Positions 1 to 64,000 of a DNA stretch of 64,000 nt are shown piece after piece. The notes beneath the pieces are model-generated. The model was not told the DNA's origin, searched no databases, and saw only the letters and a list, made by a program, of their open reading frames with translations. The stretch comes from Phytohabitans houttuyneae (GTDB lineage Bacteria > Actinomycetota > Actinomycetes > Mycobacteriales > Micromonosporaceae). The DNA is taken from contig NZ_BLPF01000001.1 of assembly GCF_011764425.1 (NCBI RefSeq), forward strand, positions 735,001 through 799,000, given 5' to 3'. The translations under genes and the position numbers were made by a program. Every line of letters begins with the position of its first letter. The stretch's first letter is position 1.

Positions 1-1089
1 CAGCCCGGCGTCCCGGAAGAGCTCGACCACCAGGAGCGGCGCCGACGGCGGTACCCGGATCATGCCCGCCTCAGCCAGCGCGGCCTGGAGGGTGGCCGGC
101 ATGAGCGAGTCCAGCGCGCCCCTCCCGAACAGTGCGTGGCTCGCGGCGATCACGTCGTCGGCCACCTCGGGCCCGTGCACGAGGGCGGTGAGCTCCGCGG
201 CGAGCGCGCGCTGGCCGGCCCGCGCGGCCGGGCGTTCGGCGATCTCCTTCTCCAGCGCGAGCAGCTCCTCCTGCGGCTTGAAGGAGAAGTAGCGCAGGTA
301 GCGGGCGACGTCGCGGTCGTCGACGTTGAACCAGAACTGGTAGAACGCGTACGGACTGGTCAGCTCCGGGTCGATCCAGACCGCCCCGCCCTCGCTCTTG
401 CCGAACTTCGTGCCGTCACTCTTGGTCACCAGCGGTGTGGTGAACGCGTGCACCGGCCCGCCCCCGCGACGCCGGATGTAGTCGACGCCGGCGGTGATGT
501 TGCCCCACTGGTCGGAGCCGCCGAACTGGAGCGCGCACCCGTACCGCCGGTGCAGCTCGAAGTAGTCGTTGGCCTGCAGCAGCTGGTAGCTGAACTCGGT
601 GAAGCTGATGCCGCTCTCCAGCCGCGCCTTGACCACCTCGCGGGCGAGCATGCGGTTGACCGGGAAGTGCTTGCCCACGTCGCGCAGGAACTCGATCACG
701 GACATCGGGCCGGTCCAGTCGAGGTTGTTGACGAGGGTGGCGGCGTTGTCACCGGTGTACGTGACAAAGGGGGCAAGCTGGTCACGGATCCGCTCGACCC
801 AGCCGGCGACCACCTCGGGCGGGTTGAGGGTGCGCTCGCTGCTCTCCTTGGGGTCGCCGATCTGGCCGGTCGCGCCGCCGACAAGCAGCAGCGGGCGGTG
901 CCCGGCCAGCTGCCACCGCCGCGCGGTCAGCACCTGCACCAGGTGACCCACGTGCAGGCTCGCCGCGGTGGGGTCGAAGCCGACGTAGTACGTCAGCGGT
1001 CCGGCCGCCACCCGAGCGCGCAGCTCGTCAAGGTCGGTGGAGTCCTGGATGAGGCCCCGCCACTGCAGGTCGTCGATCAGATCCGTCAC
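1..1089 (-). CDS. tyrS: Tyrosyl-tRNA synthetase (3' end beyond window)
   Basis: Class I aminoacyl-tRNA synthetase that charges tRNA-Tyr in the cytoplasm. Translation from the GTG at 1089 gives 363 residues and is still open at base 1, so roughly the last 60 residues (part of the S4-like RNA-binding domain) lie outside. The HIGH-class signature appears as HVGH close to residue 49, and the KMSKS-class loop appears as KFGKS (about 388-415 on the minus strand). The N-terminus beginning [12 protein letters not shown] is typical of bacterial TyrRS. The start is only 45 bases from the end of the upstream esterase gene. In many actinobacteria tyrS follows mpg directly; here about 28 kb separates them. 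Function is certain; the start could vary by a few codons. Confidence 0.95.
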
Positions 1090-1134
1090 GGTCGGTATTG
1101 TCCCCTATCCCCCGGACCCGTCCGCCACCTGGTT

Positions 1135-2078
1135 TCAGCCGGGCACGCCGAAGGCCTTGCGCAGGTACTCGGCGACGCGCGCGGTCGCCTCCCGGGCCGC
1201 GGCGAGCGTGCCGGTCATGGTGAAGAAGCCGTGCGTCATGCCGTCGTAGCGGGCCGCCTCGACGGGTACGCCGGCGGCGCGCAGGCGCTCGGCGTACTGC
1301 TCGCCCTCGTCGCGCAGCGGGTCGTACTCGGCGGTGATCACCAGCGCCGGCGGCAGGCCGCCCAGGTCGGCGGCGCGCAGCGGGGAGGCGAGCGGGTCGG
1401 CGCCGTCGCGCGGGTCGGCGAGGTAGTGGCCCCAGTACCAGCCGACGGAGGTGCGGTTGAAGAAGTACGGGTCGGTGTTGTCGCGCATGGAGGGGGTGTC
1501 CGAGCCGTACGCCACGTTGGGGTAGATGAGCACCTGGGCGGCGAGCGGCGGGCCGGACTCGCGGGCCTGGAGGGTGACCGCGGCGGCGAGGTTGCCACCC
1601 GCGCTGTCGCCGGCCACGGCGAGGCGTGCCGGGTCGCCCCGAGCTCGGCCGCGTGCGCCGCCAGCCAGGTCACCGCGGCGTGGCAGTCGCGGGGCGCGGC
1701 CGGGAAGGGGTGCTCGGGGGCGAGGCGGTACGCGACCGAGACGACGAGGCACCCGGCGCTGGCGCAGAGCCGCCGGCAGATGCCGTCGCTGGTCTCCAGG
1801 TTGCCAAGGACCCAGCCGCCGCCGAAGAAGTACGCGAGGACGGGCAGCGGCTCGCCGGTGGCGCCTGCCGGGCGGTAGACGCGGGCGTCGAGGTCGCCGT
1901 CCGGCCCGGGGATGCGCAGCGGCACCACCTCGCCGACGGGGTGCGGGGTGCCGCGGTCGGCCTTGATGGCGGCGAGGTCGGCGGCGCGCGCCTCGGCCAG
2001 CGACATCTCGTAGAGGGGGCGGGCGCCGGTGGCGGCTCGGTGGCCGCGCGCCAGGGCGAGCTGGGGGTGCAGGGGCAT
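1135..2078 (-). pseudogene. Alpha/beta hydrolase (HSL-type esterase), frameshifted
   Basis: Serine esterase of the hormone-sensitive-lipase family. The first half (ATG at 2078, behind a perfect AGGAGG) holds the oxyanion-hole region FFGGGW and a YRLAPEHPFP motif. The second half, in another frame, holds the nucleophile elbow GDSAGG, a downstream EYDPLRDEG segment with the acid, and HGF with the catalytic histidine, ending at 1135. The two halves join if one G is restored near 1633-1640: AELGA runs straight into DPARLAVAGDSAGG. Total length is 3n+2, consistent with a single-base deletion. All catalytic parts survive, so this is either a very recent frameshift or a sequence error. It is divergent from the HpgT-like gene; a role in ester cleavage within the cluster is only inference. 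Confidence 0.85.
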
Positions 2079-2186
2079 CGGGCGTCCTCCTAGCCACTTT
2101 CGACGGCTCCTGGAGGCGCCGCCGATACGGTGAGACAACCGAAAACCCAATACCCGCAACGAATCTTCGCATCGAGGTCTACCGAC

Positions 2187-3461
2187 GTGCAACTGACCGA
2201 CCTGCACGGCTCGTTGAGTGACCCTCTGCTCGACACGATGAACTTTCTGAACGAGGTGACCGCCCGCTTCCCTGACGCGATCTCATTCGCGCCCGGCCGG
2301 CCGTACGACGAGCGGTTCGACCCGGGCGTGGTGGCCGGTTACCTGGACGCCTACGCGAAGTACCTGGAGCGTGACCGCGGCCTGTCGCAGCGGCAGGTCG
2401 GCGGGCTGCTGTTCCAGTATGGACGGACGAAGGGGCAGATCCACGAGCTCGTCGCGGCCACTGTCGCGGCCGACGAGGGCATCGAGGTGTCGCCGGAGTC
2501 CATCGTGGTCACCGTGGGCGCGCAGGAGGGAATGCTGCTGGCGCTGCGGGCGCTGTTCCGCGACTCAGGTGACGTGCTGCTTGTCGCCTCGCCCTGCTAC
2601 GTGGGCATCACCGGCGCCGCGCGGCTGCTCGACATCGCCGTCGAGCCGGTGCCGGAGGGTCCGTCCGGTGTGGACGCCGCGGCGGTGCGCGCGGCGGTGG
2701 CCCGGGTGCGGGCGGGCGGGCGGCGCCCGCGCGCGCTCTACGTGGTGCCCGACTTCGCCAACCCGTCCGGCACGAGCATGCCGGAGAAGGCGCGCCGCGA
2801 GCTGCTCGCGGCGGCGGTCGACGACGACCTGTACGTGCTGGAGGACAACCCGTACGGGCTCTTCTCCCGCACCGGCCGGCGGGTGCCGACGCTCAAGCAC
2901 CTCGACGAGCACCGCCGGGTGGTGTACCTCGGTTCGTTCGCCAAGACGTGCTTCCCCGGGGCCCGGGTGGGTTACGCGATCGCGGACCAGCCGGTGGTGG
3001 CGCCGGACGGGAGCGTCACGCTGCTCGCCGACCAGCTCTCGAAGATCAAGAGCATGACCACGGTGAACACCTCTCCCCTGGCCCAGGCGGCGGTCGGCGG
3101 GATGCTTGTCACGCACGGCTGCCGGCTGCGCTCGCTCAACGAGGAGCGGATCCGGCGCTACCGGGAGCGGCTGGAGGCGCTGCTCGCCGCGCTCGACCGG
3201 CACTTCGGCGGCGTGGCCGGGTTCGGGTGGAACGTGCCGGACGGCGGCTTCTTCCTGGTGCTGACCGTGCCGTTCGTCGCGGACGAGGCGGCGCTGACCC
3301 GTTCGGCCCGCGACCACGGTGTGCTGTGGACGCCGATGAGCTACTTCTACGCCGGTGCCGGCGGCGAGCGGCAGATCCGCCTCTCGTGCAGCTACCTGGA
3401 CGTGGACGAGATCGACGAAGGGGTGCGCAGGCTGCGGAGGTTCGCGCGATCATATAGATGA
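2187..3461 (+). CDS. HpgT-like PLP-dependent aminotransferase
   Basis: Fold-type I aminotransferase of 424 residues. The N-terminus LHGSLSDPLLDTMNFLNEV and the FAPGRP motif resemble the arylglycine transaminases of glycopeptide-type clusters (HpgT), which convert 4-hydroxy- or 3,5-dihydroxyphenylglyoxylate to the arylglycine. The PLP lysine is in GSFAKTCFPGARVGY, and the NPSG and EDNPYG motifs that contact the cofactor are present. I chose GTG 2187 because GAGGT lies 8 nt upstream; an in-frame GTG at 2130 would add 19 residues that do not look conserved. With the Hmo-like gene at 4682 and HmaS at 12749 it completes a hydroxyphenylglycine route. The exact amino donor and acceptor cannot be read from sequence, and a general aromatic or 2-aminoadipate-type aminotransferase is the alternative. 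Confidence 0.8.
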   Translation: MQLTDLHGSLSDPLLDTMNFLNEVTARFPDAISFAPGRPYDERFDPGVVAGYLDAYAKYLERDRGLSQRQVGGLLFQYGRTKGQIHELVAATVAADEGIEVSPESIVVTVGAQEGMLLALRALFRDSGDVLLVASPCYVGITGAARLLDIAVEPVPEGPSGVDAAAVRAAVARVRAGGRRPRALYVVPDFANPSGTSMPEKARRELLAAAVDDDLYVLEDNPYGLFSRTGRRVPTLKHLDEHRRVVYLGSFAKTCFPGARVGYAIADQPVVAPDGSVTLLADQLSKIKSMTTVNTSPLAQAAVGGMLVTHGCRLRSLNEERIRRYRERLEALLAALDRHFGGVAGFGWNVPDGGFFLVLTVPFVADEAALTRSARDHGVLWTPMSYFYAGAGGERQIRLSCSYLDVDEIDEGVRRLRRFARSYR

Positions 3462-3463
3462 GC

Positions 3464-3492
3464 TTGACTACATTGAAACGGTTCGATACGGT
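3464..3492 (+). promoter_or_regulatory. Candidate promoter of the beta-helix gene
   Basis: TTGACT at 3464-3469, a 17-nt spacer and TACGGT at 3487-3492 match the actinobacterial housekeeping-sigma pattern. The start of transcription would lie near 3500, leaving a leader of about 40 nt before the GTG at 3540, which has AAAGGCGGG just upstream. It begins 3 bases after the aminotransferase stop, so the beta-helix gene can be expressed independently. Confidence 0.5.
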
Positions 3493-3539
3493 GCCGGACA
3501 CGTCCGGAAAGCCCTTTCCGCTCCCGAAAGGCGGGCACC

Positions 3540-4694
3540 GTGAAACCACGATGGCTGGTCCTCCTCACCGCGGCCGCGCTGGCCGTCCCCGGCGCCGCCC
3601 ACGCCGCGACCTCGCCCGAAGACGTCCACACGCTCGCCGCCTGCGGTGACGGGTCGTTCAACGCCGAGGCGGTGCAGAGCGGCAGCACCTGGACCTCCCG
3701 CAATGGCAGCCGCACCGTCTACACCGGCTCCGACCTGCGCGCCGCCGTCCAGGCCGCACTCGACAGCCTCACCGCCGGCCGCACCTCGAAACAGTCCGTG
3801 GTGGTGCGCGGCTCCGGCACGATGAGCGCCGGCTCGCGCATCTCCGTGCCGAGCTACACGATCCTCGACGTGTGCGGCGCGATCACCGTCAACGGCTCGG
3901 GCTCCGGCGACCAGGCGCCTATCTACTCGCGCGGCACCCGCGACATCGAGGTCCGGTACCTGCAGGTGCGCGGGGCGCCGCTGTACGGCATCTTCATGCG
4001 CAACGTCAACAACCTCGTGCTCGGCCAGATCGACATGCGCCTGTCCGGCGGGCTCGCGGTCCGGATCGACAACCACGGCGGCGACCGCGCGGTCAAGGTC
4101 CGCAACATCCGGATCGACAACGTGTACGTCGAGGGCGCGACAAACCAGGGCGTCGAGACGTACGGCGTCGACGGGCTGACCGTCGGCACCGTCACCGCCC
4201 GCCGCGTCGGCTACTCGGGGCTGCTGCTCAACGACACCATCAACGCCACCATCGGTACCGTCGACGCGGAGAACACCGCGACCGGCACCGGCTACGCGGC
4301 ATTCCGGATGGCCAACCGCAACGGTCGGATCGGCAGCAGCTACCCGACCAACATCCGGGTCGGCAACGTGATCGCGCGCGGCGGCGGGCGTGGCATCTTC
4401 TGCGTCTCCGAGAGCGGCGGCGCGGTCATCGACCGGATCACGCTCAGCAACAACGGCAACAACTCGATCCTGGTGGAAAACTGCTACAACGTCGCCGTCG
4501 CGGCGCAGTCCGGCACGATCAGCGGCGGCGGCGAGGTGCGCATCGCGGCCCGCACGGAGTTTGGCCCGTCGTCGAACATCACGTTCCAGAACCTGACGGT
4601 GAGCAACACGAACATCCGGTGGAGCCCGTGCACGGGCAGCAACAACGTGGTGCGCAACGTGACCCGGAACAGCTCGAACCTCTACTGGTGCTGA
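3540..4694 (+). CDS. Secreted right-handed parallel beta-helix protein
   Basis: 384 residues with a clear Sec signal peptide: MKPRW, a hydrophobic Leu/Ala stretch, then the cleavage motif AHA at about residue 22. The rest consists of short imperfect repeats rich in Asn, Ile, Val and Gly (for example VNNLVLGQIDM, VRNIRIDNVYV), typical of pectate-lyase-like parallel beta-helices. Two cysteines close to the C-terminus may form a disulfide. No catalytic residues are recognised, so polysaccharide lyase, hydrolase or binding protein are all possible. It sits between two hydroxyphenylglycine-type genes, and its stop codon overlaps the convergent Hmo-like gene by 13 bp. A link to the biosynthetic pathway is not evident. 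Confidence 0.8.
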   Translation: MKPRWLVLLTAAALAVPGAAHAATSPEDVHTLAACGDGSFNAEAVQSGSTWTSRNGSRTVYTGSDLRAAVQAALDSLTAGRTSKQSVVVRGSGTMSAGSRISVPSYTILDVCGAITVNGSGSGDQAPIYSRGTRDIEVRYLQVRGAPLYGIFMRNVNNLVLGQIDMRLSGGLAVRIDNHGGDRAVKVRNIRIDNVYVEGATNQGVETYGVDGLTVGTVTARRVGYSGLLLNDTINATIGTVDAENTATGTGYAAFRMANRNGRIGSSYPTNIRVGNVIARGGGRGIFCVSESGGAVIDRITLSNNGNNSILVENCYNVAVAAQSGTISGGGEVRIAARTEFGPSSNITFQNLTVSNTNIRWSPCTGSNNVVRNVTRNSSNLYWC

Positions 4695-5757
4695 GCGGCC
4701 AGTAGACGCAGGTCCACATCGGAGAGTCGGGGGCGGCCGGCGAGCACCATCGCCTCCTCCAGCTCGGCCGCGAGGATGTCGAGCACCGCGCGCGCCCCCG
4801 ACTCCCCGTCCACCGCCAGGCCCCACAGCGCGGGCCGGCCAACCAGCACCGCGCTCGCGCCGAGCGCCAGCGCGCGCAGCACGTCCGTGCCGGTACGGAC
4901 GCCGCCGTCCAGCAGGACCGGCCCCGGCCACCCACCGCGGCGGCCACCTCGGCCAGCGCGTCCACGCTCGCCACCGCGCCGTCGAGCTGACGGCCGCCGT
5001 GGTTGGAGACCACCACCCCGGCCGCGCCGTGTGCCAGCGCCAGCTCCGCGTCCTCCGCGGTGAGCACGCCTTTGACAAGTACCGGCAGCTCTGTCTGACC
5101 GCACAGCCAGGCGAGGTCGGCCGGGCCGAGCGAGGGGTCGAACTGCTCGCGGGAGTGCCGGGCCAGCGCCGACTCGCCGTCGACCGCCACGTGGGTACGC
5201 GCCATCACCGCCGTCTCCACGTTGGCCGCGACGATACCCGCCGGGATCGCGAAGCCCCGCCGCACGTCCCGCAGCCGCCGCCCCACCCGGGGCGTGTCGA
5301 GGGTGAGCACCAGCGCGCGGTACCCGGCCGCCTCGGCCCGCCGGACCAGCCGGGTGACCACCTCGCGCCGGCGAAACCAGTACAGCTGCAGCCACAGCGG
5401 ACCGTCGGCCGCCGCGGCGATCTCCTCCAGGGTGCGGCTGGCGAAGACGCTCACGACGAGGAACGGGGCCGCGCGCGCCGTCGCCACCTCCCCGTCGGGG
5501 TGCGCCAGCTGGTGGTACGCGACCGGAGCCACCCCGATCGGCACCCGCAGCGGGGCACCGAGCAGCGTCGTGGACAGGTCGGGCCGCGAGACGTCCACGA
5601 GCACCCTCGGCCGCAGCGCGAGCCGCCCGAACGCCTCCCGGTTGGCGGCGAGCGTGCGCTCCTGGCCGCTGCCGCCGCTGATGTAGTCCCAGATGCCCGC
5701 CGGCAGCCGGTCGCGGGCGGCGACCTCGTACTCCGCGACGGTCAGCAAGGCGTCCAC
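4682..5757 (-). pseudogene. 4-hydroxymandelate oxidase-like FMN enzyme, frameshifted
   Basis: FMN-dependent alpha-hydroxy-acid oxidase, close to Hmo of glycopeptide and CDA clusters, which oxidises 4-hydroxymandelate to 4-hydroxybenzoylformate. The first frame from GTG 5757 (GGAG 7 nt upstream) contains APVAYHQL, LQLYWF, the FMN lysine in PVLVKGVL and the catalytic histidine motif SNHGGRQLDG. The last part (LLDGGVRTGTDVLRAL, VGRPALWGLA) continues in another frame and ends at 4682. The halves join if one base is added at about 4918-4927; the length is 3n+2. Relative to Hmo a few residues seem absent after the ARAA motif, before PFLVVS. Catalytic residues are intact, so a sequence error or very recent mutation is likely. 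L-lactate or mandelate dehydrogenase activity is the alternative; HmaS nearby favours Hmo. Confidence 0.83.
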
Positions 5758-5797
5758 ATTGCTCTCCTAGCCGGTCTCTAGCGCGGGCGGACAGGAT

Positions 5798-6442
5798 GTG
5801 GGCGTGGACCGGGTGCCCGTGGACGAGGTGCGCGTGTGGCTGCTGCGCTCACCGCTGCCCGCCGCGGTCCTCGCCCGCCTCGCCGAGCTGCTCGACGACC
5901 GGGAGCGGTCCCGCGCCGGCGCGCTCGACCCGGTCGGGCGGCGCCGCTTCGTCGCGGCGCACGGTGCCGCCCGGGTGCTCGTCGGCGGCTGGGTCGGCAC
6001 CGCGCCCGAGGCGGTGCGCTGGTCGTACGGCCCGCACGGCAAGCCCGAGGTCGACGGCGTCCAGGTCAGCCTCTCCCACTCCGGCGACCTCGCCGCCGTG
6101 GCACTCACGCCGGTGCGGGCGGTGGGCGTCGACGTCCAGCGGCACACGCCCGGCCTCGACACGCGGGCCATGGCGGTCCGGTACTTTCCGCCGCAGGAGG
6201 TCCCCCTCGTCACCGGCCCCGCCGCCTTCGCCACGCTGTGGGCGCGCAAGGAGGCGTGTGTGAAGGCGACCGGCGGCCGGCTCACCAAGGGCCTGGCGCT
6301 GCCCGTCGCCGCCGGGCCGGTCGTCGACGGCGCGTACCACGTCGTGGACGTGCCCGTGCCGGCCGGCTTTGCCGGCGCGGTCGCGCTGTGCGGCCCGGAG
6401 GCGCTCCGCGTCACGACCGCTTGGTGGTCACTCACGGAGTGA
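5798..6442 (+). CDS. 4'-phosphopantetheinyl transferase, Sfp type
   Basis: Transfers 4'-phosphopantetheine from CoA to a serine of carrier proteins. At 214 residues it fits the Sfp/Svp family. Motifs in order: VSLSHSGD, AVGVDVQ (magnesium-binding Asp), and FATLWARKEACVKATGGRL, the family W-x-x-K-E-A-x-x-K-A signature. GTG 5798 is used; it follows the divergent Hmo-like start by 40 bases. Three acyl carrier proteins in the same island are the obvious substrates. The stop overlaps the convergent ABC ATPase gene by 15 bp. Family assignment is certain; dedication to this cluster is inferred from position. Confidence 0.93.
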   Translation: MGVDRVPVDEVRVWLLRSPLPAAVLARLAELLDDRERSRAGALDPVGRRRFVAAHGAARVLVGGWVGTAPEAVRWSYGPHGKPEVDGVQVSLSHSGDLAAVALTPVRAVGVDVQRHTPGLDTRAMAVRYFPPQEVPLVTGPAAFATLWARKEACVKATGGRLTKGLALPVAAGPVVDGAYHVVDVPVPAGFAGAVALCGPEALRVTTAWWSLTE

Positions 6443-7387
6443 GCGGCCGGTCTTGGCCAGGAAGACGTCGTCGAGGCTGGGCCGGTGCAGCTGGATCGAG
6501 TCCAGGTCCAGCTGGGCGCCGTCGAGCGCGCGCATCACCTGCGGGATGGCGGTGGCGCCGTCGTCAACATAGAGGCGCAGCCCGGACGCGTCGGCCTCCA
6601 GCTTGCGCACGTACGCCACGCCGTCGAGCAGCTCGGCCGCCTTGGGCGTCGACCCGTTGAGGCCCACGACGAGCACGTCGCCGGTGATCTCCCGCTTGAG
6701 CTGCTCCGGGGACCCCTCGGTGACGATCTCGCCGTTGTCGATGATGGCGATCCGGTCGCACAGCGCGTCGGCCTCGTCCAGGTAGTGCGTGGTGAGGAAG
6801 ATGGTCATCCCGCCGTCGCGCAGCCGCCGGATCTCGTCCCACATGTGCGCGCGGCTCTGCGGGTCGAGGCCGGTGGTCGGCTCGTCCAGGAACACGAGCC
6901 GCGGCTGGTGGATGATGCCCAGCGCGATGTCGACCCGGCGCCGCTGCCCGCCGGAGTATGTGCGGCAGGGGCGGTCGGCGTACTCGGCCAGCTGGAACGC
7001 CGTGAGCGCGTCCGCGGCCCGCCGCCGCGCCTCGGCCTTGCTGAGGCCGTGCATCCGCGCGTGCAGGACCAGCTCCTCGCGTGCGGTCGAGTCGTCCCAG
7101 GTGCTGCCGCCCTGTGCCACGTAGCCCACCCGCACGCGCACCTGTGCCGGGTCGGCGCGCAGGTCGACGCCGGCGATCGTCGCCTCGCCGCCGTCCGGCT
7201 CGATGAGCGTGGTGAGCATCTGCAGCGTGGTGGTCTTTCCCGCGCCGTTAGGCCCGAGGAAGCCGAAGATCTCGCCCTCTTTGACGTCGAGGTCGACGCC
7301 CCGGACCGCTTCCACCACCGTGGCCTTCCGGCCCCGCCCGGACCGGTAGGACTTGCGCAGGCCCCTGGTCACAATCATGGGCCTCAC
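6428..7387 (-). CDS. ABC transporter ATP-binding protein, DrrA-type exporter
   Basis: 319-residue nucleotide-binding subunit of an ABC-2-type drug exporter. It has Walker A GPNGAGKTT, Q-loop GYVAQGG, signature YSGGQRRR, Walker B LVFLDEPTTGLDP and the H-loop TTHYLDEAD. The C-terminal 100 residues with HRPSLDDVFL are the conserved tail of the DrrA family. No permease gene adjoins it; the likely partner is the permease at 19900-20688, 12.5 kb away in the same island. Together they would export the cluster product or give self-resistance, which is inference. Confidence 0.92.
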   Translation of the reverse strand: MRPMIVTRGLRKSYRSGRGRKATVVEAVRGVDLDVKEGEIFGFLGPNGAGKTTTLQMLTTLIEPDGGEATIAGVDLRADPAQVRVRVGYVAQGGSTWDDSTAREELVLHARMHGLSKAEARRRAADALTAFQLAEYADRPCRTYSGGQRRRVDIALGIIHQPRLVFLDEPTTGLDPQSRAHMWDEIRRLRDGGMTIFLTTHYLDEADALCDRIAIIDNGEIVTEGSPEQLKREITGDVLVVGLNGSTPKAAELLDGVAYVRKLEADASGLRLYVDDGATAIPQVMRALDGAQLDLDSIQLHRPSLDDVFLAKTGRSLRE

Positions 7388-7472
7388 TTTAGGTACCCGC
7401 TCTCAAGGACCCGTGGAGGTGGGCTAAAGGGCGCTCCCGCATTGCCCGGCAAGGGGATAACGTGAGACCACT

Positions 7473-7724
7473 ATGGACACTGTGGGCGAGCTCGCCGGCA
7501 TGCTGCGCCATGTCACCGGCGAGGACGAGCGGTGGGCCGCGGCGGTCACGCCGCAGAGCCGCCTCGAAGACGACCTGCGGCTGGAGAGCGTCGAGGTGGC
7601 CGCGCTGGGCGCGGCGATGCACGCGCGGTGGGGCGTGGACCTGCCCGGATACCTCGCCGGCCTCGACCTCGACCAGCTTGTCGACCTGACCGTCGGCGAC
7701 CTGGCCGGGCTGGTGGCGGCATGA
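7473..7724 (+). CDS. Acyl carrier protein
   Basis: 83-residue free-standing carrier protein. The phosphopantetheine attachment serine is Ser39 in DDLRLESVEVAAL, equivalent to the usual DSL motif but with Glu before Ser. Helices II and III of the ACP fold are recognisable around it. The stop overlaps the glycosyltransferase start in an ATGA, so the two are translationally coupled, suggesting that glycosylation and this carrier act in the same branch. Ribosome-binding sequence is poor. Confidence 0.82.
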   Translation: MDTVGELAGMLRHVTGEDERWAAAVTPQSRLEDDLRLESVEVAALGAAMHARWGVDLPGYLAGLDLDQLVDLTVGDLAGLVAA

Positions 7725-8962
7725 GCCGCTTCCTGTTCGTCGCGCCGCCGCTGGCCGGCCACGTGTACGCGGCCGGCGCCGTCGCGGACGCCCTCACCGC
7801 CCGCGGGCACGAGGTCGCCTGGGCCGGCCCGGAGACCGCGCTGCGCCGCATGCTCGGCGACGCCGTCTCCGTTTACTCCACGGGAATGCGCCCCTACCGG
7901 GGGCAGCGCGACCGCGGGTTCCGGGCGGTGCGCTCGCTGTGGGAGGGCTTCGTGCTCCCCTACGCGCGGTTTACGCTGCCGGCCGTGGAGAAGGCGGTCG
8001 CCGCGTTCGCCCCGGACGTGGTGGCGGCCGACCAGCACGCGCTCGCCGGCGCCGTCGCCGCGCACCGGCACGGCGTGCGCTGGGCCAGCCTCGCCCCGCA
8101 GTCGATGGAGCTGACCCGCCCGTTCCGGGCCCTGCCCAAGGTGGAGGAGTGGATCCGGCGCCGGATCGACGGCGCCGGACTGTCCATCGCGGACGGCGCG
8201 GACCCGCGCTTCTCGCCACACCTGGTGCTCGCCTTCACCACGCCCGCCCTGACCGGGCCGCACGACTTCCCTGCCCACTACGCGCTGGTCGGGCCCGCGC
8301 TCGGCGACCGCGCGGCCGCACCGGACTTCCCGTGGGACGCGCTCGACCCGGCCCGCAGCACGGTGCTGGTCACCATGGGCACCCTCGCCGAGGACGTGGC
8401 CCGCGACTTCTACCCGCGGATGGCGGCAGCGCTGCGGGCACACGCCGGCCGCGTGCAGGCGGTCGTCGCCGCACCGCCCGGCACCGTGCCGGACCTGCCG
8501 CCGGGCACCGTCGTCCAGCCGCAGGTGCCCGTGCTCGCGCTCATGCCGCGGCTGTCCGCGGTGGTCTGCCACGCCGGGCTCAACACGGTGTGCGAGGCGC
8601 TGGCGCACGGCGTGCCGCTGGTCGTCGCGCCCATCAAGCACGACCAGCCGGTCACCGCCGCCCAGGTGGTCGCGGCCGGCGCCGGCGTGCGGGTGCGGTT
8701 CGGCCGTTCCGGTGCCGGGGAGCTCGCGGGCGCGCTGGCCGCGGTGCTGGACGAGCCCGGCTACGCGGCGGCGGCCGGGCGGGTGCGGGAGTCGTTCGCC
8801 GCGGCCGGGGTGCCCCGGCCGCGGCGTCACACCTGGAACAGCTTGCCGCCCGCTCCTGACGGGCGGACGCGCGCACGTCGGCCGCCCAGGCACGGGCCGC
8901 CCGCCACGAGGACGCTGGCGGGCGGCCCATTGGTCACGGCGCCGCAGGAAGTCAGCTCTTGA
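7721..8962 (+). CDS. UGT/MGT-type glycosyltransferase, C-terminus frameshifted
   Basis: GT-B fold glycosyltransferase of family GT1 (macrolide/UDP-glycosyl type). The N-terminal domain starts MSRFLFVAPPLAGHV (acceptor side). The C-terminal donor-binding signature is present: MPRLSAVVCHAGLNTVCEAL, then GVPLVVAPIKHDQP. The open frame gives 413 residues, but the last ~34 are an unusual Arg/Pro-rich tail. Restoring one G in the G run at 8806-8811 would switch to a natural end, GAPAAASHLEQLAARS with TGA at 8859, which is how GT1 proteins normally finish. I therefore read the true gene as 7721-8859 with a one-base deletion. As given, its end overlaps the convergent E1 beta gene by 11 bp. Sugar and acceptor are unknown; a phenolic hydroxyl of a hydroxyphenyl unit would be a plausible acceptor. 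Confidence 0.85.
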   Translation: MSRFLFVAPPLAGHVYAAGAVADALTARGHEVAWAGPETALRRMLGDAVSVYSTGMRPYRGQRDRGFRAVRSLWEGFVLPYARFTLPAVEKAVAAFAPDVVAADQHALAGAVAAHRHGVRWASLAPQSMELTRPFRALPKVEEWIRRRIDGAGLSIADGADPRFSPHLVLAFTTPALTGPHDFPAHYALVGPALGDRAAAPDFPWDALDPARSTVLVTMGTLAEDVARDFYPRMAAALRAHAGRVQAVVAAPPGTVPDLPPGTVVQPQVPVLALMPRLSAVVCHAGLNTVCEALAHGVPLVVAPIKHDQPVTAAQVVAAGAGVRVRFGRSGAGELAGALAAVLDEPGYAAAAGRVRESFAAAGVPRPRRHTWNSLPPAPDGRTRARRPPRHGPPATRTLAGGPLVTAPQEVSS

Positions 8963-9920
8963 CGACCGCCTGGATCGCCGCGACCAGCTGCGCCCGGCTC
9001 GGCTGCACCGCGAGGTCCAGCTCGGGCGCGCATCCCACCACCACGGCCGCGTCCGGCCGGGTGACCCGCTTGGGCGGGGCCAACAGCCGCATCTCCTCGG
9101 CCGCGGTGGCAAGCACCTCCGCGCCCACGCCGCAGAACCGGTTTCCGTCGTCGAACACGACCAACCGGCCGGTCCGCTCGACCGACGCGGCCAGGCCGGC
9201 CCAGTCGAACGGGTGCAGCGAGCGCGGATCGAACACTTCCACCGACACCTCGCCGGCCAGCTCCTCGGCGACCGCCATGGCCTCGTGCACCAGGTGGCCG
9301 ACGGCGAGCACGGTCACGTCGGCACCGGAGCGGCAGACCCGCCCCACGCCGAGCGGGATCGGCGCGAGGTCCGCGTAGGACACGTCCTCACGCAGGTTGA
9401 GGGCGGGCATCGGGCAGAACACGACGACCGGGTCGTCGTCGCGGATCGCGGACAGGAACAGCCCGTACGCGTCCGCGGGGGTGGCCGGGATCACCGTCTT
9501 GACGCCGAGGTGGGCGAAGACGCCGTACGGCTGGTCGGAGTGCTGGGCACCCCACCCCGGCCGCCACCCGGTGCCGGGCAGCAGGTACGTCACCGGCACC
9601 TTCACCTGGCCGGCGCTCATCAGCCGGAACTTGTTGGCCTGGTTGGAGATCTGCTCCAGCACGAGCAGCAGCAGGAACGGGATCTGGTACTCCACCACGG
9701 GCCGCTTGCCGCCCATCGCCGCGCCGGTGGCGAAGTTGGTGAAGCCCTGCTCGGACAGGGGTGTTTCGAGCACGCGGTCGGGAAACCTGTCGAGCAGGCC
9801 GGTGGTGACGCTGTTGAGCGCGAACTTGATGTCCTCGCCGAGCACGAAGACGTCGGGGTCGCGCTCCATCTCGTCGGTGAGCGCCCGGTTGAGGGCCTTG
9901 GAGTACGACATCTTAGGCAT
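8952..9920 (-). CDS. 2-oxoacid dehydrogenase E1 component, beta subunit
   Basis: 322 residues, transketolase-like pyrimidine-binding domain followed by the transketolase C-terminal domain. Typical E1-beta segments are VLGEDI near the N-terminus, ETPLSEQGF with the TPP-activating glutamate, QISNQANKFR, and the C-terminal FDPRSLHPFDW. It pairs with E1 alpha 6 bases upstream and ends the eight-gene minus-strand operon that starts at 16764. Such alpha/beta E1 pairs decarboxylate 2-oxo acids and pass the acyl group to a lipoyl E2, but neither E2 nor E3 is present here. In pristinamycin clusters the E1-like PglB/PglC act in phenylglycine supply; a related job or an acyloin-type carboligation are both possible. 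Confidence 0.9.
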   Translation of the reverse strand: MPKMSYSKALNRALTDEMERDPDVFVLGEDIKFALNSVTTGLLDRFPDRVLETPLSEQGFTNFATGAAMGGKRPVVEYQIPFLLLLVLEQISNQANKFRLMSAGQVKVPVTYLLPGTGWRPGWGAQHSDQPYGVFAHLGVKTVIPATPADAYGLFLSAIRDDDPVVVFCPMPALNLREDVSYADLAPIPLGVGRVCRSGADVTVLAVGHLVHEAMAVAEELAGEVSVEVFDPRSLHPFDWAGLAASVERTGRLVVFDDGNRFCGVGAEVLATAAEEMRLLAPPKRVTRPDAAVVVGCAPELDLAVQPSRAQLVAAIQAVVKS

Positions 9921-9926
9921 AAGACC

Positions 9927-11018
9927 TCATCGGAATATCCGTCCGGCGCCGTCGAGGGCGGCCGCGGCTCCTAGTCCTCCGAAAAGCGAGCCGCGGAGGC
10001 GTACCGGCGTGGCGTAGAGGTGGTCGAAGGCGTCGGCCGGGTCGGGCCGGGGGCTCTCCAGCGCGAAGCGGACCGCGGCGTCGAGCACCTCCTCGACCTC
10101 GGCGTCGATCGCGTCCCGCACGTCCGCCGGCACGCGGGCGGCCTGGATGGCGAGCGGGTCGCGCTCGCGCCAGCGGGCCACCTCGTCGTCGTCGCGGTAG
10201 GCAAGGCGCATCCGCCGCTCGAACGTGTGGTGCCCCTCGAACCGGTAGGTGGTGAACTCCAGCAGCGACGGCCCGCCGCCGCCCCGGGCCCGGTCCACCG
10301 CCGCGGCCATCGCGTCGAACACCACCTCGGGATCCTGGCCGTCCACAGTAGACGCAGGGATGCCGAACGCCTCCGCGCGGCCCACCACGGAGCCGGCGAT
10401 GCCGGCCGGTGCGGGCAGCGTGGTGGCGTACCCGTTGTTTTCGCAGACGAAGACCACCGGCACCTGCCACAGCGACGCCAGGTTGAACGACTCCAGCAGC
10501 GCGCCCTGCGTCACCGCGCCGTCGCCGAAGACGCTCACCGCGACCCGGTCGCCGTCCCGGGCCAGCGCCCAGCCCAGGCCGGTGGCGATCGCCGCGCCGT
10601 GGCCGACCGTGCCGCTGGCTCCCCAGATGCCGGCGGACAGGTCCGACGGGTGGAACGAGCCGGCCCGTCCGGAGTCGATGCCGCCGACCCGTCCGGTGAG
10701 CTCGGCGAGGAACCGGCCCGGGTCGCTGCCCCGGGCCAGGAAGTGTCCGTGGCCGCGGTGGTTGCTCAGCAGGGCGTCGTCGGGGCGCAGCGCGGCGCAC
10801 AGCCCGGCCGCGACCCCCTCCTGCCCGATGCAGGGGTGGATGCCGCTGCCGATGTCGCCGGAGCGCACAAGGTCGATGCAGCGCTCCTCGAACCGGCGGA
10901 TCAGCCGGATGGTGCCGTAGAAAGCCTCCGCGGCCGGACGCTGCGCTCTCCGCGCTCCGCCGCTCGGCGCTGATCCGCCGTCGTGGGCAAGGCCCGTAGC
11001 CTCGCGACTCCCGCTCAC
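9927..11018 (-). CDS. 2-oxoacid dehydrogenase E1 component, alpha subunit
   Basis: 363-residue TPP-binding subunit. The TPP motif runs from GDGAVTQG (Gly165-Asp166-Gly167) to ENN (194-195). HRGHGHFLARG and the SGTVGHGAAIATG stretch are standard for branched-chain/acetoin-type E1 alpha. GTG 11018 has GGCGGATAAG just upstream. About 30 N-terminal residues are Ala/Arg/Gly-rich and not part of the fold. It is 10 bases downstream of the DUF3050 gene and 6 bases before E1 beta, so the two subunits are made together. The substrate is not determinable; pyruvate, branched-chain 2-oxo acids or arylpyruvate/arylglyoxylate are candidates given the HmaS gene in the same operon. Confidence 0.9.
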   Translation of the reverse strand: MSGSREATGLAHDGGSAPSGGARRAQRPAAEAFYGTIRLIRRFEERCIDLVRSGDIGSGIHPCIGQEGVAAGLCAALRPDDALLSNHRGHGHFLARGSDPGRFLAELTGRVGGIDSGRAGSFHPSDLSAGIWGASGTVGHGAAIATGLGWALARDGDRVAVSVFGDGAVTQGALLESFNLASLWQVPVVFVCENNGYATTLPAPAGIAGSVVGRAEAFGIPASTVDGQDPEVVFDAMAAAVDRARGGGGPSLLEFTTYRFEGHHTFERRMRLAYRDDDEVARWRERDPLAIQAARVPADVRDAIDAEVEEVLDAAVRFALESPRPDPADAFDHLYATPVRLRGSLFGGLGAAAALDGAGRIFR

Positions 11019-11028
11019 CTTATCCGCC

Positions 11029-11817
11029 CTACCCGGCCTTGATGGCGGCCAGGATGCCGTCCCAGAACGTGTACCGGGCGGCGAGGGCGTGGTTGACCGT
11101 CTCGGCGGCCTCCCGCCACTTCGCGTCGTCGTCGCCGCACAGGTCGGTGACCATCTGCATGGCCATCGGCGTGTGCTCCTCGCCGTCGACCTCGATGTGC
11201 CGCTGCAGGTAGTCCACGAACGTGTCCAGCTTCGCGCCGCGCTCCTTGACGGCGACGACCTGGGTGAACATGTCCGGGATCAGGTCCTCCCGGCCGAACG
11301 CGAACGCCGCCGCCTGGCAGTGCACCGGCGCGCCGTCGATGAAGCCCCAGGTGGCCCGCACGAACTCGGCCGCCGGGGCCGGCACGCCCGCGCCGTCCAG
11401 GGCCGCCTTCGGGTGTACGCCGGAGCGGACCAGGTCGATGAACGTGCCCACGACGGCGGTGTCCGCCCCGGACTCGACCATGCCCTCGACGTAGAGCTCG
11501 AAGTGGCTGATGAAGCCGCCGCGCAGCTCGTCGCTCTCCTCCACCAGCACGATGTCGTTGATGAGCCGGCGGCTGCCGGGCGGACCGGTCGGCACCCACG
11601 GCACGCGTACGCAGGTGAGGTTGCGCTGCAGCGACTTGAGCAGCGACATGAAGTCCCACACCGCGAAGACGTGGTGCTCCATGAACGTGACGATCGCCGC
11701 CTGGCTGTCGAGGTTTCCGTAGAGCGGGTGGGTGACGACCCGGGTGCGGGCCTCCTCGACCGCCTTCTCCAGCTGGGTGATGCCGGGGTGTGTCTGACCC
11801 CAGTCGTATCGGGACAT
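11029..11817 (-). CDS. DUF3050 family protein, heme-oxygenase-like fold
   Basis: 262 residues matching the DUF3050 family in length and in the block [23 protein letters not shown], and [19 protein letters not shown]. The family is predicted to share the all-helical heme-oxygenase-like fold used by several diiron oxidases and oxygenases. Candidate metal ligands (EHHVF, EESDE, HFELY, EEHTPMA) are spread over helices as expected for that fold, but I cannot assign them exactly. It lies between the PhyH dioxygenase and E1 alpha with 12- and 10-base gaps, so it is a genuine operon member. An oxidative tailoring or C-C cleavage role is inference. Confidence 0.75.
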
Positions 11818-11829
11818 GTGGGAACCTCC

Positions 11830-12729
11830 TCAGCCGTTCGACGTCCAGAGCACCGGGCAGAAGTCGGGATCGCTGTAGTCGGGCATGCCGTCCTCGGCAC
11901 GGCGGACGAAATGCTCGTGGTTGTACGTGACGGGTGTGCCGTCCGACAGCAGGTGCCGCCGGTAACGGTTGTCGCCGTCCTGCAGGTGGAGCGAGATCGC
12001 CCGGCGGGGGCGGCTGGAGCGGTTGGCGCCGCTGCCGTGGTACGTGCGGCAGTGGTGGAAGCTCATGTGCCCCTTGGGTATCACCATCGGCACCGTGCGC
12101 AGCTCGACGCCGTTGTACCGGGCGTTCTCCCGGAGCAGCTCGTCGAGCTCGGCCGCGTCCCGGTGCGCGAAGTGCCGGCTGGTGCTGTCGCCGCCGCCGA
12201 TCTCCTTCCACCGGTGGCTGCCGTCCACCATCGTGATGGTGCCCATCTCCTCGTCGCAGTGGTGAAACGGGATGAACGCCGTCAGCATGTTGTCGGACGT
12301 ACAGGTCTGCCAGTAGTGCCGGTCGAAGTGCCAGGGCACCAGGTTGCTCGGCTCGTCCGGGCGCGGCGGCTTGTAGATGAGCGTGGACTGGAACAGGCGG
12401 ATCTCGTCCGTCCGGGCCAGCCGCGCCGCGACCGCGCCGACGATCGGCTTGCGCAGGATCGCCGCGATCGGGTCGCTCTCGTAGTGGATGTAGTCGTTGT
12501 GCCGCTGTACCGCCCCGTCGGACGGCTCCCAGTAGGCCAAAGTGGACGGTCGTTTGCCGAGCCGGCGGTCGCGGGCGCCGGCGTAGAACGCCTCGCTCGC
12601 GCTCACCAGCGCGTCGACCTCGTCGTCGGTGAACAGCTTCTTGGACAGGTACCAGCCGTGCTCCTCGTACGACCGCACGTCGGCCTCGGACGGCAGGAGG
12701 TCCTCCTCCACGGGGATCGTGGTGGTCAT
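11830..12729 (-). CDS. Phytanoyl-CoA dioxygenase family oxygenase
   Basis: Non-heme iron, 2-oxoglutarate-dependent oxygenase of 299 residues. The double-stranded beta-helix carries the facial triad: HFD (His134, Asp136) in VPWHFDRHYW and the distal His in the CRTYHGSGANR segment (about residue 231), followed by an Arg pair around 242-243 that would bind 2-oxoglutarate. ATG 12729 has GGAAGGGAC upstream. A long open extension to 12930 was rejected because it is Arg/Ser-rich antisense-like sequence. Operon neighbours are HmaS (19-base gap) and DUF3050 (12-base gap). It probably hydroxylates an amino acid, acyl or aryl intermediate; the substrate is unknown. Confidence 0.88.
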   Translation of the reverse strand: MTTTIPVEEDLLPSEADVRSYEEHGWYLSKKLFTDDEVDALVSASEAFYAGARDRRLGKRPSTLAYWEPSDGAVQRHNDYIHYESDPIAAILRKPIVGAVAARLARTDEIRLFQSTLIYKPPRPDEPSNLVPWHFDRHYWQTCTSDNMLTAFIPFHHCDEEMGTITMVDGSHRWKEIGGGDSTSRHFAHRDAAELDELLRENARYNGVELRTVPMVIPKGHMSFHHCRTYHGSGANRSSRPRRAISLHLQDGDNRYRRHLLSDGTPVTYNHEHFVRRAEDGMPDYSDPDFCPVLWTSNG

Positions 12730-12748
12730 CTCGGTCCCTTCCGGACGG

Positions 12749-13813
12749 TCAGGCCCGCGCTTCGGCGGCGGCCCGCGCCCGTTCCTTGGCCTCGTACAAG
12801 GCCTTGATGTTGTTGCTGCCGAACGTGAGCGCCCCGTGCCGCTCGATGAGCTCGAAGAAGAACGTGCGACGCTCCACCGTGGACTCGGTGAAGATCTGGA
12901 ACATCTCGCCCCAGTGGTCGCGGTCGACAAGGATGTTGCCGGCGCGCAGCGCGGCGACGGAGAGGCTGACCTCGCCGAGCCGCCGCTCGATCGCGTCGTA
13001 GTAGCTGTCCGGCGTCCGCAGGAAGCGCACCCCGCGCGCGCCCAGCGTGGCGACCGCGCCGGCGATGTCGCGGGTGCTCAGCGCCAGGTGCTGCACGCCG
13101 GCGCCGCCGTTGGCGCGCAGGAAGTCGTCGAGCTGGCCGGGGCGCATCGCCGGGTCGGGCGACACGATCGTGAAGGTGACCTCGCCCGACTCGCTCTGCA
13201 CCACCTTGGAGTCCATCGCCTGGTCGCCGACCTCCACCCGCTCCTCGAAGATCTCCTTGAACCCGAAGACCTCGGTGTAGAAGCGGACCGTCTCCTCCAG
13301 CGCGCCGCCGGCCACGCAGAGCGCGGTGTGGTCGACGACCTCCAGCAGGTCCGGGCCGGTGGCGGGAGCGGGAGCGAGCGGCTCGACGCCGCCGGGCAGG
13401 AAGGCGCCGGGCTCGCCGCGCCGCTCGACGAACCGGTGCGCGAGGGCGCCCGGCCCGCCGATCTCGGCGGTCACCACCTCGGCACTCCCCCGGGACCAGA
13501 CCCGCGGCTCGGCGACCGGTGCCGCGCCGCGGGCGACCGCCTCCGTGTACGCCGCGGTGGCGTCGGCGACCCGCAGGCCGATCCGGGCCACCCCGTCGCC
13601 GTGCCGCTCGACGTGCGCGGCGACCGGGTGCGCGGGGTCGGTCGCGGCGGTGACGAGCAGGCGGATGCCGCCCTGGCCGAGCAGGACCGTGCGCTGGCCG
13701 GGCAGGCCGGCACCGCTCTCGCCGAGGCGGGTGAACCCGTACGCCGTGCGGAGCAGCCGGGCCGTCTCCTCCGCGTCCGCGGCGTAGAACTCGACGTGGT
13801 CGACGGTCGTCAT
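12749..13813 (-). CDS. hmaS: 4-hydroxymandelate synthase
   Basis: Fe(II) enzyme of the 4-hydroxyphenylpyruvate dioxygenase superfamily, 354 residues with two vicinal-oxygen-chelate halves. Iron ligands fall at His162 (VDHTALC), His242 (GVQHLAL) and Glu321 (FFFELIE), the same spacing as in Amycolatopsis HmaS. HmaS-like rather than HPPD-like features are QAMDSKVVQS, FQIFTESTVERRT and the C-terminal helix NNIKALYEA, where HPPDs usually have NFKALFEA. HmaS turns 4-hydroxyphenylpyruvate into 4-hydroxymandelate, the first step to hydroxyphenylglycine. It starts in an ATGA overlap with the ketosynthase. No homogentisate pathway genes are nearby, and Hmo- and HpgT-like genes are, which supports HmaS. 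Whether phenylpyruvate is used instead cannot be told. Confidence 0.88.
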   Translation of the reverse strand: MTTVDHVEFYAADAEETARLLRTAYGFTRLGESGAGLPGQRTVLLGQGGIRLLVTAATDPAHPVAAHVERHGDGVARIGLRVADATAAYTEAVARGAAPVAEPRVWSRGSAEVVTAEIGGPGALAHRFVERRGEPGAFLPGGVEPLAPAPATGPDLLEVVDHTALCVAGGALEETVRFYTEVFGFKEIFEERVEVGDQAMDSKVVQSESGEVTFTIVSPDPAMRPGQLDDFLRANGGAGVQHLALSTRDIAGAVATLGARGVRFLRTPDSYYDAIERRLGEVSLSVAALRAGNILVDRDHWGEMFQIFTESTVERRTFFFELIERHGALTFGSNNIKALYEAKERARAAAEARA

Positions 13814-15081
13814 CAGGGACCTCCGGGGTGGGCGAGCGCGAGGCTGACGTTGTGCCCGCCGAACGCGAACGAGTTGGAGAGCGCGACCCGGACGGCCGCC
13901 TCGCGGGGTGCCTTGCGGACGTGGTCGAGGTCGCACTCGGGATCGGGGTCGTCGAGGTTGTAAGTGGGCGGCAGCACCCCCCGGCGCAGCGCGAGCGCGG
14001 TCGCGGCGGCCTCCACCGCGCCGGCGGCGGCGAGCAGGTGGCCGGTGACGCCCTTGACCGAGCTGACCGCCGGCGTGTGCGCGCCGAAGACGGCCCGGAT
14101 GGCCAGGGCCTCGGCGGCGTCGCCCCGCGTCGTGCCGGTGCCGTGCGCGTTGACGTAGCCGATGTCGGCCGGTGCCAGCCCGGCGTCGGCCAGGGCCAGG
14201 CGCATCGCCGACGCTGCGCCGGTGCCGTCGGCCCGCGGTGCGGTCGGGTGGTACGCGTCGGTGGCCACGCCCCAGCCGGCGACCTCGGCGTACGCCGGGC
14301 GGCCGCGGGCGGCGGCGTGCTCGGCCCGCTCGACGACCAGCGCCCCCGCGCCCTCGCCGAGCACGAAGCCGTTGCGCCTCCGGTCGAACGGGCGGCTCGC
14401 CTCGGCCGGGTCGGCCCAGCCGCCGGCGAGCGCCCGCGAGTTGCGGAACGTGGTGGCGGCCGTGGGCAGCAGCGGTGCCTCGGCGCCGCCGCAGACGACC
14501 ACGTCGGCGAGCCCTTCGCGGATGAGCCGCAGCGCCTCGGCGACCGCGTACGCGCCGGAGGCGCAGGCGGTGGAGATGGTCGAGCTGTAGCCGCGCACCC
14601 CGTGCTTGATGGCGATCCGGGCGGTGGCCATGTTGGGCAGCATCCCGGCCAGCAGGTACGGGGTGACCGCGGTGTGCCCGCTCCCCTCCCGGGCTCGCTC
14701 CGACCGGGCGACCGCCTCCGCCTCGAACATGCCGAGCCCGCCGAACGCGTTGGCCAGCACGACCGCGGTGCGTGCCGGGTCGGCCTCCCGCCCCACCTCG
14801 ACGCCCGCGTCGGCGAGCGCGATGTCGGCGGCGGCCATGGCGAGCACCACGAACCTGTCGACGCGCCGCGCCTCGGACGGCGGGAGCACGGTGGCCGGGT
14901 CGATGTCCGGCGCGAAGCCGGCCGCGTCGAGGATCCCGGCGACCGGGTGGGTGTCCGGCGGCCTGCGCAGCCCGGTCCGGCCGGTGCACACCGCGTCGAA
15001 GAACCCGGCGGCGTCGGCACCGAGCGGGGTGAGCAGCCCGATCCCGGTGATGACCGCGCGATGCCGGGCCGCTGCGGTCAC
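13813..15081 (-). CDS. Beta-ketoacyl-ACP synthase, KAS II type
   Basis: 422-residue condensing enzyme with the complete Cys-His-His triad: Cys173 in STACASGAYA, then NAHGTGTTRGD, then KGVTGHLLAAAG; the C-terminal SNSFAFGGHN is also intact. It performs decarboxylative Claisen condensation of malonyl-ACP with an acyl primer. Its GTG overlaps the ACP stop (GTGA) and its TGA overlaps the hmaS ATG, so ACP, ketosynthase and hmaS are coupled. No chain-length-factor homologue, acyltransferase or ketoreductase adjoins it; those functions might be borrowed from fatty acid synthesis. Expected product is a short beta-ketoacyl-ACP, by inference. Confidence 0.92.
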   Translation of the reverse strand: MTAAARHRAVITGIGLLTPLGADAAGFFDAVCTGRTGLRRPPDTHPVAGILDAAGFAPDIDPATVLPPSEARRVDRFVVLAMAAADIALADAGVEVGREADPARTAVVLANAFGGLGMFEAEAVARSERAREGSGHTAVTPYLLAGMLPNMATARIAIKHGVRGYSSTISTACASGAYAVAEALRLIREGLADVVVCGGAEAPLLPTAATTFRNSRALAGGWADPAEASRPFDRRRNGFVLGEGAGALVVERAEHAAARGRPAYAEVAGWGVATDAYHPTAPRADGTGAASAMRLALADAGLAPADIGYVNAHGTGTTRGDAAEALAIRAVFGAHTPAVSSVKGVTGHLLAAAGAVEAAATALALRRGVLPPTYNLDDPDPECDLDHVRKAPREAAVRVALSNSFAFGGHNVSLALAHPGGP

Positions 15082-15344
15082 TTCGCTACACCGTCCAGAG
15101 CGGCCGAGCGGGCGGTGACGTCGGCGGCGAACTCGCCGAGCGTCATGATGGCCACCCGCTCCATGTCCTCCTCGCCGAACTTCACGCCGTACGCGTCCTC
15201 GACCCGCAGGGCGAGCTCGGCGACGGCGAGGGAGTCGAGGTCGACGCCGGCCGGCCCGAAGACCGTGTCGGCGCCCGCGCCGTCGACGTCGAAGTTCATC
15301 TGGCGTAGGGACTCGATGGTGAACGCGACGACATCAGTGGACAT
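15078..15344 (-). CDS. Acyl carrier protein
   Basis: 88 residues with the attachment serine Ser38 in GVDLDSLAVAEL, a canonical DSL site. Acidic helix II residues and the VEDAYGVKF segment fit type II ACPs. It is sandwiched between the ligase (11-bp overlap) and the KAS II gene (4-bp overlap), so the ligase probably loads this ACP and the ketosynthase extends or accepts from it. It must be primed by a phosphopantetheinyl transferase, probably that at 5798. Confidence 0.88.
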   Translation of the reverse strand: MSTDVVAFTIESLRQMNFDVDGAGADTVFGPAGVDLDSLAVAELALRVEDAYGVKFGEEDMERVAIMTLGEFAADVTARSAALDGVAK

Positions 15345-16764
15345 CGGCGGCGTCTCCTTTCAGGCGGGTGGGGTTTGCTGAAGCGCGGAGGTCGGGGACA
15401 CTGCGGACGAGCTTTCCGGTGGCCGTGCGGGGCAGCTTCGGCACGAGCGTGAGCCGGCGCGGACGCTTGTAGCCGGCCAGCCGCTGGGCGAGGGCCTCCT
15501 TCAGCGCCGGCAGCCCGTCCGCGCCCGACTCGTGCACGATGAACGCCTCGACCGCGCCGTCCCACGCGACCACGGCCTCGACCACGCCGGGCAGGGTGGC
15601 GAGCACCTGCTCGACCTCGGTCAGGTCGACCTTGAGCCCGCCGACGGAGACCTGGGAGTCGAGGCGGCCGCGGATCGTCACCAGGCCGGTGTGCGGGTCG
15701 ACCTCGCCGGCGTCCCGGGTGTGCAGCCAGCCGTCCACCCAGCGGGTCGGGTCGCTCAGCCCCACGTACGGGCTCGCCTCGGCCGCCAGCAGGACCTCGC
15801 CGCCCTCGGCGCGCAGGGTCATGCCGGGCGCGGGGGCGAGCGCCGGCCGGTTCTGTCCGAAGAGGTCGGTCGCGATGACGCCGGCCTCGGTCATCCCGTA
15901 CATGTTTCCGAGCGGCACGGACCAGCGGGCCGCGAACGCCTCGCGGACGGCGGGCCGGACCAGCTCGCCGCCGACGGTCATCCGCTTGAGCTGGGGCAGG
16001 TGCCGGGCGCGGTCGGCCGCGGCCAGGAACTCGATGTGGAACGGCACGCCGATGACCGTGGCCGGCTCCGGACCGGACGCCACCGCGTCGAGGACGGCGT
16101 CGGTGGACAGGAAGCTGGGCACGACGAGGGTCACGCCGGTGTGCAGCCCGTACAGCAGGCCGCCGACCAGGCCGAGCACGTGGACGGTGGAGGCGAGCAG
16201 CACGGTCCGCTCGCCCGGCTCGGGCACGCCGTCGATGAGCCGGTAGCGCTCCACCTCGGACACAAGGCTCGCCGAGGTGCGACCGATCACCTTGGACGGT
16301 CCGGTGGAGCCGGAGCTGAGCTGCAGCAGCGCGTGCGGGGTCTGCGCGGGGCGGCCCGGGTGCGGGACGGCGACCGGCGCACCGTCCGACATGGACACGA
16401 CCAGCTGCGGAGCGATCCGGGCGAGGGCCCGGTCGACCTCGTGCTGGGTGAGCCGGTGGTCCAGAAGAGCGACCTGGGCGCCCACGGTCCAGGCGGCGAG
16501 CAGGCTCTCGGCGTACAACATCCCGGGTGGCAGCCGCAGCGCGACCGTGCCGCCCGCGCGCAGGCCGGCCGCGCGGAGGTCGGTGGCCCTTGCCGCGACG
16601 CGCCGCCGCAGCTCGCGGCGGGTGACCGGCGCGCCAAGCCGGAGGCACTGCTGGTCGTCGCGCCCGGCGAGCAGATAGTCGCCCACCCAATCCCCGTCAA
16701 ATGGGTCGACAGAGATGCCGGACGGCGCACCTGGAAACACAATGCCCCCAAAGAAAGAATTCAC
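15334..16764 (-). CDS. Adenylate-forming acyl/aryl-ACP ligase (ANL family)
   Basis: 476-residue stand-alone adenylation enzyme. Core motifs in order: the P-loop SSGSTGPSK, the A5 motif NMYGMTEAG, the A7 region GWLHTRDAG, hinge GRLDSQVSVGG and the C-terminal catalytic lysine in LPRTATGKLVR. It activates a carboxylic acid as the acyl adenylate and transfers it to CoA or, given the coupled ACP gene, to ACP. It is the first gene of the eight-gene minus-strand operon. GTG 16764 is open and gives a promoter-to-start distance of about 42 nt; GTG 16740 with GGGGG five bases upstream is an equally good start. Aryl acids (hydroxybenzoate, mandelate) or an arylglycine are candidate substrates; the specificity code cannot be read with confidence. 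Confidence 0.88.
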   Translation of the reverse strand: MNSFFGGIVFPGAPSGISVDPFDGDWVGDYLLAGRDDQQCLRLGAPVTRRELRRRVAARATDLRAAGLRAGGTVALRLPPGMLYAESLLAAWTVGAQVALLDHRLTQHEVDRALARIAPQLVVSMSDGAPVAVPHPGRPAQTPHALLQLSSGSTGPSKVIGRTSASLVSEVERYRLIDGVPEPGERTVLLASTVHVLGLVGGLLYGLHTGVTLVVPSFLSTDAVLDAVASGPEPATVIGVPFHIEFLAAADRARHLPQLKRMTVGGELVRPAVREAFAARWSVPLGNMYGMTEAGVIATDLFGQNRPALAPAPGMTLRAEGGEVLLAAEASPYVGLSDPTRWVDGWLHTRDAGEVDPHTGLVTIRGRLDSQVSVGGLKVDLTEVEQVLATLPGVVEAVVAWDGAVEAFIVHESGADGLPALKEALAQRLAGYKRPRRLTLVPKLPRTATGKLVRSVPDLRASANPTRLKGDAADVH

Positions 16765-16806
16765 GCCGCGATTTTTCCGCTGTTGTTTGGGCGGCGGTGG
16801 GCCCGA

Positions 16807-16835
16807 ACGCTAACAGCGCAATTCTGCAGCGTCAA
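16807..16835 (-). promoter_or_regulatory. Promoter of the ligase-ACP-KAS-hmaS-E1 operon
   Basis: On the minus strand TTGACG (16835-16830), exactly 17 nt, then TAGCGT (16812-16807) give a near-consensus actinobacterial promoter about 42 nt before the GTG at 16764. The intergenic stretch 16765-17069 is otherwise AT-richer than the genes around it, as expected for a regulatory region; it also holds the SARP terminator candidate. Confidence 0.6.
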
Positions 16836-16987
16836 ACAAGCCGAAAGGCCGCCCGGCGGCGACGCTTCGCGGTCGCGCGCCTAAGCGGCCTTCCGGCCCG
16901 ATCTCCCAAGCTGCGAAAACTTGGCCGACATCGTCGGCGGCCTACTTACTGTTCGTATCTGTGATCCATTCACGAGGCGGCCACTAC

Positions 16988-17027
16988 ACAATCGCGAGAG
17001 GGGATCTTCCCAGCTTCTAGCGATTGT
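16988..17027 (-). terminator. Hairpin downstream of the SARP gene
   Basis: Arms ACAATCGC (16988-16995) and GCGATTGT (17020-17027) pair perfectly and enclose a smaller GGG/CCC pairing. It begins 43 bases after the SARP stop codon and lies upstream of the next operon's promoter. There is no run of U, so this is a tentative terminator. Confidence 0.35.
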
Positions 17028-17069
17028 CGACGTGGCCGCGAGACGGCCTTTTGCCGGGCGCGCGACCAC

Positions 17070-17921
17070 TCACCTGACGGTGATCTGGTCGAGTAGCTGC
17101 GCGAGCCCGTCGGTGCGGGGAGCCACCTCGAGCGCGGGGTCGTCGCTGAGGATCGCCTGTTGCAACAGGTGCAGCCGTTTGGACGGCTCCAGCCCGAGCT
17201 CCTCGGTCATGGTGGTGCGCAACTGCTGGAAGACCCGCAGCGCCTCCTGCCGGCGACCGCTGCGGTGCAGGGCCACCATGAACTGGGCGTGCAGGTTTTC
17301 GTGCAGCCGGTGCTCCGCCATCATGCCGGCCAGGTCGGAGAGCACCTCCTGGTGACGGCCCAGCCGCAGCCGGGCCTCGATGCCCTGCTCGACGGTGGTG
17401 AGCCGGGACTCCTCCAGCCGTTTGACCTGCGGTTGCAGGAGCGGTCCGGCCCGCACGTCGGTCAGTGCCGGACCGCGCCAGAGCGACTGTGCCTGGGTCA
17501 GCCGCTCGGCCGCGAGGCCGTTTTGTCCGGCGGCGAGCGCCTGGCGGCCCTCGCCGGAGAGCCGCTCGTAGCGCGCCAGGTCGAAGTCGTCGGAGATGCT
17601 GCGGAAGAGGTAGCCGCCGGGGGTGGTCACGAGGACGCTCTTGGCAACCTCGGACGCGGGCATCGACAGGGCGGAGCTGAAGAGCTTGCGCAGGTGCAGG
17701 ACGTACGTCTGGAGAGTGGTCAGAGCACTGGCCGGGGGCTCGTGGCCCCACAGCTCCTGGATGAGGGCGCTCACCGGCACTGTCTGGTTTGCCTGTAGCA
17801 GCAGCAGCGCCAGGACTGAGCGCGGCTTGGGTGCGGTAGGGGTGGCAGTGGAATCACCACATGTGAGCATCAATGGTCCCAGGACCCTTATTTCCAGGTC
17901 CCTTCCCATGACATAAGACAT
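17070..17921 (-). CDS. SARP-family transcriptional activator
   Basis: 283-residue small AfsR/SARP regulator. The N-terminal winged-helix DNA-binding domain starts LEIRVLGPLML and includes PRSVLALLLLQAN and the TLQTYVLHLRK recognition region. The rest is the bacterial transcriptional activation domain (BTAD), with FDLARYERL and LHENLHAQFMVALHRSGRR. SARPs activate secondary-metabolite operons by binding heptameric direct repeats next to the -35 position. ATG 17921 has GGAGG 9 nt upstream; ATG 17927 would leave a gap of only 3 nt. It sits in the centre of the island between two minus-strand operons. Likely targets are the promoters at 16807 and 20768. Confidence 0.9.
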   Translation of the reverse strand: MSYVMGRDLEIRVLGPLMLTCGDSTATPTAPKPRSVLALLLLQANQTVPVSALIQELWGHEPPASALTTLQTYVLHLRKLFSSALSMPASEVAKSVLVTTPGGYLFRSISDDFDLARYERLSGEGRQALAAGQNGLAAERLTQAQSLWRGPALTDVRAGPLLQPQVKRLEESRLTTVEQGIEARLRLGRHQEVLSDLAGMMAEHRLHENLHAQFMVALHRSGRRQEALRVFQQLRTTMTEELGLEPSKRLHLLQQAILSDDPALEVAPRTDGLAQLLDQITVR

Positions 17922-18242
17922 TGACATGGACCTCCGGGGAAACGTGCGCGCGCTTGGGTGATCAGCAATGTACCCGAGTGCGGGCCTGTTTCTGCCAGAG
18001 TAGTGACCCCTCAATCCCGGAGAGTGGGCGGCATTTGTTTGGCTGATCGAGGGACTTGTGCCTAACCCGACCAGTGGCGGGCATCGATCACTAATGCCAG
18101 CGCGCCGTAGATATCCGGATTTAGGCTTCGATCACCAGTGATGCAGGTCTATGGCGGCCACCGGATGCAGGATGCAGTGCGCAAGGTCGCTGAAATACTG
18201 ACCGGCCGGGTGATGTACCCCCGGCCGGTCGGTTACCTGGTC
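17922..18242. other. Intergenic region upstream of the SARP gene
   Basis: 321 bases without a credible gene. It must contain the SARP promoter (reading leftward) and the 3' end of the ligase operon. Apart from the strong hairpin at 18200-18230 I see no clear -10/-35 pair. Several ATG and GTG codons occur, but no open frame has actinobacterial codon bias. Confidence 0.6.
18200..18230 (-). terminator. Terminator of the permease-ligase operon
   Basis: Perfect 11-bp stem, GACCGGCCGGG (18200-18210) with CCCGGCCGGTC (18220-18230), loop of 9 nt, starting 13 bases after the ligase stop codon at 18243. On the minus strand it is followed by AGTATTTC, a weak U-rich tail. Stem strength and position make a terminator likely. 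Confidence 0.7.
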
Positions 18243-19865
18243 TTATGCGGTCGCGGCGGCGGCGAGGTGACGCTGGCGCATGAGGAACTTGCGCACCTTG
18301 CCGGTCGGGCCTACCACGATCTCGCCGTCGGGCACAGCCACCACCCGGCGCAGGGTCGCGGCCGCCGCCGGGGTGAGCGACTCGCGCACCGCGGCGGTCC
18401 GGTCGACGTCCGGGTCCGCGCCGGCGGCCAGCATCAACAGCACGTCGGTGACCACCCGCCCGTCCTCGCGGCCGGCGACCACTGTGCAGTCGCGCACGTC
18501 AGGGCAGCGCACGAGGATCCGCTCCTCCGACTGTGCCGTGTAGAGCCAGTCGCCGTCGCCGAGATCCACCGCGTCCACGGCCCGGTCGACGTGGTAGTAG
18601 AAGCCGTCCGCGTCCCGGTACATCAGGTCGCCGGTCAGGTAGTAGCCGCCGAACCGGGTGCGGTAGGTGGTCACCGAGTCGTTCCAGTAGCCGGGCGCGA
18701 GCGTGGGCGACTTCAGGCCCACGTGCCCGACCGAGCCGACCGGCACCTCCGCACCGGTCGCGAGGTCCAGGAGGGCGACCTCGGCGAACGGGTACGGCCG
18801 GCCGACGCACCGCCCGTAGCGCTCACTCTCGGACGTGTGTGTGATGTGGAACGCCGAGTGCCCCATCTCGGTCGAGCCGATCCCGTCGATGAACCGCGAG
18901 CCGGGCACGCTGAGCGGACCGTCCGGTGTGTACCGCTGGTGGCTGCCGACCGCGACGAGCCGGCGGATGTGCGCCTCGTGCGCCGAGTCGCCCGTGTTGA
19001 ACCAAACCTTGATCGAGTCCAGATCACGGGCGGCGAGGTCGTGCCGGGCGAGCTCCGCCCACGTGACCGCGAACCCGAACACCCCGGTCGGCCGCCACCG
19101 CTCGATCGCGTCCAGCACCGCCGCCCCGCTGCTGGCGAACTCGCCGCCCTGCGCGGACAGGAACAGCAGCTCGTACCGGTTGCACAGCGCCTGGTTGACG
19201 GTGATGATGCCGGCGGCGTGCGCGGCCGGCATCACCGACATCTCGCGGACCGCGTAACTGGGGCGAGGCTCGAGCAGGCGCACGCGCCGGATCGCGGCGA
19301 ACAGGCTGGCGTGCGAGTGCACGACCGCCGCCGGCACCCGCGTGGTGCCGGAGGAGTGCGTGATGGCGACCGGGTCGTCGGCGTGGTGCCGGTAGTACGG
19401 CGGCGCCTGCGCCGGGTCCCCGGTGCCGGTCTGCTCCGCGTCGATCGTCCGGAAGCCGGACAGCGTCGCGCGGTGCGCCTCGTCCACGATCACGTACTCG
19501 GCCCGCAGCCGCTCGACGAAGCCGGGCGCGACCTCGGCCGGCATGTTGCCGTTCATCAGCGCGGGGATCGCGCCGATGCGCGCGAGCGCGAAAAAGTTCA
19601 GGAACACGTCGGCGGCCGAGGTGACGTAGACGGCCACCGGGTCGCGCGGGCGCACGCCGTGCGCGTACAGCCACGCGGCCCGCGCGGCGGCCCGCTCCTC
19701 CAGTGCGCCGAGGGTCAGCGGCTCGTACGCCGGCCGCCCGTCCACCGGAGTGTCGAAGGTGATGCCCGGCCCGTCGGGGTCGGCGCCGTGCTCGCGCAGC
19801 TTCGGCAGCACGTTGCCGGTGCCCAGCTCCGGGTCGGCGACGAGGGCGGCTCGGATGTTCTTCAT
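18243..19865 (-). CDS. AMP-binding (adenylate-forming) enzyme
   Basis: 540-residue ANL-superfamily ligase, diverged from that at 15334. Motifs: ITHSSGTTRVPAAVV (P-loop, in which the usual lysine is replaced), GIGSTEMGHSAFH (A5), YLTGDLMYRDADGF (A7), a modified hinge HVDRAVDAVDL and a C-terminal GPTGKVRKFLM that keeps the A10 lysine. ATG 19865 is preceded by GGAG at good spacing. It is 34 bases downstream of the ABC permease gene, so the two form an operon. It probably activates an acid or amino acid for one of the three ACPs. The altered P-loop and hinge suggest an unusual substrate or reduced adenylation; thioester-forming ability is not proven. Confidence 0.85.
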   Translation of the reverse strand: MKNIRAALVADPELGTGNVLPKLREHGADPDGPGITFDTPVDGRPAYEPLTLGALEERAAARAAWLYAHGVRPRDPVAVYVTSAADVFLNFFALARIGAIPALMNGNMPAEVAPGFVERLRAEYVIVDEAHRATLSGFRTIDAEQTGTGDPAQAPPYYRHHADDPVAITHSSGTTRVPAAVVHSHASLFAAIRRVRLLEPRPSYAVREMSVMPAAHAAGIITVNQALCNRYELLFLSAQGGEFASSGAAVLDAIERWRPTGVFGFAVTWAELARHDLAARDLDSIKVWFNTGDSAHEAHIRRLVAVGSHQRYTPDGPLSVPGSRFIDGIGSTEMGHSAFHITHTSESERYGRCVGRPYPFAEVALLDLATGAEVPVGSVGHVGLKSPTLAPGYWNDSVTTYRTRFGGYYLTGDLMYRDADGFYYHVDRAVDAVDLGDGDWLYTAQSEERILVRCPDVRDCTVVAGREDGRVVTDVLLMLAAGADPDVDRTAAVRESLTPAAAATLRRVVAVPDGEIVVGPTGKVRKFLMRQRHLAAAATA

Positions 19866-19899
19866 GGTGGTCTCCGTCCCGTTACCGGATCGCACGGAC

Positions 19900-20688
19900 T
19901 CAGCGGATCGTGCGGGTGAAAAGCCTTGTGGACCAGGCGATGGCGACCGTGGCGAGCACGGTGACGCCGACCAGCCCCTGCCAGATGGCGGTGTCGCCGG
20001 TGTTTCCCTCGAAGAGGGATCGCATCCCGTTGGTGACCCAGTAGAACGGGTTCCAGTCGGCGATGGCCTGGATCCACGCGGGCGCCAGCGCCACCGGCAG
20101 CAGCACGCCGGCCAGCAGCGCCACCGGCTGCGCCACGGTGTTCATCACCGGGCCCAGCGCGCCCTCCTTGCGCACGATCAGCGTCACCGCGTACGACACG
20201 GACGTGGTCATCAGCGCGATGACGCACAGCAGCAGGTACGCCAGCAGCAGGTCGAGCACGCCGACGGAGAGCCCGAACGGCACCGCGATGGCGGTGATGA
20301 TGAGCGCCTGCACCAGCAGCGACGCGACGTCGCGCAGGGCCCGCCCGAGCAGCAGCGCGGACCGGCTCACCGGCGTCACCCTGGCCCGCTCGATGATGCC
20401 GGCGCGCAGCTCGGCGAGCAGGCCGAAGCCGGTGAAAAGGCCGCCGTACAGGCACATAACGACGAGCAGGCCGGGCACGTACACCCGGTACGCGTCGCCG
20501 TAGCTGTCGGCGCCCATCGAGGCCAGCGCCGGCTTGAGCATCGGCGCGAAGAGCACGAGGTAGGTGATCGGCTGGGCGAGGCCGAAGATGAGCCACGTGC
20601 GGCTGCGCAGCATCAGGGACATCTGGGCCTGGAAGACCAGCCACGTGTCGCGGGCGAGTTTCACGGGAGGGACGGTATGGCCTGTCAT
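19900..20688 (-). CDS. ABC-2 type exporter permease, DrrB-like
   Basis: 262-residue membrane protein with about six transmembrane helices, for example WLIFGLAQPITYLVLFAPML, LLVVMCLYGGLFTGFGLL and VALLAGVLLPVALAPAW. The block RVTPVSRSALLLGRALRD between helices is the ABC-2 signature region, and the PFYWVTNGMRSLFEG segment precedes the last helix. It lacks its own ATPase gene next door; the DrrA-type ATPase at 6428 is the expected partner. ATG 20688 has no convincing Shine-Dalgarno sequence. It diverges from the condensation-domain operon, sharing a 92-bp regulatory gap. Confidence 0.9.
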   Translation of the reverse strand: MTGHTVPPVKLARDTWLVFQAQMSLMLRSRTWLIFGLAQPITYLVLFAPMLKPALASMGADSYGDAYRVYVPGLLVVMCLYGGLFTGFGLLAELRAGIIERARVTPVSRSALLLGRALRDVASLLVQALIITAIAVPFGLSVGVLDLLLAYLLLCVIALMTTSVSYAVTLIVRKEGALGPVMNTVAQPVALLAGVLLPVALAPAWIQAIADWNPFYWVTNGMRSLFEGNTGDTAIWQGLVGVTVLATVAIAWSTRLFTRTIR

Positions 20689-20717
20689 CGACCGGCAACA
20701 AGCGCCTTGACCGGACG

Positions 20718-20780
20718 TCGAGCCCACCTCCGCTCGTACTTCGACCGGGAGTCAAGCTCCGTCTACTTAGACTCCTGCCG
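20718..20780 (+). promoter_or_regulatory. Leaderless promoter with SARP-like heptamers
   Basis: TAGACT at 20768-20773 is a strong actinobacterial -10 and ends 7 nt before the ATG at 20781, so the transcript is probably leaderless; indeed no ribosome-binding site precedes that ATG. Upstream are TCGACCG (20741) and TCAAGCT (20752), exactly 11 bp apart, the second ending 9 nt before the -10, with TCGAGCC further out at 20718. SARP proteins bind TCGAGC-like heptamers at 11-bp spacing just upstream of the -10, so this fits control by the SARP encoded at 17070. A normal -35 is absent, as usual for SARP targets. Confidence 0.5.
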
Positions 20781-22148
20781 ATGATGAGCCATCGCGTCAC
20801 GGTGAGGTTCGAGGGCGGCGGCAGCGGTGTCGAGGAGCTGTCGTGGGGCCAGCGCGAGCTGTGGGAGGCCATGCGGCGCCAGCACAGCTGGATGCCGATG
20901 GGCTACGCGCTGCCGGTGCCGGCCGGGACCACAGTGGACGATGCGGTCGCTCAGCTGCGCTTCATGATGGGGCGGTACCAGTCGATGCGCACCCGGGTGC
21001 GGCGCGACCCGGACGGCCACGACCGCCAGGTGGTCGCCGCGTCCGGCGAGATCGACCTGGAGGTCGTCGACGCCGCCGACGACGAGGATCCCGCCGCCGT
21101 GGCCGAGTCGGTGCGGCAGCGGTTCTGCGAGGCCGACCACGACTTCGCCCGCGACTGGCCGGTGCGGATGGCGGTCGTCCGGCACCGCGGCGTCCCCACC
21201 CACCAGGTGGTCATCCTCTGCCACCTGGTCAGCGACGGCTTCGGCGCGCTGGTCATCGTCCGCGAGATCGAAGACCTCGACCTCGTGCACGGCCGCAAGC
21301 CCGTGCCGCCGGTCACGGCGCTGGAGCCAATGGCGCAGGCACGCTGGGAGGCGTCACCGGCCGGGCAGCGCGAGCACGCCGCCGTGCTGCGCCGCTGGGA
21401 AGGCATGCTGCGCACGATCCCCGCGCGCCGCTTCCCCGGGCCGGCCGACCCGCGCGAGCCGCGGTACTGGCAGGTCCGGCTCGACTCCCCCGCCACCCTC
21501 CTGGCTGTGCGCGCCATCCGCGAGCGCACCACAGTGGACACTTCGTCGATCCTGCTCGCGCTCTTCGTCGTCGCCTGGGCCCGCGTCGCCCGCGTCAGCC
21601 CGGTGGTGACCCGCGTCATCTCCAGCAACCGCTTCCGGCGCGGCATGGCCGACTCGGTCAGCCCGATCACGCACACCGGCCTCTGCGCGATCGACCTCGG
21701 CGACATCACGTTCGACGAGGCGCTGACCCGGGTGCACCGGCGGGCGATGGCCGCGTACCGGTACGCCTACTACGACCCGCGGGCGCTCGACGCGCTCGTG
21801 GCGGAGGTGTCCGCCGAGCGGGGCGAGGAGATCGACCTGTCCTGCTTCTTCAACGACCGCAGGCTCGGCACCCGCGAGGTCACCGAGGCGCCGCCGCCGT
21901 CCGACCCGGCGGAGGTGACGGACGCGCTCGGCCGCAGCCGGCTGCGGTGGGAAAGCCAGGACAAGCCGGTGGAACGGCTCTTCGCCACCATCAACGACGG
22001 CGAGGACACCCTCGACTACGAACTCTTCGCCGACACCCACCACGTGTCGCCCGCCGACATGGAGGCGTGCGTCCGCGGCATGGAGGCGCTCGCGGTGGAA
22101 GCGGCATTCGATCCCTCGGTGCGGGTCCTGGAGAAGGTGACGTCATGA
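20781..22148 (+). CDS. Stand-alone condensation-domain protein 1
   Basis: 455 residues, the length of a single NRPS condensation domain and with the same two-lobed layout. The catalytic motif is CHLVSDG (His148, Asp152, Gly153), an HHxxxDG site in which the first, non-essential His is Cys. The N-terminal SWGQRELWEAM corresponds to C-domain motif C1. SSNRFRRGMADSVSPI marks the equivalent of the bridging region. There is no adenylation or carrier domain. It would join an acyl or aminoacyl thioester to an amine or hydroxyl acceptor in trans. It is about 60% similar by eye to the next gene, with which it overlaps in an ATGA, and heads a seven-gene plus-strand operon. Confidence 0.85.
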   Translation: MMSHRVTVRFEGGGSGVEELSWGQRELWEAMRRQHSWMPMGYALPVPAGTTVDDAVAQLRFMMGRYQSMRTRVRRDPDGHDRQVVAASGEIDLEVVDAADDEDPAAVAESVRQRFCEADHDFARDWPVRMAVVRHRGVPTHQVVILCHLVSDGFGALVIVREIEDLDLVHGRKPVPPVTALEPMAQARWEASPAGQREHAAVLRRWEGMLRTIPARRFPGPADPREPRYWQVRLDSPATLLAVRAIRERTTVDTSSILLALFVVAWARVARVSPVVTRVISSNRFRRGMADSVSPITHTGLCAIDLGDITFDEALTRVHRRAMAAYRYAYYDPRALDALVAEVSAERGEEIDLSCFFNDRRLGTREVTEAPPPSDPAEVTDALGRSRLRWESQDKPVERLFATINDGEDTLDYELFADTHHVSPADMEACVRGMEALAVEAAFDPSVRVLEKVTS

Positions 22149-23500
22149 AGCGGATCACGGTGCCGTTCAAAGCCGACCCACCCGACGGCGACGGCGTGGA
22201 GGATCTCGCCTGGGGACAGCGCGAGATCTGGACCGCGATGGTGCGGCAGGAGTGGTGGCTGCCGATCGGCTACGCCCGAGCGGTGCCGGCCGGCACCACC
22301 GTCGAGGACCTGGTGGAGGAGGTGCGGTACATGATGGGCCGCTACCCCACCCTCCGCACCACGCTGCGGTACGACCCGGACGGCGTCACCCGGCAGGTCG
22401 TCGCCGGCTCCGGCGAGATCGAGGTCGAGGTGGTCGACGCCGCCGACGACGAGGACCCCGCAGCCGTGGCCGACGCGGCGCGCCAGCGGTACTGGGACGG
22501 CGAGTACGACCTCGTGCACGGCCTTCCGATCTGGATCGCCATCATCCGCCACCGCGGCGTGCCCACCCACCTCGTCACCGTGATGAGCCACCTCGTGCTG
22601 GACGCGTTCGGCGGCCTGGTGATGCTGGACGAGGTCGTCTCCCGGCCCGAGGAGCCCACCGCCATGCCGCCGCGCGAGCAGGTGCGCTGGCAGTCGTCCC
22701 CGGCCGGCCAGCGGCAGAACGCGGCCGCGCTGCGGTACTGGGAGAAGGTGCTCTCCACGGTGCCCGCCCGCCGCTTCCCGCACCGCCACGAGCCCCGCTC
22801 GCCGCGGCACTGGGAGGCCCGGTTCCGCTCCCCCGCCGCGCACCTCGCACTGCGGGTGCTCGCCGCACGCACCAAAGTGGACGCGTCGCCGCTGCTGCTC
22901 GCGACGTTCGCGATCGCGATGGGCCGGCACACCGGCATCAACCCGGTCGCCGTGCAGGTCGTCGTCAACAACCGCTTCCGCCCCGGGCTCGCCCGCTCGA
23001 TGAGCCCGCTCAGCCAGACCGGAATCTGCGCGATCGACCTCGCCGGCCTCACGATCGACGACGCGGTGCGACTCACCGCGCGGCAGGCCATCGCCGCCTA
23101 CAAGCACGCGTACTACAACCCGTCCGATGTGGACGACCTCGTCGCCCGCCTGGCCGCCGAGCGCGGCGAGGAGCTCGACCTCGCCTGCTTCTTCAACGAC
23201 CGCCGCATCGACGTCCGCGACCAGGAGGCCGGGCCGGCACCCACCCCCGAGCAGGTGCGGGCGGCGCTGCCGCACAGCACGTTCGAGTGGAGCCGGCAGC
23301 GGGACACCTCGTTCGAGCGGATGTTCGCCCACATCGAGGACGTGCCGGACATGATGGCCATCACGATCGCCGGCGACACCCACTACATGTCACCGGGCGA
23401 CCTCGAAGCCGTCGTGCGCGGCATGGAGGCGGTCGCGGTCGAGGCGGCCTTCGACCCGGCGGCCACCACGGGGATACCCGCGAGCGGGAGCAGCCGGTGA
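22145..23500 (+). CDS. Stand-alone condensation-domain protein 2
   Basis: 451-residue tandem paralogue of the preceding protein, alike from WGQRE near the N-terminus to RGMEA(L/V)AVEAAFDP at the C-terminus. The active-site motif reads SHLVLDA (His149, Asp153) so the glycine of HxxxDG is Ala, while the catalytic His and the structural Asp remain. VNNRFRPGLARSMSPL matches the same region of the paralogue. The start codon overlaps the previous stop (ATGA) and its stop overlaps the KAS III-like start (GTGA). Two diverged copies imply two different condensations or a catalytic/non-catalytic pair; which is unknown. Confidence 0.84.
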   Translation: MKRITVPFKADPPDGDGVEDLAWGQREIWTAMVRQEWWLPIGYARAVPAGTTVEDLVEEVRYMMGRYPTLRTTLRYDPDGVTRQVVAGSGEIEVEVVDAADDEDPAAVADAARQRYWDGEYDLVHGLPIWIAIIRHRGVPTHLVTVMSHLVLDAFGGLVMLDEVVSRPEEPTAMPPREQVRWQSSPAGQRQNAAALRYWEKVLSTVPARRFPHRHEPRSPRHWEARFRSPAAHLALRVLAARTKVDASPLLLATFAIAMGRHTGINPVAVQVVVNNRFRPGLARSMSPLSQTGICAIDLAGLTIDDAVRLTARQAIAAYKHAYYNPSDVDDLVARLAAERGEELDLACFFNDRRIDVRDQEAGPAPTPEQVRAALPHSTFEWSRQRDTSFERMFAHIEDVPDMMAITIAGDTHYMSPGDLEAVVRGMEAVAVEAAFDPAATTGIPASGSSR

Positions 23501-24423
23501 CCGCGCTGGAGGCGGTGGCCACCTACCTGCCGGAGCACCGCGTGCCGATCGAGGAGCTGGCCGGCGAGCTCGACCTGACCGAGATGCAGGTGCGCCTCTT
23601 CCGCCGCTTCCACCGGCTCTCGGACGTGTGCCGCGCGCCCGGCACGACCCCCCTCGACCTGCTCCTCGCCGCGGCGTCCAAACTGGACGAGCTGCCCGCC
23701 GTGCGGCACCGCGTGCGGTACGTGTTGTGGGCACGCACGTTCCCCGTCGTCGTGCCGTACCCGCTCAACCCGCTGGACACCATGTGCCGGCTGCTCGGGC
23801 TCGACCATGCGGTCGCGTTCACCGTCACCCACCACGCCTGCGCCACCGGGCTGCTCGCGATCGACGTCGCCGGGCGGCTGCTGGCCGGCGCGCCGCCCGA
23901 CTCGCTGGCGCTGGTGGTGGCCGGGGAGAAGGCGTTCACCTACGACGCGCGGGTGGTGCCGGAGACCTCCGTCTTCGGCGAGGGCTCGTCGGCCTGCCTG
24001 ATCCGGCACGACGGCCCCCGCGACCGCCTCCTCGCGTACGCCGCCAGCCAGCGCGGCGACTTCGACGACGAGGTCACCACCGACATCGGCCGCTTCCAGG
24101 ACGACTACCAGGAGTCGCTGATGGCGACGATCCGGACCGCCGTGGAGCGGGCCGGGCTGGCACTGGACGACATCGGCCTGATGCTCCCGCACAACGTGAA
24201 CATCGTCGCCTGGCAGCGGCTCTGCCGCCGGATCGGCTATCCGATCGACCGGGTCCTGCTGGACAACGTGCCGCTCACCGCGCACGTCTTCTGCGCCGAC
24301 GCGTTCGTCAACTACCAGACCGCCCGCGCGCGGGGACTGCTGCGGCCCGGCGACCGGTACCTGGTCGCCGCGGCCGGCGCGGGGCGGGGAGCGACGTTCT
24401 CGGCGATGGTCTTCGAACACTGA
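23497..24423 (+). CDS. KAS III-like (FabH-related) condensing or acyl-transfer enzyme
   Basis: 308-residue thiolase-fold enzyme. The nucleophile is Cys115 in THHACATGLL and the first catalytic His is His232 in MLPHNVNI. Where FabH has Asn in a GNTSA motif, this protein has His263 in LTAHVFCADAF. That replacement is seen in KAS III-type enzymes that transfer acyl groups rather than perform decarboxylative condensation, so acyltransferase activity is plausible. GTG 23497 gives a 4-bp overlap with the previous gene. The ACP gene follows 20 bases downstream, and a second, degenerate thiolase-fold gene comes next, which suggests a heterodimer. Confidence 0.82.
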   Translation: MTALEAVATYLPEHRVPIEELAGELDLTEMQVRLFRRFHRLSDVCRAPGTTPLDLLLAAASKLDELPAVRHRVRYVLWARTFPVVVPYPLNPLDTMCRLLGLDHAVAFTVTHHACATGLLAIDVAGRLLAGAPPDSLALVVAGEKAFTYDARVVPETSVFGEGSSACLIRHDGPRDRLLAYAASQRGDFDDEVTTDIGRFQDDYQESLMATIRTAVERAGLALDDIGLMLPHNVNIVAWQRLCRRIGYPIDRVLLDNVPLTAHVFCADAFVNYQTARARGLLRPGDRYLVAAAGAGRGATFSAMVFEH

Positions 24424-24443
24424 CTGTGATGAGGTGATGCGCC

Positions 24444-24719
24444 ATGGAGCAGCTTGACACGGACCTGCGGCCGCGGGTCGTCGACAGCATCCGCATGCTG
24501 CTGCCGCGGGTACTGCGCAAGGAGATGCCCGAGCCGACCGAGCAGAGCCGGCTGATGGAGGACCTCGGCATGAGCTCCTCCAGCACGCTGGAGCTGATGC
24601 TGGAGCTGGAGGAGGACCTCGCGCTCCAGATCGACGTCGAGGACATCGACCGGGAAGACTTCGCGACGGTGGGCACACTCGCCGACTTCGTCGTGCGGCA
24701 CCTGATTCCGGTGGAGTGA
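24444..24719 (+). CDS. Acyl carrier protein
   Basis: 91-residue carrier protein, strongly acidic. The attachment site is in EDLGMSSSSTLELMLELEEDL; by alignment with DLGLDSL the modified residue is Ser45, with Ser instead of Asp just before it. Helix II is followed by the usual VEDIDREDFATVGTLADFV. It is the third ACP of the island and the one linked to the condensation and KAS III-like genes; its stop is 3 bases before the next ATG. It probably carries the substrate of one or both condensation proteins. Confidence 0.88.
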   Translation: MEQLDTDLRPRVVDSIRMLLPRVLRKEMPEPTEQSRLMEDLGMSSSSTLELMLELEEDLALQIDVEDIDREDFATVGTLADFVVRHLIPVE

Positions 24720-24722
24720 ACG

Positions 24723-25469
24723 ATGCTGTGGTTGGCGCGGGCCGCCCGCCGGGTGTTCGACGAGCCCGCGGCGCGGACCGCGCACCCCGAGCACGCCCCG
24801 CACTTCGCCAACTACCTGGCCGATCTCCTGGAGCCGTACGGCGTGTCACCGCACCCACCGGCCGGCGGCCAGTCGTACGGCGAGATGGGCGCCGCCCTCA
24901 TCGCCGACCTGGTGCGGCCGGACGAGCCGGTCGACCTGCTGGTGCTCGCCTTCGCGGTGCCGGACGTGCGACCCGGCCGGGCCACCGCCACCTACCTGAG
25001 CCACGTGTGCCCCGGGCAGCCGCTCGCCTTCGCCGTCTGCGACCAGGGCGTCGCGGCGGGCTTCACGGCGCTGCGGATCGCCCAGTCGTACCCGGAGCAC
25101 CGGCGCTCGCTCGTCATCGTCGTCGAGCAGGCCGCCCTGCACTACGACCCGCCCGCTCCGGCGCCGCTGCCGGCCCGCCACGCCGGGGTCGCGCTGCTGT
25201 GCGGCGACTCAGGCGTCGCGCGGATCTCCCCCGTGACGATCGGCCGCGGCGAGCCGGTGGAGTCCACCGTGGACGCCGTGCCCGGCCAGCCGTACACGGG
25301 CGTCTGGTGGGCACTCGCCGGCGAGCTCGCCGACCGCACGCCGCGGCGGGTGGTGGTGGCCGCGCGGGACCCGGTGCTCGGCTACGCGTGCTCATCCACT
25401 GTGGACTTCGAGGGTCTGGAACCGGACGGGGGTGGCGCGGGTGTCCGAGTGGGACTGGGGGCGGCCTGA
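24723..25469 (+). CDS. Short thiolase-fold protein lacking the catalytic cysteine
   Basis: 248 residues related to the ketosynthase/thiolase fold. The region LAFAVCDQGVAAGFTALRIA aligns with the nucleophile helix of the KAS III-like neighbour (FTVTHHACATGLLAIDVA), and at the catalytic position there is Val110 instead of Cys. The protein is about 60-80 residues shorter than a full KAS and I see no PHxxN motif. It is therefore unlikely to condense anything itself. It may be a structural partner of the KAS III-like enzyme, like a chain-length factor. Its 3' end overlaps the next gene by 38 bp. Assignment to the fold is by local similarity only. Confidence 0.65.
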   Translation: MLWLARAARRVFDEPAARTAHPEHAPHFANYLADLLEPYGVSPHPPAGGQSYGEMGAALIADLVRPDEPVDLLVLAFAVPDVRPGRATATYLSHVCPGQPLAFAVCDQGVAAGFTALRIAQSYPEHRRSLVIVVEQAALHYDPPAPAPLPARHAGVALLCGDSGVARISPVTIGRGEPVESTVDAVPGQPYTGVWWALAGELADRTPRRVVVAARDPVLGYACSSTVDFEGLEPDGGGAGVRVGLGAA

Positions 25470-26199
25470 GGAGCTGAGCGAGCGGATGGACGCGTTCCTC
25501 GTGGACGGCGCGGCCTGCGACAAGCTGGAGGAGGTCGCGCGGCCGCCCTACGACCGCACCACGCTCGGCGACCTGGGCGTGACCGGCGTCGAGTTCGCCG
25601 CGTGGAAGAGCCACCACCCCGCGGCCCTGGCCTCAGACGTGGTGCCGCTGCGCTCCCCGGACGCCGCGGCGGTGCCCGGCCGGGTCTACCGGGTGGACGG
25701 CGAGGCGCTCTTCGCCGCGCTGGACATCTGCGAGCCGCTCCCCTTCGCCGACGGTTCGGTCGACTGGGTGTACGCCGAGCACCTCATCGAGCACGTCTCG
25801 CTGACCGCCGGCACGGCCTGGCTCACCGAGGTGCGGCGGATCCTCGCGCCCGGCGGCGTGCTCCGGCTCACCACCCCCGACCTGGCGACCTATGTGGACG
25901 GTTACCGCAGCGGCGACACGTTCTTCTCCCGCCACCGCGGCCGCATGCGCGCCGCCGGCCTGGGACCGCCGATGCCGGCACGGCGGGCCTTCATGTTCAA
26001 CCAGCTCTTCTACCTGTACGGCCACCGGTGGCTGTACGACTACGAGGAGCTGGCGTACGCGCTGGTCTCCGCCGGCTTCCCCGACACCGCGATCGAGCGC
26101 CGGGCCTTCCGGGACGGCGCACGGCCGGACGTCGCCGAACTCGACCGTGTGTTGCGCAATGACGAGAGTATCTACGTGGAGGCCACCGTTCCGGTGTAG
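25432..26199 (+). CDS. SAM-dependent methyltransferase-like protein
   Basis: 255 residues. The core DICEPLPFADGSVDWVYAEHLIEHV followed by WLTEVRRILAPGGVLRLTTPDL (motifs II-III and post-III) is that of class I type 11/12 methyltransferases acting on sugars or small molecules. The expected glycine-rich SAM motif (GxGxG) before it is not recognisable; the corresponding segment is VEFAAWKSHHPAAL. The C-terminal half has FNQLFYLYGHRWLYDYEEL, common in this subfamily. GTG 25432 is used; GTG 25441 is possible. Because motif I is missing, SAM binding is uncertain. It is in the condensation operon and could methylate the product. Confidence 0.7.
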   Translation: MARVSEWDWGRPEELSERMDAFLVDGAACDKLEEVARPPYDRTTLGDLGVTGVEFAAWKSHHPAALASDVVPLRSPDAAAVPGRVYRVDGEALFAALDICEPLPFADGSVDWVYAEHLIEHVSLTAGTAWLTEVRRILAPGGVLRLTTPDLATYVDGYRSGDTFFSRHRGRMRAAGLGPPMPARRAFMFNQLFYLYGHRWLYDYEELAYALVSAGFPDTAIERRAFRDGARPDVAELDRVLRNDESIYVEATVPV

Positions 26200-26208
26200 A
26201 ACTGGATC

Positions 26209-26691
26209 ATGAGCTATCCACCGACCCTGTACACGGGCGAGAGCGGCGAGGTCACCGCCACCTACCGGCCCGACGGCCACGAGCCCGAGCTCAGGTACCC
26301 GAAGACCGGCGGCGCCGTCCACTACCTGGCCACGCAGGCCTCGACCGCGGGCCAGTTCGGCATGTACCGCTGGGAGATGGGCCCGACGCCGAGCGGTCCC
26401 GACCCGCACTTCCACCGCACGATCTCCGAGTCCTTCTACATCCTCACCGGAACGATCCGCATCTACGACGGCACCAAGTGGATCGACTGCACTCCGGGCG
26501 ACTTCGTGCACGTGCCAGCGGGGGGCGTGCACGGATTCCGCAACGAGTCCGGCGAGCCGGCGTCGATGCTGCTGCACTTCGCGCCGGGAGCGCCCCGCGA
26601 GGGCTACTTCGAGGGCCTGCTCGAGCTGGCCGGCAAGTCCGAGGAGGAGAAGGCCGCCTTCTACCTGGAGCACGACAACCACTGGCTCTGA
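26209..26691 (+). CDS. Cupin-domain protein
   Basis: 160-residue single-domain cupin. Motif 1 is GPDPHFHRTISESFYILTG (two His and one Glu metal ligands) and motif 2 is PGDFVHVPAGGVHGF (last His), so a mononuclear metal site is complete. Small cupins of this size act as dioxygenases, isomerases, epimerases or cyclases in natural-product clusters; no specific reaction can be named. It starts 9 bases after the methyltransferase stop and is the last gene of the plus-strand operon. The following gene converges on it with no gap. Confidence 0.85.
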   Translation: MSYPPTLYTGESGEVTATYRPDGHEPELRYPKTGGAVHYLATQASTAGQFGMYRWEMGPTPSGPDPHFHRTISESFYILTGTIRIYDGTKWIDCTPGDFVHVPAGGVHGFRNESGEPASMLLHFAPGAPREGYFEGLLELAGKSEEEKAAFYLEHDNHWL

Positions 26692-27335
26692 TCAGAAGAT
26701 CGGGTCGTACGGGTTGGAGTAGCCGAGCCGGAGCTCCACTGTGGACCGGCCCGGCTCGACCAGAAACCAGGCGCACAGGCGGTACGGATTCACGATCCGC
26801 CCGGCCGGTCGGCAGTGGATGTCCGGCGTGGACGTGAAGTCGTACCAGGTCACCTGCCACCCCTTGGCGTCCCGCAGGTGGTCGCCAACCCGCCGGACGA
26901 GGGCCGGCTGCTCCGCGCCGTCACTCGCGGTGAGCGTGAAGCGGCCGGCCTCCTCGCTGACCAGCACGACGCCGGGCGGGAACGGAAGCACGGCGTCCCG
27001 GGGCGGTGGCGGCACGCCGTCGAGGAGTCGTCCACGCTCGGCGGCGTGCCGTAGCCGGCGAGCGTGACGGTGCCACCCGCCCACACGCCGACGGCCAGGA
27101 CGAGGACCGCCCCGACCGCGAGGCCCGGCCGGCGCCGCCCGCCGAGCAGCGCCCAGGCCAGCGGAAACAGCAGCACGATCGGCACGAGGAGGGCCACCTC
27201 GGCGGGCGGGAGCAGCTCGTCCGCGACCGGCTCCCCCGGCTGGACGCCCGGCCAGACCGGGAAGGTGGCCAGCAGCGCACCGCCGACCACGGCCGCACGC
27301 CCCCGCCACGACCACGTCGCCGCCGGCTTGGGCAT
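26692..27335 (-). pseudogene. Membrane protein of unknown function, frameshifted
   Basis: The N-terminal frame (ATG 27335) has three hydrophobic segments: VVGGALLATFPVWPG, VALLVPIVLLFPLAWALLG and LAVGAVLVLAVGVWAGGTV. The C-terminal frame, ending at 26692, encodes a soluble part (FTLTASDGAEQPALVRRVGD to YSNPYDPIF). Restoring one base near 27024-27030 joins them through DDLLDGVPPPP, and the total length is 3n+2. I recognise no family. It converges on the cupin gene and may be outside the cluster. A sequence error is as likely as a true mutation. Confidence 0.6.
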
Positions 27336-27503
27336 CGACCGCCACGAGAAGACCAACACACCGCCTTCGACGCGCGTACCGCCCGGCAGGTGCCACACCC
27401 CTAGGGCGTCCTAGGAGGCTAGCCCAACTCGCCGATCCATGTGCGCAAACCACCCGCGTGGCGAACGCTCCCACGAGCCGCGTCGAGCCGCAGACTATGG
27501 CGC

Positions 27504-28058
27504 ATGGGCGAGATCGTGACCACGGCCGACCTCGACTACTACGTCGTCATGGAGGGCGGAGGCCGTGCGGCGGCCGTGGTGGTAGAGGAGTTCGTGCTGG
27601 CCGGCGACCACACCGCCGCCGGCCTGGCCAGCGCGACCTGGACCACCAGCGGCTGGGGACCATCGCTGAGCCTGCGCATCCGCAAGGACTCCGACCTGCG
27701 CTCGCGGGTGACCTACGCGACGCGGCAGGGCGCGGCCGAGGCATTCCGGGTGCTGGGCGGCGGCGAGCTGCCCGACGAGAGCCAGCTACGCCGCCGGCTG
27801 CACGACTACGAACCGCTCAACACGGCCCCGCCACTGCGACTCGGCCTCACCGACGCGCCGTACTACCGCATCCTCTTCGCCGGCGAGCCACTCGACAGCG
27901 CCGCACACCCGCAGCTGCGGCTGATCGGCCACGGCCTGGCCTGGTGCGTCGACATCTCCGCCCCCGAGGGCGTCAACGTGGGCGCCGACCTCCGCGCCGC
28001 CCGCCAGGCGATGCGGCGCAACGGCCTGATCCCGGTCACCGTCGAGCGCTTCTATTAG
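27504..28058 (+). CDS. Hypothetical protein
   Basis: 184-residue soluble protein with good actinobacterial codon bias (C/G at third positions). It begins MGEIVTTADLDYYVV and ends VTVERFY. No signal peptide, transmembrane segment or family motif is recognised; length and composition suggest a compact alpha/beta protein. ATG 27504 was chosen because upstream frames lose coding character. It stands alone, followed immediately by the non-coding repeat block. Confidence 0.65.
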   Translation: MGEIVTTADLDYYVVMEGGGRAAAVVVEEFVLAGDHTAAGLASATWTTSGWGPSLSLRIRKDSDLRSRVTYATRQGAAEAFRVLGGGELPDESQLRRRLHDYEPLNTAPPLRLGLTDAPYYRILFAGEPLDSAAHPQLRLIGHGLAWCVDISAPEGVNVGADLRAARQAMRRNGLIPVTVERFY

Positions 28059-28063
28059 GAGCA

Positions 28064-29119
28064 TTTTCGAGCTACCGCGACGTCCGCCGTGGTCCGGACC
28101 GTTGCTCCCGCGGCCTCACCCTCCGCGGCCAGGCAGCTCACCCCAAACTGCCCGCTCCCCGCAGATCTCGGAAAGTCAGCGCCGGCATAGGGCCCGCGGG
28201 CGGCTCTCAAGCTGGGCGCACGGTCCATGACAATCGATCAGGGCAGGCGGCCGGTGAACTTCACACTGAGGGCCGCGTTGCTCCCGCGGCCTCACGATCC
28301 ACAGTGGCGCACGCCGCCCCCTTTCCTGGACGGCGCGGATGTCCGCCGTGGTCCAGACCCGTTCCCTGACGGCCTCACCGTCCACTGTGGCGCGGCGGTC
28401 GCCGGCGCGGCTCCCTTTCGCCCCGGGCGCCCTGCGAGGTCCCCGTGGCCCAGACGTGGCTCCCGGAGTGTCGCTCTGCGCGGTCGGCCAGCTCACCTGC
28501 AAACTGCGCGTTTCCCAGATCTTGGAGAGTTAGCGCTGCACGACTTGCGGAGTTCGTCGTCTGGAGTCCTTTCGCGGTCACCGCCTCACCCTCCGTGGCC
28601 ACCAACTCAGCCCAGGAGCCGGCTCCGGCAGATCTTGGCAAGTTAGCGTCGAAATGGCGCGCTAACTCACCAAGATTGCGAAGCTCACACCGCCTGCGCC
28701 TGATCGGCAGTCACTGACCGCGACGACGGTGCCGACCTGCGGGCAGACTTGCGCACTCCCGCCACGAAGATCCGCCGAAGCAGGACATCCTTAATCCGAA
28801 AGTCGAGGCGCTGACGTAGCGCACCAACTCGCCTAGATCTCGAAGGTTGCGCCGGCCCGCGGCCGGTGGACTTCGCTGACGGTGACGAAGCTGCGGGGCT
28901 TGGCGGCGCAGGTCGGGAGTTCGGCGAGCGCCGGTGCGGCCTCACTGCCCACAGCGGCACATCTGCAGAAGCCAGTCCCACGCTGCCCCGCGGCCGTCGG
29001 CGCCGCTCCTTCGCTCTGGACGGCGTGCGGGATCCTCCTTCGTCCGCGCTGCTGCCTTCGCCGCGGACGGGGACGGCCGTCGTGGGCGCATCGGTGCGCC
29101 CAGCTTCAGAGCCGCCCGC
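28064..29119. repeat. Non-coding block of degenerate repeats, copy 1
   Basis: About 1.1 kb without a credible gene. It opens, 6 bases after a stop codon, with a 65-bp sequence (28064-28128) containing the palindrome GGTCCGGACC; almost the same sequence is at 53968-54031. A second motif, CTCTCAAGCTGGGCGCA, occurs at 28203-28219 and inverted with a hairpin (TGGGCGCA/TGCGCCCA) at 29083-29102, about 0.9 kb apart. Inside, the sequence AGATCTTGG..AGTTAGCG recurs at 28163, 28517 and 28630 and inverted near 28820; the copy at 28630 forms a hairpin with 28660-28676 (15 of 17 bp paired). Composition differs from coding DNA. Looks like a decayed repetitive element. Confidence 0.6.
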
Positions 29120-29203
29120 GCGGCCACCGCCTGCCACCGGCGACGGGGCCGGGGCGCCGGCCTGCCCCGCGACCACGACGGAGCGCGGCGGGGGTGGGGC
29201 GAG

Positions 29204-29836
29204 CTATTGCGGGCGCTTGCGGGGGACGTGGCGGCGGTAAGCGCTGACCGTCGGGTCGTCCGCGATCCAGAAGCGCCACTCGCGGTCGTGGGCGCCGGTC
29301 ACCCCGACCCGCGGGCCGGCGGCGACCTGCGACTCCGGCACCGGGGCGGTCGGTGGGCTGAGTCGCACCGGCGAGCTGGGGGCGAGCAGGTCTACGCCGT
29401 AGGCGGTGCCGTCTATGCCCAGCGCCTGGCACAGACGGGCCGGGCCGCGGGCCAGGTCGCGCGCCACCGTGGAGCGTCGGCGCTCCGCGGCGACGTCCGA
29501 GCCGGCCACCACGGAGCCGGCGCGCAGCAGCACCGCGGACGCCTCGCCCTCGATGCCCGTGACCACGTTGGCGCACCAGTGCATGCCGTACGTGAAGTAC
29601 ACGTAGAGGTGGCCGGCCGGGCCGAACATCACCGCGTTCCTCGGCGTCCGTGCGCGGTGCGCGTGTGAGGCGGGGTCGCCGGCGGTACCCGCGTAGGCCT
29701 CGACCTCGGTGATCCGGACCGTGACCCCGCCGGCGGACAGCTCGCACCCCAGCAGGCCGCGCGCTGCCGGCAGCACCGGGCCGGCGAGCAGGTCGCGCAG
29801 CGCGCTCAGCGGGGTACGACGTGCGCGGTCGCCCAC
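29204..29836 (-). CDS. mpg: 3-methyladenine DNA glycosylase (AAG/Mpg family)
   Basis: 210-residue base-excision repair enzyme that removes alkylated purines. Family landmarks: LAGPVLPAARGLLG at the N-terminus, ITEVEAYAG with the catalytic Glu, RNAVMFGPAGHLYVYFTYGMHWCANVV (DNA intercalating and substrate pocket), and LARGPARLCQALGI. GTG 29836 overlaps the argH 3' end by 31 bp, which is the common arrangement in actinobacteria, where tyrS normally follows. Here the next gene is separated by the repeat block and the biosynthetic island. Confidence 0.92.
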   Translation of the reverse strand: MGDRARRTPLSALRDLLAGPVLPAARGLLGCELSAGGVTVRITEVEAYAGTAGDPASHAHRARTPRNAVMFGPAGHLYVYFTYGMHWCANVVTGIEGEASAVLLRAGSVVAGSDVAAERRRSTVARDLARGPARLCQALGIDGTAYGVDLLAPSSPVRLSPPTAPVPESQVAAGPRVGVTGAHDREWRFWIADDPTVSAYRRHVPRKRPQ

Positions 29837-31230
29837 TCGCGCCACCCGTCCAGCTTGTCCACCACGGACGCGAGCTGGTCGGCGACCGGGCCGGGGCCGG
29901 TGGAGCCGGGCGTGATGCGGGCGGCCAGCGCGGACCGCACCGACAGCACGTTGCGCACGCTCGGGTCGAGGTGGGGGCTGACCAGCGCCAGCTCGTCGTC
30001 GGTGACCTCGTCGAGCTGGCACTCGCGGGCCACGCAGAGCGCCACCAGGCGACCGGTCACCTCGTGCGCCTCGCGGAACGGCACGCCCTTGCGCACCAGC
30101 CAGTCGGCGACCTCGGTGGCCAGCGTGTACCCGACGGGTGCGGCGGCGACGAGGCGGTCCACCCGTACCGTCATCGTGGAGATCATGCCGGCGAGCGCCG
30201 GCAGCACCAGGTCAAGGGTGTCCACCGCGTCGAAGGCGGGCTCCTTGTCCTCCTGCATGTCACGGTCGTACGTGAGCGGGAGGCCCTTGAGCATGGTCAG
30301 CACGGTCACCAGGCCGCCGATGAGGCGGCCGGCCTTGCCGCGGGCCAGCTCGGCGATGTCCGCGTTCTTCTTCTGCGGCATGATCGACGACCCGGTGGCG
30401 AAGCCGTCGTCGAGCTCGACCCAGCCGAACTCCTGCGACGTCCACAGCACCACCTCCTCCCCCAGCCGGGACAGGTGCACGCCGACCAGCGAGGTGATGA
30501 AAAGGAACTCGGCCACGAAGTCGCGGTCGGCGACCGCGTCCATCGAGTTGGCGGCGGGCGCGTCGAAGCCCAGCTCCTTGGCCACACCGGCCGGGTCGAG
30601 CGGCAGCGACGAGCCGGCCAGCGCGCCGGCGCCGAGCGGGCTGATCGCGGCGCGGGCGTCCCAGTCGCGGAGGCGTTCGAGGTCGCGCAGCAGCGGCTGC
30701 ACGTGGGCGAGCAGCCAGTGCCCGAACGTCACCGGCTGCGCGTGCTGCACGTGCGTCATGCCCGGCGCGGGCGTGTCGATGTGCCGCTCGGCCTGCTCGA
30801 CCAGCGCGTCGGCGAGCTGCACCAGGTTGGTGGCCACGCCGCGCGCGTGGTCGCGCAGGTAGAGCCGCAGGTCGGTGGCGACCTGGTCGTTGCGCGAGCG
30901 GCCGGCGCGCAGCTTGCCGCCCAGCGTGCCGAGCCGCTCCAGCAGGCCGCGTTCGAGCGCGGTGTGCACGTCCTCGTCGTCGACGGTCGGGCGGAACGCA
31001 CCGGAGGCGCAGGCGGCCTCCAGGTCGTCCAGGGCGGCGAGCATCTGGCCCAGCTCGTCGGCGTCGAGCAGTCCCGCCCCGGCGAGCACGCGGGCGTGCG
31101 CGCGGGAGGCGGCCAGGTCGTAGGGCGCGAGGCGCCAGTCGAACTGGACGCTGACGGAGAGCCGGGCCAGGGCCTCGGCGGGGCCGCCGGCGAACCGGCC
31201 GCCCCACAGTGACGTACGCGAAGAGGACAC
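29806..31230 (-). CDS. argH: Argininosuccinate lyase
   Basis: Last step of arginine synthesis, argininosuccinate to arginine and fumarate. 474 residues, starting VSSSRTSLWGGRFAGG. The fumarase/ASL signature GSSIMPQKKN is intact. GTG 31230 follows the argG stop by 11 bases; a much longer open frame upstream to 31995 is antisense-like Arg-rich sequence and was not used. Confidence 0.96.
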   Translation of the reverse strand: MSSSRTSLWGGRFAGGPAEALARLSVSVQFDWRLAPYDLAASRAHARVLAGAGLLDADELGQMLAALDDLEAACASGAFRPTVDDEDVHTALERGLLERLGTLGGKLRAGRSRNDQVATDLRLYLRDHARGVATNLVQLADALVEQAERHIDTPAPGMTHVQHAQPVTFGHWLLAHVQPLLRDLERLRDWDARAAISPLGAGALAGSSLPLDPAGVAKELGFDAPAANSMDAVADRDFVAEFLFITSLVGVHLSRLGEEVVLWTSQEFGWVELDDGFATGSSIMPQKKNADIAELARGKAGRLIGGLVTVLTMLKGLPLTYDRDMQEDKEPAFDAVDTLDLVLPALAGMISTMTVRVDRLVAAAPVGYTLATEVADWLVRKGVPFREAHEVTGRLVALCVARECQLDEVTDDELALVSPHLDPSVRNVLSVRSALAARITPGSTGPGPVADQLASVVDKLDGWREWATAHVVPR

Positions 31231-31241
31231 GAGTGTTATTT

Positions 31242-32437
31242 CTACCCGAGCCGCGCGTCGCGGGCAGCGGCGATCCGGCTCGGCAGCCCCCACAGCTGCA
31301 CGAAGCCCTTGGCCAGGGACTGGTCGAAGGTGTCGCCGGTGTCGTAGGTGGCGAGGTTGAAGTCGTACAGGCTGGCCTCGGAACGCCGCCCGGTGACCAC
31401 CGCGCGGCCGCCGTGCAGGGTGAGGCGGATGTCGCCGGAGACGTACTTCTGGGTGTCGGCCACGAACGCGTCTAGCGCGACCTTGAGCGGCGAGAACCAC
31501 AGGCCGTCGTACACGAGCTCGGCCCAGCGCTGGTCGACGCTCTTCTTGAAGCGGGCCAGGTCGCGCTCGACGGTTACCGCCTCCAGCTCCTGGTGTGCGG
31601 TGATCAGCGCGATCGCGCCGGGCGCCTCGTACACCTCGCGGCTCTTGATGCCCACGAGCCGGTCCTCGACCATGTCCAGCCGGCCGACTCCCTGGGCACC
31701 GGCCCGCCGGTTGAGCTCGGCGACGGCCTGGAACGGGGTGACGGTCTCGCCGTCGATCGCGACCGGCGCGCCGGCCTCGAACGTGATCACGACCTCGTCG
31801 GCGTCGCGCGGCTCGGCCGGGTCGGCGGTGTACTCGTACAGGTCCTCGATCGGCGCGTTCCAGATGTCCTCGAGGAAGCCGGTCTCGACCGCGCGGCCCC
31901 ACAGGTTCTGGTCGATGGAGTACGGCGACTTGTGGCTGACGTCGATCGGCAGGCCCCGCTCCTCGGCGAGGGCGATCGCCTTGTCCCGCGTCCACGCGAA
32001 GTCCCGCGCCGGCGCCACGATCTTCAGGTCCGGCGCGAGCGCGCCGATGCCGACCTCGAACCGCACCTGGTCGTTGCCCTTGCCCGTGCAGCCGTGCGAG
32101 ACCACCGTCCCGCCGTACCGCTTGGCCGCCTCCACGAGGTGCTTGACGATCAGCGGGCGGCTGAGCGAGGACAGCAGCGGATAGCGGTCCATGTACAGCG
32201 CGTTGGCCTTGACCGCGGGCAGGCAGTACTCGGCGGCGAACTCCTCCTTGGCGTCGATCACCTCGGACTCCACGGCGCCGCAGTCGAGCGCGCGCTGGCG
32301 GATGACGGCCATGTCCTCGCCGCCCTGCCCCAGGTCGACCGCCACCGCGATCACCTCGGCGCCCATCTTGTCCGCCAGGTACGGGATGGCGACCGAGGTG
32401 TCCAGGCCGCCGGAGTACGCCAGAACGACGCGCTCAG

Positions 32438-32441
<4 letters not shown>
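31242..32441 (-). CDS. argG: Argininosuccinate synthase
   Basis: 399 residues, ATP-dependent joining of citrulline and aspartate. The ATP pyrophosphatase loop AYSGGLDTS is at the N-terminus, and [13 protein letters not shown] is also typical. The ATG overlaps the argR stop (ATGA), so translation is coupled to the repressor gene. Confidence 0.97.
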
Positions 32442-35059
<2,618 letters not shown>

Positions 35060-35063
<4 letters not shown>

Positions 35064-35950
35064 GTTTCCTCCCCAGGGACGACCATCGTCCCGAAACCTT
35101 CGGACGTGAAGACTTCGAGCAGGATGGAGTGCGCCATGCGGCCGTCGACGACGTGCGCGGCCGGCACGCCTCCCTCGACGGCCCGCAGGCACGCCTCCAT
35201 CTTCGGCACCATGCCGGACTCGAGCCGTGGCAGCAGCGTGGCGAGGTCGGCCGCGGTGATCCGCCGGACCAGGCTCGACGTGTCCGGCCAGTCGGTGTAG
35301 AGGCCGGCCACGTCGGTGAGCACGACGAGCTTGCGGGCGCCCAGCGCGACGGCCAGCGCCGAGGCGGCGGTGTCGGCGTTGAGGTTGTGCAGCACGCCCT
35401 CGGCGTCCGGCGCGACCGACGAGATGACCGGGATCCGGCCGGCGGCGATGAGGTCGGTGACGGCGGAGACGTTGACGTGCTCCACGTCACCCACCTGACC
35501 CACGTCGACCGCCTCGCCGTCCACATAGGCCGGACGGCGCACGGCGGTGAAGAGGCGGGCGTCCTCACCGGACAGTCCGACGGCGAACGGTCCGTACTCG
35601 TTGATGAGCCCGACCAGCTCGCGCCCGACCTGGCCGACGAGCACCATCCGCACGACGTCCATCGCCTCGGGCGTGGTGACCCGCAGCCCGCCGCGGAACT
35701 CGCTCTCGATGCCCAGCCGCCCCAGCATCGAGGAGATCTGCGGGCCGCCGCCGTGCACGACGACCGGCTTGAGCCCCGCGTACCGCAGGAAGACCATGTC
35801 GGCCGCGAACGCCCGCTTCAGCTCGGCGTCGATCATCGCGTTGCCGCCGTACTTGACCACGACGGTGGCGCCGTGGAAGCGGGCCAGCCACGGCAGCGCC
35901 TCGATGAGGGTGGCCGCCTTCTCCTGTGCCAGGGACACCGTCACGGTCAT
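35060..35950 (-). CDS. argB: Acetylglutamate kinase
   Basis: 296 residues of the amino-acid kinase fold. KYGGNAMID (ATP phosphate binding), VVHGGGPQI and [12 protein letters not shown] are standard. Phosphorylates N-acetylglutamate and is normally the arginine-feedback step. ATG 35950 overlaps the argJ stop (ATGA). Confidence 0.96.
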
Positions 35951-37125
35951 GTGGAGTAGGCCGAGTTCTCGTGCACGTACGCGTGGGAGAGGTCGTTGGT
36001 CCAGATGGTGGCCTCGTCGGTGCCGGCGTGCAGGTCGATCCGGATCGTCACCGCCCGGCCGGAGAGGTCGACGGCGGAGCGGTCCTCGGCGGCCGCGCCG
36101 CCCTTGCAGACCCACACGCCGTTGACCGCGACGTCGAGCGCGTCCGGCTCGAACGCGGCGGCGGTGGTGCCGACCGCGGCGAGGATGCGGCCCCAGTTGG
36201 GATCGTTGCCGAACAGGGCGGTCTTGACGAGGTTGTTCCGGGCGACCGAGCGACCCACCTCGACCGCGTCGTCTTCGCCGGCGGCGCCGACCACCTCGAT
36301 GGCGACCTCCTTGGTGGCGCCCTCGGCGTCGGCGAGCAGCTGCTGGGCCAGGTCGTGGCAGGCGGCGGTGACCGCGGCGGTCAGCTGCTCGGCGGTCGGC
36401 TCGACGCCGGAGGCCCCACTGGCCAGCAGCAGCACCGTGTCGTTTGTGGACATGCACCCGTCGGAGTCGACCCGGTCGAACGAGACGCGGGTGGCCGCCC
36501 GCAGCGCCGCGTCGAGCACCTCCGGATCGGCGACCGCGTCGGTGGTGAGCACGCTGAGCATCGTGGCCATGCCGGGTGCGAGCATGCCGGCGCCCTTGGC
36601 CATGCCGCCGACGCTCCAGCCCGACTGCCGGATCGCCGTGGTCTTCGGCCGGGTGTCGGTGGTCATGATCGCCTCGGCCGCCGCCTGGCCGCCGTCGCCG
36701 GTGAGCGCGCCCGCGGCGGCGTCAACGCCGAGCAGAAGCCTGTCCATCGGCAGCAGCTCGCCGATCAGGCCCGTGGAGCAGACCGCGACGTCGGCGGCGC
36801 CGATCCCGCCGAGCGCCGCGGCGGCGTGCTCGGCGGTGGTGTGCGTGTCCTGAAAGCCTTTGGGGCCTGTGCAGGCGTTGGCCCCGCCCGAGTTGAGGAC
36901 GACCGCGCGCGCCGCGCCGGCCCGCAGCACCTGCTGGCTCCAGAGCACGGGCGCGGCCTTGACCCGGTTGGTCGTGAAGACGCCGGCCGCCGCGTCCAGC
37001 GGCCCGTCGTTGACCACCAGCGCCACGTCGAGCCCGCTCGTCTTGAGGCCCGCGGCGACGCCGGAGGCCCGGAAACCCTTCGGCGCGGTGACGCCGACGC
37101 CCGGCTCTCCGGCCGCCGCGGTCAC
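35947..37125 (-). CDS. argJ: Bifunctional glutamate N-acetyltransferase/ornithine acetyltransferase
   Basis: 392-residue Ntn-fold enzyme that recycles the acetyl group between ornithine and glutamate. Self-cleavage would occur before the Thr in [10 protein letters not shown], giving alpha and beta chains. SGGANACTG and GNDPNWGRI are family signatures. GTG 37125 overlaps the argC stop (GTGA). Because ArgJ is present, a separate argA or argE is not needed for the cycle. Confidence 0.95.
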
Positions 37126-38123
37126 GGGGCCACTCCGTACACCGGGAGCCCCATGGTCTCCGGCAGGCCGAGCATGAGGTTGGCGCACTGGACGCCCTGT
37201 GCGGCGGCGCCCTTGCCGAGGTTGTCGATGGCGCTGGTCACGATCACCCGCCCGGAGTCGACGTCGAGGGTGGCCTGCAGGTGGCAGGAGTTGGACCCGA
37301 GCGTCGCGGCCGTGTGCGGCCAGGCGCCTTCGGGGAGGACGTGCACGAAAGGCGCGTCCGCGTATGCCTCGGCGAGCACCTGCCGCGGGTCCGCCGTGGA
37401 CGCAGGCAGCGCGGTCACGGTGGCGAGGATCCCGCGCGGCATGGGCGCGAGGACCGGCGTGAACGACAGGCTCCGCGCCCCGGTGGCCTGCTTGATCTCC
37501 GGGACGTGCTGGTGCCTTCCCACCTTGTACGGCGAGAGGTCGCCCATCACCTCGCTGCCGAGCAGGTGCCCCTTGGCCGACCGGCCCGCGCCGGAGGTGC
37601 CGCTGGCGGCGACCACCACGACATCGTCGGCGGAGACCGCGCCCGCCGTGATCAGCGGTGCCAGCGCGAGCGTGATCGTCGTGGCGTAGCAGCCGGGCGC
37701 GGCCACCCGGGTCGCGATGGCGATCTCACCCCGCTGCCCCGGAAGCTCGGGCAGGCCGTAGGTCCACGCGCCGGCGTGCTCGCCCCCGTAGTAGCGCGTC
37801 CACGCGTCAGCGTCGCGCAGGCGGTGGTCGGCACCGAGGTCGACCACCTTGACGCCACTGGGGAGGGCGGCGGCGAGCACGCCCGACTCGCCATGCGGGA
37901 GGGCGAGGAAGACGAGGTCGGCGTCCGCCAGCGCCTCCGGACCGGTCGCGCCGAACGTGATGTCGAGGCCGGTCAGGTGCGGGTGCACGGCGGCGACCGC
38001 CGACCCCGCTTGGCTGTGCGCGGTCGCGGCGACCAGGTCGAGCTCCGGGTGCGCGGCGATCAGGCGGAGCAGCTCACCGCCGGCGTAGCCACTCGCGCCC
38101 GCCACGGCAACCCGGATCCCCAT
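37122..38123 (-). CDS. argC: N-acetyl-gamma-glutamyl-phosphate reductase
   Basis: 333 residues, NADPH-dependent. Rossmann motif AVAGASGYAGGELLRL at the start and the catalytic cysteine in VAAPGCYATT. ATG 38123 has GGAGG 6 nt upstream; an alternative ATG at 38150 lies inside the candidate ARG box. First gene of argCJBDFRGH. Confidence 0.96.
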   Translation of the reverse strand: MGIRVAVAGASGYAGGELLRLIAAHPELDLVAATAHSQAGSAVAAVHPHLTGLDITFGATGPEALADADLVFLALPHGESGVLAAALPSGVKVVDLGADHRLRDADAWTRYYGGEHAGAWTYGLPELPGQRGEIAIATRVAAPGCYATTITLALAPLITAGAVSADDVVVVAASGTSGAGRSAKGHLLGSEVMGDLSPYKVGRHQHVPEIKQATGARSLSFTPVLAPMPRGILATVTALPASTADPRQVLAEAYADAPFVHVLPEGAWPHTAATLGSNSCHLQATLDVDSGRVIVTSAIDNLGKGAAAQGVQCANLMLGLPETMGLPVYGVAP

Positions 38124-38133
38124 GTGTACCTCC

Positions 38134-38190
38134 GCATGTCTATGCATCACACGGTATCACCCAGCGATCCCGCCCTGCAAGGTCATGCAC
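38134..38190 (-). promoter_or_regulatory. Candidate arg promoter with two ARG boxes
   Basis: Minus-strand TTGCAG (38180-38175), 18 nt, TACCGT (38156-38151) is a possible promoter. Overlapping and following it are two near-palindromes, GTGCATGACCTTGCAG (38190-38175) and TGATGCATAGACATGC (38149-38134), both carrying TGCAT half sites as in actinobacterial ARG boxes. This places ArgR over the promoter and start. Confidence 0.42.
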
Positions 38191-38206
38191 TCGAACGGAT
38201 AGTGAA

Positions 38207-38857
38207 TCAGCCGAGCGGGAGGCGGGCCAGCACCTGGCGAAGGGCGACGCCGAGCAGGACGCCGGCCACGCAGTCGGTGACCCAGTGGTAGCCGAGGTAG
38301 GTGACCGCCACGAAAACGATCACCACGGGCAGGACCAGCACCGCCCGCCGCACGCCCGCCGCGAGGGGCCGGCGCAGCGCCCGCTCGGCGAGGGCGAGCA
38401 GCACGGGGTACCAGATCAGGGTGTTGACGACGTGCCCGGAGGGGTACGACCAGCCGGCGTCGTGCGTGAACAGCCGCTCCGCGTCGAACCACGGTGCGTG
38501 CGGCGCCGAGCGGTCGGTCAGCATCTTGAGCGGCACGACGACGACGTAGCTGGTGGCCGCCGTGACGAGGACCAGGAGCACGGGCCGGGGCGTACGGTCG
38601 CGAACCGCGAGCAGCGCGGCGACGACCAGCAGGATCGAGGCGATGAGGTTGGCGGAGCCGAGGAAGTAGAGCGCCTTGGCGGCGAGGCGGAGCGGCTCCG
38701 GGCGGTGGGCGTCGACCCAGTCCCGCACGGCGACGTCGAGGCCGAGCAGCGCGCCGGCGGCCAGCGCCCAGGTCAGCAGCACAAAGCCGGCCGCACACGC
38801 CAGGCCGGCGTATCCCCCGCGTCGGTCCACGCATCGAAGTCTCGCACCGCTTGACAT
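38207..38857 (-). CDS. PAP2 family membrane phosphatase
   Basis: 216 residues with about five or six transmembrane helices. The phosphatase motifs are KMLTDRSAP (C1), YPSGH (C2) and TYLGYHWVTD (C3), with the catalytic His in both C2 and C3. Substrate is probably a lipid phosphate such as undecaprenyl pyrophosphate or phosphatidate. ATG 38857 has AAAGG 6 bases upstream. It diverges from the ArsR-family gene across a short gap holding an inverted repeat. Confidence 0.88.
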   Translation of the reverse strand: MSSGARLRCVDRRGGYAGLACAAGFVLLTWALAAGALLGLDVAVRDWVDAHRPEPLRLAAKALYFLGSANLIASILLVVAALLAVRDRTPRPVLLVLVTAATSYVVVVPLKMLTDRSAPHAPWFDAERLFTHDAGWSYPSGHVVNTLIWYPVLLALAERALRRPLAAGVRRAVLVLPVVIVFVAVTYLGYHWVTDCVAGVLLGVALRQVLARLPLG

Positions 38858-38873
38858 GTGACCTTTTGGTCAC
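38858..38873. promoter_or_regulatory. Inverted repeat, candidate ArsR-family operator
   Basis: GTGACC, TTTT, GGTCAC: 6-bp arms around a 4-bp centre, lying immediately at the PAP2 start and 10 bases before the regulator start. The position suits autoregulation by the ArsR-like protein. Confidence 0.45.
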
Positions 38874-38883
38874 GTAACTTTGC

Positions 38884-39210
38884 GTGGTGATCGACGACGA
38901 CCTGGTCTTCAAGGCGCTCGCCGACCCGACCCGGCGCTTCCTGCTCGACCTGCTCTTCACGCGGGACGGGCGCACGCTCACGGAGCTCGAGTCGGAGCTG
39001 GCGATGACGCGCTTCGGCGTCATGAAGCACCTGCGTGTGCTGGAGGACGCGGACCTCGTGATCACCCGCCGCCAAGGCCGGGAGAAGCTGCATTTTCTCA
39101 ACCCGGTGCCGATCCGGCAGATCCACGACCGGTGGATCGACAAGTACACGGAGCACCGCACGGCGGCGTTGCTGGACCTCAAACGGGAGCTGGAGGGAGA
39201 TTCATCGTGA
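38884..39210 (+). CDS. ArsR-family transcriptional regulator
   Basis: 108-residue winged-helix protein: FKALADPTRRFLLDLL, LTELESELAMTRFGVMKHLRVLEDADLV (recognition helix) and ITRRQGREKLHFLN (wing). No metal-binding cysteines are seen, as usual for the subgroup partnered with SRPBCC proteins. The start may be GTG 38884 or 38887. Its stop overlaps the SRPBCC gene (GTGA), so the two form a unit. Confidence 0.9.
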   Translation: MVIDDDLVFKALADPTRRFLLDLLFTRDGRTLTELESELAMTRFGVMKHLRVLEDADLVITRRQGREKLHFLNPVPIRQIHDRWIDKYTEHRTAALLDLKRELEGDSS

Positions 39211-39686
39211 GCACGACGACAAGCACGACGACGCAGGTCTACCGGGTCTACATCAAGGCCACGCCGCAGGCGATCTGGGACGCGATCACCCAGCCGGAGT
39301 GGACGAACAAGTACGGCTACCAGGGCTTCGCCGAGTTCGACCTGCGGCCGGGCGGCGCCTATCGCAACCGGGCCAGCGAGGAGCTGCAGGCGGCCGGCAT
39401 GCCGGAGATCGTGGTCGACGGCGAGGTGGTCGAGGTCGACCCGCCGCACAAGCTCGTGCAGACCTGGCGACCCACGTGGCTGGACGAGCCGCCGACCCGG
39501 TTGACGTACGAGATTCGCGAGGGGCAGGACGGCGTCTCGTCACTCACGGTGACGCACGAGCTGGACGGTGCTCCCCAGACGGCCGCGCAGACGGCGGGCG
39601 CGATCGAGGGTGCGGGCGGCGGCTGGGCCGAGGTCCTCAGCGACCTCAAGACCCTGCTGGAGACCGGCAAGTCCATGCACGCCTGA
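39207..39686 (+). CDS. SRPBCC (AHSA1-type) protein
   Basis: 159 residues with the START-like helix-grip fold: YRVYIKATPQAIWDAITQPEW at the start, DLRPGGAYR, and the C-terminal helix GGGWAEVLSDLKTLLETG. Such proteins bind small hydrophobic ligands and are commonly co-encoded with an ArsR regulator. No enzymatic residues are apparent. Confidence 0.88.
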   Translation: MSTTTSTTTQVYRVYIKATPQAIWDAITQPEWTNKYGYQGFAEFDLRPGGAYRNRASEELQAAGMPEIVVDGEVVEVDPPHKLVQTWRPTWLDEPPTRLTYEIREGQDGVSSLTVTHELDGAPQTAAQTAGAIEGAGGGWAEVLSDLKTLLETGKSMHA

Positions 39687-39740
39687 GCGCACGGACGGCC
39701 CGGCGGTGGGCGCGCGCGGGGGGCGCGCCCACCGGGGCGA

Positions 39741-41183
39741 TCAGCGCAGGCGGCTGCAGGGGACGGCGAACGCGCCCCACATCCGTTTGCTGGCCGGACC
39801 CGAGCGGAAGGTCACCGCTTTCAGGTCCGGGTCGGCCTTGCAGACCGCGGTGTTTGCGGTGACCTGCTTGCTCCAGCTCGGCACGCTCGTGGTGCGCCAC
39901 TGGTGGTCGTGGCGGTAGTTGGCGAACGCGACCACCGTGAGCAGGGTGGCGAGGGCGACGATCGGCACGTTGCCGAAGCCCTCGGGCCCGCGCCACGAGG
40001 GGCCGCTGGTCCAGGAGCTGGGGCGCAGCAGCGCCACCGTGGCGGTGACCAGCAGCAGCAGCGACGGCAGCAGGTAGCGGCCGGGCACCGCGCCGCGCAG
40101 CGCGATCTGGAGGGCGAAGATGCCCACCGCGTGCACGGACGCCGCCGCTGCCAGCACCCACGCCGGGCGGGTGCGGCGCCAGACGGCCAGGGCGACCGCG
40201 GCGAGCAGGATCGCCCAGGCGAGCAGGATCAGCGCGCGGTGCTCGTTGGTGTGCACGATCTTCGCGCGGATCCAGGCCTCGCCGAGGAACGTCACCGGCA
40301 CCTGGAGCTCGACGAACTGCTGGATGTTCCACAGTGGGTCGTAGTTGGGCACCACGCCCACGATCTCGCGCTCGGCCCCGCCGGTGAGGTACGTGTACAG
40401 CTGGACGCCGACGCCCAGCGCTATCGCGACGGCCATCAGCACGCCGGCGCGGTCTCGCCGGAGCACCGCGCGGGCCACCGCGAGGGGCAGCAGCGTGAGC
40501 GCGAGGGTGGTGGAGAGGGCCACGACCAGCGCGAAGACGGGTGCGGCGACCTTGCCGGCCCGCCGCACCTGCACGGCGAGCAGCACCCAGAACAGCGCGT
40601 ACAGCGCGGGAAACTGCAGCGTCGCCACGTTGTCGACGATCTCGCCGTTGGTGGCCCACTGTGCGACGACCGGCGCGGCGACGAGCATGCGCAGCACCGG
40701 GTGGCGCAGGTGGGCGCCGCTGGCCGCGTACACGATCAGGGCCAGGCCGGCCGTGGAGATCGCGGCCAGCAGCGCGTTGGACACCGCCCACGCGGAGACC
40801 GGCAGCAGCGTGGTGATCTCCGCGAGGAGGCGCGGGAAGAAGTGGTAGTAGCCGTTCAGTGGGGTGGTGGACGCGTCCCACGGCGTCATGTTGGCCGCGT
40901 CGTGCAGGAAGTTGGCACCGTCTTCGGCCCACACGGTGTCGAGCGCACCGGCGCCCGGACCGCGCACCCGGCCGAGGGAGTAGACGACGCCGAACCCGAC
41001 GAACGCGGCGGCGAGGGCGATCCGGCGAGGGGTTACCGGGGTGGGTGACGTGTCAGGGAAGAGCGCGTCACGCAGCTTGCCCGGCCAGCCCGCCGGCCGC
41101 CGCGGTGCCTCGTCGCCGTCGGGGACGGGCGTGCCGTCCACATCCGGCTTCTGAGGCACAGCGGCGCCGACGGCCGTGGTCAC
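39741..41183 (-). CDS. Polytopic membrane protein, possible GT-C glycosyltransferase
   Basis: 480 residues with roughly ten to twelve transmembrane helices and a large non-cytoplasmic loop close to the N-terminus containing TVWAEDGANFLHDA. An acidic pair in the first loop after helix 1 is typical of GT-C mannosyl- and arabinosyltransferase-type proteins, but no firm family match can be made. GTG 41183 overlaps the epimerase stop (GTGA). It is the last gene of the operon with a nucleotide-sugar dehydrogenase, GT2 and epimerase, so transfer of a lipid-linked sugar at the cell surface is plausible. Confidence 0.7.
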   Translation of the reverse strand: MTTAVGAAVPQKPDVDGTPVPDGDEAPRRPAGWPGKLRDALFPDTSPTPVTPRRIALAAAFVGFGVVYSLGRVRGPGAGALDTVWAEDGANFLHDAANMTPWDASTTPLNGYYHFFPRLLAEITTLLPVSAWAVSNALLAAISTAGLALIVYAASGAHLRHPVLRMLVAAPVVAQWATNGEIVDNVATLQFPALYALFWVLLAVQVRRAGKVAAPVFALVVALSTTLALTLLPLAVARAVLRRDRAGVLMAVAIALGVGVQLYTYLTGGAEREIVGVVPNYDPLWNIQQFVELQVPVTFLGEAWIRAKIVHTNEHRALILLAWAILLAAVALAVWRRTRPAWVLAAAASVHAVGIFALQIALRGAVPGRYLLPSLLLLVTATVALLRPSSWTSGPSWRGPEGFGNVPIVALATLLTVVAFANYRHDHQWRTTSVPSWSKQVTANTAVCKADPDLKAVTFRSGPASKRMWGAFAVPCSRLR

Positions 41184-42205
41184 AACCGACCGTCGTGTAC
41201 GGCTTGGGTCACCCACGGGACGACCTCGTCGAGCATCTCGTCCAGGCTGGTGGTCGCCTCGAACCCGAGGACCTCACGCGCCTTGGTCACGTCCGGCACC
41301 CGCTTCTGCACGTCGTACTCGAACGGATCGTCCGACACATACCGGAACGGCACCTCCGGACCCTTGATCTTCGCCCAGATCACCTCAGCCAACTCCAACA
41401 CCGTCGTCGACTCCGCCGTCGAAAGGTTGAAGTCCTCGTTCAACGCCGCCGGGTGCTCCATCGCCGTCACGATCCCCGCCGCCAGATCACCACCATAGGT
41501 GTAATGCCGCACCTGGTTACCCTCACCCAGAATGTGCAACGGATCCTGACCCTTCACAATCTTCTGCACCAGGTCCGGCACCACATGCGACATCGCCAGC
41601 TTCACATTCCCGGACAGCACCTCGGCCTCACCCAAAGCACGGCCCTCACCCACACCCACACAGTTGAACGGACGCACGATCGTGTACGGCAACTTGTACT
41701 GCTCCCACGCCGCCCGCGCGTAATACTCCACCGCCAACTTCTGAAAACCATACGACGACAACGGCGGCGGCACCCGCCGCTCGTCACCCTCCTTCGACGG
41801 CCACGTCTCCGTCGACTCGAACACCATCGACGACGACATGTACGTCACCTTCTGCAACCGGCCATCCCGATGCGCCGCGATCGCCGCGTCACACGACGCC
41901 GCCATGATCCGCTCATTCGTCGCCAACAAGTCATACGCATACGCGTGGAAATACGAAATCCCACCAATCATCGCCGCACCAGCGATGAAATGATCACAAT
42001 CCGCGGCCAACTCCGTCACCAAAGCCGTATCCCGCGCATCACCCTCGACAAACCGGTAACCCGGATTGTCATCGTAGCTGTGCGTCACCGGCCCATACTT
42101 CGAGAAGTTGTCCAACCCCACGACCTCGTGGCCGCGGCCCAACAGCTCCTCGACCACGTAACCGCCGATGAACCCGGCCGAACCGGTAACCAGGACCTTA
42201 GCCAC
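41180..42205 (-). CDS. NAD-dependent nucleotide-sugar epimerase/dehydratase
   Basis: 341-residue extended SDR enzyme. NAD-binding GSAGFIGGYV at the N-terminus, SSSMVFES and the YGFQK catalytic Tyr/Lys pair, and RPFNCVGVGEG in the substrate domain. Probably acts on a UDP- or GDP-sugar such as a uronic acid made by the dehydrogenase of the same operon. From about 41330 to 42170 the codons used are unusually rich in T-ending triplets and TTG compared with the rest of the window, which hints at transfer or gene conversion. Confidence 0.9.
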   Translation of the reverse strand: MAKVLVTGSAGFIGGYVVEELLGRGHEVVGLDNFSKYGPVTHSYDDNPGYRFVEGDARDTALVTELAADCDHFIAGAAMIGGISYFHAYAYDLLATNERIMAASCDAAIAAHRDGRLQKVTYMSSSMVFESTETWPSKEGDERRVPPPLSSYGFQKLAVEYYARAAWEQYKLPYTIVRPFNCVGVGEGRALGEAEVLSGNVKLAMSHVVPDLVQKIVKGQDPLHILGEGNQVRHYTYGGDLAAGIVTAMEHPAALNEDFNLSTAESTTVLELAEVIWAKIKGPEVPFRYVSDDPFEYDVQKRVPDVTKAREVLGFEATTSLDEMLDEVVPWVTQAVHDGRL

Positions 42206-42992
42206 TAGCGCTGTTCTCCTTTTCCATGGTTGGGTCGGCCGGTGCCGGCGATGCCGGACCGCGACGCGCGACGATCTGATCGGCCGTCAGCCTGCGGCCG
42301 TACGCGAAGAAGTACCACTTGAGGTACGAGGGCATAAAACGCCCGAGGTCGAAACGGGACTCGCCGAGCTGCCGGTCGAGCCAGATCGTGGGGATCTCGG
42401 CGACGGGCAGGCGCAGCCGGTTGGCCTTCGCCGTCAGCTCCAGGCCGATCTCGAAGCCGGTGCGCGACTCGATGCCCACCGTGCGCACGAAGTCCGTGTC
42501 GTACGCCTTGAAGCTGTTAGTCGCGTCCCGCGTGCCCACCCGGGCGAACCAGTGCAGCGTCCGCCCGGCCCAGCGGGACATCATCCGCTTGAACCGGGGG
42601 CCGCCGACCTGCTGCCCGCCCGGCATGTACCGCGAGGCGGCCGCCACCACGACACCGCGGTCGACAAGGCGCGCGAGGTCGTCGATCTGGCGCGGGTCGT
42701 CGGAGCCGTCGGCCATCGTGACGACGGCGACGGGCGCCACCGCGGAGTCGATGCCGAAGCGGATCGCGTTGGCCGGCCCCCGCCCGTACGTGTTCAGCAC
42801 GGTGCGCACGCGCGGGTCGGTGCGGGCGACCTCCTGCGCGTACGGCACGGTGGTGTCCTCGGGCATGTCGTGCACGACGAGCACCTCGGCCGGGAGCAGC
42901 ACCTCGCGCAGGATCCGGTCGAGGCAGCGGACGATCGACTCCCCCTCGTTGTAGACGGGGATGACCACCGACACACGAGGAGTGATCGTCAT
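42198..42992 (-). CDS. Family 2 glycosyltransferase (dolichol-phosphate-mannose synthase-like)
   Basis: 264 residues. The GT-A nucleotide-sugar fold is clear from VSVVIPVYNEGESI, VTMADGSDDP (DxD-type motif) and RDATNSFKAY. Lacks transmembrane helices, as expected of Dpm1-like enzymes that charge a polyprenyl phosphate. ATG 42992 overlaps the dehydrogenase stop (ATGA) and the 3' end overlaps the epimerase start by 8 bp. A product polyprenyl-phosphate sugar could feed the membrane protein at 39741. Confidence 0.9.
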   Translation of the reverse strand: MTITPRVSVVIPVYNEGESIVRCLDRILREVLLPAEVLVVHDMPEDTTVPYAQEVARTDPRVRTVLNTYGRGPANAIRFGIDSAVAPVAVVTMADGSDDPRQIDDLARLVDRGVVVAAASRYMPGGQQVGGPRFKRMMSRWAGRTLHWFARVGTRDATNSFKAYDTDFVRTVGIESRTGFEIGLELTAKANRLRLPVAEIPTIWLDRQLGESRFDLGRFMPSYLKWYFFAYGRRLTADQIVARRGPASPAPADPTMEKENSASG

Positions 42993-44185
42993 ACCTTCAC
43001 GCCCTGCCCGGTCAGCCCCCACATGTCCACCACGGGCGTCTCCGTGTCCAGCTTCGTGTACTCCTGGTGCGGGCAGGCGATGACGAGCAGGTCGGCCTTT
43101 GCGAGGACCTCGTCGAGCGGCACGAACCGCTCGTCCTTGATGTGCGGGTCGGTGCACAACGTCTCGCGCGCCTTCAACGACAAGATCTTGCGCAGCTTGT
43201 ACGCCAACGACTCGCGCGGGTCGTCACTACCACCCTTGAACGCCATCCCCAGAATCCCCACCGTCATCGACGACAGGTCGTAACTGTCCTCAAGACGGGA
43301 CACCAGATACAGCGGCAGACCCTCGTTGATCAACATCGCGGAATGACCCAACACGAAGTTGTTGCGGTTGAACGCCGCCAACTGCATCGTGTCCTTGAAC
43401 AAACACGGCCCCGCCGCAAACCCCGGCATCGGCAAATCCGCCGCCCGCGGGTAGTCAAACGTGATCGCATGCCGGATCCGCGCGAAATCCAACCCGAAAT
43501 CGTTCGCCATCATCCAGAACTGGTTAGCCGTCGCAAACTTGATGTACCGCCACGTATTCGTGAACAGCTTCGCCAACTCCGCCTCTTCAGGCTCCAGCGG
43601 CACGATCTGGTCCGTGAGGTGGCGGAAGAGCTTTTCCGCGCGGGACAGGGCCTGCGGCGTGCGGGCGGCGACGATCTGCGGGAGGGCGAAGAGCTCGGTC
43701 ATCGCCTTGCCCTCGGCGATCCGCTCCGGGCAGAAGGCGACGTCGACCGCGATGCCCATGCCGGCGAGCAGCTTTTCGGTCAGCGCTGTCACGCCCGGGT
43801 ACACCGTCGAGCGGAGCACGACGAGCTGGCCGGGACGCAGGTGCTCGGCGCACCGCTCCAGCGCCCGCGGCACCGCGCCCAGATCGGGGTTGAGGTGCTC
43901 GTCGACCGGCGTGCCCACGACGACCACGAGGTTTTCGGCCGCGCCGACCGTGGCCGGCTCGGTGGAGGCGCGCAGCCGCCCGGCCGCGACGACCTCGGCC
44001 AGCACCGAGGCCGCACCCTCCTCGTCGAAGGGGAGCGTGCCGGAGTTGACCGTGTCGACGGCCGCCGCGTTGATGTCGTACAGAGTTACGGTCAGGCCGC
44101 GCGACGCGAGCGCGATACCCAGGGGCAGGCCGACCCGCCCACAACCACCGACAATGCAGACGTCGGTGGTGAACGCCTCCGTCAT
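42989..44185 (-). CDS. UDP-glucose/GDP-mannose dehydrogenase family protein
   Basis: 398 residues: N-terminal Rossmann domain VCIVGGCGRVGLPLG, central domain with FCPERIAEGKAM and LFTNTWRYIKFATANQF, and C-terminal domain with GMAFKGGSDDPRES. The catalytic Cys is likely that in AGPCLFKDT. It oxidises a nucleotide-sugar hydroxymethyl to a uronate in two NAD-dependent steps, or acts on UDP-ManNAc. First gene of the four-gene sugar operon. The part at about 43130-43610 uses T-ending codons unlike the rest of the gene, so the reading frame is a mosaic in composition. Confidence 0.9.
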   Translation of the reverse strand: MTEAFTTDVCIVGGCGRVGLPLGIALASRGLTVTLYDINAAAVDTVNSGTLPFDEEGAASVLAEVVAAGRLRASTEPATVGAAENLVVVVGTPVDEHLNPDLGAVPRALERCAEHLRPGQLVVLRSTVYPGVTALTEKLLAGMGIAVDVAFCPERIAEGKAMTELFALPQIVAARTPQALSRAEKLFRHLTDQIVPLEPEEAELAKLFTNTWRYIKFATANQFWMMANDFGLDFARIRHAITFDYPRAADLPMPGFAAGPCLFKDTMQLAAFNRNNFVLGHSAMLINEGLPLYLVSRLEDSYDLSSMTVGILGMAFKGGSDDPRESLAYKLRKILSLKARETLCTDPHIKDERFVPLDEVLAKADLLVIACPHQEYTKLDTETPVVDMWGLTGQGVKV

Positions 44186-44298
44186 GTCAACCCCGTTCGA
44201 CTCTTCGGATTTTCTGCCCTAGGACCACAGAAACATACGGCCTTCCGGCTACCCGGCGGTTCCCGGGGGTCCGGTACCGCGCAACCATCGCCAAAGCG

Positions 44299-46752
44299 TT
44301 ACGCGCCGCGCAGGACGGCACCAAATCGGGTGGCGGCCTCGGCCACCGCGGCGTCACGGGCAGCGACCGCTTCCTCCACGGTGAGCGTCCGGTCGGGCGC
44401 GCGGAAGGTCAGCTTGTACGCCAGCGACTTGCGCCCCTCCCCCAGCTGCGCGGACGTGTAGACGTCGAAGAGGCGCACCGCCTCCAGCAGGTCACCGGCG
44501 CCGGCCACCAGCGCGGCCTGCACATCGGCGGCGGGCACGGCCTCGTCCACCACGAGCGCCACGTCGATGAGCGCGGGCGGGAAGCCCGACACCCGCGGCG
44601 CCGGCGCGACACCCGCCTCGGGCAACGCGTCGAGGTCGAGCTCCATCGCGCTGGTGCGGCGGGGCAGCTCAAGCGCGGCGAGGGCAGACGGGTGCAGCTC
44701 GCCCGCGTACCCGACGGTGACGCCGTCGACGGCGATCGCCGCGCAGCGGCCGGGGTGCCACGGCGCCCGCTCGGCGGCGGTGACGGTCACCCGCTCGTCC
44801 GCGACGCCGGCCGCGGCGATGGTGACCCGGGCCGCCTCGATCGCGTCGGCCCAGCCGGCCGCGCGCCCGCCGCCCCACCAGCCGGCCGGCTCGACCTCGC
44901 CGGCGAGCACGACCGCGGCGTGCCACGGCTGGTGCGGCACGGTCGCGTCGGCGGCCGTGAGCTCCTCGTCGGTCGGGCGCCGCTCGACGCCCATCTCCGG
45001 CGGGCTGCCCGCGCCGGGGCGCGGGAGGAAGACGATGCCCATCTCGTACAGCGCGGCGTCGCGGTGGCCGCGGCCGATGTTGCGCCGCAGCGTGCCGAGC
45101 AGCGGGGCCAGCAACGAGGTGCGCAGGAACGGCTCCTCGTCGGAGAGCGGGTTGGCGAGGCGCACCGCCGGGCCGTCGACGTCGGCGGCGCTGACGAACG
45201 GGTACGACAGCACCTCCACGTACCCCGCCTCGGCGAGCGCGGTGGCCACCGCGCGGCGGCGGCGCTGCGCGGCAGTGAGGCCGTTGCCGGGCGGTGCGAC
45301 CGGCAGGACGCTGGGCACCTTGTCGTACCCGTCGAGCCGGATCACCTCTTCGACGAGGTCGGCCGGGTCGGTGAGGTCGGGACGCCAGGTCGGCGGCGTC
45401 ACGGTCAACGTGCCGTCCACTGTGGACACCCCACACCCGACCGCGGTCAGCGTCTCGACGACACGGGCGGCCGTGTACGGCACGCCGGCCCGCCGGCCGG
45501 GAAGCGTCGGGTCGATCGAGAGCGAGCGGGGCGGGACCACGTGGTCGATGTCGAGCACGTTGCCGTCGGTGGTGCCCCCGCCGTACTCGACCAGCAGCGC
45601 GACCGCCCGGTCGAGCGCGACGAGCGGCACCGCCGGGTCGACGCCCCGCTCCCACCGCTTTGCCGCCTCGCTGAAAAGCTTGTGGCGGCGGGCGGTGCGG
45701 CTGACCATCACCGGGTCCCAGTGTGCCGCCTCGAAGAGCACGTCGACGGTGTCCGGCTGCACCTCGCTCGTCTCGCCACCCATGACGGCGGCGAGCGAGA
45801 TGGGGCCGGTGGCATCGCAGATGACCATGTCTTCGGCGTCGAGCTCGCGGGCGACACCGTCCAATGTGGTCAGCTTCTCGCCCGGCGTGGCCCGGCGCAC
45901 CACCAGCGGGCCGCGGATGCGCGCCATGTCGAAGGCGTGCATGGGCTGGCCCAGCTCGAGCATCAGGTAGTTGGTGATGTCGACGGCGAGGCCGAGCGTG
46001 CGGATACCCGCCGTGGTCAGCCGCCGCCGCATGAACTCCGGCGAGGGGGCGTTGGGATCGATGCCGCGCACCGCCCGCGCCGCGAACCTGTCACAGCCGA
46101 CCGTGTCCTCGACGACCACCGGGTACGCCGGCTCGGCCGTCGCGCCCGGCGCGTCACCGACCCCCGGATCGCGGAACGGCACGCCGAACGCGTGTGACAG
46201 CTCCCGGGCGATGCCGCGCACCGACATCGCGTACCCGCGGTCGGGCGTGATCTCCAGCTCGAAGATCACGTCGTCGAGCCCCACGAACGGCCTGGCGTCC
46301 GCACCCGGGCTGGCCGGCGTGTCCGGCGGCAGCACGATGATGCCGGCGTGCTCGTCGCTCACGCCGATCTCGCGGGCCGAGACGATCATGCCGGCGGACA
46401 TTCGCCCGTACGTCTTGCGGGCGCCGATCTCGAACCCGCCGGGCAGCACGCCGCCGGGCAGGATCACGGCCACCAGGTCGCCGGCGGCGAAGTTGGTCGC
46501 GCCGCAGACGATCTCCTGCGGCTGCTCCCGCCCGACGTCGACCGTGCAGAAGCGGATCGGCTTCTTGAAGCCGGTCAGCTCCTCGACCTCGACGACCCGG
46601 CCGACGAGCAGGTCGCCGCGCACCGACGCGCGCTGGTCGACGACGCCGTCCACCTCGATGCCGAGGTTGACCAGGGCCTCCTCGACTTGCGCGGCGGTCA
46701 CGCCGGCCGGCAGGTCGACGTACTCGCGCAGCCAGGAAAGTGGAATACGCAC
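44299..46752 (-). CDS. pheT: Phenylalanyl-tRNA synthetase beta subunit
   Basis: 817 residues: tRNA-binding EMAP-like domain, B3/B4 editing region, B5 and a catalytic-like core, and the C-terminal anticodon-binding FDX-ACB domain (FPPALIDVALVVDEAVPA to FRAPDRTLTVEEA). GTG 46752 has GGGGG upstream, 9 bases after the pheS stop. Forms the alpha2-beta2 enzyme with PheS. Confidence 0.97.
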   Translation of the reverse strand: MRIPLSWLREYVDLPAGVTAAQVEEALVNLGIEVDGVVDQRASVRGDLLVGRVVEVEELTGFKKPIRFCTVDVGREQPQEIVCGATNFAAGDLVAVILPGGVLPGGFEIGARKTYGRMSAGMIVSAREIGVSDEHAGIIVLPPDTPASPGADARPFVGLDDVIFELEITPDRGYAMSVRGIARELSHAFGVPFRDPGVGDAPGATAEPAYPVVVEDTVGCDRFAARAVRGIDPNAPSPEFMRRRLTTAGIRTLGLAVDITNYLMLELGQPMHAFDMARIRGPLVVRRATPGEKLTTLDGVARELDAEDMVICDATGPISLAAVMGGETSEVQPDTVDVLFEAAHWDPVMVSRTARRHKLFSEAAKRWERGVDPAVPLVALDRAVALLVEYGGGTTDGNVLDIDHVVPPRSLSIDPTLPGRRAGVPYTAARVVETLTAVGCGVSTVDGTLTVTPPTWRPDLTDPADLVEEVIRLDGYDKVPSVLPVAPPGNGLTAAQRRRRAVATALAEAGYVEVLSYPFVSAADVDGPAVRLANPLSDEEPFLRTSLLAPLLGTLRRNIGRGHRDAALYEMGIVFLPRPGAGSPPEMGVERRPTDEELTAADATVPHQPWHAAVVLAGEVEPAGWWGGGRAAGWADAIEAARVTIAAAGVADERVTVTAAERAPWHPGRCAAIAVDGVTVGYAGELHPSALAALELPRRTSAMELDLDALPEAGVAPAPRVSGFPPALIDVALVVDEAVPAADVQAALVAGAGDLLEAVRLFDVYTSAQLGEGRKSLAYKLTFRAPDRTLTVEEAVAARDAAVAEAATRFGAVLRGA

Positions 46753-46761
46753 CGTGGCCCC

Positions 46762-47835
<1,074 letters not shown>

Positions 47836-48669
47836 CTACTGAGCCGTGGGCCCGGCCCCGCGCTCGCTCCGCTCCTCGGTCGCCGGCGCTCTCAACGCCC
47901 TCGCCGAGGCGTAGAGGCACACCGCCGCGGCGGCCGCGAGATTGAGGCTCTCCGCGCCCCCGTAGATCGGCACCCGCACCCGCGCGTCCGCGAGCGCGAG
48001 CAGCTCCGCTGGCAGGCCGTGCGCCTCGGAGCCGAACAGCCACGCGGTCGGCACGCCCAGCCCGCCACTGTCGGCCAGCTCGTCGAGGTCGGTGTCGCCG
48101 TAGCCGGTGGCGGCGAGCACGCGCACGCCCCGCTCGCGGATCGCCGCGACGGCCGCCGCCGGGTCGGGCGCCCGCACCACGTCGACGTGGAAGAGGCTGC
48201 CGGCGGAGGCGCGCACGCACTTGCCGTTGTAGGGGTCGACCGCGTCGCCGGCGAAGACCACCGCGCCCGCGCCGGCGGCGTCCGCGGTGCGGAGCACGGT
48301 GCCGGCGTTGCCCGGATCGCGGATCTCCGCGAGCACCGCGGTGAGACGGGGTCCGCGTTCCAAGGCCTTCCGCAGGGGTACCGGCTGCTGCGCGCACACC
48401 GCCACCAGCCCTTGTGGCTGCACCGTCTCGGCGAGCGCGGCGAGAGCCTCGTCGGTGACCTCGGAGACGCGGGCGCCGCTCCCGCGCGCGCCGGCGATCA
48501 GGTCCGCGAAGCGGGTCAGCCCATGGCTGGTACCAAAAATGTCCTGGACCACGCCGGCGGCCGCGGCTTCGCGGACGGCCTGCGGTCCCTCGGCGAGGAA
48601 AAGCCCCGCGGCGTCGCGCTCGCGGCGGCGCTGAAGGCGGCGGGCAGCAACGACCCGGGGTGTCCGCAC
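47836..48669 (-). CDS. SpoU/TrmH-family RNA 2'-O-methyltransferase
   Basis: 277 residues, with an N-terminal RNA-binding part and the knotted SPOUT domain. The three SpoU motifs are LAEIRDPGNAGTVLRTAD, WLFGSEAHGLP and IYGGAESLNLAAAAAV. Methylates ribose in rRNA or tRNA. GTG 48669 is preferred because GGGGAAGG precedes it; GTG 48711 would overlap the rplT stop. Confidence 0.92.
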   Translation of the reverse strand: MRTPRVVAARRLQRRRERDAAGLFLAEGPQAVREAAAAGVVQDIFGTSHGLTRFADLIAGARGSGARVSEVTDEALAALAETVQPQGLVAVCAQQPVPLRKALERGPRLTAVLAEIRDPGNAGTVLRTADAAGAGAVVFAGDAVDPYNGKCVRASAGSLFHVDVVRAPDPAAAVAAIRERGVRVLAATGYGDTDLDELADSGGLGVPTAWLFGSEAHGLPAELLALADARVRVPIYGGAESLNLAAAAAVCLYASARALRAPATEERSERGAGPTAQ

Positions 48670-48707
48670 GGTGTACGGACCTTCCCCGGGTCGTGGGTGA
48701 TGCTGGG

Positions 48708-49094
48708 TCACGCGGCCTGAGCGCCGCCGGTGCCCTCCGCAGCGACCGCCGCGCGGGCGACCTCGACGAGCGCGGCGAAGGCCGGCGCGTCGTTGACCGC
48801 GAGGTCGGCCAGGATCTTGCGGTCGACCTCGACGCCGGCCAGGCGCAGGCCCTGGATCAGCCGGTTGTACGTGAGGCCGTTGGCGCGGGCCCCCGCGTTG
48901 ATCCGGGTGATCCACAGCTGCCGGAAGTCGCCCTTGCGGTCGCGACGGTCCCGGTAGGCGTACTGCATCGAGTGCAGCACCTGCTCCTTGGCCTTGCGGT
49001 ACAGCCGCGAGCGCTGGCCGCGGTAACCGCTGGCCTCTTCCAGCAGGGAACGGCGCTTCTTCTGGGCGTTCACAGCCCGCTTGACGCGTGCCAT
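48708..49094 (-). CDS. rplT: 50S ribosomal protein L20
   Basis: 128 residues starting [15 protein letters not shown], with the typical [11 protein letters not shown] and [11 protein letters not shown]. 23S rRNA-binding assembly protein. Confidence 0.98.
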
Positions 49095-49126
49095 CTCAAC
49101 TCCTTCTCTCTGTCAAGTGGCGCGCG

Positions 49127-49321
49127 TCAGCGGCCCAGCAGCTTCTTGACTCGCTTGACGTCAGCCTTGGCTACCAGGACCGTGCCGGACAGCCGGCGGG
49201 TGCGGGTGGAGGGCTTGCCCTCGAAGTTGTGGCGCAGACCGGCCTGCTGCTTGATCAGCTTGCCGCTGCCGGTCACCTTGATCCGCTTGCCCGCACCCGA
49301 GTGGCTCTTCATCTTCGGCAT
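49127..49321 (-). CDS. rpmI: 50S ribosomal protein L35
   Basis: 64 residues, starting [15 protein letters not shown]; basic, with the [16 protein letters not shown] region. Full length for the family. Confidence 0.98.
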
Positions 49322-49341
49322 TTTGGAACGTCTCTCCCCTG

Positions 49342-49971
49342 CTACTCGCCGGACTGTCCGGCGGGCCCGGCGTCGTCCGCCGGTGGTGCATCAGCACCCG
49401 AATCGCGCTCCCGCCCCGGTCCCTTGGCCGCCGTGGCAGCCGCCGTGGCGGCGGCCTTGGTGGCCCGGTGCGGAGCCAAAACCATGATCATGTTGCGGCC
49501 GTCCTGCTTAGGCGCGGCCTCCACGTACCCCAGGTCCGAGATCTCGGACTCGAGCCGCCGCAGGAGCCGGTAACCCAGCTCCGGTCGGCTCTGCTCGCGA
49601 CCCCGGAACATGATCGTCACCTTGACCTTGTCGCCCGCCTTCAGGAACCGCACGACGTGACCCTTTTTGGTCTCGTAGTCGTGTGGATCGATCTTCGGCC
49701 GGAGCTTCATCTCCTTGATGACGGTCTGCTGCTGGTTACGCCGCGCTTCGCGCGCCTTCAGTGCGCTCTCGTACTTGAACTTTCCGAAGTCCATGAGCTT
49801 GCACACCGGCGGGCGCGCCATCGGCGCAACCTCGACCAGGTCCAGGTCGACGTCCGCGGCCAGCTGCAGGGCGCGCTCGAGTGGGACGATGCCCACCTGC
49901 TCACCCTCAGGGCCGACCAGTCGGACCTCACGTGCCCGGATCTGCTCGTTCACGCGTGGTTCGACGCTGAT
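49342..49971 (-). CDS. infC: Translation initiation factor IF-3, ATC start
   Basis: 209 residues: N-domain ([19 protein letters not shown]), lysine-rich linker ([15 protein letters not shown]) and C-domain ([16 protein letters not shown]), then an Ala-rich tail. I place the start at the ATC at 49971-49969, because GAGGAGG ends 4 nt before it and [10 protein letters not shown] matches the conserved IF-3 N-terminus. A GTG at 49953 would remove six of these conserved residues and has no ribosome-binding site. Non-AUG AUU/AUC starts are known for infC and let IF-3 control its own translation. Confidence 0.93.
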
Positions 49972-50466
49972 GGGGCCTCCTCATTGCGAATCCTCGTCCG
50001 GTCACGGTTTGCGCCGGACGTTGTGTTGCCTCCGCCCTCGCGGGCTCCCGCGCCGGTCCGGAGAACCGCGCCCGCGCGGGGCGCCGACCTCGGTCGGCAC
50101 GCGTGCCGGGCGGGACTGCTCGTGGCCGCGTGAGCCGGCTCGGCCGGCCCGCCGGCGAGTGCCGTCGGGCCGCCCGGCGGGCGCACGCGCCTCCGCTCGG
50201 CGCGTGTGCCGGCCCAAAGCAGAAGGCCCTGGCGAAGATGCCAGGGCCCGCTCGACCGGTCGGGCGCGTCAGGTGACAACGCGCCACCGGACTCGAGGAT
50301 TCCCCTCGAACCGGCTGACCGGACCCGGACGCCCCCGTGGGTGCGACTCGGGTGGGAGCAGGCGCTCCGCTTCGTGGCTGCCGCCGCACATGCAGTGACA
50401 GCTGGTCGACGCCGCAAGGTTACCAGCATGTACTCCGGAACGCGAAGGCGGGCTACCTTTCCCGTC
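49972..50466. other. infC leader and divergent promoter region
   Basis: 495 bases with no gene. It contains the infC ribosome-binding site, a strong hairpin at 50225-50248 and, beyond about 50270, the divergent promoters of infC (leftward) and the methyltransferase gene (rightward), which I cannot pinpoint. Confidence 0.6.
50225..50248 (-). terminator. Attenuator-like hairpin in the infC leader
   Basis: GGCCCTGGC (50225-50233) pairs perfectly with GCCAGGGCC (50240-50248), 6-nt loop. On the minus strand it is followed by TTCTGCTTT, so it resembles an intrinsic terminator about 250 nt before the infC start. Leader control of infC operons is known in other bacteria; here it is inferred from structure alone. 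Confidence 0.5.
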
Positions 50467-51363
50467 ATGGCGACCGACCCCTGGGCGAGCTGGCTGCTGC
50501 ACCGGCGCGACGGCGGCAGCGCCACGGTACGCGCCCGCCACCGCTCCGACCTGGCGGCCTTCCGCGACGGCGTGCTCGACCGCGCCGCCCTGCGCCCGGA
50601 CGACGTGCTCCTCGACGTGGGCTGCGGCACCGGCCTGGTGGGCTTCGGCGCGCTGGAGCGCCTCGGCCCGGACGGGCGGGTCGTCTTCTGCGACGTCTCC
50701 GCCGAGCTGCTCGACGAGTGCCGCCGCGCGGCCGGTGACGACGGGCGCTGCTCGTTCGTCAACGCGTCCGCCGAAGAACTCGCCGGGGTGCCGGACGCCT
50801 CGGTCGACGTGGTCACCACCCGCTCGGTGCTCATCTACTGCGCGCGCAAGGCGGACGCGTTCGCCGAGTTCTTCCGGGTGCTGCGGCCGGGCGGGCGGCT
50901 GTCCGTCTTCGAGCCGATCAACGCCTTCCAGCTCCGCGAGCGCCCGGGAGAGATGTTCGGCCTGGCCGCCTCGCCGGTCGGCGACCTGCTCGCCCGCGTC
51001 GCGGCCCGCTACGGCGCGAACGCGGCCACCGCCCCGATGTTCGACTTCGACGAACGCGACCTGCTCGGCTGGGCCGTGGACGCCGGCTTCGCCGCGGCGG
51101 AGCTCGACTACCACGCCCAGCTCGGCGTGCCGGCCGAGCCGATGCCGCCGTGGTCGACCCTCAAGCGGACGGCACCGAACCCGCTCTCCCCGACGTACGA
51201 GGAGGCGATGGCGGCGACGCTGAACGCGGAGGAGCGGGCACGCCTCGACGCGTACCTGGAGGAGCTGTCCGCCGCCGGCGAACCGATCCGCCGCACGCTC
51301 GCGGTCGCGTACCTACGTGCGGTCGTCCCCGGCCACGTCGACGGCGTCGGGCTGCCGCTGTGA
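50467..51363 (+). CDS. Class I SAM-dependent methyltransferase
   Basis: 298 residues. Motif I is VLLDVGCGTGLVG; then FCDVSAELLDECR (acidic residue for SAM ribose), SVDVVTTRSVLIYC and LRPGGRLSVFEPI. UbiE/type 11-like core with a longer C-terminal substrate domain. ATG 50467 is used; an in-frame ATG at 50428 would add 13 residues. Its end overlaps the PH-domain gene by 51 bp, tail to tail. Substrate unknown. Confidence 0.85.
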   Translation: MATDPWASWLLHRRDGGSATVRARHRSDLAAFRDGVLDRAALRPDDVLLDVGCGTGLVGFGALERLGPDGRVVFCDVSAELLDECRRAAGDDGRCSFVNASAEELAGVPDASVDVVTTRSVLIYCARKADAFAEFFRVLRPGGRLSVFEPINAFQLRERPGEMFGLAASPVGDLLARVAARYGANAATAPMFDFDERDLLGWAVDAGFAAAELDYHAQLGVPAEPMPPWSTLKRTAPNPLSPTYEEAMAATLNAEERARLDAYLEELSAAGEPIRRTLAVAYLRAVVPGHVDGVGLPL

Positions 51364-51795
51364 GGCGTCGAGGAGCGCGCGGAGGGCGCGGACGCCGTCG
51401 ACCGCGTACTGCTTGTCGGCGGCCTGCAGCGCCATCATCGGCAGCAGGTCCTCGTCACGCAGCTCCAGGCTGGCCCAGGGGGTGCCGCGGTTGAACCGGA
51501 TCGCGCGCACCATGTCCCACGGGATGTCGTAGCCACCCACGAGGTTGCGCACCCGGATGCCCTTTTCGTCCGCCTCGACGCGCAGTCGCGTGAAGAGCAG
51601 GATGCCGAGCGCGAAGAGCACGCCGAGCCCCACCATGGCGAACTGGTCGCCGCGCTGGAACGTGCCGTACCCATCGCCGGTCGAGCCCTTGAGCCCGGTG
51701 GCGACCAGCGTGAAGACCACCAGGATGGCGGCCGCGAGGATCCAGGCCACGACCCGGGCCCGCTGGGGCCGCAGACGTACGACAGTGCTGTTCAC
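51313..51795 (-). CDS. Membrane-anchored PH-domain protein
   Basis: 160 residues: two N-terminal transmembrane helices (VVAWILAAAILVVFTLVATG and FAMVGLGVLFALGILLF), then a bacterial PH-like domain, LRVEADEKGIRVRNLVGGYDIPWDMVRAI. GTG 51795 with GGGAG upstream. Actinobacteria commonly carry this family near the rib or his genes; cellular role is unknown. Confidence 0.85.
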   Translation of the reverse strand: MNSTVVRLRPQRARVVAWILAAAILVVFTLVATGLKGSTGDGYGTFQRGDQFAMVGLGVLFALGILLFTRLRVEADEKGIRVRNLVGGYDIPWDMVRAIRFNRGTPWASLELRDEDLLPMMALQAADKQYAVDGVRALRALLDASQRQPDAVDVAGDDRT

Positions 51796-51896
51796 GTCCC
51801 GAGTCTCCCACCCATCCCCCGCCCCCGTCAGGCGGCCTCGCCGCGCGACGCGGTGCGACCCGCGACCACCCGGCGCGGCTCTCTCACAGCCGGGAA

Positions 51897-51916
51897 TTGA
51901 GTCGACCCGACTCAAG
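51897..51916. promoter_or_regulatory. HAIR-type inverted repeat (HspR operator)
   Basis: TTGAGT, 7 bases, ACTCAA plus a following G match the HspR-associated inverted repeat consensus CTTGAGT-N7-ACTCAAG except for its first base. It lies 57 bases before the hsp20 ATG, so the heat-shock gene is probably repressed by HspR, whose gene is not in this window. Confidence 0.72.
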
Positions 51917-51972
51917 TTATGCACGGTGTGCCCGGCCGGTCAGGCCCGGTCGGATGGACCTGAGGAGTACAG

Positions 51973-52431
51973 ATGAGCACTTTGTCGCTGTGGACCCGGC
52001 GTGACCCGTTCGCCGAGTTCGACGCGCTCGTGCGCCACGCTTTCGGGCCGGCGGCGACCCGGCGCGGCGGCTTCGTGCCGGCCGCCGAGATCGCGCGGGA
52101 CGGCGACGACGCGGTGGTACGGGTGGAGCTGCCCGGCCTCGACGTCGAGAAGGACGTGACCGTCGAGGTCGAGCGTGGCCAGCTTGTCGTGCGCGGTGAG
52201 CGGCGCGACGAGCGGACCGAGGAGCGGGACGGCCGGAGCCTGCGTGAGGTGCGGTACGGCACGTTCCGCCGCTCCTTCGCGCTGCCCCAGCACGTGACCG
52301 CCGACGCGGTCAGCGCCTCGTACGACGCGGGCGTGCTGAGCGTGCGGGTGACCGGCGCGTACGCGGGTACCGCCGCCAAGAAGATCGCCGTGACGTCCGG
52401 CACCGACGCGCCCGCCATCGAGCAGGCGTAA
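51973..52431 (+). CDS. Hsp20/alpha-crystallin family small heat-shock protein
   Basis: 152 residues: variable N-terminus (LWTRRDPFAEFDALV), alpha-crystallin domain with VRVELPGLDVEKDVTVEVE and SFALPQHVTADAVSASYDAGVLSVRV, and a short C-terminal tail. ATP-independent holdase chaperone. A GAGGAG sequence precedes the ATG. Controlled by the HAIR element upstream and ended by the hairpin at 52457. Confidence 0.94.
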   Translation: MSTLSLWTRRDPFAEFDALVRHAFGPAATRRGGFVPAAEIARDGDDAVVRVELPGLDVEKDVTVEVERGQLVVRGERRDERTEERDGRSLREVRYGTFRRSFALPQHVTADAVSASYDAGVLSVRVTGAYAGTAAKKIAVTSGTDAPAIEQA

Positions 52432-52456
52432 CAAGCACCACTCCACCCCCAGGAAA

Positions 52457-52490
52457 GGCCCGGCCCTCCCCGTCGCGGGAGGGCCGGGCC
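52457..52490. terminator. Bidirectional terminator between hsp20 and HxlR gene
   Basis: Perfect 14-bp stem, GGCCCGGCCCTCCC (52457-52470) with its complement at 52477-52490, 6-nt loop, flanked by AAA on the left and TT on the right. Lies between convergent genes. Confidence 0.85.
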
Positions 52491-52506
52491 TTGCCGTGTG
52501 CGGGGG

Positions 52507-52911
52507 TCAGGCGGCCTGGCCCTCGTCGTACGCCACGCGGGCCGCGCGCACCTCGTCCATGTGCGCCTCGGCCCACGTCTTGATGGCCACCATCACCGGC
52601 GCGAGGTCGCGGCCGAGCGGGGTGAGCGCGTAGTCGACGCGGACCGGCACCGTCGGAGTGACCGTGCGTGTCACCAGGCCGTCGCGCTCCAGCGTGCGCA
52701 GCGTCTGGGTGAGCATCTTCTGGCTCACGCCGGCGATCTTGCGGGCCAGCTCGCTGTGCCGCATCGGGCCACCGCCCAGCGAGGCGAGCACGAGGCCCAT
52801 CCACTTGTCGCTCAGCGTCTCCAGCAGCGCGCGCGTGGGGCACTCCGCCAGGAACGCGTCATACGCCTCCTTGGCCCGCTTACGGCGCTGCGCGGCGGTC
52901 ATCGTGGCCAT
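52507..52911 (-). CDS. HxlR-family transcriptional regulator
   Basis: 134 residues; winged helix with KWMGLVLASLGGGPMRHSELARKI and VSQKMLTQTLRTLERDGLVTR, then VDYALTPLGRDL. The single Cys of the family is in LAECPTRALLE. Divergent from the oxidoreductase gene, with a candidate operator between; probably represses it in the absence of an electrophile. Confidence 0.92.
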   Translation of the reverse strand: MATMTAAQRRKRAKEAYDAFLAECPTRALLETLSDKWMGLVLASLGGGPMRHSELARKIAGVSQKMLTQTLRTLERDGLVTRTVTPTVPVRVDYALTPLGRDLAPVMVAIKTWAEAHMDEVRAARVAYDEGQAA

Positions 52912-52948
52912 CGGACCCTCCTGGCGGAGACTAAGGCACTCCCAGGTA

Positions 52949-52971
52949 CCTACTTACCGATAGAGAGTAGG
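52949..52971. promoter_or_regulatory. Candidate HxlR operator
   Basis: CCTACT and AGTAGG form 6-bp inverted arms separated by 11 bp, about 38 bases upstream of the HxlR start and 48 before the oxidoreductase start. Arm spacing fits a dimeric winged-helix regulator. Confidence 0.42.
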
Positions 52972-53019
52972 GCTCCATACGCTCGCGCCACAACACCCGA
53001 GCGACAAGGAGTAAGCGCC

Positions 53020-53949
53020 ATGCGTGCCGTGACAGTCAGCGAGTACGGCGGCCCCGAGGTCCTGCGCATCACCGACCAGCCGCTCCCCCAGCCCGGCCCC
53101 GGCCAGCTGCGCGTGCGGGTACGGGCCACCCCGCTCCAGCCGATCGACGTCGCCGTCCGGGCGGGCAGGTTCGCGGAGGTACTGCCCTTCCAGCCGCCGT
53201 TCGTGCCGGGGTGGGACCTCGCCGGCACCGTGGACGCGGTGGGCGAGGGGGTCACCGCTTTTACGCCGGGCGAGGAGGTGGTCGGGCTGCGCCACGGCTT
53301 CCGCGGCGGCGGCGCCGGGACCCACGCCGAGTACGCACTGCTGGACGCCACCGCCACCGCCACCGCACCGGCAGGCGTGGAGCCGGCCGCGGCCGCCACC
53401 GTGCCCCTGAACGCGCTCACCGCCACCCAGGCACTCGACCTGGCCGCCGCACCGGCTGGCGGCACGATAGCGATCATCGGGGCGGCCGGCGCGGTAGGCG
53501 GCTTCGCGGCGCAGCTGGCCGTCCACCGTGGACTCGCCGTCTACGGGGTCGCCGGCACGCAGGATGAGGATTTCGTGCGCGGCCTCGGCGCCACGTTCGT
53601 ACCCCGCGCCGACGACGTGGCGGCCGCGGTGCGCGCGGCGGCGGGCGGCCCGGTGGACGCGGTGTACGACCCCGCGTTCGTGGGAGCACCCGCACTGGGC
53701 GCGGTCCGCGACGGCGGCACGTTCGTCGCCGGCGCCGGCCCGCTTGCTCCCCCGCCCGAACGCGGCATCCGCACGACGGGCGTGGAGGTCGAGCCCGACG
53801 CCGGCCAGCTGGCGGACCTCGTCCGCCTGACCGAGCAGGGCGCCCTGACGCTGCGGGTCGCGCAGACCTTCCCGCTGTCCGAGGCCGCGACCGCCCACGC
53901 GCTCCTGGAGAAGGGCGCCGTCCGCGGCCGCCTGGTGCTGCTCCCCTGA
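53020..53949 (+). CDS. Zinc-independent quinone oxidoreductase-like (MDR family) enzyme
   Basis: 309-residue NADPH-dependent medium-chain reductase: GroES-like N-domain (YGGPEVLRI, PGWDLAGTVDAVGEGV) and Rossmann domain with IIGAAGAVGGFAAQLA. No zinc cysteines, so a quinone or enal reductase. ATG 53020 has AAGGAG 9 nt upstream. Divergent partner of the HxlR regulator. Confidence 0.93.
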   Translation: MRAVTVSEYGGPEVLRITDQPLPQPGPGQLRVRVRATPLQPIDVAVRAGRFAEVLPFQPPFVPGWDLAGTVDAVGEGVTAFTPGEEVVGLRHGFRGGGAGTHAEYALLDATATATAPAGVEPAAAATVPLNALTATQALDLAAAPAGGTIAIIGAAGAVGGFAAQLAVHRGLAVYGVAGTQDEDFVRGLGATFVPRADDVAAAVRAAAGGPVDAVYDPAFVGAPALGAVRDGGTFVAGAGPLAPPPERGIRTTGVEVEPDAGQLADLVRLTEQGALTLRVAQTFPLSEAATAHALLEKGAVRGRLVLLP

Positions 53950-53967
53950 CGGCTCTTTCCCACCAGA

Positions 53968-54926
53968 TTTTGAGCTACCGCGATGTCCGCGGTGGTCCGG
54001 ACCGTTGCTCCCGCGGCCTCACCCTCCGCGGTTGCGGGAGCCTCTCAAGCTGGGCGCACCAATGCGCCCAGCCTCGACGTGCGGCCGCCGGGCGCGTGCG
54101 TGGCTGCCAGCGCTCCCGAGGCTGCCAGCGTCCGCGTGGCGACCGGCTTTCGCGTGTCCGCCAGCCGTTCGCGTGGCAGCCAGCCCTCGCGTGTTACCGG
54201 CGTCTCGCGTGGCAGCCAGCCCTACGCGTGGCAGCAGCCCGACGTGGCCACCGGCGTCCGCGTGGCAGCCAGCCCGCGTGGCTACCGGCGTCCGGGGCGG
54301 CCAGCCCGCGTGGCTGCGGCGTCACCACGGCTGCCAGCCCTGCGTGGCTACCGGCGTCCGAGTGCTGCCAGTCTCCGCGCGCTGCCGGTGTCCGCGTGGC
54401 TTCCCGCGTCCGATGGGTCGAGGGAAGGCGGGCGCCCAGGTCGGCGCTTGCTGGCCGTGGAGCGACCGCAGCCTCTTGATCGGCGCGGGGCTGTCAGGGC
54501 AGTGGTCCGTCCACAATGGAGCGCCAGGATGGGCCGCCGTGGCCCCGGCCGTTGCTCCCCGGCACCCCTCGTCGCCGCGACCGCGCGTCACGCTGATCGA
54601 CCTGTGGCGGCCGGCTGCTGGGGTGCGCCGCTTCAGGCGCTGAGCCGCGCCGGCGGGTAACCCGGCCACGTCGACGGGTCGCCCTCCGGCGGGTCTCCGC
54701 TGCCCGACTGCAGCGCGAACCGCGGGTCGCGGCACAGGTCGACCGCCTTGCGGGCCATCCACCTGCTGCCGAGCCACAGAAGCGTTCGGCAAAGCCCGCA
54801 GCACCGTCCACACCAGGCCGGCCATCCCTACCCAGGCCCGGCGGTTTCTTTCGGCCTGGACTCGCGAGCTGCGGGCACGCCCGGTTGCTGGGCGCATCGC
54901 TGCGCCCAGCTTGAGAGGCTCCCGCA
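53968..54926. repeat. Non-coding repeat block, copy 2, with 40-bp inverted ends
   Basis: Starts with the 64-bp motif also seen at 28064-28128 (three differences). Two 40-bp inverted copies of one sequence follow, at 54033-54072 and 54887-54926. They differ only in the 4-nt loop of their hairpin GCTGGGCGCA/TGCGCCCAGC. Between them are the tandem array at 54096-54415 and a further degenerate copy of the opening motif around 54535-54580. Open frames here are Arg- or Pro-rich and unlike proteins. From 54927 to 55014 nothing more is seen. The plan parallels the block at 28064-29119. Confidence 0.65.
54096..54415. repeat. Degenerate ~17-18 bp tandem array
   Basis: About 16-18 imperfect units of the form CGTGGC(A/T)(A/G)CC(A/G)GC(G/C)TCCG, some shortened to 14-16 bp. 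Units differ by point changes and small indels, so the array is old. Not a CRISPR: there are no conserved repeats with unique spacers. Confidence 0.6.
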
Positions 54927-55014
54927 GACCAACCCTGGCCGCCGAGCTACTGGCCGCCCAACCGTGGAAGCGGCGCAGGCTCTCCGGTCACCCAGCCGCG
55001 GGCGGCGCGGCCGG

Positions 55015-55974
55015 TCAGCTGCGGGCGGCGGGTGTGCGGGGGCGGGCGCCGCGGCCGGCTAGGGCTACGGCGGCCACCGTCAGGGCGGCGCCGGCGAGCA
55101 CGGCGGGAGTGGCGTGTGGGGCGGTGGGGATCACGGCGTCCAGCAGGAGGGCGCCGGTCAGTTGGCCGGCGACTACCGAGAGGCCGGTGCGGAGGACGCC
55201 GATCGCGCGGACGCTGATCAGGAGGCAGGCCACGATCACGACGCTCAGCAGCCCGCCGGTGTAGAGGTACCACTCGGTGGGCAGGCGGGCGGACCAGCCG
55301 GTGCCGAAGGCGCCCAGCAGCGCGCCGGCCACCAGGACTGTCGGTGTGGCGGTGACGAAGTTGACGGCGGTGCCGGCCGCGTTGGTGGTGGCGGCCGACA
55401 CGCGGCCGTTGAGGGCGCCCTGCAGTGCCACCGCGACGCCGCCGATAATGCCCAGCGCTAGCATGCCCGCCGCCAGGTCGCCGATCGGGCGGTCCACCTG
55501 GGCCAGCACGACCGCCGCGACGCCGAGTACCGCGCCGCCCACTCGTGGGGCGGTCAGTGGCAGGCGGCCGGCGGGGGCGAGGCCGGCCCGGTCGACCGCC
55601 AGCCCGCCGAAGCTGCCGCCGGTGACCTGGGCGATGGTGAAGGCGGCGACGCCGACGGCGGGCACCACGTAGGTCGCGATGGTGACGAACAGGGCGCCGC
55701 ACACCCCGCCCAGGTACGTCCACCACGGCAGCCTCGCGCGCGGGAGAGCGCGCAGGCCGCGGCGCATGGAGGGCATCGCGGCAAGGCCGGCGGCGATCAG
55801 GGCGCTGCCGGCGAGCGTGCTCACCACCGCGCCGAAGGAGGCGTTGCCCACCCGCTCGCCCAGCTCGGCGTTGGCCGCGCTCTGCACGGCCGACGACACG
55901 CCGCCCACCGACGCGACCGCCAGCGCCACCCCGGTCGGCAGCGCCGACGCGTCCGGCAGCGCGGGCCGCCTCAC
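55015..55974 (-). CDS. DMT-superfamily permease (YdcZ/DUF606 type, fused)
   Basis: 319 residues, about ten transmembrane helices in two related halves. The segment AVQSAANAELGERVGNASFGAVVSTLAGS near the N-terminus recurs as VAVALQGALNGRVSAATTNAAGTAVNF after the midpoint, the hallmark of YdcZ-type DMT transporters. GTG 55974 overlaps the hisG stop (GTGA). Substrate unknown. Confidence 0.85.
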   Translation of the reverse strand: MRRPALPDASALPTGVALAVASVGGVSSAVQSAANAELGERVGNASFGAVVSTLAGSALIAAGLAAMPSMRRGLRALPRARLPWWTYLGGVCGALFVTIATYVVPAVGVAAFTIAQVTGGSFGGLAVDRAGLAPAGRLPLTAPRVGGAVLGVAAVVLAQVDRPIGDLAAGMLALGIIGGVAVALQGALNGRVSAATTNAAGTAVNFVTATPTVLVAGALLGAFGTGWSARLPTEWYLYTGGLLSVVIVACLLISVRAIGVLRTGLSVVAGQLTGALLLDAVIPTAPHATPAVLAGAALTVAAVALAGRGARPRTPAARS

Positions 55975-56816
55975 AGCCGGCAGGCGTGGATGTCTGTCAC
56001 CAGGATCGCGCGGGCGCCCAGGTCGTAGAGCTCGTCCATGATGTTGTGCACGTCGCCGCGGAGCACCATCGCCTGCACGGCCACCCACCCCTCGCGGTGC
56101 AGCGGGGAGATGGTCGGCGACTCGATGCCCGGGGTGAGCGCGGTGGCGCGGTCGAGGAGGTCGGCGCGAACGTCGTACGCCAGCATGACGTAGCGGCGGG
56201 CCACCAGCACGCCCTGCAGGCGGCGGACCAGCTGCCCCACCTGCCCGTTTGCCGGGGCGCCGACCCGCCGGATGAGCAGCGCCGACGACTCCAGGATCGG
56301 GTCGCCGACGATGACCAGGCCGGCCTGGCGCAGCGTGGCGCCGGTGGAGACCACGTCGGCGACGACGTCGGCGACGCCGAGCCGCACCGCGTTTTCCACG
56401 GCGCCGTCGAGGCGGATCACGTCGGCCTTGAGGCCCCGCTCGGCGAGGTGGCGCTCGACCACGCCCGGGTACGCGGTGGCGACCCGCCGGCCGCCGATGT
56501 CCTCGACCGAGGTGAGCGTCTCGGGGCGGGCGGCGTAGCGGAAGGTGGCGCCGCCGAAGGCGAGGTCGAGGATCTCCTCGGCCGCGCTGCCGGCGTCGAC
56601 GAGCAGGTCGCGGCCGGTGATGCCGAGGTCGAGGTCGCCGGAGCCGACGTACGTGGCGATGTCGCGGGGGCGAAGGTAGAAGAACTCGACCGCGTTGCCC
56701 TCGTCACGGCAGATCAGGTCGCGGTCGTCGGCGCGCTGGCGGTATCCCGCCTCGCGCAGCATCTCGGTGGCCGGTCGGGACAGGGTGCCTTTGTTGGGAA
56801 TGGCGATGCGCAGCAT
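55971..56816 (-). CDS. hisG: ATP phosphoribosyltransferase (long form)
   Basis: 281 residues, first enzyme of histidine synthesis. LRIAIPNKGTLSRPATEML, GDLDLGITGRDLL and the PRPP loop region DVVADVVSTGATLRQAGL are present. Length and the C-terminal ACT-like domain (VQAMVLRGDVHNIMDEL) mark the histidine-inhibited long form, so no hisZ is needed. Confidence 0.97.
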   Translation of the reverse strand: MLRIAIPNKGTLSRPATEMLREAGYRQRADDRDLICRDEGNAVEFFYLRPRDIATYVGSGDLDLGITGRDLLVDAGSAAEEILDLAFGGATFRYAARPETLTSVEDIGGRRVATAYPGVVERHLAERGLKADVIRLDGAVENAVRLGVADVVADVVSTGATLRQAGLVIVGDPILESSALLIRRVGAPANGQVGQLVRRLQGVLVARRYVMLAYDVRADLLDRATALTPGIESPTISPLHREGWVAVQAMVLRGDVHNIMDELYDLGARAILVTDIHACRL

Positions 56817-56861
56817 CTGGACGTGCTCCTTCGTGAGGCGAGAACGAGGCGGAGGGCACGG

Positions 56862-57143
56862 TCACAGATGTCGGTACACGTCCTTGAGCTCCAGTCCGGT
56901 GGCGAGCATCAGCACCTGGGTCTGGTAGAGCAGCTGGGAGATCTCCTCCGCGGCCCGCTCGCGCCCCTCGTGCTCGGCCGCCATCCAGGCCTCGGCCGCC
57001 TCTTCGACGACCTTCTTGCCGATGGCGTGGACGCCGCGCTCCAGCGCCGCGACGGTGCCCGACCCCGGGGTGCGGTCGGCCGCCTTGGCGGACAGCTCGG
57101 CGAACAGCTCTTCGAAGGTCTTCACGAGCGCCAATTCTGTCAT
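56862..57143 (-). CDS. hisE: Phosphoribosyl-ATP diphosphatase
   Basis: 93 residues, second step of histidine synthesis. All-alpha MazG-like fold: [35 protein letters not shown] and [15 protein letters not shown], the EExxE metal-binding helices. Lies 45 bases upstream of hisG in the same direction. Confidence 0.95.
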
Positions 57144-57152
57144 CCCCGCCGG

Positions 57153-58166
57153 TCAGCGCACCGTGACCGTGTGGTCGTCCAGATGCTGGACGCTGCCGTC
57201 GGCGGCGGAAAGGGCGTAAAGCTCAAGGACGTGCGTGCCGGGCGCGAGCGTGAGCGTGATCCTCGCCTCACCCCGGGCCGGCGCGCCAGCGGAGAGCGTG
57301 AGCGTCTCCTCGGTGACCACCGTGCGTCCCTTGCGGACGGTCAGCCGCGCGGTCGCCTCGAACACCGCGCCGGCCGCGTGCACCTCGAACGTGCGGGCCA
57401 CGGTCGCGCCGTGCTGCGGCTCGATCAGCCAGAGCGCGCCGAGCGTGTCGAGCGCGGCGGCCTTGCGCACCGTGCGCACGTCCCGGCCGTCGTGGCGCAG
57501 GCTGACCCGCGGGTCGCCGCCGAGCACCGCGGCCACCGTCCACGTCAGCTGCTGGGCCGCGAGGTCGTCGGGGGGTGCGGCGGTGAGGTCGACGGTGGCG
57601 GCGCTCCCGTCGACGCTGACGCCCAGCACGCCTGTGCCGGACGGCCACGCGCTCGTGTAGTCGGGGTCTTCGGCGCTCTCCTGGGCGAGCATCTCGGTGA
57701 CCGCCGCGCGCACCTTGTCCGCCGGCGAGGAGCCCGCCGGCAGGCGGTGAAACTCCCGGTAGAGCCTCGGCTGGCCCCGATCCTCGCCCACGTAGTAGAC
57801 GGCCAGGGACGTGATGCCGGTACCCGAGGATGGGCTGGACCTGGTCGGTGGTGGCGCCGCTGGCGCGGAGGTCGGTGGCGCGGAGGCCGCGGGGGTTGGG
57901 CTCGGTGTCGTCGCGGGTGCGGTGACCGCGCCCGGGTCGGGTGCGGTGTGGTTGGGCGTGGGGCGTGCGGCGAGGGCGACCACGACGAGGGTCGCGGCCG
58001 TCGCGGTGGCGGCGGTGAACGCGATCGCGCCGAACGGCAGCCACCGCGAGCGGCGGGCGGTCCGCGCGCGGATCGCGCCGAGGGCGTCCGGGCGCACCTC
58101 CACCTTCGCCGCCTCGACCTCCAGGACCCGGCGGAGTACCTCTTCGTCGCGTCGTTGGCTGCTCAT
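57153..58166 (-). CDS. GerMN/Gmad2-domain membrane-anchored protein, sigma-factor partner
   Basis: 337 residues. A cytoplasmic N-terminus of about 45 residues (MSSQRRDEEVLRRVLEVEAA) precedes one transmembrane helix (FGAIAFTAATATAATLVVVALA), then a Pro/Ser/Thr-rich spacer, a GerMN domain (VYYVGEDRGQPRLYREFHRL) and an immunoglobulin-like Gmad2 domain at the C-terminus. ATG 58166 overlaps the sigma factor stop (ATGA). The topology (short cytoplasmic head, one helix, extracytoplasmic sensor) and the coupling suggest an anti-sigma or co-sensor role; this is inference, as no canonical anti-sigma motif is seen. Confidence 0.82.
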   Translation of the reverse strand: MSSQRRDEEVLRRVLEVEAAKVEVRPDALGAIRARTARRSRWLPFGAIAFTAATATAATLVVVALAARPTPNHTAPDPGAVTAPATTPSPTPAASAPPTSAPAAPPPTRSSPSSGTGITSLAVYYVGEDRGQPRLYREFHRLPAGSSPADKVRAAVTEMLAQESAEDPDYTSAWPSGTGVLGVSVDGSAATVDLTAAPPDDLAAQQLTWTVAAVLGGDPRVSLRHDGRDVRTVRKAAALDTLGALWLIEPQHGATVARTFEVHAAGAVFEATARLTVRKGRTVVTEETLTLSAGAPARGEARITLTLAPGTHVLELYALSAADGSVQHLDDHTVTVR

Positions 58167-58681
58167 GAGCTGCGCTCCAGCGTCTCCCGCAGGGCGGCCA
58201 TGCCCCGCGACGTGTGGCTCTTCACGGCGCCTCGGCTGCACCCCATCGTGGCGGCGATGTCGGCTTCGGACAGGTCGAGGTAGTAGCGGAGCACCAGCGC
58301 CTCCCGCTGCCGGGTGGGCAGTGCGCGCAGGGCCGCCACCACCGTGTCGTGGGTAAGCGCGTCCAGTGCGCCCGCCTCCGCGCTCGGCGCGTCGGGCGCC
58401 GGCCGGGCGAGCGCGAGGTGGCGGTCGACCACCTTGCGGTGCCGCAGCGCCGACCGGGAGCGGTTGACGACGCTGGTCCGCAGGTAGGCGAGGGCTTTGT
58501 CGGCGTCGCGGAGGCGGCGCCAGTGGCCGTGCAGCGCCACGTACGCATCCTGGACTATCTCCTCGGCCCGCCCGCTGTCGTGCAGCAGCAGCGTGGCGAG
58601 GCGCACCAGCGGCCGGTAATGGGCCGTGAAAAGGTGCGTCACCGCCTCGTCGGCGGCCCATCCCTCCGCCGTCGAGGTCAC
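58163..58681 (-). CDS. SigE-family ECF sigma factor
   Basis: 172 residues. Region 2: HLFTAHYRPLVRLATLLLHD and AEEIVQDAYVALHGHW; region 4: LPTRQREALVLRYYLDLSEADIAATMGCSRGAVKSHTSRG. Typical of the short actinobacterial SigE-family (SACE-type) sigma factors. GTG 58681 has GGGAG 10 nt upstream; GTG 58708 is an alternative. Coupled to the GerMN protein. Confidence 0.93.
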   Translation of the reverse strand: MTSTAEGWAADEAVTHLFTAHYRPLVRLATLLLHDSGRAEEIVQDAYVALHGHWRRLRDADKALAYLRTSVVNRSRSALRHRKVVDRHLALARPAPDAPSAEAGALDALTHDTVVAALRALPTRQREALVLRYYLDLSEADIAATMGCSRGAVKSHTSRGMAALRETLERSS

Positions 58682-58754
58682 GGCGACCACGCTCCCGGTC
58701 GTTGCCACGGTGTTACGACGCCCGAGCCCATTATCAGGTTTACAAGTCGCGCCT

Positions 58755-59618
58755 ATGCTGACGCGCATGCTTCGCCGCTTACTGCCCCTCGCCGCCCTGC
58801 TGGCGCTCGTCGGCTGCGCCCCCGCAGACGATGACACGCCGACCCCGCCCGCGGCGACCGGGCTCACCTCTTGCAGCAAGGACCAGCTCACCACCAAGAC
58901 CGCCGGCAAGCTGACCATCGGGACGGACGACCCGGCGTACGGGCCGTGGTTCAAGGACAACAAGCCGGAAAACGGGGAAGGCTTCGAGTCGGCCGTCGCC
59001 TACGCGGTCGCCGACCGGCTGGGGTACGCGCAGGCCGACGTGACGTGGGTGCGGGTGCCGTTCAACACGGCGGTCGCGCCGGGGCCGAAGGCCTTCGACT
59101 TCGACATCAACCAGTTTTCGATCACCGATGAGCGCAAGAAGGCGGTGGACTTCTCCGGGCCGTACTACCTGGTGCGCCAGACCGTGATCGCGCTGAAGTC
59201 CTCGAAGATCGCCGGCGCCGCCTCCGTCTCCGCCCTGCAGAGCGCCAAGCTCGGTGCGCAGGTGGGCACGACCAGCTACAAGGCGATCACCGACCTGGTC
59301 AAGCCGTCCGGCCAGCCGCAGGTCTACAACACCAACGACGACGCCAAGAAGGCCCTCCAGAACGGCCAGATCGACGGGCTCGTGGTCGACCTGCCGACCG
59401 CGTTCTACATGACCGCCGCCGAGCTCGAAGACGCGGTGATCGTGGGGCAGCTGCCGCAGGTGGGGGTGCCGGAGCAGTTCGGGCTGGTGCTCGACAAGGG
59501 CTCGTCGCTGACCGGCTGCGTGACCCAGGCCGTCGACCAGCTCCGCTCGTCGGGCGAGCTCACCCGGCTCGAACAGCAGTGGCTGGCCCAGGTAGCCGGC
59601 GCCCGCGAATTAACGTGA
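58755..59618 (+). CDS. ABC transporter substrate-binding lipoprotein (amino-acid type)
   Basis: 287 residues. Lipobox LALVGC (Cys about residue 21) follows a short basic and hydrophobic signal. Family 3 periplasmic-binding fold: LTIGTDDPAYGPWF, FDFDINQFSITDERKKAVDFSGPYY and VGTTSYKAITDLV. Delivers a polar amino acid or related ligand to the permease at 59739. ATG 58755 or 58767. Confidence 0.93.
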   Translation: MLTRMLRRLLPLAALLALVGCAPADDDTPTPPAATGLTSCSKDQLTTKTAGKLTIGTDDPAYGPWFKDNKPENGEGFESAVAYAVADRLGYAQADVTWVRVPFNTAVAPGPKAFDFDINQFSITDERKKAVDFSGPYYLVRQTVIALKSSKIAGAASVSALQSAKLGAQVGTTSYKAITDLVKPSGQPQVYNTNDDAKKALQNGQIDGLVVDLPTAFYMTAAELEDAVIVGQLPQVGVPEQFGLVLDKGSSLTGCVTQAVDQLRSSGELTRLEQQWLAQVAGARELT

Positions 59619-59653
59619 GCGAGCGAGTTGGCGCGGCGGCGTCTGGACTGAGG

Positions 59654-59685
59654 GGCCCCGCCGACGAAGTCGGGGTTTCGGGGCC
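59654..59685. repeat. Intercistronic hairpin in ABC importer operon
   Basis: GGCCCCG-CCGAC-GAA-GTCGG-GGTTT-CGGGGCC folds into a stem of 7 plus 5 bp with a 5-nt bulge. It lies between the binding-protein and permease genes and could cut transcription partly or stabilise the upstream message, giving more binding protein than permease. Confidence 0.45.
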
Positions 59686-59738
59686 GCGAGGGAAGACGTC
59701 GCCATCAGCGCCGCACGAGCGAGCGAACCGGAATCACA

Positions 59739-60563
59739 GTGAGCCTTAGTTCCGCCCAGCTTGACAGGCTCGCGTACCGGCGGCGGCAGACGCTGCTCTC
59801 GGTGTTGGTCGCCGCGGCTTCCACGCTGGTGCTCGGTGTGCTGCTGGTCGTGGCGGTGACCGGTGCGCCGGGGTGGGACCGCGTGCGCGAGTCCTTCCTC
59901 GACCCGACGGTGGCCCGGGAGTCGCTGCCCGACGTCCTGCGGGGGCTGTGGCTCAACATCCGGCTGCTCTTCTTCTGCGCGCTCGGCGCACTCGCGCTCG
60001 GCCTGGTCGTCGCGCTGCTGCGCACACTGCGCGGGCCGGTCTTCTTCCCGGTGCGGATGCTCGCGACCGGGTACACGTACACCTTCCGCGGCCTGCCCCT
60101 CATCATCGTGCTCTACGTGATGACGCTCGGACTGCCCGGCCTGCGGCTGCAGGGCATGCCGAGCACGCTGGTGTTGGGCGGGATCGCGCTGGTCATCACG
60201 TACTCCGGCTATCTCGCCGAGGTCTTCCGCGCCGGCATCGAGTCGGTGCACCCGAGCCAGCTGGCGGCGGCGCGGTCGCTGGGGCTGACGTACCGGCAGA
60301 CGATGCGCTTCGTGGTGCTGCCCCAGGCCGTGCGGCGGGTGGCGCCACCCCTGCTCAACGACACGGTCGCCCTCCAAAAGGACGTGGGCCTCGTCTCGCT
60401 GGCCGGCCCGATCGACGCGGTGCGCGCCGCCCAGATCCACACGGCGGAGACGTTCAACTACACGCCGTACATCGTGGCCGGCGTGCTCTTCGTGCTGCTC
60501 GCGGCGCCGCTGATCGCGGTGACCGACTGGGTGACACTCCGCGCCGCCCGGAGGCAGTCATGA
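59739..60563 (+). CDS. Amino-acid ABC transporter permease
   Basis: 274 residues, about five or six transmembrane helices, HisM/GlnP type. TYTFRGLPLIIVLYVMTLGLP and the EAA loop (GIESVHPSQLAAARSLGLTYRQTMRFVVLPQA) that docks on the ATPase. GTG 59739. One protein probably forms a homodimeric channel. Confidence 0.94.
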   Translation: MSLSSAQLDRLAYRRRQTLLSVLVAAASTLVLGVLLVVAVTGAPGWDRVRESFLDPTVARESLPDVLRGLWLNIRLLFFCALGALALGLVVALLRTLRGPVFFPVRMLATGYTYTFRGLPLIIVLYVMTLGLPGLRLQGMPSTLVLGGIALVITYSGYLAEVFRAGIESVHPSQLAAARSLGLTYRQTMRFVVLPQAVRRVAPPLLNDTVALQKDVGLVSLAGPIDAVRAAQIHTAETFNYTPYIVAGVLFVLLAAPLIAVTDWVTLRAARRQS

Positions 60564-60637
60564 GCGAGCGCACGCCTCCGGCGCCGCGCGGGCGACCGAT
60601 GGCGCCGCGCGAGCGGGCGAGCCGGGAGGAGTCGTGA
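60560..60637 (+). CDS. Possible 25-codon coupling ORF
   Basis: Between permease and ATPase there is an ORF MSERTPPAPRGRPMAPRERA plus five residues. Its ATG overlaps the permease stop (ATGA) and its TGA overlaps the ATPase GTG (GTGA). It may only carry ribosomes across the gap rather than encode a working peptide; the sequence is Arg/Pro-rich like local repeats. Confidence 0.25.
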   Translation: MSERTPPAPRGRPMAPRERASREES

Positions 60638-61377
60638 ACGTCCTTTCCTGCCGCGGCGTGCGCAAGGACTTCGGCGGCCGTCCGGTCCTGTCCGAGCTGG
60701 ACCTCGACGTGGCCGAGCACGAGGTGGTGGCGCTGATCGGCGCGTCCGGCTCGGGCAAGTCGACGCTGCTGCGATGCGTCAACCTGCTCGAAGAGCTCGA
60801 CGACGGCACCATCCACCTCGACGGCGAGCACATCACCGACCCGCGGGTCAACCAGGACAAGGTGCGGCAGCGGATCGGCATCGTGTTTCAGGCGTACAAC
60901 CTCTTTCCACACATGACCGTCCTGGAAAACGTCGTGCTGGCACCGATCCGCGTGCACCGGGTACCCCGCGCCGCCGCGGTCGCCACCGCCCGGGAGTGGC
61001 TTGCGCGGGTGGGGCTGGCCGACAAGGCCGACGCCTACCCGGACCGGCTGTCGGGCGGGCAGCAGCAGCGGGTCGCGATCGTGCGGGCGCTGGTCAACTC
61101 GCCGCGGCTGCTCCTGCTGGACGAGGTGACGTCGGCCCTGGATCCCGAGCTGGTCGGCGAGGTGCTCACGATGATCCGCGACCTGAAGTCGGACGGGGTC
61201 ACGATGGTGCTCGCCACGCACGAGATGACCTTCGCGCGGCAGGTGGCCGACCGGGTGTGCTTTCTGGACGGTGGGCGGGTGCTGGAGCAGGGGCCGCCGG
61301 AGAAGGTGTTCGCGGACCCGGCCGAGGCCCGCACGCGCCAGTTTCTCAGCCGCATCATCGAGGCCGGCCGCCTGTAG
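60634..61377 (+). CDS. Amino-acid ABC transporter ATP-binding protein
   Basis: 247 residues, GlnQ/HisP family: Walker A GASGSGKST, Q-loop VFQAYNLFPHMTVLENV, signature LSGGQQQR, Walker B RLLLLDEVTSALDP and H-loop ATHEM. Completes the importer with 58755 and 59739. GTG 60634 with GGGAGGAG upstream. Confidence 0.95.
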   Translation: MNVLSCRGVRKDFGGRPVLSELDLDVAEHEVVALIGASGSGKSTLLRCVNLLEELDDGTIHLDGEHITDPRVNQDKVRQRIGIVFQAYNLFPHMTVLENVVLAPIRVHRVPRAAAVATAREWLARVGLADKADAYPDRLSGGQQQRVAIVRALVNSPRLLLLDEVTSALDPELVGEVLTMIRDLKSDGVTMVLATHEMTFARQVADRVCFLDGGRVLEQGPPEKVFADPAEARTRQFLSRIIEAGRL

Positions 61378-61450
61378 CGCAGCGTCGTTAGGCTCTGGCG
61401 GCCTCGCCGCCCACGGCACCCGGGCCGCGCCACCTTGGGAAAAGAAGCGA

Positions 61451-61554
61451 GCACGGCGCCGCCAGCCCAAGCCGAAACGAGCGCGGCGCCGCCAGCCCAG
61501 GCCGAAACGGGCGCGGCGCCGCCAGCCCAGGCCGAAACGGGCGCGGCGCCGCCA
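61451..61554. repeat. 30-bp tandem repeat, 3.5 copies
   Basis: Units at 61451, 61481, 61511 and a partial unit at 61541. Units 2 and 3 are identical (GCGCGGCGCCGCCAGCCCAG then GCCGAAACGG); unit 1 differs at three bases. Ten codons per unit keep frames open on both strands, but I see no start with a good ribosome-binding site. It lies between convergent transcription units. Confidence 0.75.
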
Positions 61555-61577
61555 CTCCTCGCGGGAGCGGCGGCGCC
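61545..61577. terminator. Terminator between ABC importer and rib operons
   Basis: GGCGCCGCC (61545-61553) pairs with GGCGGCGCC (61569-61577), and CTCC/GGAG extends the stem inside. Located 9 bases after the ribH stop on the minus strand and at the end of the importer operon. Confidence 0.6.
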
Positions 61578-61586
61578 GTCAAGAGC

Positions 61587-62060
61587 TCAGACGGACAGCG
61601 CGCGGATCGCCAATGCCGCGTCCAAAGCCGCCACCGTCGCGGACCAGCCCTTGTCCTCGGCCGAGCCGGGCAGGCCGGCGCGGTCGCGGGCCTGCTCGAT
61701 GGTGTTCACCGTCAGCACACCGTGTGCCACGGGTTTCGACGCGTCGAGAGCGACCCGCGTCAGGCCCTCGGTCACCGACTTGCAGACGTAGTCGAAGTGG
61801 GCGGTGGCCCCGCGTACGACCACGCCCAGCGCGACCACCACGTCGCAGCTGCGCGCGAGTGCCTGCGCGACCACCGGCAGCTCCACGGAGCCGGCCACCC
61901 TGGCCACCACGATGTCGGCCGCGGCGCATGCCTTGGCGGCCTCGATCGCGCGGGCCAGCATGTGGTCGGTGAGGTCGCCGTGCCAGCGCGCGGCGACGAT
62001 GCCGACGGTCAACCCGCGTGCGTCCACCGTGGACACACCGGGCTCTCCAAAACCTGCCAT
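61587..62060 (-). CDS. ribH: 6,7-dimethyl-8-ribityllumazine synthase
   Basis: 157 residues. VGIVAARWHGDLTDHML, VARVAGSVELPVVAQ, VVALGVVVRGATAHFDYVC and NTIEQARDRAG are the active-site segments. Joins the ribitylaminouracil and dihydroxybutanone phosphate intermediates. Starts directly after the ribBA stop. Confidence 0.97.
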   Translation of the reverse strand: MAGFGEPGVSTVDARGLTVGIVAARWHGDLTDHMLARAIEAAKACAAADIVVARVAGSVELPVVAQALARSCDVVVALGVVVRGATAHFDYVCKSVTEGLTRVALDASKPVAHGVLTVNTIEQARDRAGLPGSAEDKGWSATVAALDAALAIRALSV

Positions 62061-63287
62061 TTACGCGGAACCCTCCACCACATCTCCCAGGCCATCCAGG
62101 ATGTGCCCCATGCGATCACGCTTCGTACGCAGGTAGCGCACGTTTTCCGGGTGCGGCCGGATCGGCAGCGACTCGCGGCCCACGATGCGCAGGCCGTGCC
62201 CCGACAGCCCGGCACGCTTCGCCGGGTTGTTGGTGATCAGGCGCATCGAGCGCACACCCAGGTCATACAGGATCTGCGCGCCGGTGCCGTAGTCGCGCGC
62301 GTCGGCCGGCAGCCCCAGCTCCAGGTTGGCGTCAACGGTGTCGCGACCCAGGTCCTGCAGCTGGTACGCCTGCAGCTTGTGCAGCAGCCCGATCCCCCGG
62401 CCCTCGTGCCCGCGCATGTACAGCACCACGCCGCGGCCCTCGGTCGCCACGCGGGCGAGCGCGGCCTGCAGCTGGGGGCCGCAGTCGCAGCGCAGCGAGC
62501 CGAAGACGTCGCCGGTGAGGCACTCGGAGTGGACGCGCACCAGCACGTCCTCGCCGTCGCCGAGGTCGCCGTAGACCAGGGCCACGTGCTCGGCCTCCGA
62601 GTCCAGCTCGGCCCGGTACCCGACCGCGCGGAAGACGCCGTGCGGCGTGGGTAGGCGGGCCTCGGCGACCCGCTCGACCTGGCTCTCGACGCGGCGGCGG
62701 TACGCCACAAGGTCGGCGATCGTGATGATCGTGAGGTGGTGCTCGACCGCGAACTTCTCCAGGTCCGGCAGGCGCATCATCGTGCCGTCGTCGTTGACAA
62801 GCTCGCACAGCACGCCGGCGGGGCGCAGGCCGGCGAGCACCGCCATGTCGACGGTGGCCTCGGTGTGGCCGGGTCTGCGCAGCACGCCGCCGTTCTTGGC
62901 GCGCAGCGGCACGACGTGGCCGGGCCGGCTGAGCGCGGTGGCGTCGGTGCCCGGGTCGGCGAGCAGCCGCACGGTGCGGGCCCGGTCGGCCGCCGAGATG
63001 CCGGTGCTCACGCCCTCGCGCGCGTCGACGGTCACCGTGTACGCTGTGCCCCTTTTGTCCTGGTTGATGTGGTACATCGGGGGCAGCTCGAGCCGGTCCG
63101 CGTCCGCCTCCGTGACCGGCGCGCAGATGTACCCGGAGGTGTACCGGACCATGAACGCCATCAGCTCCGGCGTGGCCAGCTCGGCGGCGAAGATCAGGTC
63201 GCCCTCGTTTTCGCGGTCCTCGTCGTCCACGACGATCACCGGCCGTCCCGCGGCGAACTCGGCGACGGCCTCCTCGATGGTGTTCAT
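62061..63287 (-). CDS. ribBA: Bifunctional DHBP synthase/GTP cyclohydrolase II
   Basis: 408 residues. N-terminal Rib[21 protein letters not shown] (acidic metal site) and [17 protein letters not shown]-terminal Rib[22 protein letters not shown] with the three zinc cysteines, [16 protein letters not shown], and [13 protein letters not shown]. Both entry steps of riboflavin synthesis in one protein. ATG overlaps the ribE stop (ATGA). Confidence 0.97.
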
Positions 63288-63928
63288 GCCGACACTCCGT
63301 CCGCCAGCTCCGCGGCGGGCGTGGCGCCGCTGGGCGCCGGCGGAGCCGCCAGGAGCTTCTCCACGTACTTGCCGATCACGTCGACCTCCAGGTTTACCAG
63401 GTCTCCGGCGCCTTTACGCCCGAGAGTGGTGAGCGCGAGCGTGGTGGGTATCAGGCTCACCGCGAACGACGAGTCGTCCACCGCGACGACGGTCAGCGAT
63501 ACCCCGTCCACGGTGATCGACCCCTTTTCCACCACGTAACGGGAAAGACCCGGAGGAAGTTCGATCGTGACGTCTTCCCACCGATCTCCGGGCGTCCGGG
63601 ACACGATCCGCCCCACCCCGTCGACGTGCCCCTGCACCAGGTGGCCGCCGAGGCGCGTGCCCAGCGTGGCGGCGCGCTCGAGGTTGACCGGGTCGCCCGG
63701 CGCGAGCGTGCCGAGCGCGCTACGGTCGAACGTCTCCTTCATCACGTCGACCGTGAACCCCCCGCCGTCCACCTCCACGACCGTGAGACACACGCCGTTG
63801 ACCGCGATCGAGTCACCGGCGCGCGCGTCCGACGCGACGAGCGGACCGCGCAGCGCGGCGATGCCGCCGTCGCCGTGCCAGTCCAGCCGGACCAGCTCGC
63901 CAAGTTCCTCGACAATCCCCGTGAACAA
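63284..63928 (-). CDS. ribE: Riboflavin synthase alpha subunit, TTG start
   Basis: 214 residues made of two lumazine-binding barrels. The universal N-terminus [10 protein letters not shown] begins at a TTG (63928-63926), preceded by GGGAGGG at 8 nt, so TTG is the real start. [11 protein letters not shown] and [13 protein letters not shown] are the repeated barrel motifs. Sits 3 bases after the ribD stop. Confidence 0.96.
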
Positions 63929-63931
63929 CGT

Positions 63932-64000
63932 TCAGCCCTCCCTTTTTCGCGGTGTGGCGGTGAAGCGCAGATCCGGCCCGACCTGGGCGATCTCGGTGTA
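63932..64000 (-). CDS. ribD: RibD C-terminus (5' part beyond window)
   Basis: The last 22 codons, YTEIAQVGPDLRFTATPRKR and two more, end at TGA 63934-63932. VGPDLRFTA is typical for the C-terminus of the bifunctional deaminase/reductase RibD, and ribD normally precedes ribE. Too short for proof by itself. Confidence 0.75.
   Translation of the reverse strand, partial: YTEIAQVGPDLRFTATPRKREG

Follow-up and report, generated by a model that had tools for sequence, protein, structure and literature searches.

A predicted discrete-enzyme biosynthetic cluster with hydroxyphenylglycine-type supply genes in a Phytohabitans-type genome

Closest described systems

Units of the 4-hydroxyphenylglycine (Hpg) type are known mainly from the products of modular nonribosomal peptide synthetases (NRPSs), for example the glycopeptides. 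Assembly lines composed of discrete enzymes are also known, including those of congocidine, pacidamycin, streptothricin and andrimid, and SgcC5 is a free-standing condensation enzyme. Among the ketosynthases, PqsC and PqsB form a heterodimer in which a KAS III enzyme is joined to a partner lacking the nucleophile. The cispentacin/coronafacate machinery, AmcB-AmcF-AmcG-AmcH, resembles a type II polyketide synthase (PKS) according to the available part of its description (PMC10698177). The ava and cma clusters, as presented in the accessible part of their report, are those of avenalumate and p-coumarate (PMC10777205).

Architecture of the locus

The window is a stretch of 64,000 nucleotides from the Phytohabitans-type genome, 11.3 Mb in size, of a soil actinomycete, and all coordinates refer to it, with strands given as + or -. 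Gene calls together with Pfam and NCBIfam scans delimit an island at 1144-26691. All genes named in a preliminary description of this DNA, which placed the island at 2187..26691, were recovered by the same means, but that extent omitted a hydrolase gene at 1144-2078 that is also a member. No modular NRPS or PKS was found among the island genes by these calls and scans, and the largest protein of the island has 550 aa, in agreement with the earlier statement that a multimodular NRPS is absent. A secreted-looking beta-helix protein encoded at 3540-4694 was left outside the pathway.

As had been proposed, HmaS/Hmo/HpgT-type genes lie beside free-standing carriers, ligases, ketosynthases and condensation proteins, and this linkage is seen across genera. 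From the enzyme families, catalytic residues, type of HmaS, recurrent linkage and absence of a modular synthase, all read from sequence, the cluster probably (at a rough probability of 0.75) encodes a discrete-enzyme thiotemplate pathway, which would build a glycosylated, exported small molecule on free-standing carriers from Hpg or 4-hydroxyphenylglyoxylate. Full-text literature searching found no published description of this cluster type; the novelty claimed for it holds to that extent, but not for discrete-enzyme assembly lines as such, which were already known. The comparisons below draw on 85 loci chosen by the gene of KS3, a KAS III-like protein of the island.

Supply genes for an aromatic unit

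The gene at 12749..13813 (-) is assigned to 4-hydroxymandelate synthase (HmaS). The best PDB match of its product is 2r5v (PCZA361.1; 280 bits), which we take to be the A. orientalis HmaS, against 223 bits for the HPPD 1t47. Since the second PDB match, 7yvv, was deposited as an HPPD, and the NCBIfam HPPD model also passes on the island protein (333 bits), the choice between HmaS and HPPD is decided by residues. The motif N-I-x-A-L-Y occurs in 30/30 aligned cluster HmaS (30 of 33 sequences, three shorter than 300 aa being left out), and the genome's separate HPPD carries N-F-K-A-L-F. The cluster motif matches the tunnel residues Ser352/Ile355/Leu358/Tyr359 named in the available part of PMC3720870. 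By these residues the island gene is of the hydroxymandelate type, HmaS and not HPPD. A branch (94/99) separates the HmaS of these clusters from 8 other HmaS, and as judged from the tree they are a separate lineage.

An Hmo-like FMN-dependent hydroxymandelate oxidase is predicted at about 4691..5757 (-; FMN_dh 310 bits for the first frame). The first frame carries QLY, TPR and NHGGR, which correspond by eye, and not by structure-based alignment, to the Tyr/Arg/His/Arg substrate-binding set given in the accessible part of PMC6677016. The gene is broken across two frames near 4921, with its C-terminal part in the second, and the homologues of P. maris and P. flavus each occupy a single frame. 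The alpha/beta hydrolase AbH (1144..2078, -; Pfam Abhydrolase_3 162 bits, above cut-off; NCBIfam LipP1 215 bits, under the cut-off of 350) is frameshifted near 1636, its two frames having been read separately against the P. maris homologue, which carries a GDSAG motif. Because AbH homologues occur in 28/85 related loci, the hydrolase is considered part of the cluster and a possible release or acyl-transfer enzyme. With hmo and AbH broken in the assembly, the strain, or only its sequence, may be defective. Two frameshifts inside 3.3 kb could mean that this strain's cluster is in decay and has been switched off; however, each of the remaining genes for which P. maris and P. flavus were compared lies in one frame, and relatives show scattered splits in other genes, the pattern expected of sequencing errors. 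Decay is thus regarded as unlikely.

The aminotransferase AT (2187..3461, +; class I/II, Aminotran_1_2 96 bits) has the PLP lysine motif SFAKT. In NCBIfam it scores highest with MocR-type models, none over cut-off among the 25 matches listed, and it is a putative HpgT equivalent by context. It is 55-57% identical to the AT adjoining HmaS at G792, G878 and G880, three loci with a very large ORF, and Hmo is accompanied by AT in 24/26 loci.

Carriers, ligases and bond-forming enzymes

A predicted phosphopantetheinyl transferase lies at 5798..6442 (+; Pfam ACPS 32.6 bits, above the cut-off of 25). The carrier proteins are ACP1 (7473..7724, +), with its Ser in LES, a weak ACP match of 21 bits and no Pfam match, whose family occurs in 22/85 loci; ACP2 (15078..15344, -; DSL; PP-binding 22.6 bits, above the cut-off of 20.8), found in 25 of the 27 loci with Lig1; and ACP3 (24444..24719, +), recognized from its motif and a PP-binding match of 30.8 bits, above cut-off. 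Lig1 (15334..16764, -) is an adenylate-forming ligase with a C-terminal subdomain (AMP-binding and AMP-binding_C), and Lig2 (18243..19895, -) is another, of AvaA6/Tri17-like architecture (PDB 8ztz 376 bits; 8tf7, Tri17, 318 bits). With AvaA6 and Tri17 among its best NCBIfam and PDB relatives, Lig2 might be an ATP-dependent diazotase as in ava/cma, and the pathway might run via a diazo intermediate. Its score of 455 bits against the AvaA6 model NF058622 is nevertheless far under the cut-off of 975, and the nitrite-forming pair and 3,4-AHBA synthase of the ava/cma gene table had no match among the island proteins scanned, which leaves a diazotase highly improbable.

The KAS II gene (13813..15081, -) encodes a FabF-like protein with Cys-His-His present (PRK07314 431 bits, above the cut-off of 387). 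KS3 (23497..24423, +; ACP_syn_III_C 47.6 bits; FabH chains) carries Cys115, His232 and His263, residues kept in 86/86, 85/86 and 86/86 sequences. X1 (24723..25469, +) has no Pfam or NCBIfam match, and its best PDB match is an unrelated chain; a weak KAS III register hints at that fold. Cys stands at the nucleophile column in 1/70 sequences and PHNxN in 0/70, and X1 may be related to KAS III but lack the nucleophile, which would make it a non-catalytic partner of KS3. The free-standing condensation proteins are C1 (20781..22148, +; PF00668 59 bits, above the cut-off of 30.6), whose HLVSDG conforms to HxxxDG with the catalytic second His, and C2 (22145..23500, +; PF00668 73 bits), whose HLVLDA (HxxxDA) retains the His and Asp but not the Gly. 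Their profile matches include 4znm (40.7 bits), presumably SgcC5.

The island also encodes both E1 subunits of a 2-oxo acid dehydrogenase. E1 beta (8952..9920, -) shows Transket_pyr and Transketolase_C and scores 219 bits, under cut-off, with the PDH E1 beta model; E1 alpha (9927..11018, -; E1_dh 196 bits) has the ThDP motif GDG..NN and PDH E1 alpha as its closest PDB chains. No lipoyl or E2/E3 match was found by Pfam among the island proteins scanned. Predicted tailoring enzymes are a DUF3050 haem-oxygenase-fold protein (11029..11817, -; PF11251 316 bits; PDB 9vwb 193 bits), a PhyH-type Fe(II)/2-oxoglutarate oxygenase (11830..12729, -; PF05721 85 bits), a SAM methyltransferase (25432..26199, +; Methyltransf_11 33 bits, above cut-off), a cupin (26209..26691, +; Cupin_2 56 bits) and an MGT/EryCIII-like glycosyltransferase (GT; 7721..8962, +; Pfam/NCBIfam), the last of which is present in 57/85 loci. 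Export and regulation are represented by a DrrA-type ATPase (6428..7387, -; TIGR01188 drrA 340.8 bits, above the cut-off of 312) and a DrrB-type membrane protein (19900..20727, -; ABC2_membrane 90 bits) of an ABC exporter, and a SARP regulator (17070..18014, -; BTAD 148 bits).

Conservation and modularity

Gene order is the same, with small gaps, in 5/5 other genomes of the genus examined: the locus in G077 ends at a contig end, G031 shows no AT in view, and P. flavus has a single condensation gene at the C1/C2 place. Beyond the genus, four clusters from Actinokineospora, Saccharothrix and Kitasatospora, read over about 60 kb, each contain 15 to 20 of the island genes. HmaS, Hmo, AbH, E1 alpha/beta, PhyH, KAS II, Lig1, Lig2, ACP2, KS3, X1 and GT are present in 4/4 of these, and AT in 3/4. 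Given the conserved order within the genus and the genes shared with four clusters of three further genera, the association is far from chance. Not every relative is wholly single-domain: one Saccharothrix cluster has a condensation-carrier didomain protein.

Among the 85 loci, HmaS lies within 17 kb of KS3 in 43 (33 in view and 10 at 10.6-16.8 kb), and HmaS, a condensation gene and both E1 genes occur together in 21; E1 accompanies HmaS in 26/33. In Micromonospora-type genomes the HmaS-KASII-Lig1-Lig2-PhyH part is present, but neither KAS III nor an island-type condensation gene was seen in the 20-40 kb examined, and at other loci the KAS III part stands without HmaS in view. The separate occurrence of the hmaS set and the carrier/condensation set, which the preliminary description held would count against it, is therefore encountered in part, yet the two are together in those 43 loci. 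Found apart in this way, the HmaS and KS3 parts look like two joinable modules. Another reading is that the island comprises two separate pathways lying next to each other, one an HmaS-KASII-Lig-E1 module and the other a KS3-condensation-GT module; over the regions seen in other genomes, each half can be found on its own. That the halves are interleaved, keep the same order within the genus and are co-located in varied arrangements at 43 of the 85 loci makes mere adjacency quite unlikely.

Alternatively, HmaS, Hmo and AT could act in trans, providing Hpg for a modular NRPS encoded at another place in the genome, with the island making a separate product. Condensation hits number 80 across the genome, many of them in open frames >1,000 aa, and a second HmaS is lacking, as the HPPD itself is the one further full-length protein matched by the HPPD model. 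However, no Hpg-like code was present in the 58 of 61 A3-motif hits read across ten NRPS regions, as compared with the established Hpg codes; DMWNLGLIN at C3:31665 (also read DMENLGLIN), the closest by eye, is presumably a code for N-hydroxyornithine. An NRPS consumer in those regions, the competing explanation raised in the preliminary description, is thus unlikely on the codes read. Additionally, HmaS remains linked to the discrete genes across nine named genera of actinomycetes, and the island HmaS belongs to the separate lineage. Ten ORFs >900 aa occur in the 85 loci: four were scanned and are of TPR, SARP, carboxylase and LuxR types, four further ones belong to families of two scanned types, and L112 and L116 hold the remaining two. 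Supply in trans is judged very improbable.

Proposed pathway

The substrates, carrier partners, step order and product of the preferred discrete-enzyme pathway are what we infer here. The aromatic building block would derive from tyrosine. HmaS would convert housekeeping 4-hydroxyphenylpyruvate to 4-hydroxymandelate, and Hmo would oxidize this to 4-hydroxyphenylglyoxylate, from which either AT could form Hpg by amination or E1 alpha/beta an acyl group by decarboxylation. The phosphopantetheinyl transferase would prime the carriers, onto which Lig1 and Lig2 would load acids. C-C bond formation (or acyl transfer) would be the task of KAS II and the KS3-X1 pair, C1 and C2 would link carrier-bound pieces through amide or ester bonds, and release would possibly fall to AbH. 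Tailoring would involve PhyH, DUF3050, cupin, methyltransferase and glycosyltransferase, with DrrAB for export and SARP for regulation.

The aromatic unit itself may not be Hpg. The Actinokineospora cluster has no AT match within about 60 kb, but HmaS, Hmo and E1 are kept. Accordingly, the trans-acting assembly proposed for an arylglycine or arylglyoxylate product stands in its discrete genes and lack of a modular synthase, but not in placing an arylglycine in the product. Instead, E1 alpha/beta without E2/E3 might decarboxylate 4-hydroxyphenylglyoxylate onto a carrier as a 4-hydroxybenzoyl starter for KAS II, with AT acting in another step. This is consistent with the company that E1 keeps with HmaS, with the presence of both and Hmo in every extended cluster, with the missing E2/E3 and lipoyl matches, and with the single run of HmaS-KASII-PhyH-DUF3050-E1 in Micromonospora genomes; in the Micromonospora-type G155 the HmaS part adjoins a classical type II PKS. 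Conversely, AT is a nearly constant companion of Hmo, and at G124, L105, L131 and L138 the stretch seen has E1 close to KS3 but no HmaS, so that its substrate there is probably another 2-oxo acid. The benzoyl starter is thus possible but less than probable. A broader extrapolation, more doubtful still, is a taxonomically wide and so far undescribed pathway class in which an E2-less E1 would load decarboxylated 4-hydroxyphenylglyoxylate directly onto a free-standing carrier (with Hpg an optional second unit), KAS II would extend it together with a KAS III heterodimer, one partner of which is dead, and lone condensation enzymes would join the pieces. In such a class the HmaS and KS3 halves would be cassettes that pathways of type II PKS, meroterpenoid and amino-acyl types exchange.

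Comparison with known systems

As far as the available part of its description extends, the cispentacin/coronafacate machinery shares with the island the logic of discrete ACP, ligase and ketosynthase. The window, in contrast, has a FabF-like KAS II only, with no tblastn hit to an AmcG-like cyclisation factor, and has HmaS, E1 and condensation proteins in addition; AmcF-like and AmcG-like genes are found in related clusters and not in the window (e.g. 177.8 and 31.8 bits; cut-offs 325 and 80). With ava/cma, as described in PMC10777205, the island shares a ligase that loads an aryl acid on a discrete ACP and a Lig2-like ANL enzyme, whereas AHBA synthase, CLF, KR and nitrite genes are unmatched in the island scans and Lig2 is well under the AvaA6 cut-off.

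The proposed KS3/X1 arrangement recalls PqsC/PqsB in its nucleophile-less partner, but KS3 has Cys-His-His and travels with a carrier protein, and the fold of X1 is putative. Glycopeptide-type Hpg supply is matched in the HmaS type, the Hmo active-site motifs and the AT identity to three large-ORF loci; the differences are an HmaS of separate lineage and an island where ligases, carriers, ketosynthases and E1 surround these genes and the multimodular NRPS of vancomycin, CDA and nocardicin clusters is absent. Dissociated NRPSs (congocidine, pacidamycin, streptothricin and andrimid) share its free-standing carriers and condensation enzymes. To our knowledge, those systems include neither Hpg-type supply nor E1 alpha/beta nor a KAS III-like pair, and the cluster raises the question of what role an E2-less E1 plays in an assembly line. 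Recurrence with discrete enzymes in the nine genera points to an uncharacterised metabolite family, one whose mostly single-activity enzymes could be assayed one by one.

The island (1144-26691) is read, at a probability of roughly 0.75, as a thiotemplate pathway of discrete enzymes, in which a 4-hydroxyphenyl-C2-derived unit is incorporated and the product is glycosylated and exported.

Gene content and boundaries

The window occupies positions 735001-799000 of contig C1 in its own genome (G000), which comprises 11.34 Mb in 5 contigs. Gene calling by codon usage, together with Pfam and NCBIfam scans of the island proteins, upheld the gene list of the preliminary description with two changes: a hydrolase gene was added at 1144-2078 on the minus strand, and the protein of 24723-25469 was re-read as X1. 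The left flank is formed by a tyrosyl-tRNA synthetase-like gene (1-1089) recognized by eye, while the right flank holds a methylpurine-DNA glycosylase gene identified by the family scan and, again by eye, argininosuccinate lyase-like and argininosuccinate synthase-like genes. Two genes are each split over two frames, namely that of the alpha/beta hydrolase AbH (1144-2078, near 1636) and hmo (4691-5757, near 4921); the P. maris homologues of both are single-frame, as is hmo of P. flavus NBRC 107702, and the remaining genes compared are also single-frame. A secreted-looking beta-helix protein is encoded at 3540-4694, between the aminotransferase (AT) gene and hmo, with a P. maris homologue in the same place.

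Precursor supply

The top PDB match of the 4-hydroxymandelate synthase (HmaS) is 2r5v (280 bits), deposited as PCZA361.1, which we take to be the A. orientalis HmaS; it is followed by 7yvv (275 bits, deposited as HPPD), 3zgj (253 bits) and the HPPD 1t47 (223 bits). The protein also passes the NCBIfam HPPD model (333 bits against a cut-off of 277), and the distinction between HmaS and HPPD must therefore be decided by residues. The genome encodes a separate HPPD on another contig, scoring 423.5 bits compared with 332.7 for the window HmaS. All 30 aligned cluster HmaS (of 33, three short ones being excluded) carry N-I-(K/R/P)-A-L-Y where the genome's HPPD reads N-F-K-A-L-F. The window sequence at this place is FGSNNIKALY, and the cluster motif agrees with the tunnel residues of Streptomyces coelicolor Hms, which are Ser352, Ile355, Leu358 and Tyr359 (PMC3720870). 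An HPPD identity was thus rejected on the PDB ranking, the separate genomic HPPD and the HmaS-type residues.

The Tyr, Arg and His-Arg motifs of the FMN-dependent hydroxymandelate oxidase Hmo, as described in PMC6677016, are kept in the window Hmo-like protein when matched by eye. The window AT is 55-57% identical to the AT adjoining HmaS in three compared genomes (G792, G878 and G880), whose loci hold an ORF of 2,338-3,198 aa with weak ligase or condensation matches; by context, the window AT is the HpgT equivalent.

An NRPS elsewhere in the genome might instead consume 4-hydroxyphenylglycine (Hpg), as the genome holds 80 condensation matches. A-domain codes for Hpg are of the HLGLL- or DAYNLGLL-type. 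Codes were read for 58 of 61 motif hits in ten NRPS regions, the other three being dropped owing to a stop or end within 200 residues, and none of the 58 was Hpg-like. The nearest by eye is DMWNLGLIN at C3:31665 (DMENLGLIN by regular-expression reading), presumably an N-hydroxyornithine code. Hpg supply to an NRPS of the same genome was dropped on this basis; an Hpg-using A domain might carry an atypical code or have escaped the motif search. One large NRPS region (G000:C1:2146000-2230500; L224-L228) holds 23 A-domain motif hits, and all 23 codes, 22 read by alignment and one by regular expression, are not Hpg-like.

Assembly enzymes

A candidate serine is kept in all three carriers (ACP1-ACP3), as are the ANL motifs in the adenylate-forming ligases Lig1 and Lig2, Cys-His-His in KAS II, and the ThDP motif in the alpha subunit of the 2-oxo acid dehydrogenase E1. 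The free-standing condensation proteins C1 and C2 carry the motifs HLVSDG and HLVLDA, respectively, in which His and Asp are invariant across 12 aligned lone condensation proteins. Relatives of C1 occur in 23 plasmid-collection records, with 25-35% identity among the 20 matches listed.

KS3 is KAS III-like, with Cys115 and His263 in 86 of 86 sequences and His232 in 85; FabH has Asn where the KS3 family has His263. X1 is found in 70 of 85 loci; of these 70 sequences, a single one has Cys at the nucleophile column and none has the PHNxN motif. A PDB search with X1 returned an unrelated chain first (E 0.06) and KAS III 4ryb second (E 0.1), and the X1 and KS3 profiles aligned in the same register at a probability of 1.6%, a weak KAS III likeness. 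X1 is read as a putative non-catalytic partner by analogy with PqsB.

The nearest relatives of Lig2 are AvaA6, a diazotase that depends on ATP, and Tri17, which forms N-N bonds (PMC11705231). A diazotase reading was rejected, as Lig2 scores 455 bits against the AvaA6 model cut-off of 975, and the island proteins show no match to the nitrite genes listed in the ava/cma gene table (PMC10777205). Lig2 is therefore treated as an acid ligase.

Conservation and co-occurrence

Gene order is the same in five other genomes of the genus examined, with gaps: one (G077) is cut by a contig end, another (G031) shows no AT within view, and in P. flavus a single condensation gene occupies that place. At E values up to 1e-25, KS3 has relatives in 69 of 300 family genomes and in 10 of 394 class-sample genomes, own genome included. 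Named genomes yielded 184 KS3 relatives, the best 80 of which were kept. The 85 loci compared consist of the window, six genomes chosen by C1 similarity and 78 loci chosen by KS3 similarity, and co-occurrence counts are conditional on this choice. Two loci (L089 and L090) were excluded as copies of G091 and G103; L096, which was retained, is probably a copy of G077, and some strains contribute two loci. Absences at the 78 KS3-chosen loci are to be read as lower bounds, because these loci were cut 10 kb away from KS3 or stop where a contig does.

HmaS is in view in 33 of the 85 loci, accompanied by Lig2 in 32, KASII in 32, PhyH in 27, a condensation gene in 27, E1 beta in 26, AT in 19 and Hmo in 13; HmaS, a condensation gene and both E1 genes stand together in 21 of the 85. 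At ten more loci a distance of 10.6-16.8 kb separates HmaS from KS3, on the same contig as assumed from contig numbers, with which the L150 and L153 regions agree when read, giving 43 HmaS-linked loci. Nine named genera are represented: Phytohabitans, Dactylosporangium, Actinokineospora, Saccharothrix, Actinophytocola, Catenulispora, Kitasatospora, Streptomyces and Actinacidiphila.

Four clusters were read over ~60 kb, those of Actinokineospora diospyrosa, Saccharothrix luteola, Kitasatospora cheerisanensis and Kitasatospora sp. SolWspMP-SS2h. All four hold HmaS, Hmo, AbH, E1 alpha/beta, PhyH, KASII, Lig1, Lig2, ACP2, KS3, X1 and the glycosyltransferase (GT), and three hold AT. Within the discrete-enzyme reading, Hpg, the product expected of HmaS, Hmo and AT, is slightly favoured as the unit; an aroyl unit derived from E1 is the less probable choice. 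The condensation proteins vary, those of Kitasatospora matching a longer type (691 aa), and the Saccharothrix cluster encodes a condensation-carrier didomain protein beside Lig2 and AT (L101:4306-5979).

In the HmaS tree, 37 HmaS are split from 8 others by a branch with support 94/99. The 37 come from loci with discrete genes in 36 cases, the group including G889, where the 20 kb read contain HmaS and Hmo, not the rest. The 8 were labelled as the NRPS group, although just 3 of their loci have an ORF longer than 2,300 aa within the 20 kb retrieved. G859 and G180b have no called HmaS and stand outside the tree.

Possible separable cassettes

The HmaS and carrier/condensation genes had been described as one island; HmaS and KS3 stand together in 43 of the 85 loci, and the HmaS half and the KS3 half also occur apart in the stretches read of other genomes. 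Five genomes hold the HmaS-KASII-Lig1-Lig2-PhyH part and show no KS3 in the 20-40 kb retrieved around it: the Micromonospora-type genomes G155, G180 and G192, together with G158 and a member of the order, G774. In the first three this part extends to an HmaS-KASII-Lig1-Lig2-PhyH-DUF3050-E1 run (L206-L207, L219 and L222, respectively), which in G155 adjoins cyclase, acetyl-CoA carboxylase and KS/CLF genes of a classical type II PKS. DUF3050 is also found as MgoB of the mangotoxin operon (PMC3298696).

Conversely, nine Micromonospora loci (L091-L094, L097, L100, L103, L124 and L126) carry KS3, Lig2, GT and the exporter next to UbiA, polyprenyl synthase, FAD monooxygenase and a squalene-hopene-cyclase-like gene, a putative meroterpenoid-type cluster; the nearest HmaS in L091 is 148 kb away. 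The KS3-ACP3-X1 triad further occurs beside several acyl-CoA dehydrogenase-like proteins, a PreATP-grasp protein and a PLP decarboxylase of the Orn/Arg type (L130, L137, L140, L159, L161, L165 and L167), the decarboxylase and ATP-grasp protein being presumably butirosin BtrJ/BtrK-like. Gene families in these two groups were named from one representative each, L091 and L130. With the HmaS part found apart from KS3 and KS3 found with other partners, the triad and the HmaS run therefore look like reusable cassettes.

Several relatives carry, along with the HmaS run, genes like AmcF and AmcG, the KS and cyclisation factor of the cispentacin pathway (e.g. 177.8 and 31.8 bits, below cut-offs), and some related clusters hold a relative of amino acid:[carrier protein] ligase (277.6 bits against a cut-off of 357). 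In the window, tblastn found no match to the AmcG-like gene or to this ligase, and the AmcF-like query matched only the FabF-like KAS II; cispentacin-type cyclopentane machinery in the window was accordingly rejected. This relative of amino acid:[acyl-carrier-protein] ligase resembles class II aaRS and adjoins the PPTase at L099:12769-13656 and in the Kitasatospora clusters L250-L255.

Relation to known assembly lines

The preliminary description had held that a fully trans-acting assembly of an arylglycine or arylglyoxylate product would be new. Full-text searches of open-licence papers gave no description of such a cluster among the titles and opening lines of abstracts listed, and to our knowledge no product of this cluster class is known. 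The class is wide in distribution. Discrete assembly lines are already known, and the island is therefore counted as a variant of them.
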